DNA of 64,000 bases. Origin: Lysobacter niastensis. GTDB lineage: Bacteria > Pseudomonadota > Gammaproteobacteria > Xanthomonadales > Xanthomonadaceae. The position numbers were made by a program, and so were the translations under genes. Positions within the stretch are counted from its first letter, which is position 1. Each line of letters starts with the position of its first letter. The notes beneath the pieces are model-generated. The model had not been told where the DNA came from and made no database searches. It saw only the letters and a program-made list of their open reading frames with translations. Below are positions 1-64,000 of this stretch, piece after piece. The stretch is taken from positions 496,001 through 560,000 of the forward strand of contig NZ_JADLZT010000001.1 of assembly GCF_015453285.1 (NCBI RefSeq). The letters are read 5' to 3'.

Positions 1-1180
1 TGTACGAACCGCCCGCCGCGGACTGCGCGCGGAAGGCTTCGACCGGGCGGATCTCGAACGGCGCCTTCGGCAACAGCGAGAACTGTTCCGGGATGCGCTG
101 GTTGATCTTCGCTTCCAGGCCGCGGTAGTACGCCAGCAGCGCCGGCTCGTCCTTGAAGATGAAGCGCGGATCGTTCTGCATGAACTTGAAGAAGTCCTGC
201 ATCGAGCCCTTGAAGCCGACCTGCTTCATGACGCCTTCGATCTCGCCGTGGATGCGCGCGACCTCGTCCAGGCCGATCTGGTGGATCTGCTCCGGCGTCA
301 GGTTGGTGGTGGTCGTGTTGCGGGCGTTGAACGCGTACCAGGCGGCGCCGTTGGGCAGCGCGCCCAGGCCGGAGGTGGTGCGCGCCTTGGCCATGTACTC
401 GTCGGCGACGAAACCGCGCAAACGGCTATAGGCCGGCATCAGCTCGGTCTCGATCATCGCCTTGTATTCGGCCGTGAGGCGCTGCTTGTCGGCGTCGGTG
501 AAATCCTTCGGGAAGTTCTTGACCGGGCCCCAGAACAGCGTGTCCTCGGCCTTGTCCTTGATCAGCGCGTCGAGCTGCGAGGTGACCTTGACCATCAGCG
601 CTTTCGGCTGCACGACGCCGTTCTTGACGCCCTCGCGCGAGTTGGCGATCGCCTGATCGAAGATCGCCGGGATCTTCGCGGCGCGCTTGCGCCAGTTTTC
701 ATAGTCGGCGACGGTCTTGAACGGCTGCGCACCGGTGCCGGAGCCGAGCTGCACGGCAGTCGAGGCGAAGTTGTAGAACTGGTTGATCGGCTGCTGCCAG
801 GTCGGGAACTGCAGGCTTTCGAGCGAGAGCTTCGCGTCACGCACGAAGATCTGGTAGCTCAGCAGGTCCTGGCCCGCCAGGCCGTCGGCACCGACGCCCT
901 CGACGGTCTTCAGCCAGCGCTGGGTGAACGCGCGGTCCTGGTCGCGGTACTGCTTCGACAGGAAGTTCGGCAACTGGTCGTTGTAGCGGTTGTCGCCCTG
1001 GAACGTGGCCTGCAGCGGATTCAACTTCAGCTGCTCTTCCCAGTACTGCTCGTACAGGGCGTTGAGCCGCGCGGGCTTGGCCGCCTGCTGGCTGGCCTGC
1101 GGCGCATCGGCGGCGACGGCGGGAGCGGCCGCCGACGCGAACGTCAGGGCGATGGCGAGGGCAAGCGGGCGCAACGGCAT
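1..1180 (-). CDS. DUF885 family protein, C-terminus cut by window edge
   Basis: The leftward frame opens at an ATG whose complement is at 1178-1180 and runs off the window, leaving about 393 residues of a family that is usually near 600. The first 24 or so residues form a signal peptide (MPLRPLALAIALTFASAAAP, then AVAA), so export to the periplasm or envelope is expected. The mature part carries features typical of DUF885 proteins: an early LYEQYWEEQLKLNPLQAT segment, then LTPEQIHQIGLDEVARIHGE and an FKFMQNDPRFIF block. DUF885 proteins are thought to be metallopeptidase-like, but the HExxH-type region would lie in the missing C-terminal third and cannot be checked here. The family call is fairly secure; the biochemical role is not. 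Confidence 0.75.
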   Translation of the reverse strand, partial: MPLRPLALAIALTFASAAAPAVAADAPQASQQAAKPARLNALYEQYWEEQLKLNPLQATFQGDNRYNDQLPNFLSKQYRDQDRAFTQRWLKTVEGVGADGLAGQDLLSYQIFVRDAKLSLESLQFPTWQQPINQFYNFASTAVQLGSGTGAQPFKTVADYENWRKRAAKIPAIFDQAIANSREGVKNGVVQPKALMVKVTSQLDALIKDKAEDTLFWGPVKNFPKDFTDADKQRLTAEYKAMIETELMPAYSRLRGFVADEYMAKARTTSGLGALPNGAAWYAFNARNTTTTNLTPEQIHQIGLDEVARIHGEIEGVMKQVGFKGSMQDFFKFMQNDPRFIFKDEPALLAYYRGLEAKINQRIPEQFSLLPKAPFEIRPVEAFRAQSAAGGSY

Positions 1181-1280
1181 GAGGATTCCCCTGGAATGCG
1201 AAAGGCCAAGCATGGCCGAGCCATTCCGGGGCGGCCCCGGCCGGAAGTCACGGAATGGGGCGTACGAAGCGTGACGGCGG

Positions 1281-2081
1281 TCAGGCCGCGGCTTCCTCGC
1301 GCAAGCGCCGTGCCCGTGTCTCGCCGAGGAAAGCGGTGATGCCGGCGCGGACCAGGTAGATCAGCGGGATCATCGCGATAGCGGCGAGCATCTTGTAGGC
1401 GTAGTTGACCGTGCTCACCGCCAGGAACAGCGAAGTCGGCCACTTCTGCGGGCCGAGCACGAAGGCGATGTACAGCACGACGAAGCTGTCGACAAGCTGC
1501 GACACCGCGGTCGAACCGGTGGCGCGCAGCCACACGTGTTTCTCGCCGGTGGCATTTCGGATGCGATGGAACACGGCCACGTCGATCAGCTGGCCGAGCA
1601 TGAACGCCACCAGCGAGCCGGCGATCGTCCACATGCCCTGGCCGAACACCGCCGAGAACGCGGCCTGGTAGTCGGGCACGCCCTGCGGCTGCGCGGCCTT
1701 GACCCACCAGTCCGCCGGCGCCAGCGAGATCGCGGCGAAGGCGAACACGAAGCCGTAGACGATCAGGCCCGCGGCCAGCCACGAGATCATGCGCACGCCA
1801 CGCCGGCCGAAGAACTCGTTGATGACGTCGGTCATCAGGAATACCACCGGCCACAACAGCGTGCCGGCGGTGAAGCTGAGCGAACCGCTCTGCCCGAACA
1901 GGTTCCACTGCAGCGGCGCCACGCCCAGCGTGTCCTCCAGCGCGAAGATCTTCACGCCGATGAACTCCGCGAGCACGGCGTTCACGCAGAAGAAGCCGCT
2001 CAGCACGATGAACAACCACATCGCCCGGTCGTCGAGCGTGCGCGTGGTGGACGCGATACGGAGTGAAGCGTTGTCGTTCAC
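1281..2081 (-). CDS. yhhQ: YhhQ/VUT-family queuosine precursor transporter
   Basis: An inner-membrane protein of 266 residues with about six hydrophobic segments and the typical DUF165/VUT sequences: FFCVNAVLAEFIGVKIF near the N-terminus, LWPVVFLMTDVINEFFGRRG in the middle, and a later GQLIDVAVFHRIR segment. Members import queuosine precursors (preQ0 or preQ1) for modification of tRNA position 34. The open frame also has a GTG at 2099, but an AAGGAG ribosome-binding site lies inside that extension, 7 bases before the GTG at 2081, so 2081 is the better start. It is the last host gene before the integrated element, whose left repeat begins 140 bp upstream of this start. The substrate is inferred from the family. 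Confidence 0.85.
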   Translation of the reverse strand: MNDNASLRIASTTRTLDDRAMWLFIVLSGFFCVNAVLAEFIGVKIFALEDTLGVAPLQWNLFGQSGSLSFTAGTLLWPVVFLMTDVINEFFGRRGVRMISWLAAGLIVYGFVFAFAAISLAPADWWVKAAQPQGVPDYQAAFSAVFGQGMWTIAGSLVAFMLGQLIDVAVFHRIRNATGEKHVWLRATGSTAVSQLVDSFVVLYIAFVLGPQKWPTSLFLAVSTVNYAYKMLAAIAMIPLIYLVRAGITAFLGETRARRLREEAAA

Positions 2082-2193
2082 TGGATGTCGCTCCTTCACG
2101 ATTCGATTTGTCGTCCCGTCCCTGGTGGTCCAGCAAGCGCCGGTGGCTTGCCATAGTCAGCCGCGCGCGGCATCGTCCGATCGGTGCGCAGTG

Positions 2194-2260
2194 TCAGTCG
2201 TGGGCGGGCGGCGAGAAGGGGATGGTGTCAGGCGCGACCGCGCCGCCGGAGATGATGAAG
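2194..2260 (-). pseudogene. Displaced original 3' end of the DUF502 gene
   Basis: Read leftward, this stretch encodes FIISGGAVAPDTIPFSPP followed by AHD and a TGA stop at 2194-2196. The intact DUF502 gene 15.6 kb away has the same residues up to SPP and then ends in SQSQ. This is best explained as the original gene end, separated from its body when the element integrated. It has no start or promoter of its own and should not be expressed. Confidence 0.85.
2222..2259. repeat. Left attachment repeat (attL) of the integrated element
   Basis: This is a 38-bp sequence (ATGGTGTCAGGCGC...GATGATGAA) identical to 17876-17913 in the same orientation. The first mismatch lies directly outside on each side, so the exchange occurred within these 38 bp. 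The integrase gene starts about 155 bp to the right, which is the usual arrangement. The repeat is coding sequence for the conserved FIISGGAVAPDTI tail of DUF502. Confidence 0.9.
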
Positions 2261-2414
2261 CTCCTAGGGGCGCCCTCTGGGTGGGGTGACAAGAGCGTTG
2301 GTATCACTGCGCCGTTCATCGGAAAAGCCTCAAAAATAGCTGCCAGCATCCTTGCAGGCGGTGAGATGGCGGTGTAGCGTCTTTGTGAACCTTGGGGAGT
2401 ATCGTAGCCCTCGC

Positions 2415-3857
2415 ATGGTTACACAAAGTAAGCCAAAGGGGATTGCCGCGAAGGCCAAACCTGGCCAGAGCAGCGTGCGGCTCGATCAAGAGACCGTGCG
2501 CAATCTGGCCGCCCCTGCTACGGGCAGCAAGGTGTACCTCGACGCCGAAATCCCCGGTTTCTGCTGCCAGGTGACTTACACCGGCACGAAAACCTTCCGC
2601 CTACGGTACCGCAAAGGCGGCAAGTGGTATTCGGTCAAGATCGACCGCTGGCGCGACGGAGCAGAAGGCAAGGCGCCAGGCAAGCGCGGCTCCACCGCGG
2701 CGCAGGCCCGGAAGCGCGCAGCCGAACTGCGCGCAGAGGTCGACCGCGGCCACAACCCGGCCCTCGAGGCGAGGCTGCGCGAGGCGGAACAGGTCAAGGC
2801 CGCCGCAGGCGCGACCAGCGTCGCGTCCGCTTACAGGCAATACCTGGCAGACGTCCGGTCCCGGCGAACCCCGATGAAGGAGTCCTCGATCGCAAAGGTG
2901 GAGGGCAGCTTTGAGAACCACATCCTTCCGCGGCTTGGCACGCGCTTCATGTCGAGCCTCGCGGCCGACGACATCCGCGGCTTTGTCAGGGACGTGGCCA
3001 AGCCCCGCAAGGCCAAGGGGCGCATCGAGGGCGGACCTCGCGCGGCGAACCTCGCCTTCGCCCACTTGCGCGCCTTCCTCTCTTGGGCGGTCAAGCGCGA
3101 GATCGTCGAGGACAACGCCTGTAAGCGAGTCGATCAGGTCGAGGTCCTCTCGCCAGAGGTGAAGCGGAAGCGATACCTCAGCCAGTCCGAGTGGCAGGCC
3201 GTTATGGCCGAGCTCGACGAATGGCCCTATCTGGCGACGCGGGGTTCCCGCTTCAGTGAAGCGAAGGCCTACCGGCTCGATAAGCCACAAGTCCGCCAAC
3301 TGGTCAGCTGCGAGGCCCTGCGCATCTCCCTCCTCACCGGCGCCCGCAAGTCCGAAGTCCTGGCCATGCGGTGGAAGGATGTCGACCTGGACCGCGGCTG
3401 GTGGGTCAAGCCGGCGCACACGATGAAGAGCGGCCACGAGCACGAGATCGCCCTGCCGGATCTGGCCGTCGAGGCGCTGCGGCGGGTGAGGGCGGCTCAC
3501 CGTGACGAGCTATGGGTGTTTCCTGGCAAGGAGCGGCTCGACAAGCTGGGGCAGGGCAAGCGGCTCAAAGCGACCGATGGCGACCGCATGCAAGACGTGC
3601 ATGAGCTGTGGGGGCGTATTCGCGAAAAGCTGGGCATCCCCGATGTGCGGATCCACGACCTCCGCCACACCGCCGCGAGCGTGCTGATCAGTTCGGGCGC
3701 CAGCCTCTATGAGGTCGGCGACCAACTAGGGCACAGCCAGGCGCAGACGACTCAGCGCTACGCGCACTTGTTTGAGGAAGCCAAGCGCAAGACGGCAGGC
3801 CGAATGGATGCCTTTGCGGCTCGGGCCAAACCAAAACCCCATTCTGGCCGGGGGTGA
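2415..3857 (+). CDS. int: Tyrosine recombinase/integrase of the element
   Basis: A 480-residue site-specific recombinase expected to integrate and excise the element at the 38-bp repeats. The N-terminal part (about residues 35-80, with FRLRYRKGGKWYSVKI) resembles the arm-binding DUF4102 domain of P4-type integrases. A core-binding helical domain follows (about 135-235), then the catalytic domain with R311 (in GARKSEVL), H414 and R417 (in HDLRHT), H440 (in LGHS) and the nucleophile Y449 (in QRYAHL). All catalytic residues are present. The ATG at 2415 was chosen over an upstream start at 2352, whose extra residues do not resemble the family. P4-type integrases usually target tRNA genes; this one appears to use a protein-coding 3' end. 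Confidence 0.93.
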   Translation: MVTQSKPKGIAAKAKPGQSSVRLDQETVRNLAAPATGSKVYLDAEIPGFCCQVTYTGTKTFRLRYRKGGKWYSVKIDRWRDGAEGKAPGKRGSTAAQARKRAAELRAEVDRGHNPALEARLREAEQVKAAAGATSVASAYRQYLADVRSRRTPMKESSIAKVEGSFENHILPRLGTRFMSSLAADDIRGFVRDVAKPRKAKGRIEGGPRAANLAFAHLRAFLSWAVKREIVEDNACKRVDQVEVLSPEVKRKRYLSQSEWQAVMAELDEWPYLATRGSRFSEAKAYRLDKPQVRQLVSCEALRISLLTGARKSEVLAMRWKDVDLDRGWWVKPAHTMKSGHEHEIALPDLAVEALRRVRAAHRDELWVFPGKERLDKLGQGKRLKATDGDRMQDVHELWGRIREKLGIPDVRIHDLRHTAASVLISSGASLYEVGDQLGHSQAQTTQRYAHLFEEAKRKTAGRMDAFAARAKPKPHSGRG

Positions 3858-3929
3858 GGCCAGAAAGTGGCCGACGGGGCGCGCGAACGCCCCGCCGACC
3901 TTCCACGACGATCTATGAAGGAGATCACC

Positions 3930-4325
3930 ATGGAGACTTCCATTGTACGTGCCGGCTTAGAGCAGGCCTCTATCGGCGCCCTGCAGGACTTCATCGACGA
4001 ACGATTAGCCAAAGCAGCAGCGATCGCGCAGCAGTGTTACGGAGAGGCCGGTGAGTCTTTCCGCAACATGCAACCCAGCGCCCAGGATGAATACCTGTGG
4101 GCACTTGCCGGCCTGTTGCATGAGGCAAGCGAGGCGCGGGGCGAGCAGGTGCGCAGGCGTGTCGCAGAACGCGAGACACGGCGCGCGATGGAGCGCCTTG
4201 GCCGAGTCGCCGAGCCCCTCCTTCTCGAAGGCGACGAAGCCGAGTTCATTCGCCTGATGCGGCAGCTTGCCCCTGATCGGCGAGAGGAAGTCATTGCCGA
4301 GATGAAGACGGCAGTCGCTGCCTGA
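3930..4325 (+). CDS. Hypothetical 131-residue helical protein
   Basis: Not recognised. The start at 3930 is fixed by an AAGGAGAT ribosome-binding site four bases upstream; ATG 3915 lies before that site. The protein looks almost entirely helical, rich in Glu, Arg and Ala, with heptad-like stretches (RRRVAERETRRAMERLGRV) and an acidic C-terminal section (LLEGDEAEFIRLMRQLAPDR). It has no signal peptide or membrane segment. It follows the integrase gene by about 70 bp in the same direction and may share its transcript. A directionality factor or other accessory of recombination is possible from position only. Confidence 0.6.
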   Translation: METSIVRAGLEQASIGALQDFIDERLAKAAAIAQQCYGEAGESFRNMQPSAQDEYLWALAGLLHEASEARGEQVRRRVAERETRRAMERLGRVAEPLLLEGDEAEFIRLMRQLAPDRREEVIAEMKTAVAA

Positions 4326-4469
4326 TTTGCGGAACGAATTGCGGAAGGGTCGAAATAACCGATTCCAGTCAAAGTCTTGGAAGAGTGAGCAACGGATTTT
4401 CCGTCCGTTGCTCACTCTGCCCCCGAGCAGATGCGCAACGGCCGCAATACTGTCAGCGACCCTGACGCG

Positions 4470-4829
4470 TTAGCGCTTAGGTGAGCGACAAGGAAACGCC
4501 TCTTTGAGTGAAGCCACAGCAACGTCCATTTCGTCCTCGTGGAGCCGCTCCGGATGCCTGTCAGCCCAAAGCACGTACACACGGATCAACTGTTCCGCGG
4601 TTGCCGCGGTGGGTACACAGACACCTGCCTGTGAATCAAGCATGTCTCGCAGCCCGTGCAGATACCCAGCGCACACCCCGCCACGAAACGTGAGTGGCGT
4701 ACCGCGATCTACAGAATCGACAGCCTCCATACAGGAAGACCGCAATTCTCGGCCGTCCGCTCGAATCGATTCTTTAGCAGGCGCGATGGATGCCCACGCC
4801 AGTGCAATCAAGATCCATGACTTTCTCAT
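4470..4829 (-). CDS. Rap1a/Tai-family immunity-like secreted protein
   Basis: A 119-residue protein with a cleavable signal peptide (MRKSWILIALAWASIAPA) and a mature domain matching the Rap1a/Tai family: a conserved Cys followed by a GVCAGYLHGL block, GVCVPTAATAEQLIRVYV, HPERLHEDEMDVAVASLKEAFPC, and four Cys in all that could form disulfides. Characterised relatives neutralise periplasmic effectors delivered by type VI secretion (Rap1a against Ssp1-like amidases, Tai against Tae). A GGGGAGGG ribosome-binding site precedes the ATG. No effector gene is next to it. The gene is opposite in orientation to the integrase and early operon, as expected for a cargo gene expressed from the integrated state. 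The family match is good; the target is unknown. Confidence 0.75.
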   Translation of the reverse strand: MRKSWILIALAWASIAPAKESIRADGRELRSSCMEAVDSVDRGTPLTFRGGVCAGYLHGLRDMLDSQAGVCVPTAATAEQLIRVYVLWADRHPERLHEDEMDVAVASLKEAFPCRSPKR

Positions 4830-4899
4830 ATGCCCTCCCCGTCAATGGAGCGTACATCGCCTGGGCCAAAGATGGCTTTTCCCGCAGAAATCCTAAAGT

Positions 4900-4968
4900 T
4901 GGGGGCGTGATGGATTCGAACCATCGACCAGCGGATTAAAAGTCGGCTGCTCTACCGAGTCCTCTCCT
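4900..4968 (-). pseudogene. Degenerate tRNA-Lys (TTT) relic
   Basis: The leftward strand reads GGTAGAGCAG, then an anticodon arm with loop CTTTTAA (stem GCCGA/TCCGC, one mismatch), then a perfect T-arm (GATGG-TTCGAAT-CCATC) and a 3' acceptor half CGCCCCC. The matching 5' acceptor GGGGGCG and a proper D-stem are absent and no CCA is encoded. The 3' two-thirds of a tRNA-Lys survive but the cloverleaf cannot close, so function is unlikely. Confidence 0.65.
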
Positions 4969-4980
4969 GGGATTCAAACA

Positions 4981-5010
4981 CGTTTGGTTCGACTCCTATT
5001 TCCGGCACCA
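4981..5010 (+). pseudogene. tRNA 3'-end fragment, Leu-like, ending in CCA
   Basis: GGTTCGACTCC followed by an acceptor half TTCCGGC and ACCA is the exact form of a tRNA 3' end. The GCCGGAA partner it implies is typical of tRNA-Leu. No 5' part is found upstream and the T-stem is imperfect. Such tRNA ends are the usual attachment sites of integrating elements, so this may mark an older integration event. The Leu identity is tentative. Confidence 0.55.
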
Positions 5011-5015
5011 AACCT

Positions 5016-5041
5016 CAAAGGCCCCCGCAAGCGGGCCTTTG
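5016..5041 (+). terminator. Hairpin, probable terminator
   Basis: CAAAGGCCC and GGGCCTTTG form a nine-base-pair stem, extended by GC pairs around an AA loop. It lies directly after the tRNA 3' fragment and between two leftward genes. It may be the terminator that originally followed the tRNA gene. There is no long T run. Confidence 0.5.
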
Positions 5042-5078
5042 CCTAGACTTGTGGGCGCAGCAGTGATCACCGGATGGG

Positions 5079-5762
5079 CTACTTGAGGAGTGCGATGGCC
5101 GCAATCAGGATCGCCGTCCAGACGATCCAGTTAAGTGATTTTCGCAGGCCGTCGAAGGCGCCCATCACTCGATTCTCAAGCGACGTGATCGCCTCCTGCG
5201 TAACGGGGCTTGCAGCGATCGAATACTCGTCGTCTGATTCGACATCGCCCTCGTCGCTAAGTGATCCGAAGGTAATGCTGAACTCAGCCACCTTGACCTC
5301 CGGCGTGTTCTCTACGTCCCAAATCTTTTCACTTCCACGGGGCGCAAATCCGTACTCGATGCCTTCGATTGCGAGCGTTATGCGACGGATTTTGTGGCCG
5401 CGTGTAATGGTGGTCGTGACTTCATCGTGTCGATCGCGAGGCAGGTACAGCCAAGCAGTGAAGCACTCGGCGCAGGCTGGGATGTCGTACTTTGCTTCTA
5501 GGGGCTCGTGATAGCTGGCGAAGCCCAAGCAGTCGTTCTCTTGGGCGATCGCTGCACGCGATTCGCCCTGGTGGATCACTATTTCCCAGGGGATTGATGA
5601 AAGGTCCCTGCCTTCAGGAGTCCGAACAATCTCGTGGAGCCCTCCAACCTTGTCCTCGATCTTGCCGTCAAGGCTGATTGTCTTTGATACGCCTCTACTG
5701 TCGCTGGATAGAGACATGGCGAAGCTTCCGGGGACTATAAAAATCATTGGTGTGATCGCCAT
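5079..5762 (-). CDS. Hypothetical tail-anchored protein, 227 residues
   Basis: Not recognised. The N-terminal 190 or so residues are soluble and probably beta-rich, including a TTTITRGHKIRRITLAIEGIEYGFAP section and an acidic stretch (SLSDEGDVESDDEYS). A short helix (ITSLENRVMGAFDGLRKSL) leads into one C-terminal hydrophobic segment (NWIVWTAILIAAIALLK) that ends the protein, so it should be anchored by its tail with the bulk in the cytoplasm. ATG 5762 has a GGAG eight bases upstream and was preferred to GTG 5774. Its codon use is less GC-rich than the host's. It points leftward like the Rap1a gene, suggesting a small cargo module. An immunity, exclusion or defence role is conceivable but not shown. 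Confidence 0.6.
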   Translation of the reverse strand: MAITPMIFIVPGSFAMSLSSDSRGVSKTISLDGKIEDKVGGLHEIVRTPEGRDLSSIPWEIVIHQGESRAAIAQENDCLGFASYHEPLEAKYDIPACAECFTAWLYLPRDRHDEVTTTITRGHKIRRITLAIEGIEYGFAPRGSEKIWDVENTPEVKVAEFSITFGSLSDEGDVESDDEYSIAASPVTQEAITSLENRVMGAFDGLRKSLNWIVWTAILIAAIALLK

Positions 5763-6491
5763 CTCTAGCTCCACCGGACCACCTATCAGCCATCGTACCA
5801 GCGCCCTCGCGTAAGCCGGAAACTCCCGGCCCCTCAGTCCGTTACGGTGCGTCGGCCGGCGGACAGGGACGCACGACTACCCCAGGCCATTTAGAGCAGC
5901 TGATTAACAGTCAGGGAGCCCAAGAAGGTGACCACGCCTTGACGAGAAATCTAGTGCTCTAGGCGGCCGCAGCTCCGCAGGCCTTAGTGCAGCTGCGTTT
6001 CCGGACCGCCGCCACATCTCCCGCTGTCCAGTACGGCCGCTGTTTGTCCAAAACTCCCGTTCTGTTCATCCCGATCTGTCCCGCTCCCGTGTCCCGATCA
6101 AACCCTCGGGGCTTGACTTCACTTTTCGGCGTGCAACGATTTCCCACGATGGCGAGAGTTTCGCGCCATCCAGGACGGCGAAGTGTCGCGCGGGATGGGA
6201 TGCCCGCTTTCTGCTCCATCGCCAGCGAGAAGACCAGTAACCGGTAAGCGAGACGCGAACACGTACAGGCCTGAGAGGCCGGCGCCAATTGGCAAGAGGC
6301 CAGGCGCGGGTGCATAGCGTGAACTCCGGGAAAGGCACCCGCCGAGCAAGCAGGCCGGGTCGGTCTTGAGCACGCATTGCTCGACATAACGCACTGCCCC
6401 GGCTATCGACGAACCAGACAACGAGCGCCTTGCGCTGCGTTGTGCCGCGCGCCGGGCGCAGACCTCACACCTATCGTGGAGTCCGCTCGTT
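5763..6491. other. 729-bp stretch without a convincing gene
   Basis: Open frames exist on both strands but none combines a ribosome-binding site, plausible composition and recognisable motifs. This is where a lysogeny repressor would normally lie, between the leftward cargo genes and the rightward early operon, yet no HTH repressor is visible. The stretch probably contains the early promoter. TTGACT with a poor -10 region occurs near 6114-6140, too weak to annotate. Confidence 0.5.
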
Positions 6492-6740
6492 ATGGAGCAC
6501 ACCAAGCTTCCGGAGCTGGTCTATCGGATCGATGAAGCCGCCACGCGGCTCAAGATTGGCCGCTCAACGTTCTATCGCCTCGTTTCGCGCGGGGATATCT
6601 CACTGATCAAGATCGGCGGGGGCAGCTTCGTTTCCGAAACGGAGCTCCAACGCTTCATCGACAAACAGGAGAAGCAGGCAGTCCGTCAGGGCTCGCCTTT
6701 GAAAGCCCTCCTCAGGTCAGTCGAGGAGCAGCGGACATGA
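6492..6740 (+). CDS. Excisionase/MerR-like HTH protein, first gene of early operon
   Basis: An 82-residue protein with an AlpA/excisionase-type helix-turn-helix: YRIDEAATRLKIGRSTFYRLVSRGDISLIKIGGGSFVSETELQRFI. The RSTFYRLV recognition helix followed by a beta wing (LIKIGGGSFVS) is characteristic. Such proteins act as recombination directionality factors or as activators of excision and early genes. It is the first of five genes joined by ATGA overlaps and shares its last four bases with the next gene. No strong ribosome-binding site precedes the ATG. Confidence 0.8.
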   Translation: MEHTKLPELVYRIDEAATRLKIGRSTFYRLVSRGDISLIKIGGGSFVSETELQRFIDKQEKQAVRQGSPLKALLRSVEEQRT

Positions 6741-6988
6741 AGCGAGCGAAACAGCCAAAGCGCGTCGAGGCACCTGCTGTCGACTGGATTGACGGTCTCG
6801 ACGATCGACTGCTCACAACGGACGCCGCGGCAAAGTTCCTCGGCTACCACGCAGCAACGCTGCGGAAACTCAGATGTTATGGCGATGCCGGCCCGCCCCA
6901 CATCGTGCTCCCGAACAACTACTCAATCCGCTACCGCCTTGGCGATCTCAAGGCTTGGGCCGGCATCAGCAAGGGGCGTGCGGCATGA
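6737..6988 (+). CDS. Second small HTH DNA-binding protein
   Basis: An 83-residue protein. From about residue 25 it reads LLTTDAAAKFLGYHAATLRKLRCYGDAGPPHIVLPNNYSIRYRLGDLKAWAG, a MerR/excisionase-like fold in which a helix-turn-helix is followed by a wing and a closing helix. The N-terminal 20 residues are basic. It is translationally coupled at both ends by ATGA overlaps. Two adjacent, different HTH proteins just before a primase gene suggest one for recombination control and one for early transcription, but which does which cannot be told. Confidence 0.72.
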   Translation: MKRAKQPKRVEAPAVDWIDGLDDRLLTTDAAAKFLGYHAATLRKLRCYGDAGPPHIVLPNNYSIRYRLGDLKAWAGISKGRAA

Positions 6989-7158
6989 GCCTGCTGGACA
7001 GCCTGATCGAGTGCGGAGTCGAGTCCGAGGAAGCGAAGCGGATGCTCGCTCGCGTAGCTGACGGGGAGGATGGCGCCCTAGCGGAATTGTGCCGGGCGCT
7101 AACCCCAGTGCTGCACCGCGCGCTCCTGGCGCTGGCCCAAGAGGATCGCAGCCGATGA
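6985..7158 (+). CDS. Hypothetical 57-residue protein in early operon
   Basis: Not recognised. The protein is short and acidic (SLLDSLIECGVESEEAKRML, then a helical C-terminus) and is probably two or three helices. It is accepted as real because its start and stop both form ATGA overlaps with neighbours, exactly as for the other four operon members. Confidence 0.6.
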   Translation: MSLLDSLIECGVESEEAKRMLARVADGEDGALAELCRALTPVLHRALLALAQEDRSR

Positions 7159-7472
7159 ATCGCAGGAAGCTGAAGAAGAAGCGCGAGCAACGCCGCAAGC
7201 GCCAAGGCCGATCGATGGTGACCCGAAGTCCCGTCAGTAGCGCCGACTTTCTGCGGCACGCCCCAGGGCTGACCGTGATGTTCACGCTGGACCGAAACAG
7301 ATGCATCGGCCCGCAAGCCGGGGTCTTCTACGACGGCAAGCCTCTGGCGCTGGTGCCTGTGGAGTCGCTGACGCGGATCGTCGACGCCTTCCCCGAGGCC
7401 GATACCGAGGAGCTGCTCAATGCCGTGGCCACCTTCCACGCCGAGCAGGCCGGCATCCGAGGGAATGCATGA
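7155..7472 (+). CDS. Hypothetical 105-residue protein in early operon
   Basis: Not recognised. It opens with a very basic tail (MNRRKLKKKREQRRKRQGRS) that could bind nucleic acid, followed by a mixed region containing VMFTLDRNRCIGPQAGVFYD and a C-terminal helix (EADTEELLNAVATFHAEQAG). Both ends are ATGA overlaps. A longer frame beginning at 7089 overlaps the previous gene in a second frame and is less likely. Its place directly before the primase suggests a role in replication. Confidence 0.6.
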   Translation: MNRRKLKKKREQRRKRQGRSMVTRSPVSSADFLRHAPGLTVMFTLDRNRCIGPQAGVFYDGKPLALVPVESLTRIVDAFPEADTEELLNAVATFHAEQAGIRGNA

Positions 7473-9337
7473 GCGACGCCCACTACGCGGCAATCATCGA
7501 AGCAGTCGCCCGCGAGTTGTGCGGCGATCCGAATCCCAAGCTCTCTTCAGGTCGTGAGCTGCGTTACGGCAGCAACGGAAGCCTTTCCGTCGACCTGGAC
7601 AAGGCCACTTGGTACGACCACGAGGCCGGGGAGGGCGGAGGCGTTCTCGCGTTGGTAATGCAGAGGACGGGGCGTAGCGATGCCAAGGCATGGCTGCGGG
7701 AGCACGGTTACGACGTTGGCAACGTACTGCCGGCCGAAGTTGCATACGACTACTTCGACGAGAGCGGCGAGCTGCTCTACCAGGTCGTGCGCAAGCCCGG
7801 CCACAAGTTCCTGCAGCGTCAACCGGAGGGCAGTGGCTGGGCGTGGAATCTCAAGGGCGTGACGCCGGTGCTCTACCGCCTGCCAGAGCTACTGGCGCGC
7901 CCGACTGACACGGTGTTCGTGGTCGAGGGCGAGAAGGACGCTGACAACTTGGCGGCGCTCGGGCTGCTGGCTACGACCAACTCGGGCGGCGCTGGAAAGT
8001 GGCGCGATGCCTACGCCGACGTGCTCACTGGGCGAGACGTCGTTGTACTGCCAGATAACGACGCCCCCGGCCGCGCACACGCGGAAGCGATCGTCGCATC
8101 GCTCGCCGGCAAGGCACGCGGCCGCGTCGTCGAACTTCCGGGGCTCCGATCCAAGGGCGACGTATCGGACTGGCTGGCCGCCGGCGGGACGCGCGAGGCA
8201 CTGCTAGCCCTGTGCGCAGAGAGTGCAGTCACCGCGGCAGAGAATGCGCTTCGTTCGGTGCCACTGGACGACGTCATGTCTGCCGAGCCCGAGGCCCCGC
8301 AGTTCGTCATGGAGCCCGTCATGCCGAAACGCGTGGTCACGCTGTTCGGCGGCCACGGTGGTGCCGGTAAGTCCATGCTCGGGCTGACGTGGTGCGCGCA
8401 CGTCGCGGCAGGCCGGCCATGGGGCGCCTTCGAGGTCACCCAGGCGCCGGTCGTCTACCTCAGCCTGGAAGATGAAGGGCGAGTGGTGCGCTATCGACTA
8501 CGCCACATCATCGAGGCCTACAGCCTCCATTGGCCGACCGTCGCGTCCCATCTTCGGATCTTCGATGGTTCTGACGTCGAGGCGGCGTTGATGGTGGAAG
8601 TCAGCGACGGGGGTGTCTCCAGGCTCGCCGAAACGTCCGTCATGGGCGAGATTGAGCGGGCGGCCGCGGGCGCCGGCTTAGTCGTGCTCGATAACGCCAG
8701 CGACGCGTACGCCGGCAACGAGAACGCGCGGCTTCAGGTGCGCACGTTCATGCGGCGGCTCGCAAAGCTCGCTCGAGCCGGCAACGCGGCAGTCGTGCTT
8801 CTCGCGCACATCGACAAGAACGCCGCTAAGAACGGAGCCAAGGACAACAGTTACAGCGGCAGCACGGCTTGGCACAACAGCGCCCGGTCGCGTCTTGCGC
8901 TCGTCGAGGAGGACGGGCAACTGGAGCTTCGGCACGAGAAATCGAACTGGGGCGCCAAGGCTGAACCTTTGCGCCTGGCGCGGGGCGATCACGGCGTGAT
9001 CGTGCCCATCGGCTCCTCAGAGGGTGATGCTTCGTTGGCGAAACTGGTGGCGCAGGCCGACCAGGACAATGTGCTCGGGCTGCTCGTGATCGCCATCGGC
9101 GCCGGTCAGGTTGTCACCACCGCGGAGAGTGGTCCATTAACCACTTGGCACGTCCTCTCCAAGCTCGCCGAGTTCCCTCCGGCGTATCAGGGCCGGTTGG
9201 GGCGGAGGAGGCTGGAGGCTGCGCTGGTTGCGCTGGAGCGCGCCGATCGCATTCGACGCAGGGCCTACACCAAGCCCAATCGCCACCAGGGCGAGTGTTG
9301 GGAACTGGCGCAAATCGACGCCCGGAGCGCCGCCTGA
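7469..9337 (+). CDS. Phage-type primase-helicase (TOPRIM plus AAA/RepA-like ATPase)
   Basis: A 622-residue replication protein of two parts. The N-terminal half holds a TOPRIM primase core: E153 in VVEGEKDADN and D196/D198 in LPDNDAPG. The C-terminal half is a RecA/RepA-type helicase with Walker A GGHGGAGKS (K301), Walker B LVVLDNAS (D408), and a later VVLLAHIDKNA segment with sensor-like features. No Cys-rich zinc-binding primase finger is visible at the N-terminus. The ATG at 7469 overlaps the previous stop as ATGA. An earlier frame start at 7301 would overlap that gene and is rejected. With the iteron-like array directly downstream it suggests P4-alpha-like or RepA-like autonomous replication after excision; that part is inference. 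Confidence 0.85.
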   Translation: MSDAHYAAIIEAVARELCGDPNPKLSSGRELRYGSNGSLSVDLDKATWYDHEAGEGGGVLALVMQRTGRSDAKAWLREHGYDVGNVLPAEVAYDYFDESGELLYQVVRKPGHKFLQRQPEGSGWAWNLKGVTPVLYRLPELLARPTDTVFVVEGEKDADNLAALGLLATTNSGGAGKWRDAYADVLTGRDVVVLPDNDAPGRAHAEAIVASLAGKARGRVVELPGLRSKGDVSDWLAAGGTREALLALCAESAVTAAENALRSVPLDDVMSAEPEAPQFVMEPVMPKRVVTLFGGHGGAGKSMLGLTWCAHVAAGRPWGAFEVTQAPVVYLSLEDEGRVVRYRLRHIIEAYSLHWPTVASHLRIFDGSDVEAALMVEVSDGGVSRLAETSVMGEIERAAAGAGLVVLDNASDAYAGNENARLQVRTFMRRLAKLARAGNAAVVLLAHIDKNAAKNGAKDNSYSGSTAWHNSARSRLALVEEDGQLELRHEKSNWGAKAEPLRLARGDHGVIVPIGSSEGDASLAKLVAQADQDNVLGLLVIAIGAGQVVTTAESGPLTTWHVLSKLAEFPPAYQGRLGRRRLEAALVALERADRIRRRAYTKPNRHQGECWELAQIDARSAA

Positions 9338-9374
9338 TGTGCGTCGTATATATCCCCCATACCCCCTATGGCGC

Positions 9375-9454
9375 ACTGGCGCACCTTGGGTGCGCGCCAG
9401 TAGCCCTGTCCGTGGACTGGCGCGCCACTGGCGCAGGACTGGCGCACTGGCGCA
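9375..9454 (+). repeat. Iteron-like ACTGGCGC array, candidate replication origin
   Basis: ACTGGCGC occurs at 9375, 9416, 9427, 9438 and 9446, and once inverted at 9394-9401. The spacing between the third, fourth and fifth elements is 11 bp or less, near one helical turn. A short AT-rich patch (TATATAT) lies just to the left at about 9349. The array starts 38 bp after the primase-helicase stop. Similar iterons near a primase gene are origin binding sites in P4-like satellites and plasmids. No protein gene covers it convincingly. Confidence 0.5.
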
Positions 9455-9552
9455 GAAGAGCCGCCCTGAAGGGCGACCCGGCAGTCCGTGTCGGTCAGGT
9501 CCATCATCGGGGCCACGCTCTCCGGTATTCGACCTGTGAATCGCCAAGGCGA

Positions 9553-9993
9553 CTACTTGAACTCGTAGTTGACTGTGATGTCCTCGGGCCTCGCACCGAT
9601 CTCCGCGGCTCGCTCGATGCGCTTGAGATGAGCGTGCCCCAGGAAGGCGGAAGCGATGTAGCCGTAGACCATCATCAAGAAGCTCACGAGGAATGGCCAA
9701 CCAGTGATGTCGGCCTTGCGACTGATGGTGCCTGGCAGTTCCCCCGTCAACTCATACGCGGCATGGGACTTCTCCCCCGGGGTGCGCGCGATCTCGCTGA
9801 CAAGAGCCTGAGCTACGTCATAGGCATCCTCGATGCCGTTGTAGTGGCCGATGAGGTAGGCAAGGCAAAACGTGCCAACGACGGCACAAAGGCCGGAAAT
9901 AATCAGCCAGCCGTAGTGGTGTTTCACGAGTCGGCTAAACAACAAGCCTACGACGAGCGCCGCAAAAGCAACAACGAAAGTCTGCATGTCCAT
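9553..9993 (-). CDS. Hypothetical membrane protein, 146 residues, three hydrophobic segments
   Basis: Not recognised. Hydrophobic segments lie near residues 5-20 (TFVVAFAALVVGLLFSRLV), 28-48 (WLIISGLCAVVGTFCLAYLIG) and 99-117 (WPFLVSFLMMVYGYIASAFLG), with a soluble loop of about 50 residues between the second and third. A GGGGG ribosome-binding site lies about nine bases before the ATG. Like the Rap1a and tail-anchored genes it is transcribed against the early and late operons and is less GC-rich, which fits a cargo gene expressed from the integrated state. Superinfection exclusion is one possible role. Confidence 0.6.
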   Translation of the reverse strand: MDMQTFVVAFAALVVGLLFSRLVKHHYGWLIISGLCAVVGTFCLAYLIGHYNGIEDAYDVAQALVSEIARTPGEKSHAAYELTGELPGTISRKADITGWPFLVSFLMMVYGYIASAFLGHAHLKRIERAAEIGARPEDITVNYEFK

Positions 9994-10126
9994 TTTGGTG
10001 TCCCCCTGTATCTCAACAGTTTAGCGGGACGCTCTCGCTCCATACGTCCAACGCCCTCGCGGACGTCAAACACCCGTTTGATTTTCAGGAATCGCCGAGA
10101 TGCTACATCTCCGGCGGTGCGTAGCG

Positions 10127-10154
10127 TTGACTTCGGAAATGCAGGAATTACAAA
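10127..10154 (+). promoter_or_regulatory. Candidate sigma-70 promoter for the late/packaging genes
   Basis: TTGACT (10127-10132) and TACAAA (10149-10154) are separated by 16 bp, about 100 bp before the first rightward packaging-side gene. It lies in the only sizeable gap between the leftward membrane-protein gene and that operon, and the surrounding DNA is AT-richer than average. This is seen in sequence only. Confidence 0.4.
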
Positions 10155-10254
10155 GGTCAAATGATGATCAAGTCGATCAAAAACGAGTTTTGTCATCCAC
10201 TTCGCAACGGTCGAATGACGCGGGCAGCCAACGTCCGCACCGAGGAGGTCGCCC

Positions 10255-11073
10255 ATGGCTGATGCGCAACTCGTCCAGGCGCAGGAGCAGTACCTGCGCG
10301 ACAAGGCCGCAAGCCCGACCGGATTCCTGCGTCATGTGCCGACCTTCCGAGACGGCTACGACATGGCCACGGGCAAGGTCTTCGAGACGCTGCTGAAGGC
10401 CGAGTTCGGGGAATGGGAGGACGCCAAGGGGCTGGAGGGTGACGACGACCTGACGGTTCTCAGGAGCCTGCACACCATGGCGCATGAGCGCTTTGGCGAC
10501 ATGGTGAACACCTTCAGCCAGGTCGCGGCCGACGACGACCCCAGCCTCAACGCAGACGGGCGCCTCAAGATCGCGGTCCGCATCATCGAGCCCAAACTCG
10601 CCAAACTGGCCGAGCTCGCCGAGCGGGAGTTCGCTCGGGTCGACGAAGCAATCAAGCACGACGAGGCCGAGATCGCCAAGGCAGTGCGGGTGGCGGATCC
10701 GATCGACATCGCGGTGCACAGCGACATCCGCGCGCATATCCGCAGCCTGAGCGGCAGCAAGGCGGCCATGGCGGCTCACATCGCCATCAACAGCGGCGAC
10801 CTTCAGACCCTGCAGGCGATCGCCAGCGCGCCGGCATACATGACGGGCCTGGTCGTGGACGGTGAGCCGCACTCCGCCTACCTGGCCGTACAGCGAGCCC
10901 TGCAGGAGCGGATGGCACCCAACCACACGCGCCGGGTGGATGCGCTTCGCCTCGGCAAGGCCCGCGCCCTCCAGGCGTTGAGCGCGCTCGATCGCAAGGC
11001 GAACAAGTTCCTGGACTTCAAGCGCGCCCGCCAGCTGATCGAGCGCGAGGTGAAGCGAGGCGCGGCGACGTGA
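10255..11073 (+). CDS. Hypothetical helical phage-like protein, 272 residues
   Basis: Not recognised at the family level. A strong GAGGAGG ribosome-binding site precedes the ATG. The protein is almost wholly helical, with DRKANKFLDFKRARQLIEREV at the C-terminus and long stretches rich in Ala, Glu and Lys, and no membrane segment or signal. It is the first gene of the rightward block that leads to the terminase genes. A structural or scaffold-like role is conceivable, but no capsid-associated motif can be pointed to. Confidence 0.6.
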   Translation: MADAQLVQAQEQYLRDKAASPTGFLRHVPTFRDGYDMATGKVFETLLKAEFGEWEDAKGLEGDDDLTVLRSLHTMAHERFGDMVNTFSQVAADDDPSLNADGRLKIAVRIIEPKLAKLAELAEREFARVDEAIKHDEAEIAKAVRVADPIDIAVHSDIRAHIRSLSGSKAAMAAHIAINSGDLQTLQAIASAPAYMTGLVVDGEPHSAYLAVQRALQERMAPNHTRRVDALRLGKARALQALSALDRKANKFLDFKRARQLIEREVKRGAAT

Positions 11074-11137
11074 GCGCCGTTAAGGCGCTGCCGAAGTGAT
11101 GCGCCACACTCCACCACGTCTTTAAGAGTCACAGTGC

Positions 11138-11998
11138 ATGATGATCATTAACCCCTACGCATTCGCAACCGCAGTCCCCTACCTCGACCTACTCGCAACC
11201 ACGCCCAGAGCCGCTCTGTCCCTGAGAAAGCTGATCAGCACCGCGACGACGGCGATCCGAGTCCGGCGCAGCAGCGACAACGCCGAGCAGGACATCGGGT
11301 TCAGCGGCAACGCGCTCGACACGGCAAGCCTTGCCAGCTTCGTCGGCTCCAACAGTGCATTCATCACCAAGTTCTACGACCAGACCGGAAACGGCGAGGA
11401 CTTGGTGCAGGCGACCGGCAGCAAGCAGCCTCGGATCGTCAGCGCTGGTGTGTACGACGCTGAGGCCGTCTTTGATGGTGCGAGTGACGCGATGGCGATT
11501 GCCAGCCTCACGCTGGGCGCGGCCCAGGTCGGCGTATACATGAAGACGAGGCAGCAAGGTGCCGCGCCTGTCGAAATCATTGCCGAGCTGTCTGCCAACT
11601 ACAACAGCAACGCGCAATCGTTCGTGCTGTACTCGGATAGTTCAAGCGGGGCTTCGGCGTTGTGGGCGGGCTCGCGCAACACGACCGCGGGTTCAGACTA
11701 CCGATTGAGTGAGTTCCCTGCGATCGGCCTTCTGGGGGTGATGCGTCAGATCACCGTGCTGCTTGATCGAACGATCACTGGCAATGGCGAGATTGCTGCA
11801 TGGCAGGGCGGCGTGTCCGCCGCGCCCACCGTTTGGGGCGCGCCAGCCGAACAGACGGGCACCTATTCGTCCTACGACCTGCACGTCGCATCCCGAGCAG
11901 GCTCAAGCCTATTCCGGGGAATGAGCCTGGAATCGCTGGTGGTCTACAACGCCGACACCGCGGCGATCCGCGCTGACATCGAGGCTGTGGTGGCGTGA
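11138..11998 (+). CDS. Arabinofuranosidase-like (concanavalin-fold) phage protein
   Basis: A 286-residue protein beginning MIINPYAF after one extra Met, a start common in phage structural proteins. From about residue 25 it matches the ArabFuran-catal/LamG-like domain found in phage proteins: RVRRSSDNAEQDIGFSG, the LASFVGSNSAFITKFYDQTG block, then QPRIV. The fold is a beta-sandwich that may bind glycans or decorate the virion; enzymatic activity is doubtful. Its place upstream of the terminase genes is unusual, since such proteins usually lie among tail or head-decoration genes. It might be a capsid decoration protein or receptor-binding cargo. Confidence 0.65.
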   Translation: MMIINPYAFATAVPYLDLLATTPRAALSLRKLISTATTAIRVRRSSDNAEQDIGFSGNALDTASLASFVGSNSAFITKFYDQTGNGEDLVQATGSKQPRIVSAGVYDAEAVFDGASDAMAIASLTLGAAQVGVYMKTRQQGAAPVEIIAELSANYNSNAQSFVLYSDSSSGASALWAGSRNTTAGSDYRLSEFPAIGLLGVMRQITVLLDRTITGNGEIAAWQGGVSAAPTVWGAPAEQTGTYSSYDLHVASRAGSSLFRGMSLESLVVYNADTAAIRADIEAVVA

Positions 11999-12053
11999 CT
12001 GAGCGAAGTCCCGCACAAACGAGCGTCCCCCTCCTAAGGGGAAGGTGAAACTG

Positions 12054-12614
12054 ATGGCGCAGAAGTGCCGCACCTGCACCCACCCGCATCGCGAGCTGAT
12101 TGAGCAGGCGCTGGCGAACACCCGCGCCCGCCGGAACGGTGGTGTGCAGGCCGTGTCCGACAAGTGGAGCATCCCGCGGAGCTCGTTGCAGCGGCACCTC
12201 ACCAACTGCATGAGCCAGGACTTGGTCGCGCGCCTGCGCATGGGCATGCCCGACCCGATCGACATCTCGATCGAGGAGATCATTCGCCAGGAAGGTGAGG
12301 GGGCCATCATCGGCCTGCGCAAGCTCAAGGAGGAGCACCGCGCTGCGGCTGAGCGTTGGGAGCATATGGGCGAGTTCGAGCAGGCGCGCAAGGAGCGCAT
12401 CGAGCTGCGCCGCGTGCACGAGGCATTGGCACAGTACGCCGGCATGATTCCGGGGCGGAAGCAGGTCACGAACAACAACCTCGTCCTGGGTGACGTGTCG
12501 ACGCTCTTCGACACGATCGACGCAGTGCTGCGGCCGTTCCCTGAGGCTCGGCGGGCTGTCGCCCAAGCCTTGGCCATGCAGCAGCCGCGTCCCGCGCTGG
12601 AGCATGCGGCGTGA
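12054..12614 (+). CDS. Terminase small subunit-like protein
   Basis: A 186-residue protein that probably recognises the packaging site and regulates the large terminase. The N-terminus has a small Cys/His cluster (CRTCTHPHRELIEQAL) followed by an HTH-like region (VQAVSDKWSIPRSSLQRHLTNC). The middle is a long charged helix (EEHRAAAERWEHMGEFEQARKE) that fits oligomerisation. The ATG at 12054 sits eight bases after AAGGGGAAGG; the GTG at 12045 overlaps that site and is less likely. Its stop overlaps the start of the large terminase ATPase gene. The call leans on that position as well as on the HTH. Confidence 0.7.
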   Translation: MAQKCRTCTHPHRELIEQALANTRARRNGGVQAVSDKWSIPRSSLQRHLTNCMSQDLVARLRMGMPDPIDISIEEIIRQEGEGAIIGLRKLKEEHRAAAERWEHMGEFEQARKERIELRRVHEALAQYAGMIPGRKQVTNNNLVLGDVSTLFDTIDAVLRPFPEARRAVAQALAMQQPRPALEHAA

Positions 12615-13411
12615 GCTGGGGAAACGAGAAGCTGCGCCGCGCCTTGGCATGGAAGCTGGATCCGGCGCAGATGATGCGCGATGCCGGCTTCGAGCCGGAT
12701 CCGCACCAGATGGACCTGCTGACCTGCGATGAGCAGAACACCCTTGTGCTGTGGCCGCGGCAATCGGGCAAATCGCAGACCTGCGCCGTGTGCGTTCTCC
12801 ACCAGGCCAGTTTCGATCCGGGCGACGTGATCATCCTCGCCGGCGAGAAGCAGAAGCAGGCTCAGGAGGTCTTCAACAAGGCCTTCGATCTGCATGCACA
12901 GCTCAGCGAGCTAGGCGAGTTGCCCAAGGTGGAGAAGTCCGGCGAAGAGCTCCGCTTCTCGAACGGCTCGCGCGTCCTTGCGTTGCCGTCGACGGTTGAG
13001 TCCATTCGCGGCTACGCCGCGAAGCTGGCCCTGGTCGACGAGGCGGCGTTCACCGAGGATGGCACGCTCGCCAAGATCTCGCCGATGCTGACGACCACGA
13101 ATGGTCGGCTGATCTGCTCCAGCACACCCAACGGCGCGACCGGGTGGTTCCACGAAAGCTGGCACCACGGCGGCGAGGGCTGGCATCGCCTGACGGTCAC
13201 GGTCGAACAACTGCTTGCCTACCCGAACGCACGTCTTACCGCGGCCGAGATCGAGCGGCAGCGCTTGATCCTCACCCCACTGCAGTTCCGCCAGGAGTTT
13301 GGCCTCGAATGGCTCGACGGCGATCTGCAGTTCTTCCCGACCGAGACGATCGAGTCGGCCCTGTGCGACGAAATCGTGCCGCTGTTCGAACGGCTGGCGG
13401 TGGCGGCGTGA
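12611..13411 (+). CDS. Large terminase, ATPase half
   Basis: The 266-residue ATPase motor domain of a large terminase. Walker A is PRQSGKSQT (K54) and Walker B is LALVDEAAF (D143, E144), followed by the coupling-type segment LICSSTPNGATGWFHESW and the FRQEFGLEWLDGDLQFFP block that normally leads into the nuclease domain. Here the frame stops after PLFERLAVAA. The missing nuclease half is encoded separately from 13728. It starts with GTG overlapping the small-subunit stop. It may work as a separate polypeptide with the nuclease half, or the gene may have been split by an insertion. Confidence 0.88.
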   Translation: MSWGNEKLRRALAWKLDPAQMMRDAGFEPDPHQMDLLTCDEQNTLVLWPRQSGKSQTCAVCVLHQASFDPGDVIILAGEKQKQAQEVFNKAFDLHAQLSELGELPKVEKSGEELRFSNGSRVLALPSTVESIRGYAAKLALVDEAAFTEDGTLAKISPMLTTTNGRLICSSTPNGATGWFHESWHHGGEGWHRLTVTVEQLLAYPNARLTAAEIERQRLILTPLQFRQEFGLEWLDGDLQFFPTETIESALCDEIVPLFERLAVAA

Positions 13412-13416
13412 CTCGC

Positions 13417-13656
13417 CTACTCGAGAATGTTCAGCGTGCCGGTGTACGTCACGCCATCAATGCGCTGCAGCCACGCCTCGGCGGCAGCGAGCGCGTCGGC
13501 CCTTGTTTGAGTCTCTCGGTCTTGCGTGGTGGCCCAAACCGTCTCGTCAAAATCGGTCCCCGGTTTGGTGACGCGCAGACCTGGCTCATAGAACGAGGAG
13601 CCCGGGTAATTCGGCTCGGTAACGGCTTCCACAACAAATCCATCAATCTGGCGCAT
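13417..13656 (-). CDS. Small antisense-oriented gene inside the split terminase
   Basis: Not recognised: 79 residues, soluble, beginning MRQIDGFVVEAVTEPNYPG and ending in a helix (RADALAAAEAWLQRIDG) and a short strand. A good ribosome-binding site (AAGGAGGA) precedes the ATG. It is transcribed against the surrounding terminase genes and lies exactly between their ATPase and nuclease halves. This fits a small inserted cargo gene. A host- or phage-modulating peptide is possible. Confidence 0.6.
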   Translation of the reverse strand: MRQIDGFVVEAVTEPNYPGSSFYEPGLRVTKPGTDFDETVWATTQDRETQTRADALAAAEAWLQRIDGVTYTGTLNILE

Positions 13657-13727
13657 GGCGGTCTCCTCCTTTCGGCCTGCCGAGAGTTCTACACGTCTGG
13701 GCGGCAGCGTCAACGGACGAGGTGCTC

Positions 13728-14396
13728 GTGAGCCTGATCACCTTCGAGCGCGAGTTCTTCGCTGGAGTCGACGTCGGCCAGGTCAACGACTGGACGGCGG
13801 TGGCGGTTACCGAGGTTGTCAGGGCTGTGCCACGCACCGGCATCCACTTCGGTTTGTTGCCCCAAGCGACGGCGGAGGCAAAGGAAACGCCGCTCAGGCT
13901 CGACCTCTGTCATCTGGAGCGCATACCCCTGGGAACTCTCTACCCAGAGCAGGTGAACATCCTTCGCGACCTGTTGCGCCAGCCAATCCTGGGCGAGGTG
14001 CAGACGTACCTCGACATGACCGGTGTCGGTCGTCCGGTGCACCAGATGCTCAAGGCTGCGGGCATGCGAAGCCTGCACGGAATCAGCATTACGGGTGCGC
14101 AGGGCGAGGCGAAACGCCAGCCGTACGGCTGGAGTGTTGGCAAGGCCGAGCTCGTGAATCGTGTGCAGATCGAACTGCAGACCGGACGACTCCGACTCGG
14201 GCGACGCCTCCCAGATGTCGACAAGTTGGTGCGCGAACTCAAGGAGTTTCGCGCCAAGCCCACCGCAAACGGGCACATGACGTTCAACGCGCGAGAGGGT
14301 CAGCACGATGACCTGGTGCTCGCGCTCTCCTATGCGGTCTTCGGCGCTCTGCGCCCGCGACCCGTTCAATCCATCGAAGTGAGGTTTGCCTCGTGA
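13728..14396 (+). CDS. Large terminase, nuclease half
   Basis: The 222-residue RNase H-like nuclease domain that cuts concatemeric DNA during packaging. Acidic metal-binding residues are visible in the expected order: D15 in GVDVGQVNDW, D96 in YLDMTGVG, and D194/D195 in GQHDDLVLALSYA. GTG 13728 follows GGACGAGG by about six bases; GTG 13722 lies within that site. Its last bases overlap the portal start. It lacks an ATPase domain, which is encoded in the gene ending at 13411. Confidence 0.85.
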   Translation: MSLITFEREFFAGVDVGQVNDWTAVAVTEVVRAVPRTGIHFGLLPQATAEAKETPLRLDLCHLERIPLGTLYPEQVNILRDLLRQPILGEVQTYLDMTGVGRPVHQMLKAAGMRSLHGISITGAQGEAKRQPYGWSVGKAELVNRVQIELQTGRLRLGRRLPDVDKLVRELKEFRAKPTANGHMTFNAREGQHDDLVLALSYAVFGALRPRPVQSIEVRFAS

Positions 14397-15787
14397 CCAC
14401 CGATTACACCCACCCCCAGTACGACAAGTACAGCCCGCTATGGGCGAAGACCCGCGATGCGTGCGCTGGAGAGGATGCGGTCAAGGCGAAGGCTGAGGTC
14501 TACCTGCCGAACCCAGACGAGCTCTGCCAAGATCCAGTCGCCTCCGCGGCCCGTTACAGGGCGTACCTCAGGCGCGCGACCTACTACAACGCGACCGGGC
14601 GCACGCTGGCCGGCCTGCTCGGTGTCGCCTTCAGCAACCTTCCGCAGGTGAAAACGTCGAAGAAGGAACTCCTTCAGGACGCGGACGGCTCGGGCGTTGG
14701 CCTCGTGAATCAAGCCCAGGGCGTGCTGGCCGATGTCATGCAGACCGGTCGCGGCGGGCTTCTGGCCGACTACTCCGCGGTCGACGAGGTCACGCGAAAG
14801 CGAATCAAATCCGTCTGGGACCAGGAGCAGGCGGGTGTCCGCGCCATCGTGTGCTCCTATTCGGCGGAGAGCATCCTCACCTGGGAAACCCAAGGCAACG
14901 CACTAACCCGTGTCGTGCTGCTTGAGTCTTCGGCCGTATACGAAGGCGGCGAGGTTCGGTACATCCCGCAGTTGCGCGAGCTGTTGCTCGCCGAGAACGG
15001 CTACAACATCAAGGTATGGCAGAAGCACAGCGACAAAGGTCAATTCATCCTGAAGGACACCTTTGCGGTGGGCTTGAAGTTCATCCCCTTCGTATTCGTC
15101 GGCGCCATCAACAACGACGCGCATCCCGATCTGCCGCCGCTGCTCGACCTGGCGAACCTTAACCTCGCGCACTATCGCAATTCGGCCGACTTCGAGGAGA
15201 GCGTCTTCCTGCTGGGGCAGCCGCAGTTGGTGTTCACCGGCGCGACGCAGGAATGGAAGGAGCAGGCCGGAAGCATCGTCTTCGGCTCGCGCGCAGCAAT
15301 GGTCGCGCCGCCGGATGGCGACGCCAAGCTGCTCCAGGTCGCGCCCAACACGCTCGCCCAGGAGGCGATGCGCGATAAGGAGGGCAAGATGCAGGCGCTC
15401 GGTGCGCGCCTCATGGCGCAGACCGAAGCGGTCAAGACCGCGACCCAGAGCGCGGCGGAGACCAAGGCGGCCTACAGCCAGCTGTCGCTGGCCTGCGACA
15501 ACGTCAGCGCCGCATATACGCGCGTCCTGCGCTGGCTGGAGACTTGGGGGAGTGGTCGCACGTCGGGAGCCTTCTTCGCGATCGACACCCAGTTCAACGA
15601 ACTGACCCTCGACGCCAACGCGATCCGCGAGACCGTAGCCGCCTGGCAAGCCGGCATCGTGCCGCAATCGGATGCGATCAGACTCCTGCAGAGGCTCAAT
15701 GTGATAGACCAGGAAAAGACGGTCGAGCAGGTCCGGGACGAGATCGAAGGGCAGGGGCCTAGCCTCAACCTTGACGAGGCGGCCTGA
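14393..15787 (+). CDS. DUF4055 portal protein
   Basis: A 464-residue protein that fits the DUF4055 portal-like family, which forms the DNA entry ring of the capsid and docks the terminase. Features include RYRAYLRRATYYNATGRTLAGLLG near the N-terminus, VGLVNQAQGVLADVMQTGRGGLLADY in the middle, PDLPPLLDLANLNLAHYRNSADFE and an Ala-rich helical C-terminal region (AQTEAVKTATQSAAETKAAY). It starts with GTG overlapping the nuclease stop. Length and order after the terminase are as expected for a tailed-phage head module. Confidence 0.82.
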   Translation: MTTDYTHPQYDKYSPLWAKTRDACAGEDAVKAKAEVYLPNPDELCQDPVASAARYRAYLRRATYYNATGRTLAGLLGVAFSNLPQVKTSKKELLQDADGSGVGLVNQAQGVLADVMQTGRGGLLADYSAVDEVTRKRIKSVWDQEQAGVRAIVCSYSAESILTWETQGNALTRVVLLESSAVYEGGEVRYIPQLRELLLAENGYNIKVWQKHSDKGQFILKDTFAVGLKFIPFVFVGAINNDAHPDLPPLLDLANLNLAHYRNSADFEESVFLLGQPQLVFTGATQEWKEQAGSIVFGSRAAMVAPPDGDAKLLQVAPNTLAQEAMRDKEGKMQALGARLMAQTEAVKTATQSAAETKAAYSQLSLACDNVSAAYTRVLRWLETWGSGRTSGAFFAIDTQFNELTLDANAIRETVAAWQAGIVPQSDAIRLLQRLNVIDQEKTVEQVRDEIEGQGPSLNLDEAA

Positions 15788-15788
15788 C

Positions 15789-16862
15789 GTGGCCGAGCTG
15801 CTGGACGAGAGCATCCGACTCCAGGTTCTTCTCGAAAGGGTCAAGGCCGGCGAGGACAAGTGGATCGACGCGTTCCTGCAGGACGAGGCCAAGATCCTGC
15901 GCCAGAAGCTCACGCGCGCCGACCTGAGCCCGGGGGAGCGCAAGCGTATCGAAGCCCTCATCGAGGAGGTGCGGGAGGCGCTGAGCGTGCTGCACGCGCG
16001 CCACGGAGAGGAATTCCTCGCCCGCTTGGATGAGTTGGGCGAGGTCGTCGCCGATACCGAGGCCAAGAGCCTCGCCGCGGCCCTGGACAATTTCGACACG
16101 GCCGTGCCAACAGCGCAGACCATCCGCGCGGCGGTCAACACGGCGCCGCTGAGCGTGCGCGGCGCGGGTGGCGGCATGCTGCTGGAGGCTTTCGTCGCCA
16201 AGTGGGGCGAGGCGAACGTCGAGCGCGTGGTCGGCACGATCCGCCGCGGCTACTTCGAGGGCCGTACGACGGACCAGGTAGTCCGCGACCTGATCGGCAC
16301 AAAGGCGGCCAACTACACGGACGGCGAGCTGGCCGTTAGTCGGCGCCATGCACGTACGGTGGTGCATACGTCCGTACAACATCTCGCCACGGTGGCTCGC
16401 ATGGAGACGTTCAAGGAGAACGAGGACCTGATCACAGGGTACCGGTGGGTATCCACGCTGGACTCCAAGACGAGCCAGATCTGCCAGGCGCTCGACGGTC
16501 GTGTGTTCAAGATCGGCGAGGGACCGATGCCACCTGCGCACCCGAATTGCCGGTCCACGATCGTTCCGGTTCTGAAGTCATGGCAAGAGCTCGGCATCGA
16601 CCTTCCAGACCTGCCGATAGGCGAGCGCGCCAGCATGCACGGCCCTGTGCCGGCCAACCTGACCTACTTCGAATGGCTCAAGACCCAGCCGGCCAGCTTC
16701 GTCGACGAGGCCCTGGGCGAGACCCGCGCCGCGGTTTTCCTCAAGGGCGGCATCAGCGCGGACGAGTTCGCCAAGCTGCAGCTAGGGCGCAACTTCCAGC
16801 CGCTCACGATTGAGGAGATGCGGGAGAAGGCGCCGAAGGTGTTTGAGCGGGCAGGGGTGTAG
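15789..16862 (+). CDS. SPP1 gp7/Mu F-type head morphogenesis protein
   Basis: A 357-residue minor head protein. The C-terminal half contains the family signature: ARTVVHTSVQHLATVARME, then GYRWVSTLDSKTSQICQALDG, then PPAHPNCRS (H251, C254, R255). Such proteins are carried inside the capsid and associate with the portal. The GTG at 15789 lies one base after the portal stop; a TTG at 15771 is the alternative. It is the last recognisable head gene; no protease, scaffold or major capsid gene follows, although they normally do. Confidence 0.83.
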   Translation: MAELLDESIRLQVLLERVKAGEDKWIDAFLQDEAKILRQKLTRADLSPGERKRIEALIEEVREALSVLHARHGEEFLARLDELGEVVADTEAKSLAAALDNFDTAVPTAQTIRAAVNTAPLSVRGAGGGMLLEAFVAKWGEANVERVVGTIRRGYFEGRTTDQVVRDLIGTKAANYTDGELAVSRRHARTVVHTSVQHLATVARMETFKENEDLITGYRWVSTLDSKTSQICQALDGRVFKIGEGPMPPAHPNCRSTIVPVLKSWQELGIDLPDLPIGERASMHGPVPANLTYFEWLKTQPASFVDEALGETRAAVFLKGGISADEFAKLQLGRNFQPLTIEEMREKAPKVFERAGV

Positions 16863-16901
16863 TCGCTATGTTTACTCGCAAAGCGAGTGGACGGATCCCC
16901 G

Positions 16902-17636
16902 GTGAACAGCGACTACCTGATTTTCATAGATGAAAGCGGTGACCATGGCCTGGCATCAATCGATCGCCACTATCCGGTCTTTGTGCTTTGCTGCGTTCTG
17001 ATCCGGAAGGACCACTACGTAAACCAGCTGGTTCCACGATTAACCAAGCTGAAGCTTGACGTCTGGGGGCATGCTGAAGTCGTCTTGCACGAGCACGACA
17101 TCAGGAAGCCCAAGGGAGTCTATTCCATCCTCCAGATCGAGCACGTTCGGAATGCCTTCCACCAGCAGATCACAGAGATATTCGCCGAGTGCGAATACAT
17201 GCTGATTTACAGCGTGATCAAGAAGGAAGAGTACGCGCGGCGATACGCCGCACCGGCAAGTCCCTATGACCTTTCGATGAGCTTTGTACTCGAGCGCGCG
17301 TTCCTCGAGCTGAATTCGAGAGGGCAGGGTGCCAGAAAGACCCATGTGGTCGTCGAGTGCCGGGGTAAGGTCGAAGACGCTCAGCTCGCGACTGCTTTCG
17401 AGCGAATCGTCAACGGCAACAATGCGTGTGGCCGCGCTCTACCATTCGACTTGGTCATGGTCCCGAAGGTGGCGAACTCCGCCGGGCTGCAGCTCGCAGA
17501 TCTGGCCGCCCGCCCCATCGGGATTCGGACAATCCGACCTGAGCAGGCGAATAGGGCGTACGAGACGATTCGGACAAAGATCCGCCGCAATGCTCAGGAC
17601 GAAGCGTTGGGTTGGGGGGTGAAGTTGTTCCCCTAG
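16902..17636 (+). CDS. DUF3800 family protein
   Basis: A 244-residue soluble protein opening with NSDYLIFIDESGDHG; the IDESGD signature near the N-terminus is diagnostic of DUF3800, which is thought to have an RNase H-like fold. Further on are a VVVECRGKVEDAQL segment and a GLQLADLAARPI block, where the D also fits an RNase H-like active site. The start is uncertain between GTG 16902 and GTG 16887; neither has a clear ribosome-binding site. The base composition is clearly lower in GC than the neighbours. It sits alone at the right end next to the attachment repeat, a typical cargo position. DUF3800 genes are often found near defence genes, but no function is established here. Confidence 0.82.
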   Translation: MNSDYLIFIDESGDHGLASIDRHYPVFVLCCVLIRKDHYVNQLVPRLTKLKLDVWGHAEVVLHEHDIRKPKGVYSILQIEHVRNAFHQQITEIFAECEYMLIYSVIKKEEYARRYAAPASPYDLSMSFVLERAFLELNSRGQGARKTHVVVECRGKVEDAQLATAFERIVNGNNACGRALPFDLVMVPKVANSAGLQLADLAARPIGIRTIRPEQANRAYETIRTKIRRNAQDEALGWGVKLFP

Positions 17637-17645
17637 AAAAGCGAA

Positions 17646-17663
17646 GGGCCCCGTGAGGGGCCC
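17646..17663 (+). terminator. Hairpin after the DUF3800 gene
   Basis: GGGCCCC and GGGGCCC pair around a GTGA loop, nine bases after the stop codon. It probably ends rightward transcription of the element before the attachment repeat. There is no T run. Confidence 0.5.
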
Positions 17664-17844
17664 AGCGCCGACCGGATATTTCCAGTCCGACTTGCAGATG
17701 ATGCTCCGGGTATTTACGCCACCTGTCAACAGACCGGAGCGTAGTTCTGCGTAGCCGTTCAGGCGATGCCAAAGGGTTACTAACTGGGGAATCAGGCCCA
17801 CTTTAGACTGCCAAAGAACGCCTGGGCTTTGGCTATTAAAACCC

Positions 17845-18501
17845 TTACTGCGACTGGCTCGGAGGGCTAAACGGAATGGTGTCAGGCGCGACCGCGCCGC
17901 CGGAGATGATGAAACTCATCGCCTGATCGACGGTCCAGTCGGTCGGGGTGATCTTCTCGACCGGCACGATCTCCAGGTAGCCGGAAGTCGGATTGGGCGT
18001 GGTCGGCACGTACACCGCGGCGAGTTCGCGCCCGGTGCCGTGTTCGCGGATCACGCGGGTAACAAAACCAATCGACTTCATTTCCTTGTGCGGGAAGTCC
18101 ACCAGCACCACGCGCTGCGTGCCGTCCGGCTTGGTCTGCAGGATGTCCAGCAATTGCCGCGCGCTGCCGTAGATCGTGTTGGCCAGCGGGATGCGCTGGA
18201 TCAACGACTCGAACCAGCGCAGCATGCGCTGGCCGATGACGCGACGCGCCATCACGCCCGACAGCAGGATCACCGCCAGCGTCGCCAGCAGGGCCAGTGC
18301 GTTCTGCACCCAGGGCTCGGTCAGCCAGGCCAGCGACAGGGGATTCAGGCGGGCAAGGTCCTGCAGGGCCGGGCCGATCAGCGGGCGGCTGATGTCCGAC
18401 AGCAGGACGAAGACGAACTTGATGACGACCCAGGTCAGCCAGATCGGCAGCAGGGTCAACAAGCCGGTGAGAAACAGGCGTTGCAGGGTGGGTTTGCGCA
18501 T
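17845..18501 (-). CDS. DUF502 membrane protein with element-derived C-terminal tail
   Basis: A 218-residue protein of the DUF502 family. Two hydrophobic segments are visible (about residues 8-35, LFLTGLLTLLPIWLTWVVI; and 65-85, NALALLATLAVILLSGVMA), followed by the conserved soluble part with IPLANTIYGSARQLLDIL, VVLVDFPHKEMKSIGFVT and the C-terminal FIISGGAVAPDTI. The last four residues (SQSQ) come from the integrated element; the original end AHD is displaced to 2194. The frame and the conserved core are preserved, so the protein should still work. The cellular role of the family is unclear. Confidence 0.88.
   Translation of the reverse strand: MRKPTLQRLFLTGLLTLLPIWLTWVVIKFVFVLLSDISRPLIGPALQDLARLNPLSLAWLTEPWVQNALALLATLAVILLSGVMARRVIGQRMLRWFESLIQRIPLANTIYGSARQLLDILQTKPDGTQRVVLVDFPHKEMKSIGFVTRVIREHGTGRELAAVYVPTTPNPTSGYLEIVPVEKITPTDWTVDQAMSFIISGGAVAPDTIPFSPPSQSQ
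17876..17913. repeat. Right attachment repeat (attR)
   Basis: Identical over 38 bp to 2222-2259. It lies within the last codons of the DUF502 gene, so the element junction is inside a host reading frame that stays open and gains a new stop at 17845-17847 from element DNA. Confidence 0.9.
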
Positions 18502-18567
18502 GGGCGCCCATTGTAGGCGAGCAAGCGGCGCGCCACGCGTCCCGATCGGGCGGAACGGCCGGACTGG

Positions 18568-20592
18568 CTACAGTTCGCGCACCAGGCGGAAGCCGACGTC
18601 GTCGTAGCCTCGCGCCGAGGTCAGCGGGCGCTGCTGTTCCTGGCTGCGCCAGGACGAACCCACCGCCTGCCGCTGCTGGCAGTTGCGGCCGCAGTCGCGA
18701 AGCCACAGCGAGATGTCGCGGCCGCTGATCTCGGCCGCACCCTTTCGCGCCTCGTCCGCGCTGGGCAGCCGGTAGCGATGTCCGGTCTGCCGGCTGTACC
18801 AGTGCGCGTAAGCCTCGGCGTCCTCGAAGGACACGCACACCACGGGCTCGCCCGCGCCCTGTGTGAAGCCCGGCGCTTCCCAGTTCCTCGGCGACAGCAG
18901 GCGCAGTACCGAGGCGCGCTCGCGGCACAGCGAGGGATTGCGTCCGGTCGCGGCGGCGAAGCGCTGGTAGTCATTGCGCGTGACCGGCTTCTGGCTGATG
19001 GCGAACGCACCGCGCTCGCCCTCTCGCAATATCGCGCCCGCGGGATCGCCCGGAAGGACCTGTCCCTTGCGTGGAATGGCTTTCGCGCTGGCGGACATCT
19101 TCGCCACCGTGGGCGCCGGAATCTCGAAGTCGGGCGCCAGCGTGGCCACGCGTTGCGCGGCTTCGCGGTCATAGCGCTTCACCGCCTTGTCGAGCCGGGT
19201 CTGCAGTTCGGTCGTGGCGGTGCGGCGCAATGCCTTCTGCTCGGCACTGTTGGCATTGCCGGTCTGTTCGCCGAGCGCGGTTGCCGTGGCGAAGTAATCG
19301 CGCGCCTTGGCGTCGTTTCCATTGCGCAGGTTCCGCGCCAGTTCTTCTCCGAGCGCAGTGGTCAATTCGCCAATCACGCGGTGCACTTCAGGATTGGTGC
19401 TGTCGGCATGCCAGGCGGCGAGCGCGCTGGAATAGGCGTTGCCGTCGTCCGGCGAGGTGAGCTTGCGCTGGGCGATCTGGCGGCGTGTGTCGTCGAGCGC
19501 GCGCTGCAGCGGTGCTTCGGGCAGCGGCGCCATCATCGCGTCGGTCGGATCCGGCGTCACCACCGCGGCGGGTGTCGTCGCCGCACCGACGTGGAAGAAA
19601 CCGTCTTCGCCGCCTCGAGTGAGCATCCACATCGTTCCGAGTCCGGCGGCGGCCAGCAGCACGAGGCTGGCCCACACCTTGGTCGGCGACTGCATCATCG
19701 TCCGGATACGCTCGATGAACGCATCGACACGCGGCCAGCCGCGGCGCTGCTCGATCGAGGCGATGGCTTCGCGCATCTGCGCGACGCTCTGGAAGCGGTT
19801 GAGCGGTCCCTTCGCCAGTGCGCGGTTCATGAAACGCTGCCAATGGCGCAGCGAAGCGGGCAGCTTCGGAATCGGGTCCTGCGCGTGCATCACCGCCATC
19901 GACAGCGCATCGGCGGCGCGATAGGGCAGATGGCCGGTGAGCATCTCCCATGCCAGCACGCCGAGGCTGTAGAGATCCGCACGGCCATCGACGTCTTCGC
20001 CACGCGCCTGTTCCGGCGCCATGTAGGCGGTGCTGCCGACGGCCAGGCCGGCTGCGGTGACGCGCGGCCCGAAGCCGCGGCGAAGGGCGATGCCGAAGTC
20101 GGCAAGCAGCGGCCTTCCGCTGTCGTCGAACAGTACGTTCTCTGCTTTGACATCGCGATGGATGACGCCGCAGCTGTGCGCATATTCGATGGCCGACAAA
20201 AGTGCGCGCAGGATGTCGATGACGCGGGCTTCGTCGGTCACGCCGTTCTTGACGAAGCTGCGCTGGCCGAGGTGGCCGCGCGCCAGGTATGGCATCGAGT
20301 AGTACGGCAGGCCGTCGCCGGTGCGCCCGACTTCGTAGATGTTGACGATGTGCGGGTGTTCAAGTCGCGCGATCGTGCGCGCTTCGTTCTCGAAGCGGCG
20401 CCGGCTCACTTCATCGGCCAACGCCTGCGGCTGCATCACCTTGATCGCGACTTCGCGCGACAGCGCGAGCTGTTGTCCCAGGTACACCGTCGACATGCCG
20501 CCGTGGTTTATCACGCGCAGCAGCCGGTAACCGGCGACCTCCGGCAAGGGTCCTGCTGCTTTGCTGTCGTTGTTCGATGCTGTGGTGGACAT
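18568..20592 (-). CDS. Membrane Ser/Thr kinase with C-terminal SUMF1/FGE-like domain
   Basis: A 674-residue protein. Residues 20-290 are a Hanks-type kinase: a relaxed glycine loop (NHGGMSTVYLG), VAIK lysine K51, catalytic H145-R146-D147 in VIHRDVKAENVLF, DFG at 165-167 and APE in YMAPEQA, so it should be active. A membrane segment lies near 310-330, then a helical periplasmic region. The C-terminal 150 residues resemble a short SUMF1/formylglycine-generating-type domain (FAISQKPVTRNDYQRFAAATG, CVSFEDAEAYAHWY and HRYRLPSADE) ending in DVGFRLVREL. That domain is shorter than a full FGE and the catalytic Cys arrangement is not evident, so it may sense ligands rather than catalyse. GGGGGG precedes the ATG. 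Confidence 0.85.
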   Translation of the reverse strand: MSTTASNNDSKAAGPLPEVAGYRLLRVINHGGMSTVYLGQQLALSREVAIKVMQPQALADEVSRRRFENEARTIARLEHPHIVNIYEVGRTGDGLPYYSMPYLARGHLGQRSFVKNGVTDEARVIDILRALLSAIEYAHSCGVIHRDVKAENVLFDDSGRPLLADFGIALRRGFGPRVTAAGLAVGSTAYMAPEQARGEDVDGRADLYSLGVLAWEMLTGHLPYRAADALSMAVMHAQDPIPKLPASLRHWQRFMNRALAKGPLNRFQSVAQMREAIASIEQRRGWPRVDAFIERIRTMMQSPTKVWASLVLLAAAGLGTMWMLTRGGEDGFFHVGAATTPAAVVTPDPTDAMMAPLPEAPLQRALDDTRRQIAQRKLTSPDDGNAYSSALAAWHADSTNPEVHRVIGELTTALGEELARNLRNGNDAKARDYFATATALGEQTGNANSAEQKALRRTATTELQTRLDKAVKRYDREAAQRVATLAPDFEIPAPTVAKMSASAKAIPRKGQVLPGDPAGAILREGERGAFAISQKPVTRNDYQRFAAATGRNPSLCRERASVLRLLSPRNWEAPGFTQGAGEPVVCVSFEDAEAYAHWYSRQTGHRYRLPSADEARKGAAEISGRDISLWLRDCGRNCQQRQAVGSSWRSQEQQRPLTSARGYDDVGFRLVREL

Positions 20593-20691
20593 CGCCGCCC
20601 CCCGTCGCGACCCGCTAAGGATACGCCGTTGGTGTCAACGTCTCGACAACCGCTCGTCACGTTCCCGCGGTTTTTGCAGTGACGTGGCGCG

Positions 20692-21153
20692 TCACTTCTG
20701 GCTGCGTTTTGCGGGTTTCCGACGCACGTAGAGCTGTTTCCTCACTTTCGCCACCACATCGCCTTCACGGTCGATGATGTGGGTGTCGAACCAGTGAAGG
20801 ACTTTCTCGCCATCGGCGGCATCGCTGCGCAGCTGCTCCAGCGTGGCTTCTTCGAGCTGGAATTGCGCGTGCACCGAACCGCGTCCGGGCTTCACGAACT
20901 CGATCGTGCCGGCCTTGTCCCAGACGTAGTAGTCGCGTCCCATCGCATTCATCGTCAGCAGCATCCAGAACGGATCCGTCATGGCGAACAGGCTGCCGCC
21001 GAAATGCGTGCCGACGTAGTTGCGGTTCCAGGGGCGCATGCGCAGTTCGACGCGCGCATGCCGGTAGTCGTCGGCGAGGTCGGTGACGTGGACGCCAGCA
21101 AAGAGGAACGGCGGCCACAGGTTCAGGCCACGGCGCAGGAGACTGGCTTTCAT
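20692..21153 (-). CDS. DUF4442 hotdog-fold thioesterase-like protein
   Basis: A 153-residue protein. RPWNRNYVGTHFGGSLFAMTDPFW is the hotdog-fold signature of the DUF4442/PaaI-related group. A typical thioesterase substrate channel and dimer are expected. It begins with LNLWPPFLFAGV, as is common in this group. The substrate is unknown. It is downstream of cnoX in the same direction, about 90 bp away. No clear ribosome-binding site precedes the ATG. Confidence 0.75.
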   Translation of the reverse strand: MKASLLRRGLNLWPPFLFAGVHVTDLADDYRHARVELRMRPWNRNYVGTHFGGSLFAMTDPFWMLLTMNAMGRDYYVWDKAGTIEFVKPGRGSVHAQFQLEEATLEQLRSDAADGEKVLHWFDTHIIDREGDVVAKVRKQLYVRRKPAKRSQK

Positions 21154-21239
21154 TCGCGGTGAATCGGCAGGCTGGGGGAGTGCCAGCTTGCCATACGCAT
21201 GCGTACAGTAGAAGCGGGGCCTGAAAACCCCGGGTTTCG

Positions 21240-22109
21240 TCAGAACAGCAGCGAAGCCATTCGGCGCCGGTAGCGGCCCACCAGGTCCTCGTCCTCGACC
21301 ACACGGAACGCGTCGATCAGGGCCTTGCGCGGCAGGCCGTCGGCGTAAGCCCGGTCGCGCCGGAGCATCTCCAGGAACTGCTCCAGGCCCGCTTCGGAAT
21401 CGCCGGCCACCAGGCGCTGCACGCCCAGCAGGTGCCGCGCGCGCAGGTCGTCGGGATTGCCGGCGACCGCGGCTTCCAGCACCTCCACCGGTGGTGCGTC
21501 CTTCAGCTGCGCGGCAAAGCCAAGCCGCGCTCGTGCCTTCTGGGCGCGGTCATCGGTGGCGAGGTTGGCCGGGAGTGCATCGAGCAGGTGCTCGGCTTCC
21601 TGGGCGGCACCGGTGCGCAGCAGCGCCAGCGCAAGATCGAGCTTGAGTTCGTCCTGGTCCGGCTGGGCGGCGACCTCGCCACGCAGGCGGACCACCTCGG
21701 CATGCGGGTCGGCCGGTGCCGCCGACGCGACTTCCTCGGCCTCGGCGGGAGCCGCAGGTTCGATGCCATGGTGCTTGAGGAACTCGCGCAGCTGGCCCTC
21801 CGGCAGCGCGCCCGGGAATCCGTCGACCAGTTGCCCGCCCTTGACCAGGAATACCGTCGGGATCGAGCGCACCTGGAAGGCGCCTGCCAGCTGCTGCTCC
21901 TTATCGACGTCGACCTTGGCCAGCTCGAAGGCGCCGTGGTACTCGGCCGCGAGCTTTTCCAGGATCGGTCCGAGCGTCTTGCACGGGCCGCACCACTCCG
22001 CCCAGAAGTCGACCAGCACCGGCGTCTGCATGGACTTCTGCAGGACTTCGGTTTCGAAGTTGTCGGCGGTGGCGTCGAAGACGTGGGGCAGGGCGGTATC
22101 GGCAGTCAT
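21240..22109 (-). CDS. cnoX: CnoX/YbbN thioredoxin-TPR co-chaperone
   Basis: A 289-residue cytoplasmic protein. Residues 1-110 form a thioredoxin domain with a full WCGPC motif (C40, C43); the rest consists of TPR-like helices (GEVAAQPDQDELKLDLALAL and following). CnoX binds unfolded proteins under oxidative stress and hands them to GroEL or DnaK. E. coli CnoX has lost one Cys, whereas this protein keeps both and may also reduce disulfides. The ATG at 22109 is used; an in-frame TTG two codons earlier is unlikely. Confidence 0.87.
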   Translation of the reverse strand: MTADTALPHVFDATADNFETEVLQKSMQTPVLVDFWAEWCGPCKTLGPILEKLAAEYHGAFELAKVDVDKEQQLAGAFQVRSIPTVFLVKGGQLVDGFPGALPEGQLREFLKHHGIEPAAPAEAEEVASAAPADPHAEVVRLRGEVAAQPDQDELKLDLALALLRTGAAQEAEHLLDALPANLATDDRAQKARARLGFAAQLKDAPPVEVLEAAVAGNPDDLRARHLLGVQRLVAGDSEAGLEQFLEMLRRDRAYADGLPRKALIDAFRVVEDEDLVGRYRRRMASLLF

Positions 22110-22212
22110 CGGCAAGAGCTCGTCGGACGTTTCGCTGGTAAGTGGGGGCGGGACCGCTGGCAGGCAAGGCGGGATGGTGGGTGTCGCGGGTTGCGCACGC
22201 TAGCATGTCGGG

Positions 22213-22809
22213 ATGATCCGCCTGTCTCCACGCCTCGACATCAACCTCGGGCTGCTCGCCGCCGCGTGCAGCGTCCTTGCCGTGATCGGTTTCGGTGCCG
22301 CGCTCGACGGTTACTCGCATGTCCTCCATCCGTTGGCCTGGCTGGGTGCGCGTGGTGTTCCGGGGGCGCTGGCCTTCAACCTGCTGGCATTCGTGCTGCC
22401 CGGGGCCTTGGCGGTTGCCGTCGCGCTGCGCATGCGCACACGCATGCCGAAGGCGGCCGGATGGATGGGGGGCATCGGTTCGGCATTGCTGCTGCTGTCG
22501 GCACTGGCGTATACGGCGCAGGGATTGTTGCCGCTGGATCCGGCGGACCTCGATGGACCGGTCAGCCAATGGCACGCCACCTGCTGGACGCTGTGGTGGA
22601 TCGCGTTCGTCCCCGGCATGGCGCTGCTGGCGTTCGGCCTGCGGCGCAGTGAAGGCTGGCGCAGGCTTGCCGGCCTGGCCGGGTTTGCAGCGATCGCTGG
22701 CCTTGCGTTGACGGTCGTGTCGGGCGTGCTGCTGACCGGGCCGGTCGCGCAGCGCCTGCTGCTCGCGCTGTGGTGGTGCGTAGTGATCGTGGCGTCGCGA
22801 TCGCGCTGA
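22213..22809 (+). CDS. DUF998 family membrane protein
   Basis: A 198-residue inner-membrane protein with about six hydrophobic segments, matching the DUF998 pattern: N-terminal LLAAACSVLAVIGFGAALDGY, GVPGALAFNLLAFVLPGALA, LDGPVSQWHATCWTLWWI in a loop, and a hydrophobic C-terminus. The function of the family is not known. It is divergent from cnoX across 103 bp and convergent with the amidohydrolase. Confidence 0.72.
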   Translation: MIRLSPRLDINLGLLAAACSVLAVIGFGAALDGYSHVLHPLAWLGARGVPGALAFNLLAFVLPGALAVAVALRMRTRMPKAAGWMGGIGSALLLLSALAYTAQGLLPLDPADLDGPVSQWHATCWTLWWIAFVPGMALLAFGLRRSEGWRRLAGLAGFAAIAGLALTVVSGVLLTGPVAQRLLLALWWCVVIVASRSR

Positions 22810-22830
22810 CCGCGACGCCACCCATCGAGG

Positions 22831-24126
22831 TCAGCCCTGGGGCTGGCGGTACATCACGCCGTCCTTCATCACGAAGTCGACTTTCAACACCGCACCGATG
22901 TCCTCGATCGGGTTGCCGGGGACTGCGACGATGTCGGCGCGCTTGCCGGCCTCGATCACGCCCTGGTCATCTACGCCAAGCACTTCGGCGGCGCGGATCG
23001 TGGCCGCCTGCAACGCCACCGCGGCGGGAATGCCAGCCTCGACCATGTAGACGAACTCGCGGGCGTTGTCGCCATGCGGGCCCACGCCCATGTCGGTGCC
23101 GAAGGCGATCTTCACGCCGTTCTTGTACGCGCGTGATGCGGTGTCCTGGATCAGCGCGCCGATGCGGGCGGCCTTGGGGCGCACAAGCTCCGGGAAATAG
23201 CCGTCGACCTTGGCCTTGTCGGCGACGAAGCGCCCGGCATAGACCGTCGGCACGTACCACGTGCCCTTCTGCTTCATCAGCGACATCGTTTCCGGACTCA
23301 TGTAGGTGCCGTGCTCGATGCTGGTCACGCCGCCCTGCACCGCGCGCCGGATGCCTTCATCGCCATGCGCGTGCGCGGCGACGCGGTATCCGTAGTCCTT
23401 TGCGGTATCGACGATCGCCTTCACCTCGTCGACGGTGAACTGCGGCGCATCGCCGGACTTGGCGTACGACAGCACGCCACCGGTCGCGGTGATCTTGATG
23501 ACGTCGCTGCCTTCCTTGTAGCGCTGGCGCACGGCCTGGCGCGCATCGTCGATGGAATTGATCACGCCCTCGGTGGGGCCGGGCGGGCCGATCAGGTGCG
23601 ACAGCGCGTCGTTGTAGCCGTTCGTGGGATCGGCGTGGCCGCCGGTGGTCGCGATCGACTTGCCCGCGGCCCAGATGCGCGGACCGTCGACAAGTCCCTG
23701 GTTGATCGCGTCGCGAAGGTGCGGCGACACCTCGCCGCCAAGGTCGCGCACGCTGGTGAAGCCGGCGAGCAGCGTCTTCTTCGCATAGCCGACGGAGCGG
23801 AACGCGTAGTCGGTATCGTCGAGGCGGAAGCCTTCGGAATAGCTCTGCGGACTGGACTGGCTGCCCATGTGCACGTGCAGGTCCGTCCAGCCCGGCGTGC
23901 AGGTGTGGCCGGACAGGTCGACGCTCTGCGCATCGGCGACGCTGGCGCGGCCAGGCAGCACTTCGGCGACCTTGCCGTCGCGCACGACCACCGTGCGCGC
24001 ATCGAGCAGCTTGCCGCTGCGGGCATCGAACAACTGGCCGCAATGCAACGCGCGAGCGGGTTCCGCGGCGTGTGCGGCCACGCTGGCCGTGATGGCGGCC
24101 AGCGCCAGTGCAAGTGGTTTCAACAC
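22831..24126 (-). CDS. Exported metal-dependent amidohydrolase (prolidase-like)
   Basis: A 431-residue protein with a signal peptide ([20 protein letters not shown]). It has the amidohydrolase active-site set: HVH in [10 protein letters not shown], a Lys in [10 protein letters not shown] that can be carbamylated, two His in AHAHGD and SIEHGTYM, and the metal Asp in FGTDMGVG. Relatives are annotated as imidazolonepropionase-like or Xaa-Pro dipeptidases (Sgx9260/Cc2672 type) acting on N-acyl or dipeptide substrates. It starts with GTG, eight bases after GGGGAG. The substrate cannot be read from the sequence. Confidence 0.85.
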
Positions 24127-24265
24127 GGATCATCTCCCCAGATGGTTGCTTCGATTGAACCACACCGCAGTGCGCGGCAATGGGCCGGCCGGCACGTCGA
24201 GCGTGGCGGGCGGGGCACAGGTCCGGAATACGGCAGCATCGGCAAAGCCGCTGCCTGGTTTGCCC

Positions 24266-25978
24266 TCAGGCCCCGGACTTCGCCCGCGAGGCTTCGATGA
24301 TGCGGTCGCGTCCGGCGGCCTTGGCGCGGTACAGCGCGGCATCGGCGCGCTCGACCAGGACCACCGGCGAATCGCCGTCCTCGGGGAAGGTGGCGACGCC
24401 AAGCGACGCGGTGGTCGGTCCCAGCGTCTTGCGCATGTGCAGCACGGTGGTGGAGGCGATTGCCTGGCGGATCTCCTCGGCACGCTGCAGCGCGACTTCG
24501 CGGGTGGTTTCCGGAAGCACGATGGCGAACTCCTCGCCGCCGTAACGGCAGGCGATGTCCTCGTTGCGCGTCAGGCCCTGCAGCGTGTGACCGACCCGTG
24601 CGAGCAGGGCGTCGCCGGCGACATGGCCGTGCTGGTCGTTGAAGCGCTTGAAGTGGTCGACGTCGAGCATGATCACCGACAGCGGCAAACCGCGACGTTC
24701 GCAGCGCAGCAACTCCCGCTGCAGGTTTTCCTCCAGATAACGGCGGTTGAACAGGCCGGTCAGCGAGTCGCGCAACGACTGCACGCGCAGGGTTTCGCGC
24801 AGTTGCAGGTTCATCATCGCCAGGCTCAACTGTTCGGCGACGGCCTCCGCAATGGTCCCGCGCTCGCCGTCGCTGCCGCCATCGCCGCTGACGTGCAGCA
24901 GCCCCAGCGAGTTGCCCTGCGCGATCAGTGGCACGCATAGGGTCCATGCGCCTTCCGCGGACGTTGCGTTGCCATGGACGTGGGTGCAGCGCACCTGGCC
25001 GTGGCGGCCACCGGTGTGATGCGGCTGGCCGCGGCGCAGCGCCCAGCAGCGGTCGGGTTCGAGCATGTCGTCGCTGCGCAGCGGCGACTCGCCGAAGGTG
25101 GACATCGCCTCGGCCAGGTTCTGCGATGCGCGCAACACGTAGCAGCGGCCGCCGGTGCCCGGCAGCAGTTCGGTGACCACCTGCGCGGTGACGCGCATGG
25201 CCTCGTCGACGGTCTGGCAGCTCTGCAGCAGCCCGGCGTAGGCGCCAAGGATGCGGCGCTGTTCGGACAAGCGGTCGCGCTGCACCAGCGACTCCTCCAG
25301 CTCGCGCACCGCCTCCAGCGCGCCCCGTTCGAGCAGGCGGCTGCGACGGTTCTCGCGGATCAGGCTGGACAGCATGACCCCCAGCAGGAGCATCGGCAGG
25401 ACGATGCCGATGACGATGGCGGCGACCACCATCCACGCCTGTCGCGTAGTCGCTGCGCTGCGGGCGGCGAGCAGTCCCTGTTCCTCGGCCAGGATGCTGT
25501 CGGTGATGTCGTTGATGAGCAGCATCTGCTCGAAGCCCTTGCCGGTGCGGCTCAGGGCCAGCGCCTGTCCGGTGCCCTGCGACTGCTGCACCTCGATCAT
25601 GTCGGCGATGCCGCGCAGACGGCTGGTGACGGCGGCCTGCAGGGTCTGGGCGCGCAGGTGCTGCGTCGGACTGTCGGCGGTCAGCGCGATCAGTCGCGAC
25701 GTGTGCAGCTGGATGACCGGCAGCATCGATTCGTACTCGTGCTGCATCTGCGGGCGGCCGCTCATGCGGAAGCCGCGCGCATTGGACTCGGCCGCGCGGA
25801 TGGCCGAGCGGATCACTTCCGTCGAGTTCATGACCTGGAAGGAGTGCTTGACCAGGTCGGTGCTGTGGGTGAACACCCGGATGCTCCACAGCATGGCGCC
25901 GGCCACGCCGACCAGCAGCACCGCCGACAAGGCGATGGCAGCAAGGCGATATGGGCGCAGTCGGGACGAGGTGGGCAT
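24266..25978 (-). CDS. Diguanylate cyclase with CHASE3-like, GAF and GGDEF domains
   Basis: A 570-residue inner-membrane signalling enzyme that makes cyclic di-GMP. A membrane segment (about 10-30) is followed by a helical periplasmic CHASE3-like region (STEVIRSAIRAAESNARGFR), a second membrane segment near 180-205, a coiled linker, a GAF-like domain (about 245-395) and the GGDEF domain, with LTGLFNRRYLEENL, DVDHFKRFNDQHGH and the active site GGEEF at 480-484. No EAL domain is present. ATG 25978 is used because the 30-residue upstream extension is Arg/Pro-rich and unlike the family. Confidence 0.9.
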   Translation of the reverse strand: MPTSSRLRPYRLAAIALSAVLLVGVAGAMLWSIRVFTHSTDLVKHSFQVMNSTEVIRSAIRAAESNARGFRMSGRPQMQHEYESMLPVIQLHTSRLIALTADSPTQHLRAQTLQAAVTSRLRGIADMIEVQQSQGTGQALALSRTGKGFEQMLLINDITDSILAEEQGLLAARSAATTRQAWMVVAAIVIGIVLPMLLLGVMLSSLIRENRRSRLLERGALEAVRELEESLVQRDRLSEQRRILGAYAGLLQSCQTVDEAMRVTAQVVTELLPGTGGRCYVLRASQNLAEAMSTFGESPLRSDDMLEPDRCWALRRGQPHHTGGRHGQVRCTHVHGNATSAEGAWTLCVPLIAQGNSLGLLHVSGDGGSDGERGTIAEAVAEQLSLAMMNLQLRETLRVQSLRDSLTGLFNRRYLEENLQRELLRCERRGLPLSVIMLDVDHFKRFNDQHGHVAGDALLARVGHTLQGLTRNEDIACRYGGEEFAIVLPETTREVALQRAEEIRQAIASTTVLHMRKTLGPTTASLGVATFPEDGDSPVVLVERADAALYRAKAAGRDRIIEASRAKSGA

Positions 25979-26030
25979 GGTCGTTCGGGTCGGAAGCTCG
26001 AATCGGAACCTTCGTGGACGCGTCCTTGCT

Positions 26031-27173
26031 TCAGCGGGCGGTGATGCGGATGGCCACTTCGCGTCCAAGCAGGCACGCGCCGATCACTTCCCAGTCCAGA
26101 TGTCGTTTATCGGCAAACTCGAGAAAAGCTTTAAGTTCGTGATCCTCGTACCCGGGGTAGGCGAGCAGGTCGTCGAACACGATCACGCTTCCGGGCACCA
26201 GCCCCGCGTCGGCCGCCTGGAGCACGGTCCGGGTGGAGCTGTAGAGGTCGCAATCGACATGCAATAACCGTACCGGACCGGTTTCCCGGGCGAAGAAGCC
26301 GGGCAGGGTGTCTTCGAACCAGCCGGCATGCAGCTGGACGTTGCCGCCCGCCCAGGGCATCCGTCCGGCCGTGCTGTAGGCGCCGGCGCCTTCCTGGGCG
26401 CTCCAGGCCTCCGGCAGCCCCTGGAAGCTGTCGAAGCCGTGCACCGGCCCCGTCGTGGCGCGGGCAATCAGTCGCAACGAACGCCCGAAATACACGCCGC
26501 ACTCCAGCGTGATGCCGTCGGCCGGGGCCAGGGCCAGGGCCCGTTCGAGCACGCGCGCCGGCAAACCGACATGCGCGTCGGGAGTCCGGCGCTGCGCCAT
26601 GACCCAGCGCAGGCTGTCGGCGCGGGCCTGTTGGCGCGGGTCCGCGTCCTGCACCGGCTGCGGAGGGTGTCCGGACTCGATCGCGGCGATGGCCTGGTCG
26701 AACTCGGCGCACAGCGCCCGTTCTCGATGGGGGGCAAGCAGGGCGCGTGCCGCCTGAAGGTCTTCCGGTACCCGGTCGAGTGCGGCGTGGAGCGCCAGGT
26801 CCGGATCCCCGGCGTGCAACGCCAGGGCCTCGCCGAGGGCGGCGGACTCCAGGTCACGCTGCCCGGTCATGGAAGCGGCCCGGACCAGTGCGAGATGGGC
26901 CTCGGCGGATTGCCGCGCACGGTCGCGCGCCTGGATGAAATGCCCGATCGCGTCCTCGTAGTCGCCGCACATCCATTCGCCGCGGGCGAGCGCAAGCGCG
27001 GAATCGGCGCTGTCTTCGGCCGCATGGCGCGCCGCGAGGCCGGCCAGCCATTGCCGGCGGGCCTGGTCGAGTTGCTCGGCGGAACGGGTCAAATCGGCTC
27101 CGGGACGGATCGGAAAGGGCGCCAATGGTACCCGCGCGCGTGGCGGCTCATGGTGCGCTGCGGTAGGCTTCAC
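26031..27173 (-). CDS. TPR-like domain fused to TylF-type methyltransferase
   Basis: A 380-residue protein. The N-terminal half is helical and TPR-like ([40 protein letters not shown]). The C-terminal half is a class I SAM-dependent methyltransferase of the TylF/macrocin type: [13 protein letters not shown] for SAM binding, [28 protein letters not shown] with metal-binding acids, and IVFDDLL. TylF enzymes methylate sugar hydroxyls, so a surface glycan or secondary metabolite is a likely substrate. GTG 27173 follows a GGGGAAAG site and leaves 30 bp to divergent leuS; a start at 27221 would overlap leuS. Confidence 0.78.
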
Positions 27174-27202
27174 AGTCTTTCCCCGACGTCTCCCCCGCCG
27201 CC

Positions 27203-29953
27203 GTGTCCAGCGAAGCCGCAACCGAAATCCGCCCCTTTGAACCGCAGGCGCTCGAGACCGCCGCCCAGCGCTACTGGGAGTCGACCCGCGCCTTCGAAGT
27301 GACGGAGGACCCCGGCAAGCCCAAGTACTACTGCCTGTCGATGCTGCCGTACCCGTCGGGTGCGCTGCACATGGGCCACGTGCGCAACTACACCATCGGC
27401 GACGTGATCAGCCGCTTCAAGCGCATGACCGGCTTCAACGTCCTGCAGCCGATGGGCTGGGACGCCTTCGGCCTGCCGGCCGAGAATGCCGCGATCAAGA
27501 ACAAGACGGCGCCGGCGAAGTGGACCTACGCCAACATCGCGCACATGAAGGCGCAGTTGCAGCAGATGGGCTACGCGATCGACTGGTCGCGCGAGTTCGC
27601 CACCTGCACGCCGGACTACTACGTGCACGAGCAGCGCATGTTCGTGCGGCTGATGAAGCAGGGCATGGCCTACCGCAAGAACGCGGTGGTCAACTGGGAT
27701 CCGGTCGACCAGACCGTGCTGGCCAACGAGCAGGTGATCGACGGCCGCGGCTGGCGCACCGGCGCGGTGGTGGAAAAGCGCGAGATCCCGCAATGGTTCC
27801 TCAAGATCACCGACTACGCGCAGGAACTGCTCGACGGCCTCGACACCCTCCCGGGCTGGCCGGACGCGGTCAAGACGATGCAGCGCAACTGGATCGGCCG
27901 CAGCGAAGGCCTGGAGATCCGTTTCGACGTCGTCGACGAGGACGGCCGCGCCATGCCGCCGCTGACCGTGTTCACGACGCGTCCTGACACGCTGATGGGC
28001 GCGACATTCGTGTCGATCGCTGCCGAGCATCCGCTGGCGGTGGCCGCCGCGGAGAAGGACGAGGACCTGGCCGCATTCCTGCAGGAGCTGAGGAAGGGCG
28101 GGGTCACCGAGGCCGAACTGGAGACGCAGGAAAAGCGCGGCATGGACACCGGCCTGCGCGCCGTGCATCCGATCACCGGCGAACAGGTGCCGGTGTACGT
28201 CGCCAACTTCGTGCTGATGAACTACGGCACCGGTGCGGTGATGGCCGTTCCCGGACACGACCAGCGCGACTGGGAGTTCGCCCAGCGCTACGCGCTGCCG
28301 ATCAGGATGGTGATCGTGCCGCTCGAAGTGCGCGACGCGATCGCCGAGATCGGTCAGCACGTCGCCCGCCACGACGACCCGATGCGCAGTGCGCTGGGCG
28401 GCGCCGGCTCGGTCGACGTCTACGAAACCACGGCGGCCGTGCAGGTCGTGGAAGAGTTCCAGCGCCGCATCGCCGAGGAATCGGCGTACACCGAACGCGG
28501 CTGGCTGGTGAACTCGGGCGATTTCGATGGCATGGACTTCCAGCAGGCGCTCGATGCGCTGGCGAGCCGCTTCGAAGCCGAGAACCGTGGCCAGCGCCGC
28601 GTCAATTTCCGCCTGCGCGACTGGGGCGTCAGCCGCCAGCGCTACTGGGGCTGCCCGATCCCGGTGATCCTGTGCCCGTCGTGCGGCGACGTGCCGGTGC
28701 CGGAGGACCAGCTGCCGGTCGTGCTGCCGGAAGACGTGGCGTTCAGTGGCGTGACCTCGCCGATCAAGTCCGACCCGCAGTGGCGCAAGACCACCTGTCC
28801 GGATTGCGGCGGCGATGCCGAGCGCGAGACCGACACGTTCGACACCTTCATGGAGTCGAGCTGGTATTACGCGCGCTACACCTCACCCGGCGCTTCGCAG
28901 CAGGTCGACGAGCGCGCCAAGTACTGGACGCCAGTCGATCAGTACATCGGCGGCATCGAACACGCGATCCTGCACCTGCTGTATTTCCGCTTCTACCACA
29001 AGCTGATGCGCGACCAGGGCCTGGTCGCGTCCGACGAGCCGGCCACCAACCTGCTGACGCAGGGCATGGTGATCGCGGAAACCTTCTACCGCGACAATGA
29101 CGACGGCTCGAAGGAATGGATCAACCCGGCCGACGTCGAGGTGAGCCGCGACGAGCGTGGCCGTATCACCGGCGCGACGCTGATCGCCGACGGCAAGCCC
29201 GTCGTGATCGGCGGCATCGAGAAGATGTCGAAGTCGAAGAACAACGGCGTGGATCCGCAGCTGATGGTCGGCAAGTACGGTGCCGACACCGTGCGCCTGT
29301 TCTCGATGTTCGCCGCGCCGCCGGAGCAGTCGCTGGAATGGCACGAGGCCGGCGTGGAAGGCATGGCGCGGTTCCTGCGCCGCTTTTGGCGCGAAGTCGT
29401 CACCCATGCGTCGCAGCCGGATCATCCCCGCGTCGATCCGCCGATGCTGGATGCCGGGCAGAAGACGCTGCGCCGCCAGCTGCACGAGACCATCCAGAAG
29501 GTCGGCGACGACTACGGCCGCCGCCACAGCTTCAACACCGCGATCGCCGCGCTGATGGAACTGCTCAATCATGTCGGCAAGTTCAACGACATGAGCGAGC
29601 AGGGCCGCGCGGTGCGACACGAAGCGCTGGAGGCGATGGTGCTGCTGCTCAACCCGGTCACGCCGCATGTCAGCCATGCGCTGTGGCAAGTGCTGGGCCA
29701 CCCCGAGACGCTGCTCGAGGACGTGCCGTTCCCGCAGGCCGATCCGGGCGCGCTGGCACGCGATGCGGTGACGCTGGCGGTGCAGGTCAACGGCAAGCTG
29801 CGCGGCACGATCGACGTGCCGGTCAACATCGCCAAGGAGGAAGCCGAGAAGCTGGCCCTGGCGGAGCCGAACGTGGCCAAGTACCTGGAGGGCCTGACCG
29901 TGCGCAAGGTGATCGTGGTGCCGGGGAAGATCGTGAACATTGTCGCGGGCTAA
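27203..29953 (+). CDS. leuS: Leucyl-tRNA synthetase
   Basis: A 916-residue class I aminoacyl-tRNA synthetase that charges tRNA-Leu. The HIGH motif is HMGH at 56-59 in [17 protein letters not shown], the editing domain includes [21 protein letters not shown], and KMSKS is at 674-678. The anticodon-binding and C-terminal domains follow. It is somewhat longer than the usual 860-880 residues, partly from an insertion within or after the editing domain. The GTG start at 27203 gives the expected N-terminus. It leads the conserved order leuS-lptE-holA-nadD-rsfS. Confidence 0.97.
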
Positions 29954-29974
29954 TCCGCCTGCGGCGGGTTAGCC

Positions 29975-30065
29975 CCCAAAGTTTGCGTGGGCAAACTTTG
30001 GGCCTCTAGCGCCACACCCCGGCCCTTCGCGCCGCTGGCGCGAACCGCCCCCTGACTCAGGGGGC
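29975..30065. repeat. Three tandem hairpins between leuS and lptE
   Basis: Three palindromes follow each other: CCCAAAGTTTGC with its complement at 29975-30002 (12-bp stem), TTCGCGCC with GGCGCGAA at 30026-30044, and GCCCCCTGA with TCAGGGGGC at 30047-30065 (nine-bp stem, one-base loop). None has a T run. They may act as mRNA stabilisers or weak terminators that set expression of lptE apart from leuS. Confidence 0.55.
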
Positions 30066-30152
30066 TGGGCCAAGGCGCCTCATCGCGCGTCGATGAACGG
30101 CAATGACACCCGCGCTATTGATGGTCAAAGGCGCCTCGTCCAGACTGCACGC

Positions 30153-30821
30153 ATGAGCCCCCGCCCGATGTTTCGACGCGCGATCCGCCAAGTCTTTCCC
30201 GTTGCCCTTGTCCTGGCCCTGTCGGCCTGCGGTTTCCACCTGCGCGAAGCGCTGGTGCTGCCCGAAGATCTCGGCGCGGTGAAGGTGGTGTCGGTGGACC
30301 GTTACAGTCCGCTGGCCGAATCGCTGTCGCAATCGCTGGTCCGCGCAGGTGTTCCGAAGGCCACTCCGGACATGCAGGACGTGACCGTGCTCGACCTGCT
30401 GGCCGAGCGCTGGGGCGACCGGCCGATCAGCCTCGACTCGCTGGGCCGTGCGCAGGAGTTCAGCCTGCGCTATGCGGTGACGTTCGAACTGCGCCGCGCC
30501 GATGGCAGTACACCGGTGCCGCGCCAGACCATCGAACTGGCCCGCGACTACATCTCCAATCCGGTCAATTCGACCGGTACCGAAGGCGAGCGTGAAGTCC
30601 TCCAGCGCGAACTGCGCCGCGAGATGGCGGCGTCGGTGTTGCGCCGCCTCGATGCCGTGGCGCGTGGCGGTGGCGTGATCGGTGCCGGACCGGGCAAGGT
30701 CCCGGTAGCGGAAGATGCCGCCAAGGCCGCGCTTGAGGCCGCCGATGCGATGGACGTGCCGCCTGCCGCGGAACCGCCGGCTCCGTCCCCGCCGCCGGTG
30801 ACCGAGAAGAAGCCACGCTGA
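30153..30821 (+). CDS. lptE: LPS-assembly lipoprotein LptE
   Basis: An outer-membrane lipoprotein of 222 residues that plugs the LptD barrel during lipopolysaccharide export. A signal peptide with the lipobox LSAC (Cys 26) is followed by GFHLREAL, typical of LptE. The C-terminal 50 residues are Ala- and Pro-rich (PPAAEPPAPSPPP) and longer than in many relatives. The start at 30153 is favoured; ATG 30168 is possible and ATG 30093 would place too many residues before the lipobox. It overlaps holA by one base, indicating coupled translation. Confidence 0.88.
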   Translation: MSPRPMFRRAIRQVFPVALVLALSACGFHLREALVLPEDLGAVKVVSVDRYSPLAESLSQSLVRAGVPKATPDMQDVTVLDLLAERWGDRPISLDSLGRAQEFSLRYAVTFELRRADGSTPVPRQTIELARDYISNPVNSTGTEGEREVLQRELRREMAASVLRRLDAVARGGGVIGAGPGKVPVAEDAAKAALEAADAMDVPPAAEPPAPSPPPVTEKKPR

Positions 30822-31897
30822 TGGAGCTCAGGCCCGAACAGCTGGTCAGCCAGCTCGGCCTCGATCAGCCCGTACCGCCTCCGCTGCGCCCCGCGTACCT
30901 GATCGCGGGCCCGGAACCCCTGCGCGTGCTCGAAGCCGCCGATGCCGTGCGTGCCGCAGCGCGCCGTCACGGCATCGACGAGCGCGAAGTATTCGAAGCC
31001 GAAGGCAACCAGCGCGAGCCGGACTGGAACGCGCTGGAATCCAGTTTCCGCGCGCCCAGCCTGTTCTCGAGCCGGCGGCTCGTCGAGTTGCGCCTGCCCA
31101 GCGGCAAGCCGGGCAAGGAAGGCGCGGAGGTGATCTCCGGTTTCTGCGCCGATCCGCCGGCCGACGTCACGTTGCTGATCACCGCCGGCGAGTGGAGCAA
31201 GCAGCACGGCGGCAAGTGGAGCGAGGCCATCGCTCGCATCGGCTCGGTCGCGATTGCCTGGGCGATCAAGCCACACGAATTGCCGGAATGGATCGAGCGC
31301 CGCCTGCGGGCGCGCGGCCTGCGTGCCGATCGCGACGCGGTGCAAGGGCTGGCCGAACGCGTCGATGGCAACCTGCTGGCGGCGGCTCAGGAGATCGACA
31401 AGCTGGCGTTGCTGTCCGACGGCACGCCGCTCGATCGCGAACGCATGGAGACGCTGGTCGCCGATGCGGCGCGCTTCGACGTGTTCCGCGTGATCGATGC
31501 GACCTTGAACGGTCAGCCAGCGCAGGTCTCTCGCATGCTCGCCGGACTGCGCGCCGAAGGCGAGGCAGTGCCGGCGCTGCTCGGCATGGTGGTGATGGAA
31601 CTGCAGCGCGGCGCAGCCCTGGCGCGCGTGGAGTCGCGGGGCGGCAATCTCGCCTCCGAGTTCAAGGCGCAGCGCATCTGGGACTCCAAGCAGCCCATGT
31701 ACCGGCGTGCGCTGCAGCGGCATGACGTGCGGCGCTGGGAGGCATTCGTCGCCCAGGCGGGGCAGGTCGACCGCATCGCCAAGGGGCGCGTGCGCGTCGG
31801 CGAAGAGCCGACCGATGCCTGGATCGCGCTGGAACGCCTGCTGCTGGCCGTCGCCGAACCGCGTGCCGCCCGGCTCCTGGCCGGACCTGGTGCATGA
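30821..31897 (+). CDS. holA: DNA polymerase III delta subunit
   Basis: A 358-residue subunit of the clamp loader that opens the beta sliding clamp. The order of features fits HolA: an N-terminal domain with PAYLIAGPEPLRVLEAADAVR, SLFSSRRLVELRLPSGKPGK, then PHELPEWIERRLRARGL, GNLLAAAQEIDKLALL and the C-terminal collar helices (QGDVDRIAKGR-like region). Its ATG shares a base with the lptE stop and its stop overlaps nadD as ATGA. Confidence 0.92.
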   Translation: MELRPEQLVSQLGLDQPVPPPLRPAYLIAGPEPLRVLEAADAVRAAARRHGIDEREVFEAEGNQREPDWNALESSFRAPSLFSSRRLVELRLPSGKPGKEGAEVISGFCADPPADVTLLITAGEWSKQHGGKWSEAIARIGSVAIAWAIKPHELPEWIERRLRARGLRADRDAVQGLAERVDGNLLAAAQEIDKLALLSDGTPLDRERMETLVADAARFDVFRVIDATLNGQPAQVSRMLAGLRAEGEAVPALLGMVVMELQRGAALARVESRGGNLASEFKAQRIWDSKQPMYRRALQRHDVRRWEAFVAQAGQVDRIAKGRVRVGEEPTDAWIALERLLLAVAEPRAARLLAGPGA

Positions 31898-32571
31898 CGC
31901 TGCACGTCTACTACGGCGGCACCTTCGATCCGGTCCACAACGGCCACCTGGCCATCGCCGCGGCGGTTCGCGATGCGCTGCATGCGAAAGTCAGGCTGCT
32001 GCCTGCGGCCGATCCGCCGCACAAGGACGCCACCCATGCCGATGCCGACCAGCGCGCACGCATGCTGGACCTGGCGGTGGCGGGCGAGCACGGACTGGTG
32101 GTCGACCGTCGCGAGCTGCATCGCGAGGGACCGTCCTATACCGTCGACACCTTGCAGGCGCTGCGTGACGAGCTCGGCGCCGATACGCCGATCGTGTGGA
32201 TGATCGGCAGCGACTCGCTCCTGCAACTGCATACCTGGAGCCGCTGGCGCGAGCTGTTCGCGCTGGCCCACGTGCTGGCAGTGGCGCGTCCCGGGTCGCA
32301 TGCGGATGCGCAGTGGGTCCAGACGCATGCGCCGGACGTGCATGCGGAAATCGTGCCACGTTGGCGCGACGCGCAGGCGCTGTCCCCCTCACCCGCCGGT
32401 GGTTTCGCGCTGTTCGAGGACCTTCCCTTGCGGCCGGAGTCGTCCACGGAGCTGCGCCAGCGCATGGCCGCAGGCGAATCCTGGGATGAATGGGTGCCCG
32501 CCGCCGTTGCTGAATATGTACGCCGCCACGGCCTGTACGGCGTCCGGGCAGTTCGCCGCGCTTCGTTATAA
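31894..32571 (+). CDS. nadD: Nicotinate-nucleotide adenylyltransferase
   Basis: A 225-residue enzyme that adenylates nicotinate mononucleotide in NAD synthesis. [13 protein letters not shown] is the nucleotidyltransferase signature ((T/H)xGH), followed by [20 protein letters not shown] and, near the end, SSTELRQRM, the second ATP-binding motif. It overlaps holA by four bases. The C-terminal tail is slightly extended ([10 protein letters not shown]). Confidence 0.95.
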
Positions 32572-32611
32572 TCGTCACGACACCCCGATCGAATCCGAGA
32601 GTCCAGTCCCC

Positions 32612-33040
32612 TTGAGCAGCCAAGCCCACGTCATCAAGACCCGCCTGCCCAGTCCGCCGCCCGCCGTGGACGTCCTGCTGAAAACGGTGCATGCCGCGGT
32701 CGAAGAGCTCAAAGCCAAGGATGTCGTCGAGATCGATGTGCGTGGCAAGAGCAGCGTCACCGACTACATGGTGATCGCGTCGGGCACCTCGACCCGTCAC
32801 GTCAAGTCGATCGCCGACGAAGTCGTCAAGTTCGCCAAGAACCTCGATGTCATGCCGCTTGGCGTGGAAGGCGAACGCGAGGCCGAATGGGTCCTCGTCG
32901 ACCTGGGCGACGTCGTGGTCCACGTCATGCTGCCGCGCGTGCGCGAGTTCTATGCGCTGGAGCGTCTGTGGACGGTCGGCGACCAGCCGCCGCAGGAGAT
33001 CGAGGAAGAGTACGAGGCCGACATTCGCGGCTTGCGTTGA
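32612..33040 (+). CDS. rsfS: Ribosomal silencing factor RsfS
   Basis: A 142-residue protein that binds ribosomal protein L14 on the 50S subunit and blocks subunit joining in poor growth conditions. The conserved stretch [35 protein letters not shown], and [15 protein letters not shown] followed by FYALERLW are all present. A TTG start at 32612 is chosen because related proteins begin about 8-10 residues before IKTRLP-like sequence; GTG 32666 would shorten the N-terminus. The acidic end [10 protein letters not shown] is usual. It is separated from rlmH by phoX here, whereas the two are commonly adjacent. Confidence 0.93.
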
Positions 33041-33063
33041 TCACGGCCGATCCATGATCGAAT

Positions 33064-33089
33064 ACAACGGCGCCCTCGGGCGCCGTTGT
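33064..33089. terminator. Bidirectional hairpin between rsfS and phoX
   Basis: ACAACGGCGCC and GGCGCCGTTGT form an 11-bp stem with a CTCG loop, followed by CGTT. It lies between the 3' ends of two convergent genes and can serve both strands. Confidence 0.65.
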
Positions 33090-33110
33090 CGTTCGAGGAC
33101 ACTGCGGGCT

Positions 33111-34673
33111 TTACAGCGGACCGCGCTCCCAGGGGCCGGTGATCGCCACCGTGATGCCCGGGGTCTGGATGTTGGCGAACAGCGTGCGGCCGTCCGGACT
33201 CCAGCACGCGCCACAGAACTCGCTGTCGCGGTAGTCGCCTTCGGCGATGTCCTTGCCGGCACCCGCGATCTGCGTCGAGGTGAGTTCGACATTGTTCTTC
33301 ACGAGATAGAACGGCTCGCCGCTCCGGGTCAGACCGACCAGGCGCGTGCCGGGGCCATACACATCGGGACTGCCTGATGGTGCCGCGTCCGGATCCTCGC
33401 ACAGCACCACGCCGCCGCGCGGACTGACGGTGATGTTGTCGGGATTGTGTGCGGCGCTCTGGTCGCCGCTGACGAACAATGCGCGCAACCTCTGGCTGGT
33501 GAGATCCAGCACCCACACCGCTCCGTAACCGCGGCCACGGCGGCCACGCGAGTCGACACCCGTGCTGGTGTCGACGATGAACATCCTGCCGTCTGCATGA
33601 AAGATGCCTTCGCCACGGCTCATGCGCAGCGCGCCTTCGCTCCAACCCTGTGCGAACGTGCCGCTGAGCGTGTCGCCGGTGCTGATGTCAGGGAACCCGG
33701 CAGGCGCGACGATCGAATCCAGGTCCGGATCCGGGATGTCGATCCATTCCAGCGCGAACTCCTGGCCGATCTGCGCGACGGTGAGGTCGGCATTGGGATG
33801 CCCGTGCACGCGCGCCGCCTGCAGGCGTCCGCCGTTTTCCAGTGAGCCGTAGCGGCCTGCGCGATCGTTTGGAATGAAGCGGTACAGGCCCGACTTGTTG
33901 CGGCCGTCCTCGGTCAGGTAGAGGTAGCCGGTGCGCGGATCGATGGCGACCGCCTCGTGGCTGAAGCGGCCCAGCGCGGTCAGTGGCCGGCCGCTGGTGC
34001 GCTCCGCATCGGGATGCACTTCGAAAACATAGCCGTGCTTGCGGCCGGTACTGGACACGGCGTCGCTCTTGATCTCCTCGCAAGTGAGCCAGGTGCCCCA
34101 CGGCGTGCGGCCGCCGGCGCAGTTGACTACCGTGCCACCGAGGCTGGCTTCCGCGGCGAGCCAGCGGCCGTCGCGGAAACGCAGTGTCGTGGTACCGCCT
34201 CCCGCGCGTAGTCCGTCGGTGCTGATCGCACCGCTGTCGTACATGCCCGGCGCACGGATCGGCGAGGCGCTTGCGCCGACCTCGTGGTTGCGGATCAGCA
34301 CCAGCTCCGGGCCATGGCCGTGGCCGCGGCCGTTGCGGCCGACGCCCCATCCCGGGCCGCGTGATTGCATCACCGCCATGCCGTCGTGGCGCGGCGGCAC
34401 CGGCTGGCCGTCGGCCATGCGGTCGCCGGTCCAGGCAAAGGAGCTGTAGCTGAAGCCCGGCGGCAACTGCAGCAGCGGCAAGCCGGTGGTCTGGTCGGCG
34501 ACGGGAGCGAGCGCGCCGTAGCGGCTCGGGACCGGACCGGTCCATACGGTGCCGCCGGCAGCGGCCTGCGCCTGGCGCGAGCACAGCGCGCCTAGGCTGC
34601 CGATCGCGCCCATGGCCATCACGGCGGCGCCGCCCTTGAGGACCTGGCGGCGGGAAAGGTGGACTGCGGACAT
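33111..34673 (-). CDS. phoX: PhoX-type alkaline phosphatase/DUF839 protein, Tat-exported
   Basis: A 520-residue periplasmic phosphoesterase. The N-terminus HLSRRQVLKGGAAVMAMG is a twin-arginine signal. The body shows PhoX/DUF839 blocks: LVLIRNHEVGAS, GGTTTLRF, GTVVNCAGGRTPWGTWLTCEE, FSHEAVAIDPRTGYLYLTED and, near the end, FCGACWSPDGRTLFANIQTPG. PhoX enzymes bind calcium and iron and release phosphate from organic esters under phosphate starvation. ATG 34673 with AGGAG upstream is the start. It interrupts the rsfS-rlmH neighbourhood and is transcribed oppositely. Confidence 0.87.
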   Translation of the reverse strand: MSAVHLSRRQVLKGGAAVMAMGAIGSLGALCSRQAQAAAGGTVWTGPVPSRYGALAPVADQTTGLPLLQLPPGFSYSSFAWTGDRMADGQPVPPRHDGMAVMQSRGPGWGVGRNGRGHGHGPELVLIRNHEVGASASPIRAPGMYDSGAISTDGLRAGGGTTTLRFRDGRWLAAEASLGGTVVNCAGGRTPWGTWLTCEEIKSDAVSSTGRKHGYVFEVHPDAERTSGRPLTALGRFSHEAVAIDPRTGYLYLTEDGRNKSGLYRFIPNDRAGRYGSLENGGRLQAARVHGHPNADLTVAQIGQEFALEWIDIPDPDLDSIVAPAGFPDISTGDTLSGTFAQGWSEGALRMSRGEGIFHADGRMFIVDTSTGVDSRGRRGRGYGAVWVLDLTSQRLRALFVSGDQSAAHNPDNITVSPRGGVVLCEDPDAAPSGSPDVYGPGTRLVGLTRSGEPFYLVKNNVELTSTQIAGAGKDIAEGDYRDSEFCGACWSPDGRTLFANIQTPGITVAITGPWERGPL

Positions 34674-34820
34674 CTTCGACTCCTGCTTGGCGGGGGAATG
34701 GAGCACCGCGAAGCTAGGGGCGGCGGATAACCGTTGTATGACGTTGCGATTTCACTGCGCAGGACCGTGACGCAGGCCGTGAGTGGCGCGTGATGCGCTG
34801 GCAGGCACTACCATGCCGCG

Positions 34821-35291
34821 ATGAAAGCCAAGTTGATCGCCGTGGGCGAGCGCGCGCCGCGTTGGGTGGCCGAGGGGTTCGCCGAATACCAGAAGCGCTT
34901 GTCGCATTGGCTGCCGCTGGATCTGGTGGAAGTCGAGCCGGGACTGCGCGGCAAGGGCCGCGATCCTGCACGGGCGATGCAGGACGAGGGCGCGCGCGTG
35001 CTGGCGGCGTTGCCGAAAGTGCCGCACGTCGTCGCGCTCGATGGGCGCGGCAGGACGTGGTCATCGGAGCAGCTCGCGCAACGGCTCGAGCACTGGCGCG
35101 GGCAGGGGCGCGATCTCGCCTTCCTGATCGGTGGTCCGGAAGGCCATGCGCCGGAAGTGCTGGCGCGCGCTGACGAAAGCTGGTCGCTGGGCCCGCTGAC
35201 GCTGCCGCACATGCTGGTGCGGCTGGTGGCCGCCGAGCAGCTTTACCGTGCGGCTGCGCTGCTGGCGAATCATCCGTATCACCGGGCGTGA
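34821..35291 (+). CDS. rlmH: 23S rRNA pseudouridine(1915) N3-methyltransferase RlmH
   Basis: A 156-residue SPOUT methyltransferase modifying helix 69 of 23S rRNA. Features: MKAKLIAVGERAPRWV at the start, the FAEYQKRL helix, VALDGRGRTWSSEQLAQ, the SAM-knot FLIGGPEGHAPEVL, and the C-terminal LTLPHMLVRLVAAEQLYRA followed by NHPYHR. Length and order are as expected for the family. Confidence 0.96.
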   Translation: MKAKLIAVGERAPRWVAEGFAEYQKRLSHWLPLDLVEVEPGLRGKGRDPARAMQDEGARVLAALPKVPHVVALDGRGRTWSSEQLAQRLEHWRGQGRDLAFLIGGPEGHAPEVLARADESWSLGPLTLPHMLVRLVAAEQLYRAAALLANHPYHRA

Positions 35292-35370
35292 TCAGGTTGC
35301 AGGCAAATCCACCTCACAGTTGAAGAGGCGGGCTCGCGATCCAGCTCATCAGCGTCGCGCGCTTGAGTTT

Positions 35371-35487
35371 CCCTTCTCCCGTATGCGGGAGAAGGTGCCC
35401 GGAGGGCGGATGAGGGTTCTTCCTGGCGTGGGGCCGCCTGGCGTTCTGCCCTCACCCCAACCCTCTCCCGCACGCGGGAGAGGGGGC
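35371..35487. repeat. Xanthomonad-type intergenic palindromic repeat
   Basis: Two hairpins of near-identical sequence (CCTTCTCCCGTATGCGGGAGAAGG at its shorter core, and CCCTCTCCCGCACGCGGGAGAGGG alike) stand about 90 bp apart in opposite-complement arrangement, so the unit is a large nested palindrome. It lies between convergent rlmH and the tonB-like gene and can stop transcription in both directions. Confidence 0.7.
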
Positions 35488-35489
35488 AA

Positions 35490-36185
35490 CTACCTCTGCA
35501 GCACGAAGTCGATCGGTACCCGCCCGATCGCCTGCACCGGCTGGCCGTAGCGTGTCGCGGCCTGGAAGGTCCAGCGCGTCAGCACCGTGCGGCGCGCGGC
35601 CTGGTCGAGCACGCGGTGTCCGCTGCTGCGAACGATCGTGACGTCGAGCGGTCGCCCGTCGGTGCCGACCACGATCTCCAGCACCACCGTGCCTGTGAGC
35701 CCATCGCGGATGGCCTGGGCAGGATAGGGTGGCGCAGGCGACACCAGCGCCTGCAGTTGTGCGGCCGTGGATGCCAGTCCATCGCTTGGCGGTTCCACGC
35801 GCGCGAGGCTGTCGTCGAAAGCATCGGCGACATCGGGCTGGAGCGGCGCAACCAGATCGTCCGGCTGCGCGGGTACAACGGCATCGGCGCGCACCGGTCG
35901 CACGGCTTCGGTCCGTTGCGACGGCGCCGGCGGCAGCGGACGAGGCTTGTCGTGGACGATCTCGACGGGCTTGGGCTCAACCTTCTTCGGCTCGATGAAG
36001 ACCGCTTCCAACTCCGGCTCGTGCAGGATCTGCTGCATCGGCACGTTCAACGGCACCATCAGCGCCATCAGCAGCGCCGCATTGATGACGATGGCGCCGG
36101 CCTGGCCGACGATGCGCGGGAGATCGAGCGGCGACTCGGGGAAACGCAACGCGCCGGCCTGCGGGTGGGAAATCGCGAACGCCAT
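35490..36185 (-). CDS. TonB-family energy-transducing protein
   Basis: A 231-residue protein of TonB architecture: a short cytoplasmic N-terminus, one membrane anchor (about residues 28-50, QAGAIVINAALLMALMVPL), a Pro-rich periplasmic linker with EPKKVEPKPVEIVHDKPRPLPP, and the C-terminal TonB domain with PAPPYPAQAIRDGLTGTVVLEIVVGTDGRPLDVTIVRSS. It would link proton-motive force to outer-membrane receptors, probably with ExbBD encoded elsewhere. The ATG at 36185 has GGAGG eight bases upstream; a longer frame to 36317 is not supported. No receptor gene is next to it. Confidence 0.85.
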   Translation of the reverse strand: MAFAISHPQAGALRFPESPLDLPRIVGQAGAIVINAALLMALMVPLNVPMQQILHEPELEAVFIEPKKVEPKPVEIVHDKPRPLPPAPSQRTEAVRPVRADAVVPAQPDDLVAPLQPDVADAFDDSLARVEPPSDGLASTAAQLQALVSPAPPYPAQAIRDGLTGTVVLEIVVGTDGRPLDVTIVRSSGHRVLDQAARRTVLTRWTFQAATRYGQPVQAIGRVPIDFVLQR

Positions 36186-36279
36186 GGGCCACCTCCGGGT
36201 TGGATGCAGCCGCGTGTCGGGCTGCAATCCTGCGAACGCGCGTGAAGTGGCGGCGGGGTTAAGCGAAAGCGGATCTGCG

Positions 36280-36310
36280 AAAAAAAAGAGGGCCCGCGAT
36301 GCGAGCCCTC
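36280..36310 (-). terminator. Rho-independent terminator after the SIMPL-domain gene
   Basis: Read leftward, GAGGGCTCGC and GCGGGCCCTC form a ten-pair stem with an ATC loop, followed by eight T. It directly follows the SIMPL-domain gene and is the clearest intrinsic terminator in the window. Confidence 0.85.
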
Positions 36311-36332
36311 GTTCCACGGTATTCGCGGCGGC

Positions 36333-37106
36333 TTACTTGCCCAGTTCGAACATCACGTCGAGGTTGACCGACAGCGTGCTCTCGCCCGGCGAGATCGGCG
36401 TGGACTCGGCGCGGTCCATCTTCGCCATCGCCATCATCGGCATCGGCATCGGCGGCCGGAAACCGCTGCCTTCGCTGATGCTGACGATGCGGCGCACGCG
36501 CACGCCGAGCGTCTTGGCATACATCTCGGCGCGGGCCTGGGCCTTCGCGACCGCGGCGCGCCGCGCTTCGTCGTAGGCCTCGTCCTTCTTCTTGTCGTCG
36601 ATGTCGAAGCTCGGGCCATTGATCTGGTTGGCGCCGACCGCGACCAGCGCGTCGAGGATCTTGCCCAGCTTGCCGATGTCGCGCACGGTGATGTTGACCG
36701 TGTTGCTGGCCTGGTAGCCGGTGATCGTCGGCGGCTGGTTCTCGCCGTACTTGTACTGGGGGCTGAGGTTGACGCCGCTGGTCTGGATGTCGCGCTCGGC
36801 AATGCCGGCGGCCCTGATCGCGGCCACGACCTTGTTCATCTGCTCGGCGTTGGCGCGCATCGCGGCATTGGCGTCGGCGGCCTGGGTGACCACGCCGGTG
36901 GACAGCGTGGCGATATCGGGCACGCGCTTGGCCTCAGCCTGGGCGGACACGTTGAGCAGGGTGCCGTCGGTCGGGATGAAGGCGGGCGCCGACTGGGCGG
37001 AGGCGGTCATGGCGGGCAGGGTCCCCAGGGTGATCGCGGCCGCGAGTGCCAGCGGGCGCAGGAAACGGAAAGCGTGGGTCGAGCGGGTCCGGCTCTGGTG
37101 CTGCAT
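36333..37106 (-). CDS. SIMPL-domain (DUF541) periplasmic protein
   Basis: A 257-residue protein with a signal peptide (PLALAAAITLGTLPAMTASA). The SIMPL/DUF541 pattern is clear: TLLNVSAQAEAKRVPDIATLSTGV, NAEQMNKVVAAIRAAGIAERDIQTSGVNL, YQASNTVNITVRDIGKLG, GANQINGPSFDIDDKKK and AYDEARRAAVAKAQARAEMYAKTLG. The E. coli relative YggE reduces oxidative stress. The ATG at 37106 has GGAG six bases before it. A Met-rich section near the end (MPMPMMAMAKM) might bind metal. Confidence 0.88.
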   Translation of the reverse strand: MQHQSRTRSTHAFRFLRPLALAAAITLGTLPAMTASAQSAPAFIPTDGTLLNVSAQAEAKRVPDIATLSTGVVTQAADANAAMRANAEQMNKVVAAIRAAGIAERDIQTSGVNLSPQYKYGENQPPTITGYQASNTVNITVRDIGKLGKILDALVAVGANQINGPSFDIDDKKKDEAYDEARRAAVAKAQARAEMYAKTLGVRVRRIVSISEGSGFRPPMPMPMMAMAKMDRAESTPISPGESTLSVNLDVMFELGK

Positions 37107-37225
37107 GTATAGCTCCATGGGTGGGGAGGGTCGTGTCGATCCGGTGAACGATTCGTGAGCCCGGTCGGGGTTATCGGAACGTCCGCCGGGCGGCGTCCAG
37201 TCAGCGCGGGTTATGCTTGCAATCA

Positions 37226-37840
37226 ATGTTATATCTCGCCTCGCAATCGCCCCGTCGCCGCGAACTCCTGGCCCGCCTTGGCCTCGATTTCGGTGTGCTC
37301 GACCTTGACATTCCCGAGCACCGCCAGCCTGGCGAGCCGGCCGAAGAATACGTGCGCCGGGTGGCGCGCGAGAAGGCAGGAGCTGGCCTTTTGAAGGTCG
37401 TCGCAAATCCTTCGGCGGTGGTGCTGGGTGCCGACACCGAAGTCGTGCTCGACGACGAGGTCTTCGGCAAGCCGAAGGATGCGGCGGATGCGACGGCAAT
37501 GCTGCGGAAGCTGGCCGGCCGCACGCATCTGGTCATCTCCGCGGTTTCGGCGGTGTCGGCCGCACGCGAAATGCAGGTGGTGTCGCTGTCGGAGGTGACC
37601 TTCACCCCGCTCGACGAGCCGCGGATCGCCGCCTACATCGCCAGCGGCGAGTGGCAGGGCAAGGCGGGCGCTTACGGCATCCAGGGCGCGGCGGAGATCT
37701 TCGTCGAACGCCTGTCCGGCAGTTTCTCCGGCGTGATGGGCCTGCCTTTGCATGAGACCTCGCAGGTACTGGCCGGATTCGGCTACGGGCCATTCCCGGT
37801 CGCGCGTGCGCCGCTGCACCAGGCCGGAGTGGCATCGTGA
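37226..37840 (+). CDS. maf: Maf-family nucleotide pyrophosphatase
   Basis: A 204-residue Maf-fold nucleoside triphosphate pyrophosphatase (YhdE-type). It begins [21 protein letters not shown], the family's signature, followed by [37 protein letters not shown] and [10 protein letters not shown]. Family members hydrolyse dTTP, UTP and modified pyrimidine nucleotides; the canonical catalytic Asp is in GADTEV. It overlaps rng by four bases (GTGA), and the pair maf-rng is a conserved operon. Confidence 0.9.
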
Positions 37841-39324
37841 CCGAGGAGATCCTGGTCAACGTCACGCCGCGCGAGACCCGCGTCGCCGTGGTCGAGAACG
37901 GCATGCTGCAGGAGCTGCACATCGAACGCGGCTGGCGCCGCGGCGTGGTGGGCAACATCTACAAGGGCAAGGTGCAGCGGGTGATGCCCGGCATGCAGGC
38001 CGCCTTCGTCGACATCGGCCTGGAGCGCGCCGCGTTCCTGCATGCCGCCGACATCGTCAAGCCCGCGCAGGTATCCGAGGGCGACGGCGACCAGGCACCA
38101 CTCCCGCCGACGCCGACCCGCCCCATCGGCGAGTTGCTGCGCGAAGGCCAGGAAATCGTCGTGCAGGTGGTGAAGGACCCGATCGGCAGCAAGGGCGCGC
38201 GCCTGACCACGCAGCTGAGCATTCCCTCGCGTTACCTCGTACTGCTGCCACGCACCCGCGTGATCGGCGTGTCGGCACGCATCGAGGACGAGGCCGAGCG
38301 CGCACGCCTGAAGAACCACGTCAGCACGCTGGCGCCCGCCGGTGAGGCACACGGCTACATCGTGCGCACCAATGCCGAGGGCCAGCCCGAGGAAGCGCTG
38401 GCGGAGGACGTCGCCTACCTCAATCGCGCCTGGGCGCTGATCGCCGAGCGCTCGCAAAGTTCGCGCGTTGGCGCCCGCGTCTACGAAGACCTGAGCCTGC
38501 CGCTGCGTGCGGTGCGCGACCTGATGCGGCGCGACGTCGAGAAGGTGCGCGTCGATTCGCGCGAGACCTGCGACCGCCTGCGCGTGTTCGCCGCGCAGTA
38601 CATGCCCGGCCTGGACGAGAAGATCGAGCACTACGCCGGCGCGCGGCCGATCTTCGACCTGTACGGCGTCGAGGACGAGATCCAGCGCGCGCTGGACAAG
38701 GAAGTGCCGCTGAAGTCGGGCGGCTACCTCGTCATCGACCAGACAGAGGCGATGACGACCATCGACGTCAACACCGGCTCGTTCCTGGGCCAGCGCAACC
38801 TCGAGGAAACGGTGTACCGCACCAACCTCGAGGCCGCGCAGTCGGTGGCGCGGCAGCTGCGCCTGCGCAACCTCGGCGGCATCATCATCATCGACTTCAT
38901 CGACATGCTCGACCCGGAGCATCGTCGCCAGGTGCTGCGCCAGCTCGAGAAGTCGCTGGCGCGCGACCATGCCAAGACCACGGTGTACGAGTTCTCGCCT
39001 CTGGGCCTGGTGGAGATGACGCGCAAGCGCACCACCGAAAGCCTGGAGCGGCAGCTCAGCGAGCCCTGCCACGAATGCGGTGGCCGCGGCATGCTCAAGA
39101 CACCGGAGACCGTGACCTACGAGATCTTCCGCGACATCGTCCGCCAGGTGCGCCAGTTCGACGCGCAGCGCCTGCTGGTGATCGCATCGCAGAAGGTCGT
39201 TGCGCGCATCACCGACGAGGAGTCAGCGGCGGTGGCCGAGTTGGAGGAATTCCTCGGCAAGTCGATCCGTTTCCAGGCGGACGACCAGTATGCGCAGGAG
39301 CAGTTCGATGTCGTTCTGCTTTGA
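37837..39324 (+). CDS. rng: Ribonuclease G
   Basis: A 495-residue endoribonuclease of the RNase E/G family that matures 16S rRNA 5' ends and cuts some mRNAs. An N-terminal S1 domain (about 35-125, [23 protein letters not shown]) is followed by 5'-sensor and DNase I-like domains with catalytic D310 ([10 protein letters not shown]) and D353 (IIIIDFIDM), and the zinc-link C411/C414 in CHECGGRG. It lacks the long C-terminal scaffold of RNase E. It overlaps maf and runs towards yhdP. Confidence 0.95.
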
Positions 39325-39381
39325 CATTGCCGTAGCGCTCCCTGCCTCCGCAAAGAACGTCGCAGCGGGAGTGGCCGGCTG

Positions 39382-42300
39382 ATGCCCACGCCTTTGCGCC
39401 GCCGCATGCGCATTGCCCGCCGTGGCCTGGTCTACGGTGTGGCCGTCACACTGGTGCTGATCGCCGTCCTGTTGGGCGCGGCCAGCCAGGTGCTGCCGAT
39501 GGCCGAGCGTCATCCGCAGCGCGTGGCGGCATGGTTGAGCGAGCGTGCGGGCCAGCCGGTGGCGTTCGATCGCGTCGACACCGAATGGACCCGCCGTGGT
39601 CCGTTGCTGCGCCTGGACAACCTGCGGATCGGTAAAGGTGCGCAGTCCTTCGTGATTGGCGACACCGAGATGCTGGTGTCGATCTACGCGGGTTTGCTGC
39701 CAGGACACCCGTTCTCCGAACTGCGCCTGCGCGGACTCGACCTGACGCTGCAGCGCGCCGATGACGGCCGCTGGCAGGTGCGCGGACTCCCGGGCCAGCA
39801 GCAGCCGGGCAGCGATCCGTTCGCGGCCCTGGAACGCCTGGGCGAACTGCAGGTCATCGGCGGCAAGCTGGCGGTGCACGCGCCTGCGCTGGGCATCGAC
39901 GCCAAGGTCCCGAAGATCGACCTGCGCCTGCAGGTGCACGGCGCGCGCGTCCGCTGCGGCGTGCGTGTGTGGGCGCGAGCCGATGCCGCGCCGCTGGACG
40001 CCGCACTGGATTTCGACCGCAAGCTGGGCGACGGACGCGCGTATGCGGTGCTGGACCGCGCGGATCTGTCCGCGTGGTCGGCGCTGGCGCGCATGGCAGG
40101 GGTTACTGTCGAATCCGGGCGTGGACGTGCTGAGGCGTGGGTCGACCTGCGCGGGCATCGCGTTTCGCAGGTCACCAGCGTGGTCGCGCTCGATGGCGTG
40201 GGCCTGCGTGGCCGTGCCGATACCGCGGCGGCCTCGGGTTCGGCCGTGCCGCGCGCCGGCTTCGACCGCGTCGAAGGACGCACGCGCTGGAAACTGATCG
40301 ATGGCGGCTGGCGCTTTGATGCGCCGAAGCTGCGCATCGGCAGCGGCGATCGGCTGCAGACGCTCGATGGCCTGATGATCGCCGGCGGCGAGCGCTATGC
40401 GCTGCTCGCCGACAGCATCGATGCCGGTCCGCTGTTCGCGGTCGCGGCGTTGAGCGACCGCATGCCGGAAGGCATGCGGCACTGGATCAGGACCACGCAG
40501 CCGCGCGCCTCGCTGCGCAACATCGAACTCGCGGGACGGCGTGGCGGTCTGATGCACGCCAAGGCCCGCATCGCCACGTTCGGATTCGCCGCGGTCGGCA
40601 ACGCCCCCGGCCTGCAGGGGTTGGCCGGCGATGTCGAAGGCGATGCCGACGGCTTCACGTTGCGCTTCGATCCGTCCTCGGCGCTGGCATTCGACTGGCC
40701 GAGCGGCTTCGGCGTGGTGCACACCGTCCACCTGACCGGCATGGTCAGCGGCTGGCGCGAAGGCAATGGCTGGCGCATCGGCACGCCGGCGCTGCGCGTG
40801 AAGAGCGACACGTTCGGTGTAAACGCCCGTGGCGGTATGTGGTGGCAGGGCGACGGTACGCGGCCTTGGATCGACATCGCGACCGACATCGAGGAAACCG
40901 CGGTGCCGGTGGCCAAGGGATTCTGGATCCGCCACCTCATGCCGCCGACGGTCGTGAAGTGGCTGGACGAGGCGCTGCTGGCAGGTCGCGTGCAGAACGG
41001 CCGCGCGGTCGTCACCGGCGATCTCGACGAATGGCCTTTCACCGGGCACAACGGCCGCTTCGAAGCGAGTGCGCACCTGGCGGACATGTCGCTGAAGTTC
41101 CAGCCCGGCTGGCCGGCGGCGGATTCGGTCGAAGGCGACGTGCGCTTCATCGCCGACGGCTTCACCCTGACCGGCAAGGGCAAGCTGCTTGGCGTCGAAC
41201 TGCAGCAGTTGCAGGCCGGCATCGACCACTACCACGACGGCGACCTGACCGTGAACGCGCGTGGCGGCGGCGATGCCGCGCAACTGCTCGCGCTGATGCG
41301 GCAGAGCCCGTTGCATGCCACCCACAAGGACACGATCGACAACCTGACCGCGCGCGGAGGCGCGAAGGTCGGCTTCGACCTCGACCTGCCGCTGCGCCAC
41401 GGCGAACCGTTGAGCATCGGCGGCAACGTCGAACTCGTCGATGCGCGCCTGAGCGAGCGCCGCTGGAAGCTCGACTTCGACCGCGTCAACGGCAAGGCCG
41501 AGTATTCGCTGGGCGGGTTCCGTGCCGACGACCTGCGCGTGATCCACGAAGGCCGTCCCGGTGCGTTGTCGCTGCGCGCGGGCGATTTCACCCGCGACCG
41601 GAACCATGTGTTCGAAGCCGGCCTGGACGCCATGTTCGGCACCGACGCGCTGCTCGACCGCGCGCCGGAACTGGCCTGGCTGAAGCCGCACATGGAAGGA
41701 CAGTCGCCGTGGACCATCGGCGTGCTGATTCCCAGGTCCGCGCCGGGCAAGGAAGCGAACGCGCTGTTGCAGTTGCGCTCCTCCCTCGTCGGCACCGAAC
41801 TGACCTTGCCCGAACCGTTGCGCAAGCCTGCCGACGAGACGCTGGCCACCAGCGTCGAGACGCCCTTGCCGATGGGCAGCGGCGACATCCTGGTCAACCT
41901 GGGGCAGCGCATCGCGCTGCGCGCGCGCAGTGCGAACGGACAGACCGGCGTGCGCATCGCGCTCGGCAGCCAGCGCGTCGACGAAGCTCCGCCGGCGAAC
42001 GGGCTGGTCGCGACCGGCCGCGCCGCCGCGCTCGATGCGATCGACTGGATCGCGCTGCTGCACGGAGGCGAAGGCGAGGGCTTGCCGCTGCAGCGCATCG
42101 ATGTCGTCGCGCAGAAGCTCAACCTGCTCGGCGGCGCTTTCCCCGACACCCGCGTGATCGTGGTGCCTGCCGCGCGAGGTGCCACCGCGATCCAGACCGA
42201 AGGCGAATCGCTGGAAGGCGCGCTGCTGATACCGGCGGGCGAGGGCGCCACGATTGCCGGCCGTTTCGACCGTTTCCACTGGCGCGCGGCACCGGCCGTG

Positions 42301-43248
42301 GCGGGAGCTCCAGCGCCTGCCGCATCCGCGGTTCCGGTTGCGGGGCCGGCTGCGCCCGCGGGCGCGACCGCCGCGGCTGCCGATCCGATCAACCCCGCCA
42401 AGGTTCCGCCGCTGGCCATCGACTTCACCGACCTGCGCCTGGCCGATGCCAAGCTCGGGTCGGCACGCCTGCGCACCCGGCCGACGTCCAGCGGCCTGCA
42501 CATCGACCAGCTCCAGACCCGCACCGACCAGCACCGCATCGACGTGGCCGGCGACTGGGCCGGGCGCGGCGGCGATGCGCGCACCCACCTCGACGTCCGC
42601 ATCGGCAGCGACGACTTCGGTGCGCTGCTGGGTGGCTTCGGCATGGGCAGCCGCCTTGGCGGCGGCGAAGGCACGATGCATTTCGATGCCGGCTGGAGCG
42701 GCAGTCCGGCGGCGTTCGACCTGGCGACGCTGGAGGGCAGCCTCACTGCCGACATCCGCAACGGCCGCCTGCTGGAAGTGGAGCCCGGCGCTGGCCGCGT
42801 GCTCGGCCTGCTCAGCCTGGCCCAGCTGCCGCGGCGCCTGATGCTCGATTTCCGCGACTTCTTCTACAAGGGATTCGCCTTCAACCAGGCCGGCGGCCGC
42901 GTCGACTTCAGCGGCGGCTATGCACGCAGCGACAAGCTGACCATCGACGGCCCGGCGGCATCGATCGGCATCCGCGGTTCGGCCAACCTGCGTGCGCAGA
43001 GCTTCGACCAGACCATCGAGGTCAAGCCCAAGGCCGGCAACCTGCTCACCGTCGCCGGTGCCATCGCCGGTGGCCCGGTCGGCGCGGCGATCGGCGCGGC
43101 GGCGAATGCCGTGCTGCAGAAGCCGATCGGCGAGATGGCCTCGCGCACCTACCGGGTCACCGGGCCGTGGAAGGAGCCTAAAGTGGAGGTCGTCGGCAGC
43201 GAGCAGAGCCGCGCCTCGACGGTCCCCGCCAGCCCGCCGACCGATTGA
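39382..43248 (+). CDS. yhdP: YhdP-family AsmA-like envelope lipid transport protein
   Basis: A 1288-residue protein of the TIGR02099/YhdP family. One N-terminal membrane anchor (about residues 12-35, VYGVAVTLVLIAVLLGAAS) is followed by a long periplasmic beta-rich repeat region (chorein/AsmA-like) and C-terminal DUF3971-type sequences such as DLATLEGSLTADIRNGRLLEVEPG, LGLLSLAQLPRRL and GGRVDFSGGYAR. YhdP, TamB and YdbH form bridges that move phospholipids to the outer membrane. Residues about 970-1010 are an Ala/Pro-rich linker. GGGAG precedes the ATG. It is in the conserved position between rng and tldD. Confidence 0.92.
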   Translation: MPTPLRRRMRIARRGLVYGVAVTLVLIAVLLGAASQVLPMAERHPQRVAAWLSERAGQPVAFDRVDTEWTRRGPLLRLDNLRIGKGAQSFVIGDTEMLVSIYAGLLPGHPFSELRLRGLDLTLQRADDGRWQVRGLPGQQQPGSDPFAALERLGELQVIGGKLAVHAPALGIDAKVPKIDLRLQVHGARVRCGVRVWARADAAPLDAALDFDRKLGDGRAYAVLDRADLSAWSALARMAGVTVESGRGRAEAWVDLRGHRVSQVTSVVALDGVGLRGRADTAAASGSAVPRAGFDRVEGRTRWKLIDGGWRFDAPKLRIGSGDRLQTLDGLMIAGGERYALLADSIDAGPLFAVAALSDRMPEGMRHWIRTTQPRASLRNIELAGRRGGLMHAKARIATFGFAAVGNAPGLQGLAGDVEGDADGFTLRFDPSSALAFDWPSGFGVVHTVHLTGMVSGWREGNGWRIGTPALRVKSDTFGVNARGGMWWQGDGTRPWIDIATDIEETAVPVAKGFWIRHLMPPTVVKWLDEALLAGRVQNGRAVVTGDLDEWPFTGHNGRFEASAHLADMSLKFQPGWPAADSVEGDVRFIADGFTLTGKGKLLGVELQQLQAGIDHYHDGDLTVNARGGGDAAQLLALMRQSPLHATHKDTIDNLTARGGAKVGFDLDLPLRHGEPLSIGGNVELVDARLSERRWKLDFDRVNGKAEYSLGGFRADDLRVIHEGRPGALSLRAGDFTRDRNHVFEAGLDAMFGTDALLDRAPELAWLKPHMEGQSPWTIGVLIPRSAPGKEANALLQLRSSLVGTELTLPEPLRKPADETLATSVETPLPMGSGDILVNLGQRIALRARSANGQTGVRIALGSQRVDEAPPANGLVATGRAAALDAIDWIALLHGGEGEGLPLQRIDVVAQKLNLLGGAFPDTRVIVVPAARGATAIQTEGESLEGALLIPAGEGATIAGRFDRFHWRAAPAVAGAPAPAASAVPVAGPAAPAGATAAAADPINPAKVPPLAIDFTDLRLADAKLGSARLRTRPTSSGLHIDQLQTRTDQHRIDVAGDWAGRGGDARTHLDVRIGSDDFGALLGGFGMGSRLGGGEGTMHFDAGWSGSPAAFDLATLEGSLTADIRNGRLLEVEPGAGRVLGLLSLAQLPRRLMLDFRDFFYKGFAFNQAGGRVDFSGGYARSDKLTIDGPAASIGIRGSANLRAQSFDQTIEVKPKAGNLLTVAGAIAGGPVGAAIGAAANAVLQKPIGEMASRTYRVTGPWKEPKVEVVGSEQSRASTVPASPPTD

Positions 43249-43440
43249 GCCCGGCCACTACCGTGGCCGGCGTGGTTGAACCCGCCCGCGGCGCCCGCAT
43301 CTTGATGGGATACCGTCGCCCGCGGCGCCCCGTTCATCGCCGCGCCGCCACCGGCGCTTCCGGCAGGGGCGCACTCCGCCGTTTGCGCCGTATAACCGCA
43401 TTGCCTGCCGCCATTCACACGAGTTGAGCGACCCACGCCG

Positions 43441-44883
43441 ATGAACCTCCCGATCCAGATCGCCGAAACCCGCCTGCTGCTGCCCGCCGGACTCGATGCC
43501 GGTGGCCTGGAGCGAACCTTCGGCACGCTGCTCGGACCCGGCATCGATTTCGGCGACCTGTATTTCCAGCATGCACGCCGCGAGAGCTGGACCGTGGAGG
43601 ACGGCATCGTCAAGGACGGTGCGCACTCGATCGAACAGGGCGTGGGCGTGCGTGCGATCAGTGGCGAGAAGACCGGCTTCTCCTATTCCGACGAAATCAA
43701 CGGCGAGGCCCTGCTGGCGGCGTCGAAGTCGGCGCGTGCCATTGCGCGCGACGGCGCGATGCAGGCCACTCGTTCGCTGGTGCGTGGCAACGGCCGCAGC
43801 CTGTATCCGGCCGAGGATCCGATCGACGGCTACGGCAATGAAGCCAAGGTCGAGACGCTGCGCCGCATCGATCGCATGCTGCGCGCCGCCGATCCGCGCG
43901 TGCAGCAGGTGATGGTGAGCCTGTCCGGTGGCGTGGACACCGTGCTGATCGCGCGCAGCGACGGCGTCATGGCCGCCGACGTGCGCCCGCTGGTGCGCCT
44001 GAACGTGCAGGTCATCGTCGAACAGAACGGACGCCGCGAGAGCGGGTACGCCGGCGGCGGCGGTCGCTACAGCTATGCCGAACTGCTCGACGGCGACAAG
44101 CCGGAGCGGCTCGCGCGCGAGGCGCTGCGACAGGCCCTGGTCAACCTCGACGCGATCGATGCGCCGGCCGGCGTGATGCCGGTGGTGCTCGGCAGCGGCT
44201 GGCCCGGCGTACTGCTGCACGAGGCGGTGGGCCACGGCCTGGAAGGCGATTTCAACCGCAAGGGCACGTCGACCTACGCCGGGCGCATGGGCCAGCGCGT
44301 GGCATCGCCCGGCGTGACCATCGTCGACGACGGCACGCTGCCGGGCCGTCGCGGTTCGCTCAATGTCGACGACGAAGGCACGCCGACGCACTGCACGACG
44401 CTGATCGAGGACGGCGTGCTGGTCGGCTACATGCAGGACACGCTCAACGCGCGCCTGATGGGAATGGCGCCGACCGGCAACGGCCGCCGCGAGTCGTTCG
44501 CGCACCTGCCAATGCCGCGCATGACCAACACCTACATGCTGGCGGGACCGCACGATCCGGAGGAGATGATCCGTTCGGTGAAGAAGGGCCTGTACGCGGT
44601 CAACTTCGGTGGCGGCCAGGTCGACATCACCAGCGGCAAGTACGTGTTCTCGGCGACCGAGGCCTACCTGATCGAAGACGGAAAGATCACCGCGCCGGTC
44701 AAGGGTGCGACGCTGATCGGCAACGGCCCGGAGACGATGCAGCGCGTAAAGATGATCGGCCATGACCTCGCCCTCGACGAAGGCGTGGGCGTGTGCGGCA
44801 AGGACGGGCAGAGCGTGCCGGTCGGTGTCGGCCAGCCGTCGCTGCTGATCGACCAGATCACCGTGGGTGGAACGCAGGCGTGA
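43441..44883 (+). CDS. tldD: Metalloprotease TldD
   Basis: A 480-residue subunit of the TldD/TldE heterodimer that degrades or matures small peptides such as microcin B17 and CcdA. The zinc motif [11 protein letters not shown] (H260, E261, H264) is intact, and [24 protein letters not shown] and [14 protein letters not shown] mark the family. Its partner gene pmbA (tldE) is nearby, separated by the oppositely oriented darP. Confidence 0.95.
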
Positions 44884-44907
44884 GGCCCGAAAGGCGCCTT
44901 TGCTCGA

Positions 44908-44994
44908 CATCCCGGCGAACGCCGGGATCCATTTCGCCGTCGTTGTCGCCTGACGTTACGGTCAGGGGATGGATCCCAGCTGTCGCCGGGAAGG
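44908..44994. repeat. Intergenic inverted repeat after tldD
   Basis: CATCCCGGCGAACGCCGGGATCC near 44908 and the complement of CTTCCCGGCGACAGCTGGGATCC near 44972-44994 face each other, with further complementarity (GCCTGACG, GTCAGG) between. It is a short dispersed-type palindrome between convergent tldD and darP, suited to two-way termination. Confidence 0.55.
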
Positions 44995-44999
44995 CGTAT

Positions 45000-45578
45000 T
45001 CAAGTCTCGAAGCCGTCTTCGGCGTCGTCGCCGCCCGGTTCGTCGGCGTCAGCCACCGCGCCACCCAGCAGCAGATCGCGCAACGCCCGGTACAGCTCGC
45101 GGAACGAGCGCGGCGGCTTGTTGCGCTTGCGTTCCTCCAGCGTGTTGCGCACCAGTTGGCGCAGCTGCTGGCGGTCCGCAGTCGGATACTCGTCGAGCAG
45201 TTGCGCAAGCGCCGCGTCGCCGCCCTCGAGCAGCCGTTCGCGCCAGGCCTCGACGCGGTGCATCGCCGCGATCTCGCGCCGCGCCGCGTCGCCGCTCTCG
45301 TCGAGCGCGTCGCGGATCCTTTCCAGCACCTCGTCGTCCTCGCGGCGCATCTGCTTGGCCAGGAACGCCAGCTGGCGCTTGTGGGCGATGTTCGCGGTGA
45401 TGCGCTTGCATTCGCGGATATGCGGCAGCAGCGACTCGGGCACCGGCAGCTTGGCGAGCTGGGCTTCGGTCAGCGACACCAGCTTCTCGCCCAGGGCCAG
45501 CACCTCCAGCGCCTCGCGCCGGTTCTGGCTGCGGCTGGGGCCCAAAAACTCGCCGGTATCTTCGTCTCTGCCACGCAT
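45000..45578 (-). CDS. darP: DarP/YjgA ribosome assembly factor
   Basis: A 192-residue helical protein binding late 50S precursors near the peptidyl-transferase centre. Conserved blocks are [42 protein letters not shown] and the basic [23 protein letters not shown]. The acidic C-terminus ([15 protein letters not shown]) is common in Xanthomonadaceae. ATG 45578 is used; the frame is open far upstream but that part is antisense to pmbA. Confidence 0.92.
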
Positions 45579-45674
45579 CTTGCTGCTTCCGTTTCCGCGG
45601 GCCTGCGGCCCTGACCATTTACGTAACCGTTCCGCAGGCCAGGCCTGCGGGACGACAGGTACAAGGATAAGCCA

Positions 45675-47057
45675 TTGAACGTGATCGCTCCCTCCAACCT
45701 TCCCCAATACGCGGCCTCCCTGGGCGACAGCCACGCCCGGCTGGAGTCGCTGGCCGAGCTGTCGCAGCAACTGCTGGAGCGCTGCCGTGAGCGCGGTGCG
45801 ACCCAGGCCGAGGTCTCGTGCTCGGAAGAGTCCGGGCTCAACGTCAACGTGCGCATGGGCGAGGTCGAGACGGTCGAATCCACGCGCGACCGCGGCATCG
45901 CCGTGACGGTCTACTTCGGCAAGCGCAAGGGCAGCGCCAGCACCGCCGACCTGCGCGAGACCAGCCTTGACAGCACGGTCGAGCAGGCCTGCGCGATCGC
46001 GCGCCATACCGAGGACGATGCCGCGACGGGGCTCGCCGACCCTGAGCTGATGGCGCGCGACATGCGCGAGTTCGACTCCTGGCATCCGTGGGTGATCGAC
46101 GCCGACCGCGCCATCGACCTGGCGCTCGCGTGCGAGCAGGCCGGCCGCGACTCCGATGCGCGCATCGAGAATTCCGACGGCGCCTCCGTGGGCACCGGCG
46201 AGAGCATCGGCATCTACGCCAATTCGCACGGCTTCGTCGGCCGCGAGCGCAGCACCCAGCACAGCCTCGGGTGCGCGTTGATCGCCGGACGCGGCGATGC
46301 GATGCAGCGCGACGGCTGGTACAGCATCGCGCTGTCGGCCGACGAACTGGAGTCGGCCGCTTCGATCGGACGCAAGGCCGCGCAACGCGCTGCTTCGCGC
46401 CTGGCGCCGAAGCAGATCGCCACCGGCGAGTATCCGGTGCTGTTCGCCAGTGAAATGGCGCGTTCGCTGGTGGGCCACCTGCTCAGTGCAGTGTCGGGCG
46501 GCGCGCTGTATCGCCGCGCCAGTTTCCTCGTCGACGCCGCCGGTACGAAACTCTTCCCGGAGTGGTTCGCCATCGACGAGCGGCCGTTCCTGCCGCGCGG
46601 CTTCCGCTCCAGTTCGTTCGACGCCGAAGGCGTGGCGACGCGCGAATCGCCGCTGGTGCAGGACGGCGTGCTGCAGCGCTACATCCTCAGCAGCTATTCG
46701 GCGCGCAAGCTGGGCCTGCAGACCACTGCGAACGCCGGCGGCGTGCACAACCTGCAGGTCGCGGCCAACGCCGGCGACTTCGAATCGATGCTGGGCGGCA
46801 TGGGCCGTGGACTGCTCGTCACCGAACTGATGGGGCAGGGCGTCAACACCGTGACCGGCGACTATTCGCGCGGCGCGGCGGGGTTCTGGGTCGAGGACGG
46901 CAAGATCCAGTATCCGGTCGACGGCATCACCATCGCCGGCAACCTCAAGTCGATGTTCGCCGCGATCGAAGCGGTGGGCAGCGACGTCGACACGCGCTCG
47001 CACGTGCGCACGGGTTCGATCCTGGTCGGTCGAATGACGGTGGCGGGCGAGGTGTGA
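45675..47057 (+). CDS. pmbA: Metalloprotease PmbA/TldE
   Basis: The 460-residue partner of TldD, lacking its own HExxxH motif, as usual for TldE. Typical stretches: [62 protein letters not shown] and [19 protein letters not shown]. The TTG at 45675, seven bases after AAGGA, is preferred; GTG 45681 is the alternative. It diverges from darP. Confidence 0.94.
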
Positions 47058-47163
47058 ACCAATCCGCCCCTGCCTGCACGGGAGGGGCGCTCAATTCATG
47101 CGCTTGACCCCGCCCCCGTTGCGGCCGAGAGTGTTCGCATAACCTGACCAGGAGCAGTCGGCC

Positions 47164-47583
47164 ATGAGCGAGATTCCTCCCATTCCCGGCAGTGGTGACA
47201 CCGCCAGCGGCGTCCCGGCCGACCAGCGGCAGTGGGCGATGTTCGCGCACCTGTCGGCGGTCGCCGGCGCGATCCTCACCTCCGGCGTCGGCGGTTGGGG
47301 CACGTTCCTCGGCCCGCTGATCATCTGGCTGCTGAAGAAGGACACCATGCCCTTCGTCGACGACCAGGCCAAGGAAGCGCTGAACTTCAACATCACCGTC
47401 GCGATCGTGTTCTTCGCGCTCTGGGTGCTGGTGTTCATCACGCTCGGGATCGGTTTCCTGATCGCGATCCCCGCCTGGTGCGTCGTCGGCATCGCCTGGC
47501 TCGTGTTCGCGATCATCGCCGCGGTGAAGTCCAACGACGGCATCAGCTACCGCTATCCCTTCACGTTGCGGCTGGTGAAGTAA
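47164..47583 (+). CDS. DUF4870 membrane protein
   Basis: A 139-residue protein of the DUF4870 (Tic20-like) family: QRQWAMFAHLSAVAGAILTSG, GPLIIWLLKKDTMPFVDDQAKEALNFN and IIAAVKSNDGISYRYPFTLRL are diagnostic. Three to four membrane segments are present. AGGAG precedes the ATG. The function is not established. Confidence 0.88.
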   Translation: MSEIPPIPGSGDTASGVPADQRQWAMFAHLSAVAGAILTSGVGGWGTFLGPLIIWLLKKDTMPFVDDQAKEALNFNITVAIVFFALWVLVFITLGIGFLIAIPAWCVVGIAWLVFAIIAAVKSNDGISYRYPFTLRLVK

Positions 47584-47589
47584 CCCTCG

Positions 47590-47622
47590 CACATGCCGGG
47601 CGCGCATCGCGTCCGGCATGTG
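47590..47622 (+). terminator. Hairpin after the DUF4870 gene
   Basis: CACATGCCGG and CCGGCATGTG form a ten-base-pair stem seven bases after the stop codon, with a 13-base loop that is itself partly self-complementary. There is no T run, so termination is inferred. Confidence 0.5.
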
Positions 47623-47649
47623 GCGGCAACGCGTCATGAGAGGCGCGTC

Positions 47650-48216
47650 ATGCGCAGAGTCCTGCTGATCGGGCCCGGCGGCGCCGGCAAGTCGACGCTT
47701 GCCGCGACCATCGCGTCGCGGCTCGGGTTGCCACTGATCCACCTCGATGCCATGTACTGGAAGCCAGGCTGGCAGGAAACGCCCAAGGACGAATGGCGCG
47801 ACAAGGTCGCTGCGCTCGTCGCGCAGGAGGCGTGGGTCATGGACGGCAACTTCGGCGGAACGCTCGACCTGCGGCTGGCCGCCTGCGATACCGTGCTCTT
47901 CCTCGACATGCCACCGCTGCTGTGCATGTGGCGTGTGCTGCGGCGGCGCTGGCGTTTCCATCGCGAGGTACGTCCGGACATGGCGGCCGGATGCATCGAA
48001 CGGTTGGATGCGGATTTCCTGCTCTGGATCCTCGCTTACCGATGGCGCAGTGCGCCGCGCGTGCGGGCGAAGCTGGATGCCGAGGCCCGCGCCGGCAAGC
48101 AGGTATTCGTGCTCGATTCGCAGGCTGCGGTTGATCGCTTTCTCGATGCATTGCCCGAGCCGGGCGGATCGGTGAAGCAGAGTTTAGATCTGCGGCTACG
48201 CACGGGTCGCGGCTGA
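47650..48216 (+). CDS. P-loop kinase-like protein (FlaR/adenylate-kinase-type)
   Basis: A 188-residue small P-loop protein. MRRVLLIGPGGAGKSTLAATIA is the Walker A region, followed by LGLPLIHLDAMYWKPGW, WVMDGNFGGTLDLRL and a lid-like RRRWRFHREVRPDM section. This pattern is shared by proteins labelled DNA topology modulation protein FlaR or adenylate kinase-related. The substrate is unknown. ATG 47650 is used because the upstream extension lacks family resemblance. Confidence 0.75.
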   Translation: MRRVLLIGPGGAGKSTLAATIASRLGLPLIHLDAMYWKPGWQETPKDEWRDKVAALVAQEAWVMDGNFGGTLDLRLAACDTVLFLDMPPLLCMWRVLRRRWRFHREVRPDMAAGCIERLDADFLLWILAYRWRSAPRVRAKLDAEARAGKQVFVLDSQAAVDRFLDALPEPGGSVKQSLDLRLRTGRG

Positions 48217-48235
48217 AGCCGCTCCCACACGGGGT

Positions 48236-49132
48236 TCAACGATCGCGCTCGATCGCCATCCGGCCCAGCGCGGCCAGCGCATCGGCGCGTTCGCCGAACG
48301 GGGCCAGTGCATCGAACATCGCCGCGCGAAGTTGCTCCAGCCGCGCGCGTGAAGCGTCCAGGCCGATCAGCGCGGGGAAGGTCGCCTTGTCCTGCGCCTG
48401 GTCCTTGCCGGCGGTCTTGCCTAGCGTGGCGCTGTCGCCTTCGATGTCGAGGATGTCATCGCGCACCTGGAACGCCAGGCCGAGCGCGTCGGCGTAACGG
48501 TCGAGGCGCTGCAGTTCCTCATCGGACGCGTTGCCGCACAACGCCCCCATCCGCACGGCCGCGCGGATCAGCGCGCCGGTTTTCAGGGCGTGCAGGCGTT
48601 CCAGGTCGCCCACCGACAGGCCGCGTCCATTGCCGGTGGCGGCCAGGTCCAGCGCCTGCCCGCCGCACATACCGGCGGCGCCGGAGGCGACGGCGAGCGT
48701 GCGCAACAGTTCGACGCGGATTCGATCGCTGACCGGCGTGGCCGCCAGCACCTCGAAGGCGAGCGATTGCAACGCGTCTCCGGCGAGGATCGCGGTCGCC
48801 TCGTCGAAGGCGATGTGCACGGTGGGCTGGCCGCGGCGCAGCGCATCGTCGTCCATTGCTGGCAGGTCGTCGTGCACCAGCGAGTAGGCGTGGATCAGTT
48901 CGACCGCCGTCGCCGGCGCATCAAGTGCGCTGGCTTCCACCCCAAACAGATGGCCCGCCGCATGCACCAGCAGCGGGCGCATGCGCTTGCCGCCGAGCAG
49001 CACGGCATGGCGCATGGCGGCATGCAGGCGCTGTGGCGGGGATTGCGGATCGGGCAGGGCTCGGGCCAGCGCGGCATCGGCGCGTTCGCGCCAGGCCGCG
49101 AGCATCGAACCGGCCGCAGCCGGATCAGACAT
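48236..49132 (-). CDS. ispA: Farnesyl diphosphate synthase
   Basis: A 298-residue trans-prenyltransferase that makes farnesyl diphosphate for quinones and undecaprenyl phosphate. The first Asp-rich motif lies in [13 protein letters not shown], the second in [16 protein letters not shown] and the KTGALI and FQVRDDILD segments are also typical. It overlaps xseB by eight bases; the pair xseB-ispA is conserved, often with dxs next, which is not found here. Confidence 0.94.
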
Positions 49133-49397
49133 CGCCGGCGTTCTGCGGCGGCAGCGCGGTAAAGGGCTCGGCGCTCGCCGGTTCCTGCGGGTCGCTGAGC
49201 AGGCGCACGCGCAGTTCGGCCTGTTCCAGCGCCGTCTGGCAGCGGCGGTAGAGGCCGACGCCGCGTTCGTAGGCGGCCAGCGATTCCTCCAGGCTCATCT
49301 CGCCGTGCTCCATCTTCTCGACGAGCTGTTCGAGCGCATCGAGGGAGCGCTCGAAATCGGCGACGGGAGAGGTTTCGGTGTCGGGCTTGCGTGGCAT
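49125..49397 (-). CDS. xseB: Exodeoxyribonuclease VII small subunit
   Basis: A 90-residue protein. [20 protein letters not shown] followed by [20 protein letters not shown] is the typical XseB helical hairpin that packs onto XseA. The large-subunit gene is not in the window. Its end overlaps the ispA start. Confidence 0.94.
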
Positions 49398-49487
49398 GCG
49401 CGAAGTTTGCGACCGCGCCGGGAGGCGGTCAATCGCCGGGTCTGCGATTGCCGGCCGTGGCCGTCCAATCCGAGCCGCAGCTTGGGG

Positions 49488-50780
49488 CTATTCCTCGAAC
49501 CAGCGCAGCCATGCGCCGCTTTCGCGCAGCCACGCGTCGAACTCGGCGGAATAGGCCAGGTCCGCCGCCGCCAGCACGTGGTCGTCGGCATCGCAGAGCA
49601 GCGGCATGCGCTCGCGCACCCACGGTGGCACGCCGAGGTCCTGCAGCACGTGCTTGAGGGCATGCGAGTGGTCGCGGCCGGGCAGCGCGATGCGCTCGCC
49701 GCCACGACGGCCCCGCACGATCACGTCGATGCCGAAGCCCTCGACGCCTTCCAGCCGCAGCACACCGCCGAAGGGCAGCGCCAGCGGCGCGCGGCCGTTC
49801 CATGTGCATTGCCAGTCCTGCGGCAGCGGCGTACGCGCCGAACCCGCGTGCAACAGGTCGCGCCAGCTTCGCACGACCACGTCCTGCCAGCGGAACTCGG
49901 CTTCCGCGTCGGCGCGTGCGGCCAGCACTTCGCCTTCGATACGGACAATGCCGTGCGCCGGCAGCGGCGGCAGGCCGAGCTTCGAAGTCCAGGCCCGCAG
50001 CACGCGCGCACGCCGCATGGGCGGCAACGCCGCCAGCCGCGGACGCGACAGGCAGTGGGGATCGGTGGTGGCGACGGACGCGAGCGCGGCGAGGTCGGAT
50101 TCGGCGAGCAGGTCGCCCGCGTCGGCACAACGCGAGGCCGACTGCGCCAATGCGGCATCGGCGTGAGGCCAACGTTCGCGCAGCACCGGCAGCACGCGCT
50201 GGCGCAGGAAGTTGCGGTCGTGGCGGACGTCGGTGTTGCTGGGGTCGTCGATCCAGCGCAGGCCGTGCTCTTCGGCATAGGCCGCTACGGCATCGCGGCC
50301 GTGGTCGAGCAGCGGCCGCCACAGCCGTCCCCGGCCGAACTCGCGCCAGCGCCGCATCGCGCCCAGACCTTCCGGACCCGATGCGCGGAGTGCGCGCAGC
50401 AGCAGGGTTTCGGCCTGGTCGTCGCGGTGATGGCCGAGCGCGAGCACTTCATCGGCAGCCAGCAGGTCCTCGAACGCGGCATGGCGTGCCGCGCGTGCGG
50501 CGGCTTCCAATCCCTCGCCTGCGGGGACGACCTGTACCTTCACCACCGTGAGCGGGACGTCCAGCGCCGTGCACACGGCGCGGCAATGTTCAGCCCAGGC
50601 GTCGGCGTGCGGATGCAGTCCGTGATGCACGTGCACCGCGCGCAGGTCCGGGGTGTGGCGCTGGGCCAGCAGGTGCAGCAGCACCGTCGAATCCATCCCA
50701 CCGCTGAACCCGACGCACAACGGTGCGTCGGGCCGGTCGTGCAGGGCCCAGGTCAGTGCGCTGGCTTCGGCGGTAAGCAT
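49488..50780 (-). CDS. tilS: tRNA(Ile)-lysidine synthase
   Basis: A 430-residue enzyme that converts C34 of tRNA-Ile(CAU) to lysidine. The PP-loop SGGMDST is at residues 26-32; AVHVHHGLHPHAD, LALGHHRDDQAETLLLRALR and NTDVRHDRNFLRQRVLP follow, with C-terminal substrate-binding domains. ATG 50780 fits the family length; the earlier frame start at 50819 adds residues without similarity. It is essential in most bacteria. Confidence 0.95.
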   Translation of the reverse strand: MLTAEASALTWALHDRPDAPLCVGFSGGMDSTVLLHLLAQRHTPDLRAVHVHHGLHPHADAWAEHCRAVCTALDVPLTVVKVQVVPAGEGLEAAARAARHAAFEDLLAADEVLALGHHRDDQAETLLLRALRASGPEGLGAMRRWREFGRGRLWRPLLDHGRDAVAAYAEEHGLRWIDDPSNTDVRHDRNFLRQRVLPVLRERWPHADAALAQSASRCADAGDLLAESDLAALASVATTDPHCLSRPRLAALPPMRRARVLRAWTSKLGLPPLPAHGIVRIEGEVLAARADAEAEFRWQDVVVRSWRDLLHAGSARTPLPQDWQCTWNGRAPLALPFGGVLRLEGVEGFGIDVIVRGRRGGERIALPGRDHSHALKHVLQDLGVPPWVRERMPLLCDADDHVLAAADLAYSAEFDAWLRESGAWLRWFEE

Positions 50781-50854
50781 GCCCAGATGGTGCCACGGCA
50801 ATGGAATGCAGCAACCCATGCATGGGGCTGCTCTGGCGTGACGGGCGCCGCACT

Positions 50855-51946
50855 ATGAGCACATTCCCTGCGGAGTCCCTCGTCGTGTCCCGGCTTTTCG
50901 ATCCCCTCGAGCAACGCTCGCTGACCCTGCGCAACCGCCTGGTCGTCTCGCCGATGTGCCAGTACTCGGCCGTCGACGGCGTACCGAATGACTGGCACCT
51001 GGTGCACCTGGGCAGCCGCGCGGTCGGCGGCGCCGCGGTGGTGCTGGCCGAAGCCAGTGCCGTATCCGCGCAGGGACGGATCTCGCCGGCCGACACCGGG
51101 TTGTGGAACGACCGCCAGGCCGAGGCGTGGTCGCGGATCACCCGTTTCATGTCCGCCCAGGGCGCGATTCCCGGCGTGCAGCTGGCCCACGCCGGCCGCA
51201 AGGCCAGCACGTCGCCGCCGTGGCTGGGCGGCGCGCCGGTGTCGATCGACGATGGCGGCTGGATTCCGTCCGCGCCGTCGGCGCTGGCCTTCGGCGAAGG
51301 CTCACCGGTGCCGCGTGCGCTCGACGAGATCGAGCTGAGCAACATCGTCGACGATTTCGCCTGCGCGGCGTGGCGTGCGTTGGCCGCGGGCTTTCGCGTG
51401 GTCGAGCTGCACGCGGCGCATGGCTACCTGCTGCACCAGTTCCTCTCGCCACTGTCGAACCGGCGCACCGATGCGTTCGGTGGCAGCTTCGAGAACCGCA
51501 CGCGCCTGCTGATGATGGTCATCGATGCCGTGCGAAAGGTGTGGCCGGAGCGCTTGCCGCTGTGGCTGCGCATCTCCGCGACCGACTGGGTCGACGGCGG
51601 CTGGGACCTGGAGCAGAGCATCGAGCTGGCGAGCATGGTGGGCAGCCGCGGCGTCGACCTGATCGACGTGTCCAGCGGCGGCCTCGTGCCGGGTGCGAAG
51701 ATTCCGGTGCAGCCGGGTTACCAGGTGCCGTTCTCCGCCAGCATCCGCCGCGAGGCCGGCATCGCCACCGGTGCGGTCGGGATGATCACGCAGCCGCACC
51801 ATGCGCAGGCCGTGATCGAGCGTGGCGAAGCCGATGTGGTGCTGCTGGCGCGCGAACTGCTGCGTGATCCCTACTTCCCGCGCCGTGCGGCGCAGGAACT
51901 GGCGGGCGAGTTGCACGCGCCGGAGCAGTACCTGCGCGCGTGGTGA
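50855..51946 (+). CDS. Old-yellow-enzyme NADH:flavin oxidoreductase
   Basis: A 363-residue FMN ene-reductase of the YqjM/XenA type. LFDPLEQRSLTLRNRLVVSPMCQYSA contains the flavin-binding N-terminus and a Cys that tunes the flavin. Later come HLGSRAVGGAAVVL, LAHAGRKAST, ELHAAHGYLLHQFLSPLSNRRTD and GGSFENRTR. It reduces activated C=C bonds of unsaturated carbonyls or nitro compounds; the natural substrate is not evident. ATG 50855 was chosen; the 18-residue upstream extension is unlike the family. Confidence 0.9.
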   Translation: MSTFPAESLVVSRLFDPLEQRSLTLRNRLVVSPMCQYSAVDGVPNDWHLVHLGSRAVGGAAVVLAEASAVSAQGRISPADTGLWNDRQAEAWSRITRFMSAQGAIPGVQLAHAGRKASTSPPWLGGAPVSIDDGGWIPSAPSALAFGEGSPVPRALDEIELSNIVDDFACAAWRALAAGFRVVELHAAHGYLLHQFLSPLSNRRTDAFGGSFENRTRLLMMVIDAVRKVWPERLPLWLRISATDWVDGGWDLEQSIELASMVGSRGVDLIDVSSGGLVPGAKIPVQPGYQVPFSASIRREAGIATGAVGMITQPHHAQAVIERGEADVVLLARELLRDPYFPRRAAQELAGELHAPEQYLRAW

Positions 51947-51966
51947 CGCGCAGGATGCCCGCGGGC

Positions 51967-52128
51967 TCAGCCTTGACGGTTGTCGGGGTCGAGCCGGCGT
52001 GCGATCTCTTCGAGAGCTCGCGCGCTGCGTTCCTGCGCTTTGGCGATGCGAATTGCCAGGACGATCAGCAGGATGGGAACGGAGAGCATCAGCGCGAAGT
52101 AGCCGATGGTGGCGAACCAGTGACTCAT
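51967..52128 (-). CDS. Small single-span membrane protein, 53 residues
   Basis: MSHWFATIGYFALMLSVPIL begins a single membrane segment (about residues 7-28), followed by an amphipathic helix AKAQERSARALEEIARRLD. It is in the same direction as accA and 35 bp after it, so co-transcription is likely. The family was not recognised, but the composition and Met start are convincing. Confidence 0.6.
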   Translation of the reverse strand: MSHWFATIGYFALMLSVPILLIVLAIRIAKAQERSARALEEIARRLDPDNRQG

Positions 52129-52163
52129 GCCCGTTCCCCTGAAGCGAGTGTGTTGGATGCGGC

Positions 52164-53123
52164 TTATGCCGCCTCGTAGGCGCCGTAGCTGCGCAGGCGC
52201 TTGTAGCGGCGATCCAGCAGGTCCTCGACCGGCAACTGCTGCAGCGCGTCGAGTTCGTTGAGCAGCACTGCCTTGAGGCGCGTGCCCATCTGCTTGGGAT
52301 TGCGGTGCGCACCGCCGATCGGCTCGCGCACGACCTTGTCGATCAGTCCCAGGTCGAGCAGGCGCTTGGCGGTGAGGCCGAGCTGTTCGGCGGCGTCCTT
52401 GGCCTTGTCCGCGGACTTCCACAGGATCGAGGCGCAGCCTTCCGGCGAGATCACCGAGTAGGTGCTGTATTCGAGCATCAGCGTGCGATCGCCGACGCCG
52501 ATCGCCAGCGCGCCGCCCGAGCCGCCTTCGCCGATCACGGTGCAGATCACCGGGATCTTCAGCTCGCTCATCTCCAGCAGGTTGCGCGCGATGGCTTCCG
52601 ACTGGCCGCGTTCCTCGGCGCCGACGCCGGGGTACGCGCCGGGCGTGTCGATGAAGGTCAGCAGCGGCAGCTTGAAGCGCTCGGCCAGCTTCATCAGGCG
52701 CAGCGCCTTGCGGTAGCCCTCCGGACGCGGCATGCCGAAGTTGCGCTTGATCTTGCTCTTGGTGTCGCGGCCCTTCTGGTGGCCGATGATGACGACGCTG
52801 CGGCCGTTGATGCGGCCCAGGCCGCCGACGATGGCGGCGTCGTCGGAGAACGCGCGGTCGCCGGCCAGCTCCTGGAACTCGTCGCAGAGGATGCGCACGT
52901 AGTCGAGGGTGTAGGGGCGGGCCGGATGACGGGCGAGCTGCGAGACCTGCCACGGTGTCAGGTCACGGAAGATCTGGGCGGTGCGGATGCGCAGCTTGTC
53001 CTGCAGGGCATGCACTTCGGCGTCCACATCCACGGCCGGCGCGTTGCTGGCGTGGCGCAGCTCCTGGATCTTGGCTTCCAGGTCGGCGATGGGCTGCTCG
53101 AAGTCGAGGTAGTTCGGGTTCAT
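52164..53123 (-). CDS. accA: Acetyl-CoA carboxylase carboxyltransferase subunit alpha
   Basis: A 319-residue subunit that, with AccD, transfers carboxyl from biotin to acetyl-CoA in the first step of fatty-acid synthesis. [21 protein letters not shown] opens the protein; [51 protein letters not shown] and [16 protein letters not shown] are diagnostic. ATG 53123 gives the usual N-terminus. Confidence 0.97.
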
Positions 53124-53329
53124 GCGTGGGCCAGTGGCCGGAAAGGGCACAGTCTAGCCGAGGCAGGGCGACCGTACCGAGACGTGTGGCGAAGGCCCGG
53201 CAATCGCCGGGGATCGCCGAGGATGCCGGGTCGTTCGGGCCGGTGACGCACTGAAAACGACTTCATCGCGCTCCAGGGCCGCGTCGGTGGTTGAATCCCC
53301 TGCGGGAACAGTCTGGACGGGGAGTTGGC

Positions 53330-55777
53330 ATGGGATTGCGGGCATGGATCGTGGCGGGGGCGTTGCTGTGGGCCGGAGCGGCGCACGGGGCATGGACGCA
53401 CGTCGGCGACGTCGACCGGACGGAGGCCCTGCCCGATGGCATCGAGGTGTCCGCAGGAGCGGCGAAGCTCCGCGTCACGGTGCAGGCCGACGGCGTGTTC
53501 CGGGTAAGGCTGGCACCCGATGGCCACTTCGTCGGCGATGCCTCCTGGGCGGTGGTGTCGGGCGCCGCTGCGCCAACGGTCCGGGTGAGCGACCGCCGCG
53601 ATGCGATGACAGTCGATGCAGGCGACGTCGTTGCGACGGTGCGCAAGTCGCCGTTGCGGGTGGAGTTTGCCGACCGCGCCGGACGCGTCCTGCTGGCCGA
53701 TGCCGCGGACATGCCGATGGCATGGTCGGATACGCCGCATGGTCGGCGGGTGCGCGGCTGGAAGGCAATGCCGGCCGGCGAGCACTACTACGGTCTGGGC
53801 GACAAGGCCGGTCCGCTCGACCGTCGCGGGCGCGCCTTCACGATGTGGAACACCGATGCCTACGCATGGCAGGGCCACACCGATCCCCTCTACAAGTCGA
53901 TCCCGTTCTTCATCGGGCTGCGCGCAGGCGGCGCATACGGCGTGTTCTTCGACAACACGCATCGCAGCCGCTTCGATTTCGGACAGGAGTCGGAGGATGT
54001 TCTCTCGTTCGGTGCCGAAGGTGGAGAGCTCGACTACTACTTCATCGCCGGCCCGCAGCCCGCGCGTGTGATCGAACGCTACACCGCGCTGACCGGGCGT
54101 ACGCCGCTGCCGCCGATGTGGGCCCTGGGCTTCCAGCAGTCGCGCTACACGTACACGCCGGAAGCGCGCGTGCGCGAGATTGCGGACACGCTGCGCAAGG
54201 AGCGCATCCCCACCGATGCGATCTACCTCGACATCGACTACCAGGACGGCTACGCGCCGTTCACCGTCGATCGCAAGGCGTTTCCCGACTTCGAACGGAT
54301 GATCGCCGACCTGCGCGCGCAGGGACTGCGCACGGTGCTGATCACCGACCTGCACATCAAGAACGACCCTGGCAAGCCGTACGCGCCCTACGATTCAGGC
54401 CTGCGTGAGGATGTCTTCATCCACAACCCGGACGGCTCGCTGTACGTGGGCCCGGTTTGGCCGGGCGACAGCGTGTTCCCCGATTTCACGCTCGGTCGTG
54501 TGCGCGAGTGGTGGGGCGGTTTGTATCGCGATTTCGTTGCGATGGGCGCGGCCGGCTACTGGAACGACATGAACGAGCCGTCGGTATTCCGCGTTCCCGG
54601 CAACACGATGTCGCTGGATGCGGTGCACCGCATGGACGACGGCAGCACGCGCGACCACCGCGCCATCCACAACGTCTACGGCATGCTCAACGCACGCGCG
54701 ACCTACGAGGGCCTGCTGAAGCTGCAGCCGGACCAGCGTCCGTTCGTGCTGACGCGTGCGGCCTATGCCGGCACGCAGCGCTATGCCGCGACCTGGACCG
54801 GCGACAACACCGCCAGCTGGCACCACCTCGCACAGAGCACGCCGAACCTGTTGAGCCTGGGTCTGTCGGGCTATGCGATGGCCGGCGACGACATCGGCGG
54901 CTTCATCGGCTCGCCGTCGGCCGACCTGCTGACGCGCTGGTACCAGCTGGGCGCGTTCAATCCGGTGTTCCGCAGCCACGCCGCGACCGACACGCGCGGC
55001 CACGAAGCGTGGGTCGATGGCGAAGCGCACACCACGTTGCGCCGCGCAGCGATCGAGCAGCGCTACCGGCTGATGCCGTACCTCTACACGCTCGCCGAGG
55101 AGAACGCGCGCACCGGCATGCCGTTGATGCGTCCGGTGTTCCTGCATTACCCGCAGGCCGAAGCGTTCTACGGCAACGACCGCGACTTCCTGTTCGGCTC
55201 CGACCTGTTCGTCGCGCCGGTTGCCGACGAACGGCTCGATGCGCATGCGGTCACGCTGCCGCCGGGTACGTGGTACGCGTTTGCCACTTCGCAACAGCAC
55301 GTTGCGGGCAAGACGCCCATGAAGATCGACCCGCGCCCGACCGCCGTGCCGGTATACGCGCGCGCCGGTGCCATCGTGCCGATGCAGCCGCTGGTGCAGC
55401 ACACCGGCGAGACGCCCGAGGGGCCGCTGCAACTGCAGGTATACCTGCCCGCGCAGGGCGCCGGCGATTGCCGCGGCGCGTTGTACCAGGACGACGGCGT
55501 CACCATGGCTTATCGCGACGGCGCATCGTTGCGCGTGGCGTATTCGTGCGAGGTGTCGAAGCGAAATGTCAGCCTCGTCTCGCATGTCGAGTACGACGCG
55601 TACACGCCGTGGTGGAAGGATGCGGAGCTGACGCTGTTCGGTGTGGGCACCAGGCCTGCTTCGATACGCGTGGACGGGAAGCCGCTGTCAGGCTGGCGGC
55701 ATGACGCAGTGGCCAAGACGCTCACGCTAACGGTTCGCGATGCACGGCGCGACTGGCGGGTGGACGTGTTGCGGTGA
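53330..55777 (+). CDS. Exported GH31 alpha-glucosidase
   Basis: An 815-residue glycoside hydrolase family 31 enzyme with a signal peptide (LRAWIVAGALLWAGAAHG). The catalytic nucleophile is D413 in YWNDMNEPSVF; TWTGDNTASW and GDDIGGFIGSPSADLLTRWYQLGAFNP contain other active-site residues. The N-terminal beta domain contains EHYYGLGDKAGPLDRRG. It probably releases glucose from maltose-type or related oligosaccharides in the periplasm. A GGGAG site lies before ATG 53330. It stands alone between accA and dnaE, which often neighbour each other. Confidence 0.92.
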   Translation: MGLRAWIVAGALLWAGAAHGAWTHVGDVDRTEALPDGIEVSAGAAKLRVTVQADGVFRVRLAPDGHFVGDASWAVVSGAAAPTVRVSDRRDAMTVDAGDVVATVRKSPLRVEFADRAGRVLLADAADMPMAWSDTPHGRRVRGWKAMPAGEHYYGLGDKAGPLDRRGRAFTMWNTDAYAWQGHTDPLYKSIPFFIGLRAGGAYGVFFDNTHRSRFDFGQESEDVLSFGAEGGELDYYFIAGPQPARVIERYTALTGRTPLPPMWALGFQQSRYTYTPEARVREIADTLRKERIPTDAIYLDIDYQDGYAPFTVDRKAFPDFERMIADLRAQGLRTVLITDLHIKNDPGKPYAPYDSGLREDVFIHNPDGSLYVGPVWPGDSVFPDFTLGRVREWWGGLYRDFVAMGAAGYWNDMNEPSVFRVPGNTMSLDAVHRMDDGSTRDHRAIHNVYGMLNARATYEGLLKLQPDQRPFVLTRAAYAGTQRYAATWTGDNTASWHHLAQSTPNLLSLGLSGYAMAGDDIGGFIGSPSADLLTRWYQLGAFNPVFRSHAATDTRGHEAWVDGEAHTTLRRAAIEQRYRLMPYLYTLAEENARTGMPLMRPVFLHYPQAEAFYGNDRDFLFGSDLFVAPVADERLDAHAVTLPPGTWYAFATSQQHVAGKTPMKIDPRPTAVPVYARAGAIVPMQPLVQHTGETPEGPLQLQVYLPAQGAGDCRGALYQDDGVTMAYRDGASLRVAYSCEVSKRNVSLVSHVEYDAYTPWWKDAELTLFGVGTRPASIRVDGKPLSGWRHDAVAKTLTLTVRDARRDWRVDVLR

Positions 55778-55804
55778 AGTTCGACGTGATTCCTCCGTCC
55801 GCGT

Positions 55805-55970
55805 CCCGTCCACCCTTCGACTCCGCTTCGCTACGCTCAGGGCGAGCGGTGATTGGATTCGTTGCGGATTCCGAGCAACGGCTATGCCATGGGTGCCGAC
55901 TCGATATAACGGCAAGCCAATCCCGTTCGTTCTGAGCGTAGGCCGCAGGCGGAGTCGAAGGATGGACGGG
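55805..55970. repeat. Long inverted repeat between the GH31 gene and dnaE
   Basis: CCGTCCACCCTTCGACTCCGC at the left and GCGGAGTCGAAGGATGGACGG at the right are inverted copies with one mismatch, and an inner part (CTACGCTCAGGGCGAGCGG against CCGTTCGTTCTGAGCGTAG) continues the pairing. This matches a common dispersed repeat in Xanthomonadaceae genomes and lies between convergent genes, where it can terminate both. Confidence 0.7.
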
Positions 55971-56021
55971 TGACGATGCCGGGGCCGTAGCCCGCAACGC
56001 GATCTCAGCGACGGCGGGGAA

Positions 56022-59000
56022 TCAGTTGCCCCAGGGCCTTCCCAGCGTCAGCTTCACCGCGCGCACGCCAGGCACCGCGCGCAGCGTACCGGGGAGATCC
56101 GCATCGACGCGGATCGAGCTGGTGCCGTTGAGGTCCAGCATGCCGGCCGCACCGTGCCGCAGCAGGTCCAGGCGCAGCGGCGTGGTGCCGGGGCGCTTCT
56201 GCGCGAGCAGGTTGTCGACGCGCTGCCACACGCCCGGCACGCGCAGATCCAGCCGCATCGACAGGCGCTGCGCATGCTTGGCGCAGATCTGTTCGTAGTC
56301 CCAGCAGCGGGCGGCGCGCAGGGCAAAGCCGCCGCTGAAACTGTCCTCGCGCAGGCCGCCCTGAATCACCAGCAGGCGGTCGCGCACCAGCATCGCGGCG
56401 AACTCGGTGTAGGCCTCGGCGAAGAAGGCGCATTCCAGGCGGCCGCGGCCGTCCTCGATCTGCACGAACATCTGGCTGTCGCCCTTCTTGCGCAGGCCGA
56501 CGACCTGTCCGGCGATCACGGTCTCCACTTCCTGTCGCCAGCTGCCGCGGCTCGGCTCCGGACGCGTCTCCCAGATCCTGTCGAGATCGCCGAGGTCGTG
56601 GCCGGTGAGCGTGCGCAGCTCGTCGCGGTACGGATCGAACGGATGACCGCTGAGGTAGTGCCCCAGCGTCTCGCGCTCGCCGTTGAGGATCTGCGTGAGC
56701 GGCCACTCGTCGGTTTCCGGCAGGTCCAGGTGCAGCGCCGGCGCGGCGGTTTCGGCGCCGCCGAACAAGGACACCTGTCCGGCCGCCTGTTCCTTCGCGA
56801 GCTGGTCGGTGGCCTTGAGCACTTCCGGCAGCTGCAGCATCAGGCTCGCGCGGTTCTTGCCGAGCTTGTCGAGCGCGCCGGCCTGGGTCAGCGCTTCCAG
56901 AGCGCGGCGGTTGAGCTTGCTGCTTTCGACGCGCTTGCAGAAGTCGAGCAGGTTGGCGAACGGACTGGCCCGGCGCGCCTCGACGATGGCCTCGCAGGCG
57001 CCGCGGCCGACGCCCTTCACCGCACCGATGCCGTAACGGATCGTCGTGCTGTCCTTGGCCTCGAACATGTACGCGGATTCGTCCACGTCCGGCGGGAGCA
57101 CGGTCAGGCCCATCACGCGGCACTCGTCGAGGAAGCCGGTGACCTTGTCGGTGTTGTCCATGTCCGAGGACAGCACCGCGGCCATGAACTCGGCCGGGTA
57201 GTGCACCTTCAGCCACGCGGTCTGGTAGGCGACCAGCGCGTAGGCGGCCGAGTGCGACTTGTTGAAGCCGTACTCGGCGAACTTCTCCATCAGGTCGAAG
57301 ATCGGGCTCGCCTGGTTCGCCTTGATGCCGCGCTCGGCGCAGCCGCTCTCGAACTTGGCGCGCTCCTTCGCCATCTCCTCGGGCTTCTTCTTGCCCATCG
57401 CGCGGCGCAGCATGTCGGCGCCACCGAGCGTATAGCCCGCCAGCACCTGCGCGATCTGCATCACCTGTTCCTGGTACACGATGACGCCGTAGGTCGGCGA
57501 CAGCACCGGTTCCAGCGATTCGTGCGGGTAGGTGACCTCGGTGTTGCCGTGCTTGCGGTCGACCCATTCGCGATCCATTCCCGAGCCCAGCGGGCCCGGG
57601 CGGAACAGCGCCGCCAGCGCGATGATGTCTTCGAACGTGTCGGGCTTCGCGCGCTTGAGCAGCTCGCGCATGCCGCGCGATTCGAACTGGAACACCGCGA
57701 CCGTGTCGCCGCGCGCGAACAGCTCATAGCTGGGCTTGTCGTCCAGCTCCAGCGCGGCGATGTCGAGCGGTTCCTGGCCTTCGGCCTGGCGCCGCTTGTT
57801 GATGGCCTTGACCGCCCAATCGATGATCGTGAGCGTGCGCAGGCCGAGGAAGTCGAACTTGACCAGGCCGACCGCTTCGACGTCGTCCTTGTCGAACTGC
57901 GTGACCGGGTTCTTGCCACGGCCTTCGCCGTCGTGTTCGGCGAACAGCGGGCAGAAGTCGCTGAGCGGGCTCGGTGCGATCACCACGCCGCCGGCGTGCT
58001 TGCCGGCGTTGCGGGTCAGGTCCTCGAGGCTGCGCGCCAGGTCGAGCAGGTCGCGGACATCGTCCTCGGCGTTGTAGCGCGCGATCAGGTCGGGCGAGGC
58101 GAGGGCGTTGTCCTTGCGTGCGGCTTCCGATTCGCCGAGCGCGTCGTCGAGGCAGATGCCCAGCGTGTTCGGGATCAGCTTGGCGATGCCGTCGACGAAG
58201 CCGTACGGGTGGCCGAGCACGCGGCCGGAGTCGCGCACCACGGCCTTCGCCGCCATGGTGCCGTAGGTGATGATCTGGCTGACGCGGTCGCGGCCGTACT
58301 TGCGCGCGACGTAGTCGATGACCTCGTCGCGGCGGTCCATGCAGAAGTCGATGTCGAAGTCGGGCATCGACACGCGTTCCGGATTGAGGAAGCGCTCGAA
58401 CAGCAGGTCGTACGGCAGCGGGTCCAGGTCGGTGATGCCGATCGCCCACGCGACCAGCGAGCCGGCGCCCGAACCACGGCCCGGGCCCACCGGGATGTCC
58501 TGGTCCTTGGCCCAGTTGATGAAGTCCGCGACGATCAGGAAGTAGCCCGGGAACCCCATCTTGATGATGACGTCGAGCTCAACTTCCAGGCGCGCGTCGT
58601 AGTCCTCGCGCGTCTTGCCCGGCGCCAGCGGATTCTTTGCCAAGCGCTTGTCGAGGCCTTCGCGCGCGGTGTTGCGCAGCCAGCTCTCGATCGTGTGCTC
58701 GCTCGGCACCGGGAACGCCGGCAGCGCGTACTCGCCGAGTTTCATCTCGACGTTGCAGCGCGTCGCGAGCGCCATCGCGTTGTCGATGGCGTCGGGGACG
58801 TCGGCGAACAGCTTCGCCATTTCCTGCGAAGACTTCAGGTACTGCTCGGCGCTGTAATCCTTTGGACGCTTCGGGTCGTCGAGCACGCGGCCGGACGCGA
58901 TGCACACGCGCGCCTCGTGCGCCTCGAAGCCCTCGCCGTCGATGAAGCGCACGTCGTTGCTGGCCACCACGGGCAGGCCGCGCGCCGTGGCGGCGTGCAA

Positions 59001-59543
59001 GGCGAACGTGTTGAAAGCTTCCTCGCCGTCGCGGCCGGTCCGGGTCAGTTCCAGGTGCAGGCGGTCGCCGAACGTGCCGCGCCAGTCGGCGAGCCAGGCC
59101 TCGGCCAGTTCATGGCGGCTGCTGGCCGCCAGGCGTCCGGCCAGGCTCTGGCGGCCGGCGAGGGCGAACAGGCCGGCGTTGTCCTCGCGCAGCCAGTCGG
59201 GACGGATCGCCACGCCATCGAGGCGATGGCCTTCCATCCAGGCGCGGGACAGCAGGCGGGACAGCGTCAGGTAGCCGGTGCGGTCGCGGCACAGCAGCGT
59301 CATCCGCGAGGGCGTCTCGTTGCCGTCGGCCAGGCCGATGTCGGCGCCGATGATCGGCTTCAGACCGGCGCCCTCGGCGGCCTTGTAGAACTTGACCGCG
59401 GCGAAAAGGTTGTCGAGATCGGTCAGCGCCACGGCCGGCTGGCCGAGCGCGACGCAGCGCTTCACCAGCTCGCCGATGCGGATCGTCGAGTCGGCGAGCG
59501 AGTATTCGCTGTGAAGGTGGAGATGAACGAAGGGTGCGGACAT
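56022..59543 (-). CDS. dnaE: DNA polymerase III alpha subunit
   Basis: The 1173-residue catalytic subunit of the replicative polymerase. The PHP domain begins FVHLHLHSEYSLADSTIRIGEL, and the polymerase active site PDFDIDF lies at about residues 393-399 in SMPDFDIDFCMDRRDE. GPGRGSGAGSLVAWAIGITDLDPL, the GVMVY-type YGVIVYQEQVMQIAQVLAGYT and C-terminal beta-binding and OB regions are present. Length is normal for DnaE1. Confidence 0.97.
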   Translation of the reverse strand: MSAPFVHLHLHSEYSLADSTIRIGELVKRCVALGQPAVALTDLDNLFAAVKFYKAAEGAGLKPIIGADIGLADGNETPSRMTLLCRDRTGYLTLSRLLSRAWMEGHRLDGVAIRPDWLREDNAGLFALAGRQSLAGRLAASSRHELAEAWLADWRGTFGDRLHLELTRTGRDGEEAFNTFALHAATARGLPVVASNDVRFIDGEGFEAHEARVCIASGRVLDDPKRPKDYSAEQYLKSSQEMAKLFADVPDAIDNAMALATRCNVEMKLGEYALPAFPVPSEHTIESWLRNTAREGLDKRLAKNPLAPGKTREDYDARLEVELDVIIKMGFPGYFLIVADFINWAKDQDIPVGPGRGSGAGSLVAWAIGITDLDPLPYDLLFERFLNPERVSMPDFDIDFCMDRRDEVIDYVARKYGRDRVSQIITYGTMAAKAVVRDSGRVLGHPYGFVDGIAKLIPNTLGICLDDALGESEAARKDNALASPDLIARYNAEDDVRDLLDLARSLEDLTRNAGKHAGGVVIAPSPLSDFCPLFAEHDGEGRGKNPVTQFDKDDVEAVGLVKFDFLGLRTLTIIDWAVKAINKRRQAEGQEPLDIAALELDDKPSYELFARGDTVAVFQFESRGMRELLKRAKPDTFEDIIALAALFRPGPLGSGMDREWVDRKHGNTEVTYPHESLEPVLSPTYGVIVYQEQVMQIAQVLAGYTLGGADMLRRAMGKKKPEEMAKERAKFESGCAERGIKANQASPIFDLMEKFAEYGFNKSHSAAYALVAYQTAWLKVHYPAEFMAAVLSSDMDNTDKVTGFLDECRVMGLTVLPPDVDESAYMFEAKDSTTIRYGIGAVKGVGRGACEAIVEARRASPFANLLDFCKRVESSKLNRRALEALTQAGALDKLGKNRASLMLQLPEVLKATDQLAKEQAAGQVSLFGGAETAAPALHLDLPETDEWPLTQILNGERETLGHYLSGHPFDPYRDELRTLTGHDLGDLDRIWETRPEPSRGSWRQEVETVIAGQVVGLRKKGDSQMFVQIEDGRGRLECAFFAEAYTEFAAMLVRDRLLVIQGGLREDSFSGGFALRAARCWDYEQICAKHAQRLSMRLDLRVPGVWQRVDNLLAQKRPGTTPLRLDLLRHGAAGMLDLNGTSSIRVDADLPGTLRAVPGVRAVKLTLGRPWGN

Positions 59544-59685
59544 GCGGCGACCGGCGTGCCAGCAGGCAGGTTAACAGTCCGGCCGCAGCGTACAAGCCTT
59601 GACAGCACGACGACGGGCGACGCACCTGCGAATCCCCTTGCCGCGCCCCGAGGCGATGATCCCCAGGCCCCGGGGCTGGCGGGCC

Positions 59686-60318
59686 TCAACCGACCCGGAA
59701 CAACGACGACGTTTGCCCATGCGGCGCATAGTGCTGCTCGCGCACCGCGTGGTGGTGCTGCATCAATGCCAGTTCATGCAGCCGGTCGCGTACCCATTGC
59801 TCGCGCTGTTCGGATGCGCCACCGGAGGGATGCGCCATCTGGCGGTACGAGCAGAAGTCGCGGAAGTCGTCCACCTCGTCGGCGAAGGCCGGCCATGCCA
59901 GTTCGATCAGAAGCACGTCGTCGAGCCGGCCCAGCAGCGGCACGCGGTCCGCGATCAGATCGTCGTCGCGATCGATGTAATCCAGCAGCTTGGCCACGCG
60001 CTTGCGCATGGCGTAGTCGCTGTCCCAGGCCGGATCCTCGACCATCGCGCGCAACTCCTGCACGCGGCCCATGCGCGAATCGATGACTCCATGGGCGCGA
60101 TCGGCATCCAGGTGCAGCAGCCAGGCCATCAGCTGCTGTACGCGGTCTCCGTCGACTCGCGGCGCATCGGCGTTGATCTCATGAAGCAGCGTGTCGAACC
60201 GGGCGACAGCAGGCGGTGGCAGCGGCACCGCATCGGAACGGGGCGTGTCGCCATTTCCGCTGTAGAAGTGGTCGAACGGTAACGGGTCGGGCGTGGGAGT
60301 GGGGTGTGGCAAACGCAT
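59686..60318 (-). CDS. DUF1232-like protein, paralogue of the next gene
   Basis: A 210-residue protein. The C-terminal two-thirds contains KLLDYIDRDDDLIADRVPLLGRLDDVLLIELAWPAF, a DUF1232/YkvA-type motif (D-x-I-P-D, then G-x-L-DD), followed by EVDDFRDFCSYRQ. No membrane span is evident. A GAGG ribosome-binding site precedes ATG 60318. The neighbour at 60616 has the same motif order, so the pair arose by duplication. The function is unknown. The 300 bp between the two contain a terminator hairpin and no other gene. Confidence 0.65.
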   Translation of the reverse strand: MRLPHPTPTPDPLPFDHFYSGNGDTPRSDAVPLPPPAVARFDTLLHEINADAPRVDGDRVQQLMAWLLHLDADRAHGVIDSRMGRVQELRAMVEDPAWDSDYAMRKRVAKLLDYIDRDDDLIADRVPLLGRLDDVLLIELAWPAFADEVDDFRDFCSYRQMAHPSGGASEQREQWVRDRLHELALMQHHHAVREQHYAPHGQTSSLFRVG

Positions 60319-60535
60319 CGCGCACCTCGCTTCCGGCCGGTGGTCGGAGCCCGCGCCGCGGCCGGCATCGTGCGCGAGCCGTTCCGTCATCCCTCTGCCG
60401 GGGGATGCGATTGCATGATGCGCCGACGCGTCCGCGATGTCTCCCGTCATGAGTCGCCATGACCGATGGGGCTTCCGCGAACGAAACACGAACACAATCA
60501 ACGAATCGCGAGCAATCGAGCGAAGCACCAATACT

Positions 60536-60564
60536 GAAGAGGCCACCCGTCGGGTGGCCTCTTC
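60536..60564. terminator. Strong hairpin between the two DUF1232-like genes
   Basis: GAAGAGGCCACCC and GGGTGGCCTCTTC pair perfectly over 13 bp around a GTC loop. It lies 50 bp past the 3' end of the leftward gene that ends at 60616 and separates it from its paralogue. Confidence 0.7.
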
Positions 60565-60615
60565 TTTGCACTTGATCAGGTCCCTTGAGGACCACAGGTA
60601 GAACGATGGTGCGAT

Positions 60616-61257
60616 TCAGTGGACGTAGAACAGCGGAGCGGTTGCGGGCAGGTAACTGCTGTCGCGAACCTTGCGCTGGTGTTCGGTCAGCACGGCCTCC
60701 TCGTAGCGGGCCTGTTCCCAGTCGTCTCGCGTGAAGGCGAAACCATTGACGGCGCATCCGCGCTGCCTGGCTTCCAGCGCACGCAGGCGGCAGAAGTCGA
60801 GGTAGTCGTCGACCTCGGCAGCGAGCTGCGGCCATGCGGCGTCGACGACGATGGCATCGTCCAGGCGTCCGACCTTGGGCAGCCAGTCGGGAATCAGGTC
60901 GTCATGGCCGCGGGCGTATTCGACAATCGTTCTGGCGGTATTGACAGTATCGTTGGCGGGTGCCCAGGATCGGTCGGCGACCATCTGTGCGACCGTTGCG
61001 ATCCGGCCGAGCCGTTCGCGGATGCAGGCCGGTGCTGATTCAAGGATGCTGCGGTCGCACAACTCGCGGGCGGCTGAGACCAGCTGATCGCGGTTGTAGG
61101 CGTCCTGCCTGCCCAGCCGGGCAAGCAACTGGTTGAAGCGTTCGACGCTTTCCATGGTCAGGTCGAAACCATTGATGCGGTGCCGGCGGCCCATGCCAAT
61201 GAACGGGCGGTCGAGGATCGCGGGAAGCGGGTTCGGGATGGCGATGATGGCGTTCAT
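60616..61257 (-). CDS. DUF1232-like protein, upstream paralogue
   Basis: A 213-residue protein with ARGHDDLIPDWLPKVGRLDDAIVVDAAWPQLAAEVDDYLDFCRL, closely resembling the downstream copy. The N-terminal half (FNQLLARLGRQDAYNRDQLV) is different and helical. GGAG lies six bases before ATG 61257. It is divergent from the CadC-like regulator gene at 61398, which might control it. The function is unknown. Confidence 0.65.
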   Translation of the reverse strand: MNAIIAIPNPLPAILDRPFIGMGRRHRINGFDLTMESVERFNQLLARLGRQDAYNRDQLVSAARELCDRSILESAPACIRERLGRIATVAQMVADRSWAPANDTVNTARTIVEYARGHDDLIPDWLPKVGRLDDAIVVDAAWPQLAAEVDDYLDFCRLRALEARQRGCAVNGFAFTRDDWEQARYEEAVLTEHQRKVRDSSYLPATAPLFYVH

Positions 61258-61397
61258 GGCGTACTCCGTGGGGGTTGGGACACCGTCCTTGCGGCGCAGG
61301 GACAGCGTCCTCCAGGGCCACGGACCAGTCATGAGGAGCGGATGCGCGTTCGCGCATCCTCTGAGCAGGTTGATGAGGTTCCGATGAGGTTTTGCCG

Positions 61398-63623
61398 ATG
61401 GAGCCGATCGGGATGCCAGGCCAGGGAGGGCCGACCAGCGAGATCTACCGTTTCGACGACATCGTCGTCGACACCGCTGCGCATACCGTTCTGCGAGCGG
61501 GACAACCGCAGACCATAGAGCCCAAGGCCTTCGCGGTGTTGCTGGTGCTGCTGAGACGGCACGGTGAGCTGGTCCCGCGCGACGAACTGCTGGATGCGGT
61601 ATGGGGACATCGCCACGTCACCCCGGGCGTCCTCACCCGGGTGATCGCGCAACTGCGGCACGTGCTCGGCGACGATTCGCAGCATCCCCGATACATCCAG
61701 ACCCAGCATGCGCTCGGCTACCGCTTCATCGGCCTGCCGCGCCGCGACTCCGACTACCCCAATTCATCCGAAGCATCCGCGACATCCGTGAATGCGGACG
61801 ACGAAGCCGTCGGCGAAACCGTGGTGGCGGTGAGGCAATCGGTTCCGGCGTCGCTGAAGCTGGCGGCCAACGAGCCCGTTCCCCCGGATGGGGGACGCGA
61901 GGCCGTGGAGGACGGCGCACGCCAGTTGCGGTCGCGCGCCTCGGCATGGGGACTGGTGGTCGCGCTGGGGCTGCTCGTGGCGCTGGGCGCATGGTGGTAC
62001 ACGCACCAGCGCCCGGAGCGTCCGGCCGAGGCCTCGATCGCGGTGCTGCCATTCAACAGCCTCAGCGACAACAAGGGCGACGGCTATTTCGCCGACGGCC
62101 TGGCGGTGGAAATGCACGATGCGCTGGCCGGCGTGCCGGGACTGAAGGTGATCGCCGCGCCCACCGCGGGTGGCGGCCTCAAGGCGAAGGACGCCAAGGC
62201 GCTCGGTGCGGAGCTGGGCGTGGCGACGCTGCTCGACGCCAGCGTCCGTCGTGAAGGCGCGCGGGTCCGCATCAACGCGCGCCTGACCGACACGAACACC
62301 GGCTACACGCTGTGGACGCACAGCTACGACCGCGAGACCTCCGACGTATTCGCGATGCAGAGCGAGATCGCCAACGAGGTCGTGCAGGCGCTGCTGGGCG
62401 TGCTGCCCACCGGGGAAGGCAAGGACCTGGCGCGACGGCTGGCGCCGACGACCAGCGTTGCCGCCTACGACGCCTACCTGAAAGGCCGGCAGGAACTGCA
62501 GGAGCGCGGCGACAAGGCCGATGCCGACAGCGCCATCAATTACTTCCGCGGCGCATTGGCGATCGATCCGGGCTTCGCCCGCGCGCAGGCCGGCATCTGC
62601 CGCGCCGAGATCACGCGCTTCGAGGGCGTGCGCGATGTCGCCGCGTTCGATCGCGCACAGGCGGCCTGCAAGCGCGCCGAGGCGATGGACCCGAGCCTGC
62701 GCGAGACCAGCCTGGCGCTGGGCGAGCTGCACCGCATCCGTGGCGAGGCCAGTCAGGCGATAGAACACTACACGCGGGCGCTGGAGGATCCGGCCCTGCG
62801 CGCCGACGCGTACATCGGCCTCGCGCAGTTGTCGAGCGCACAGGGCCGCAACGTGCTCGCACTCGACTACTTCGAACGGGCCCGCAAGCTGCGCCCGCGC
62901 GACGCGCTGATCTATCGCGAGCGCGGCTACCACTACTACACCAGCGGCGACGTTCCGGCGGCGATCGAGTCGTACAAGGTCGCGACCTCGCTGCAGCCGG
63001 ACGATTACCGGCTGTGGAGTGGCCTCGGCGGGTTGTACCTGGCCAACGGCGACAGCGCACAGGCCAGTGCGGCGTTCGAGCGGTCGCTGCAGATCCGGCC
63101 GAACTACTCCGCGCTCAGCAACCTGGGCACGGTGAAATACGACAGCGGCGCGTATGCGGAGGCAGCCGATCTCTACCGGCATGCGGTCGAGCTCGATCCC
63201 AGCGATTTCCGCCTGTGGGGCAACATCGGCGACGCGCTCGCCGCGTCGTCGGTCGACAAGGAAGAGGCCCGCGAGTACTACCGGCGTGCGGCGCAGCTGG
63301 CGGAACGCTACGTGCAGATACGCCCTGACGACGCGCAGGGTTTCGCCCAGCTCGGCTGGTACCGCGCGAACCTCGACGAGAAGGACAAGGCGCTGGCGAT
63401 GCAGGGCAAGGCCGAAGCGCTGGCGACCGAGCGTGGCGAGGTGGCGTTCTGGGGCGCACAGACCATGGCGGTGCTCGGCGATGAGGCATCCGCTCGCGAA
63501 TACCTCGAGAAGGCTTTCGCCGAAGGCATTCCCACCAAGCGCGTCGGCAACACGCCGGTGCTAAGGCGTCTGGAAGGAGAGGTCGCGGCCGTGTCCGGGC
63601 CAGCGCCAGCGAGCAAGCAGTGA
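61398..63623 (+). CDS. CadC-like winged-helix membrane regulator with TPR periplasmic domain
   Basis: A 741-residue protein. Residues about 15-110 are an OmpR-type winged helix (YRFDDIVVDTAAHTVLRAGQ, LLDAVWGHRHVTPGVLTRVI, HALGYRFIG). A membrane segment lies near 175-197 (WGLVVALGLLVALGAWWYT). The C-terminal part begins with an IAVLPFNSLSDNKGDGYFADG module, common in such regulators, and continues with about ten TPR-like helical pairs. It resembles CadC/ToxR-type one-component regulators that bind DNA from the membrane. ATG 61398 is eight bases after GAGG. It is divergent from the DUF1232-like pair, so these are candidate targets. Confidence 0.82.
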   Translation: MEPIGMPGQGGPTSEIYRFDDIVVDTAAHTVLRAGQPQTIEPKAFAVLLVLLRRHGELVPRDELLDAVWGHRHVTPGVLTRVIAQLRHVLGDDSQHPRYIQTQHALGYRFIGLPRRDSDYPNSSEASATSVNADDEAVGETVVAVRQSVPASLKLAANEPVPPDGGREAVEDGARQLRSRASAWGLVVALGLLVALGAWWYTHQRPERPAEASIAVLPFNSLSDNKGDGYFADGLAVEMHDALAGVPGLKVIAAPTAGGGLKAKDAKALGAELGVATLLDASVRREGARVRINARLTDTNTGYTLWTHSYDRETSDVFAMQSEIANEVVQALLGVLPTGEGKDLARRLAPTTSVAAYDAYLKGRQELQERGDKADADSAINYFRGALAIDPGFARAQAGICRAEITRFEGVRDVAAFDRAQAACKRAEAMDPSLRETSLALGELHRIRGEASQAIEHYTRALEDPALRADAYIGLAQLSSAQGRNVLALDYFERARKLRPRDALIYRERGYHYYTSGDVPAAIESYKVATSLQPDDYRLWSGLGGLYLANGDSAQASAAFERSLQIRPNYSALSNLGTVKYDSGAYAEAADLYRHAVELDPSDFRLWGNIGDALAASSVDKEEAREYYRRAAQLAERYVQIRPDDAQGFAQLGWYRANLDEKDKALAMQGKAEALATERGEVAFWGAQTMAVLGDEASAREYLEKAFAEGIPTKRVGNTPVLRRLEGEVAAVSGPAPASKQ

Positions 63624-63666
63624 ATCAAGCCATCAAGGACAGGGGTCCAAAGCGCGAGGTCGCACC

Positions 63667-63960
63667 ATGCCTAGCATCATCATCAAGAGCGGCAACCCTC
63701 CCACGGCAACGCCCGACGAGCTCGAGGTAGAACCCGGAGACGATATCGAGTTCACGGGAGACGTCGCCTTCACGATCGAGTTCACCAACGACTCGCCCGA
63801 CAAGGGGGACCCCGCCAAGAAGCGGCATTCGGACAAGAAGAAGATCAAGATGAAGGCGAAGGACAACAAGACCGGCGGGAAGATGAAGTTCCCTTACACG
63901 ATCAGGATCGGGGATGCGGCGGCCGATCCGGCCATCATCATCAAGTCGTCGGCTTCCTGA
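63667..63960 (+). CDS. Small hypothetical beta-rich protein, 97 residues
   Basis: Not recognised. The first half alternates hydrophobic and acidic residues (PDELEVEPGDDIEFTGDVAF) in a manner that suggests a small beta-sandwich, followed by a very basic loop (KKRHSDKKKIKMKAKDNK) and a strand-like end (KFPYTIRIGD). There is no signal peptide. A GAGG site precedes ATG 63667. It lies 43 bp after the TPR regulator gene in the same direction and may be co-transcribed. The Lys-rich segment uses few GC-rich codons. Confidence 0.6.
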   Translation: MPSIIIKSGNPPTATPDELEVEPGDDIEFTGDVAFTIEFTNDSPDKGDPAKKRHSDKKKIKMKAKDNKTGGKMKFPYTIRIGDAAADPAIIIKSSAS

Positions 63961-64000
63961 GCGCACAGTCCTGCGGCGGCGCGCACCGGCGCGAAACTGC

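Follow-up and report, generated by a model that had tools for sequence, protein, structure and literature searches.

A conserved protein-coding gene, DUF502, has been entered at its 3′ end by a mobile element in the window, which is the whole stretch of 64,000 nucleotides of Lysobacter niastensis DNA analysed here. The locus raises two questions: how the gene end survives the insertion, and what kind of element made it.

Integration at the DUF502 gene end

The DUF502 gene 3′ end is the site of a 15.65-kb element bounded by a 38-bp direct repeat, which an earlier note on this DNA had called perfect and which proved exact at both positions (Table 1). An exact 38-mer repeat in 64 kb is far more than chance would give, and with its edges it covers 48 nt at 94%. 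The repeat lies in DUF502 codons as proposed, with the refinement that the protein-level repeat, of 18 aa, outruns the DNA repeat. The minus strand at the right end encodes a full DUF502 protein ending FIISGGAVAPDTIPFSPPSQSQ-stop, so that the gene body does run into the element and gain SQSQ-stop, and the minus strand at the left end translates as FIISGGAVAPDTIPFSPPAHD-stop. The genome holds this one DUF502 gene and this remnant. The element tail SQSQ replaces AHD after six codons beyond the repeat that have been re-coded synonymously. All six IPFSPP codons differ between the two copies (8/18 nt), and random placement of 8 changes retained all six residues in 0 of 1,000,000 trials.

All 11 same-genus relatives offered the uninterrupted locus that the note had proposed to look for, with DUF502 joined directly to its Vut_1 neighbour, and the SQSQ ending, which in relatives would have spoken against insertion, was found in none of them. 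The FSP coding TTCTCGCC is present in the left remnant and in 11/11 relatives and absent from the element's copy, indicating that AHD is the original DUF502 end, as the note had supposed. Judged from sequence, the element sits in one attB, the DUF502 3′ end, and brings a copy of that gene end. Integration thereby exchanges the last few residues of DUF502 and restores the frame, the host protein staying whole, in agreement with the view that it is left nearly intact. A tRNA target for this copy was rejected because no tRNA gene was found in the 64-kb window.

Alternatively, the integrase might have nothing to do with the repeat, the DUF502 end having been duplicated locally or copied by gene conversion. 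This explanation, which the note had listed against its own, had no evidence in its favour and was rejected as wholly improbable, given that relatives have empty sites without the repeat and that the same pattern recurs in three other genera with their own repeats (30, 55 and 59 bp); moreover, an integrase element lies between the two copies.

As in e14-type integration, the locus shows a direct repeat, a site that is empty in relatives and a restored reading frame. The target of the e14 prophage is the 3′ end of icd, a conserved protein-coding gene of E. coli; e14 provides the terminal codons in a conservatively altered form, and the icd end that it displaces persists as a pseudo-fragment (PMC6379469). 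Both elements thus use a protein-gene 3′ end, supply a replacement and retain the displaced end; the present one differs from e14 in its target gene, its satellite-like cargo and its displaced end of 66 nt versus 163 bp. On that account the DUF502 insertion is a further example of an established strategy. The earlier note had called a protein-coding target notable; the site was confirmed, but restoration of a protein-gene end was already known, and the satellite-like nature of the element is more unusual than its site. DUF502 as an attachment site was not found in the open-access literature, most subscription papers lying outside the search.

Table 1. Features of the element and its flanks (window coordinates)
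Feature	Position	Strand	Basis or remark
Vut_1 host gene, original downstream neighbour of DUF502	1281..2099	-	family match; relatives' gene order
Orphaned original DUF502 3′ end (...PFSPPAHD-stop)	2194..2259	-	sequence and relatives
attL copy of 38-bp repeat	2222..2259		exact repeat; site uninterrupted in 11/11 relatives
Tyrosine integrase, pointing inward	2418..3857	+	Arm-DNA-bind_3, Phage_integrase; just inside attL
Rap1a-like immunity protein, accessory	4470..4829	-	PF18602
HTH_17 protein, putatively AlpA/excisionase-like	6492..6740	+	HTH_17 over cut-off
Second HTH protein	6737..6988	+	HTH_17 below cut-off; matched in three other DUF502 elements
Primase/helicase	7469..9337	+	AAA_25, phrog_239
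Orphan charged, helix-rich protein	10255..11073	+	common to all eight members whose sequence covers the region
Virion-structural-like protein	11138..11998	+	phrog_10356; weak PF09206
TerS	12045..12614	+	position and homology to other members; unmatched in Pfam and PHROGs
TerL ATPase part, separate gene	12611..13411	+	motifs PRQSGKSQ, LVDEAAF
Small ORF in 316-bp insert exactly at TerL-N/TerL-C junction	13417..13713	-	no Pfam match
TerL nuclease part, separate gene	13728..14396	+	motifs GVDVGQVND, GQHDDLVLA
Portal protein	14393..15787	+	DUF4055, phrog_145
MuF-like head morphogenesis protein	15789..16862	+	PF04233, phrog_241; open frame from 15771
DUF3800 accessory gene, between MuF and attR	16887..17636	+	family match
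DUF502 gene with element-supplied end (...PFSPPSQSQ-stop)	17845..18501	-	PF04367, E 6e-31
attR copy of 38-bp repeat	17876..17913		exact repeat

The integrase and its relatives

The integrase had been described as of P4/DUF4102 type; its two domains are Arm-DNA-bind_3, the former DUF4102, and Phage_integrase. Residues R310, K337, H413, R416, H439 and Y448, which we take to be the catalytic ones, are present in all four aligned integrases. Related integrases were sought beside DUF502 3′ ends, as had been suggested, and were found in three other genera at 54–61% identity to the window's: of 394 further genomes of the family that were searched, three have one, each in a 15.5–15.7-kb element at the same gene end. 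The DUF502-end site was therefore seen in 4/4 genomes, the own one included, with an integrase of at least 54% identity, of 395 searched. An order-wide search at 1e-60 returned the own genome alone of 378, a thin sample whose draw evidently left out G156, G178 and G387, and a scan of genome contigs with the integrase gave two weak loci. The integrase tree was built without G377, whose integrase failed the motif filter. On the metagenome contig L102, a sister element is inserted in tRNA-Phe, so use of the DUF502 end may have evolved from use of a tRNA gene.

Replication, packaging and late genes

From the left, the element carries the inward integrase, an HTH gene, a replication gene and then a late-gene zone, all within 10–20 kb, which are traits of Gram-negative PICIs. 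The first HTH protein has a counterpart in the G178 element at 36–37% identity. The primase/helicase start in Table 1 is the gene caller's choice, and the frame is open from 7301. The general family scan gave no Bro match among the ORFs scanned, Rfam gave no match on 2200–18000, and defence genes, sought in 10 accessory ORFs, were represented by a weak NYN match in G156 only.

TerL is encoded in two parts, whose stop and start overlap by 4 bp in 9/10 members. With strict motif patterns, TerL gave a full match in the window's copy and in L076, a partial one in G156, L102 and G178, and none in G387. Portals of this type were detected at 1e-90 in 5/389 genomes, four being these elements and the fifth (G232) far weaker. 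The virion-structural-like gene occupies the place of the tail chaperone and tape-measure genes of other members; the three other DUF502 elements carry both, the window's copy has neither, nor adaptor genes, and tblastn gave no convincing match to chaperone, tape-measure or adaptor remnants (best E 0.015, outside the element). Some other members also carry neck proteins. No capsid gene was recognised among the ORFs scanned in the element, nor any major capsid protein or protease family among the scanned ORFs of the window or the other members, the family-library scan covering part of the other elements' small ORFs; tail-tube or tip genes were likewise absent from the scanned ORFs of the DUF502 elements.

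Such a gene set might be left by a decayed prophage, a former siphophage that lost its capsid, tail and lysis genes, and resemblance to complete phages fits this reading: the window's portal is 35–40% identical to theirs among the 20 records listed, and its MuF is 40–46% identical. We nevertheless consider it unlikely. Diverged members with open frames share the same gene set, order, boundaries and size of ~15.6 kb, and the integrase points inward. TerS, TerL-N, TerL-C, portal and MuF showed no stops and dN/dS of 0.06–0.18 in one pair of other members than the window's copy (G387 versus metagenome contig L028), pointing to purifying selection there; a tape-measure dN/dS of 0.91 was set aside as a badly diverged alignment. 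Moreover, the ten satellite portals form one clade (support 100/100) apart from the compared phage portals, in a tree that also held 17 other viral portals picked from 73 further loci and the G178 prophage on a very long branch. L153 was left out of the tree for a stop within its stretch; L103, which duplicates the record of L028, and L107, a fragment close to L106, were dropped as well.

A probable phage satellite with its own packaging genes

These elements look like an undescribed lineage of small, phage-parasite-like elements, and the window's copy is probably a PICI-like satellite of phages, integrated and of a new lineage, that has its own packaging and portal and borrows its capsid. The five bounded elements measure 14.7–15.7 kb (CV 2.8%), though replication genes and cargo differ. 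On the metagenome contigs L076 and L106, MuF is followed by an integrase, as in a circular form; neither contig has exact terminal repeats, and their integrases are other than the window's type.

Gram-negative PICIs, as described in PMC10111431, have an inward integrase, unlike prophages; the element resembles them in size (10–20 kb), in the order of integrase, HTH_17, primase and late-gene zone, and in having related integrases with different targets. Their commonest late gene is described there as a capsid gene, whereas the late zone here holds TerS, split TerL, portal, MuF and, in other members, a tape measure, with no capsid gene recognised. Capsid-forming PICIs (cf-PICIs) encode capsid and protease and rely on a helper for tails (PMC10690885, PMC13230959). 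The element shares with them its own terminases and portal, a similar size and, in some members, head-tail connectors; it differs in that no capsid gene is recognised and that a tape measure and tail chaperone are present in several other members. Membership was rejected on the absence of capsid and protease families among the scanned ORFs. The 16.8-kb Pseudomonas satellite Phi-AH14b likewise has an integrase, AlpA-like regulator and primase, and the portal of AH14a, its presumed helper, is 38.5% identical to the window element's; PMC4936722 reports AH14b to be without terminase and structural proteins, and an AH14b-type satellite was rejected because terminase, portal and MuF genes are present here.

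A capsid protein could also have gone unrecognised, the element then being a small self-sufficient phage or a cf-PICI. The best candidate is the orphan protein starting at 10255, which alone among the conserved unassigned ORFs has the size of a capsid protein (257–284 aa). No family matched it over cut-off, phage and plasmid records gave nothing similar, and a PDB profile search gave no match at E up to 5. We regard this as quite improbable. Charged residues make up 27–32% of the protein in six members, which resembles the scaffold of the G178 prophage (30%) rather than that prophage's presumed capsid protein (18%), and weak relatives occur in other small elements without a portal match; among 14 weaker matches, six contexts were examined and five, not L067, had an integrase match. 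The absence of tail-tube and tip genes from the scanned ORFs of the DUF502 elements also speaks against this reading.

As a satellite, the element would excise in the presence of a helper phage, with the HTH protein as its excisionase, and would replicate by its own primase/helicase. Its TerS, two-part TerL and portal would then package its DNA into heads built from capsid protein of the helper. MuF and the orphan protein may take part in shaping these heads, a role read for the latter from composition only. Other members would also supply tail-chaperone and tape-measure proteins, and some of them neck proteins, which the window's copy would not. No second DUF4055 portal was found in the window's genome, hence no resident helper of that type, and among six genomes searched, G178 alone had a candidate helper prophage with such a portal.

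More tentatively, and with the odds rather against it, the lineage could be the inverse of a cf-PICI, encoding the central axis of the virion and stealing shell, tail-tube and tip proteins from the helper. The axis would comprise two-gene terminase, portal and MuF and, in other members, tail chaperone, tape measure and sometimes neck proteins. If so, the members' tape measure would set their own tail length. Between two elements 85–90% identical on both sides, identity falls to 34–35% in the tail chaperone and over most of the tape measure, as if a part had been exchanged to match the helper. A satellite with its own tape measure and no capsid gene was not found in the open-access literature searched.

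For integration, the locus provides a clean example of a protein-gene end being used by a satellite-type integrase lineage whose sister uses a tRNA gene, and of selection retaining a host protein's last residues. For the parasite, it suggests a piracy strategy in which packaging and portal are retained and the capsid is borrowed, which would reveal the minimum required to redirect a virion. The resident prophage of G178, of a related phage type, renders the helper question testable.

The DUF502 insertion site and its recurrence in the family

The earlier note's description of a 38-bp repeat and two DUF502 gene ends, one original and displaced (AHD-stop) and one supplied by the element (SQSQ-stop), was borne out when the window sequence was re-read. 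DUF502 was present in all 12 genomes searched from the genus, the window genome included, which carries one copy besides the displaced end. The empty site that the note had proposed to look for was found in each of the 11 other genomes, where DUF502 runs continuously into Vut_1, its original downstream neighbour. In these relatives the PFSPP motif is followed by a variable tail of 5-10 residues, and none of the 11 ends in SQSQ. Because the TTCTCGCC coding of the left remnant is common to all 11 relatives, the remnant was identified as the original DUF502 end. The six consecutive codons for IPFSPP are each altered in the element's copy, and each change is synonymous, which argues that attP has been selected to preserve the DUF502 protein end. 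In another genome (G262), the DUF502 end is followed by a copy of itself and of the start of the next gene, in inverted orientation; the inversion turns at the palindromic att-core region and may be a real event or an assembly fold-back.

A search of 395 family genomes found integrases of 54% identity or more in the window genome and in three others, each host belonging to another genus (G178, 60%; G387, 61%; G156, 54%). The expectation that related integrases would lie next to DUF502 ends held in these three: the integrase-to-DUF502 distance was about 14 kb in each, and the element was situated between the DUF502 end and Vut_1 with the DUF502 tail replaced. One extra host gene precedes Vut_1 in G178. 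Exact repeats (30, 59 and 55 bp) flank the three elements, and the repeats of all four DUF502 elements share their final base position, the TTC of FII. The weaker integrases of G377 (34%) and G116 (28%) were not near DUF502. An order-level search at 1e-60 in 378 genomes, a draw evidently lacking G178, G387 and G156, returned the window genome alone and so carries little weight. The window integrase contains Arm-DNA-bind_3 and Phage_integrase domains, and six residues, which we take to be catalytic, were conserved in all four aligned integrases.

Gene content and the case for a lineage

All four DUF502 elements encode an integrase, an HTH protein, the orphan 10255 protein, TerS, separate ATPase (TerL-N) and nuclease (TerL-C) parts of TerL, a portal and MuF. 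The scanned ORFs of the window and the selected ORFs of other members yielded no match to a capsid, protease, tail-tube, tip or lysis family. G178, G156 and G387 each carry a tail chaperone together with a tape measure, of 672, 732 and 707 aa respectively; a head-tail adaptor is present in G178 and G156, and G178 has a Neck1-type protein as well. All of these genes are missing from the window's element, and a search found no convincing remnant of them; a virion-structural-like gene occupies the place of the other members' tail genes. Members also occur on metagenome contigs (L028, L076, L102, L104, L105, L106). L105 has, in addition, a tail terminator gene and one for a tail protein with the annotation 'minor', and L105, L106 and L107 may be a single population. 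The interval from MuF to the right end may be a cargo slot. A DUF3800 gene lies there in the window's element, an ORF that is DUF3800-like by eye in L104, and an accessory gene with a weak NYN match in G156. A Rap1a-type immunity protein is encoded close to the integrase end of the window's element.

Coordinates of features discussed in the text
Feature	Sequence	Position	Strand
38-bp repeat, left copy	window	2222-2259	
38-bp repeat, right copy	window	17876-17913	
Rap1a-type immunity protein	window	4470-4829	
10255 protein	window	10255-11073	+
316-bp insert in TerL	window	13412-13727	
ORF inside TerL insert	window	13417-13713	reverse
DUF3800 gene	window	16887-17636	
ORF between MuF and right end	L104	5488-6246	
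Exchanged region (chaperone, most of tape measure)	L028	7101-9629	
Exchanged region (chaperone, most of tape measure)	G387 (L026)	10253-12709	
Inverted DUF502 end	G262 (L027)	1696-2019	
Siphophage-type prophage	G178, contig C1 (L099-L101)	about 26-57 kb	
Second copy of prophage tape-measure end	G178, contig C1	2952-3494	

The window's 10255 protein had no match in phage records, plasmid records, Pfam or PHROGs, and the family profile had none in the PDB. One relative matched DUF1843 weakly, below the cut-off, and further small integrase elements from the family encode distant relatives. The composition of the 10255 protein resembles that of the G178 prophage scaffold and differs from that of the presumed prophage capsid protein; a head-size or scaffold function is our guess. 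Two smaller elements (L068 in G019, L069 in G116) carry an integrase, a primase, a 10255-like protein, TerS and a two-gene TerL with a 10-bp overlap; neither gave a portal match.

The ten satellite portals formed one clade (100/100) in a tree that also included 17 further viral portals and the portal of the G178 prophage, which has a long branch. A portal search of 389 family genomes at 1e-90 gave matches in five, four being the DUF502 elements (E at most 1.4e-252) and the fifth G232 (5.6e-121). TerL was split in every member compared (n=10), and in nine of them the TerL-N stop shares 4 bp (ATGA or GTGA) with the TerL-C start. The tenth, the window's, carries a 316-bp insert exactly at the overlap point, with a reverse ORF inside it and both TerL frames still open. 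Between G387 and L028, dN/dS was 0.06-0.18 for TerS, TerL-N, TerL-C, portal and MuF and 0.33 for the 10255 protein, with no stop codons in the compared genes. The five bounded elements measure 15654, 15662, 15721, 15515 and 14691 bp, the last computed from coordinates. The chaperone and tape measure of L028 and G387 are only 34-35% identical as proteins, and the flanking DNA is 85-90% identical on either side; 87% identity persists over 0.33 kb of the tape measure, so this is mosaic exchange rather than outright replacement of both genes. Judged from these sequence comparisons, the element group is probably a lineage, not debris.

In L076 and L106, the integrase gene lies 0.3-0.5 kb beyond MuF, in the same orientation. 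Neither contig has exact terminal repeats, and both carry other integrases. This order would fit an excised circle or concatemer and is suggestive only.

A candidate helper prophage in G178

Besides its DUF502 element, G178 contains an apparently complete siphophage-type prophage with a DUF4055 portal, a scaffold, a capsid-like gene at the customary location (assigned by position and size, with no family match used), a major tail protein, an 886-aa tape measure and further tail proteins. A second copy of the tape-measure end lies elsewhere on the same contig. The adaptors of the G178 and G156 satellites were 55% and 58% identical to the prophage's, and the best match of the G156 adaptor among 50,697 phage records was 47.5%. 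Identities between the G178 satellite and prophage were 50% for the Neck1-type protein, 44% for the chaperone, 39% for MuF, 36% for the C-terminal half of the tape measure and 27% for the portal. We infer that tail parts matched to a helper may have been joined to the satellite's own, older packaging module. In the window genome, no second DUF4055 portal was found, and the tape-measure profile had no match.

A possible target shift and relation to known elements

An element of this type, with a sister integrase, is present on metagenome contig L102 (record G654); the 73-bp repeat at its two ends takes in the 3′ portion of a tRNA-Phe gene. The smaller G116 element has a 45-bp repeat at tRNA-Phe. 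In the integrase tree (13 rows, a small sample, midpoint-rooted), the DUF502 elements grouped in one clade with contig L028 (100/99), and L102 was sister to that clade (90/92). The simplest reading of this tree would be a move of the target from tRNA to protein gene.

The e14 element in icd (PMC6379469) uses the same integration strategy as the window's element. According to PMC10111431, what sets Gram-negative PICIs apart from prophages is an integrase that points inward and a late zone whose genes are proposed to have been captured; the window's element matches their gene layout. Membership of the cf-PICIs was rejected, no capsid gene being found among the ORFs scanned, and an AH14b-like identity was also rejected because AH14b is reported to lack terminase and structural genes (PMC4936722). 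We file the window's element as a putative PICI-like satellite that would represent a new lineage.
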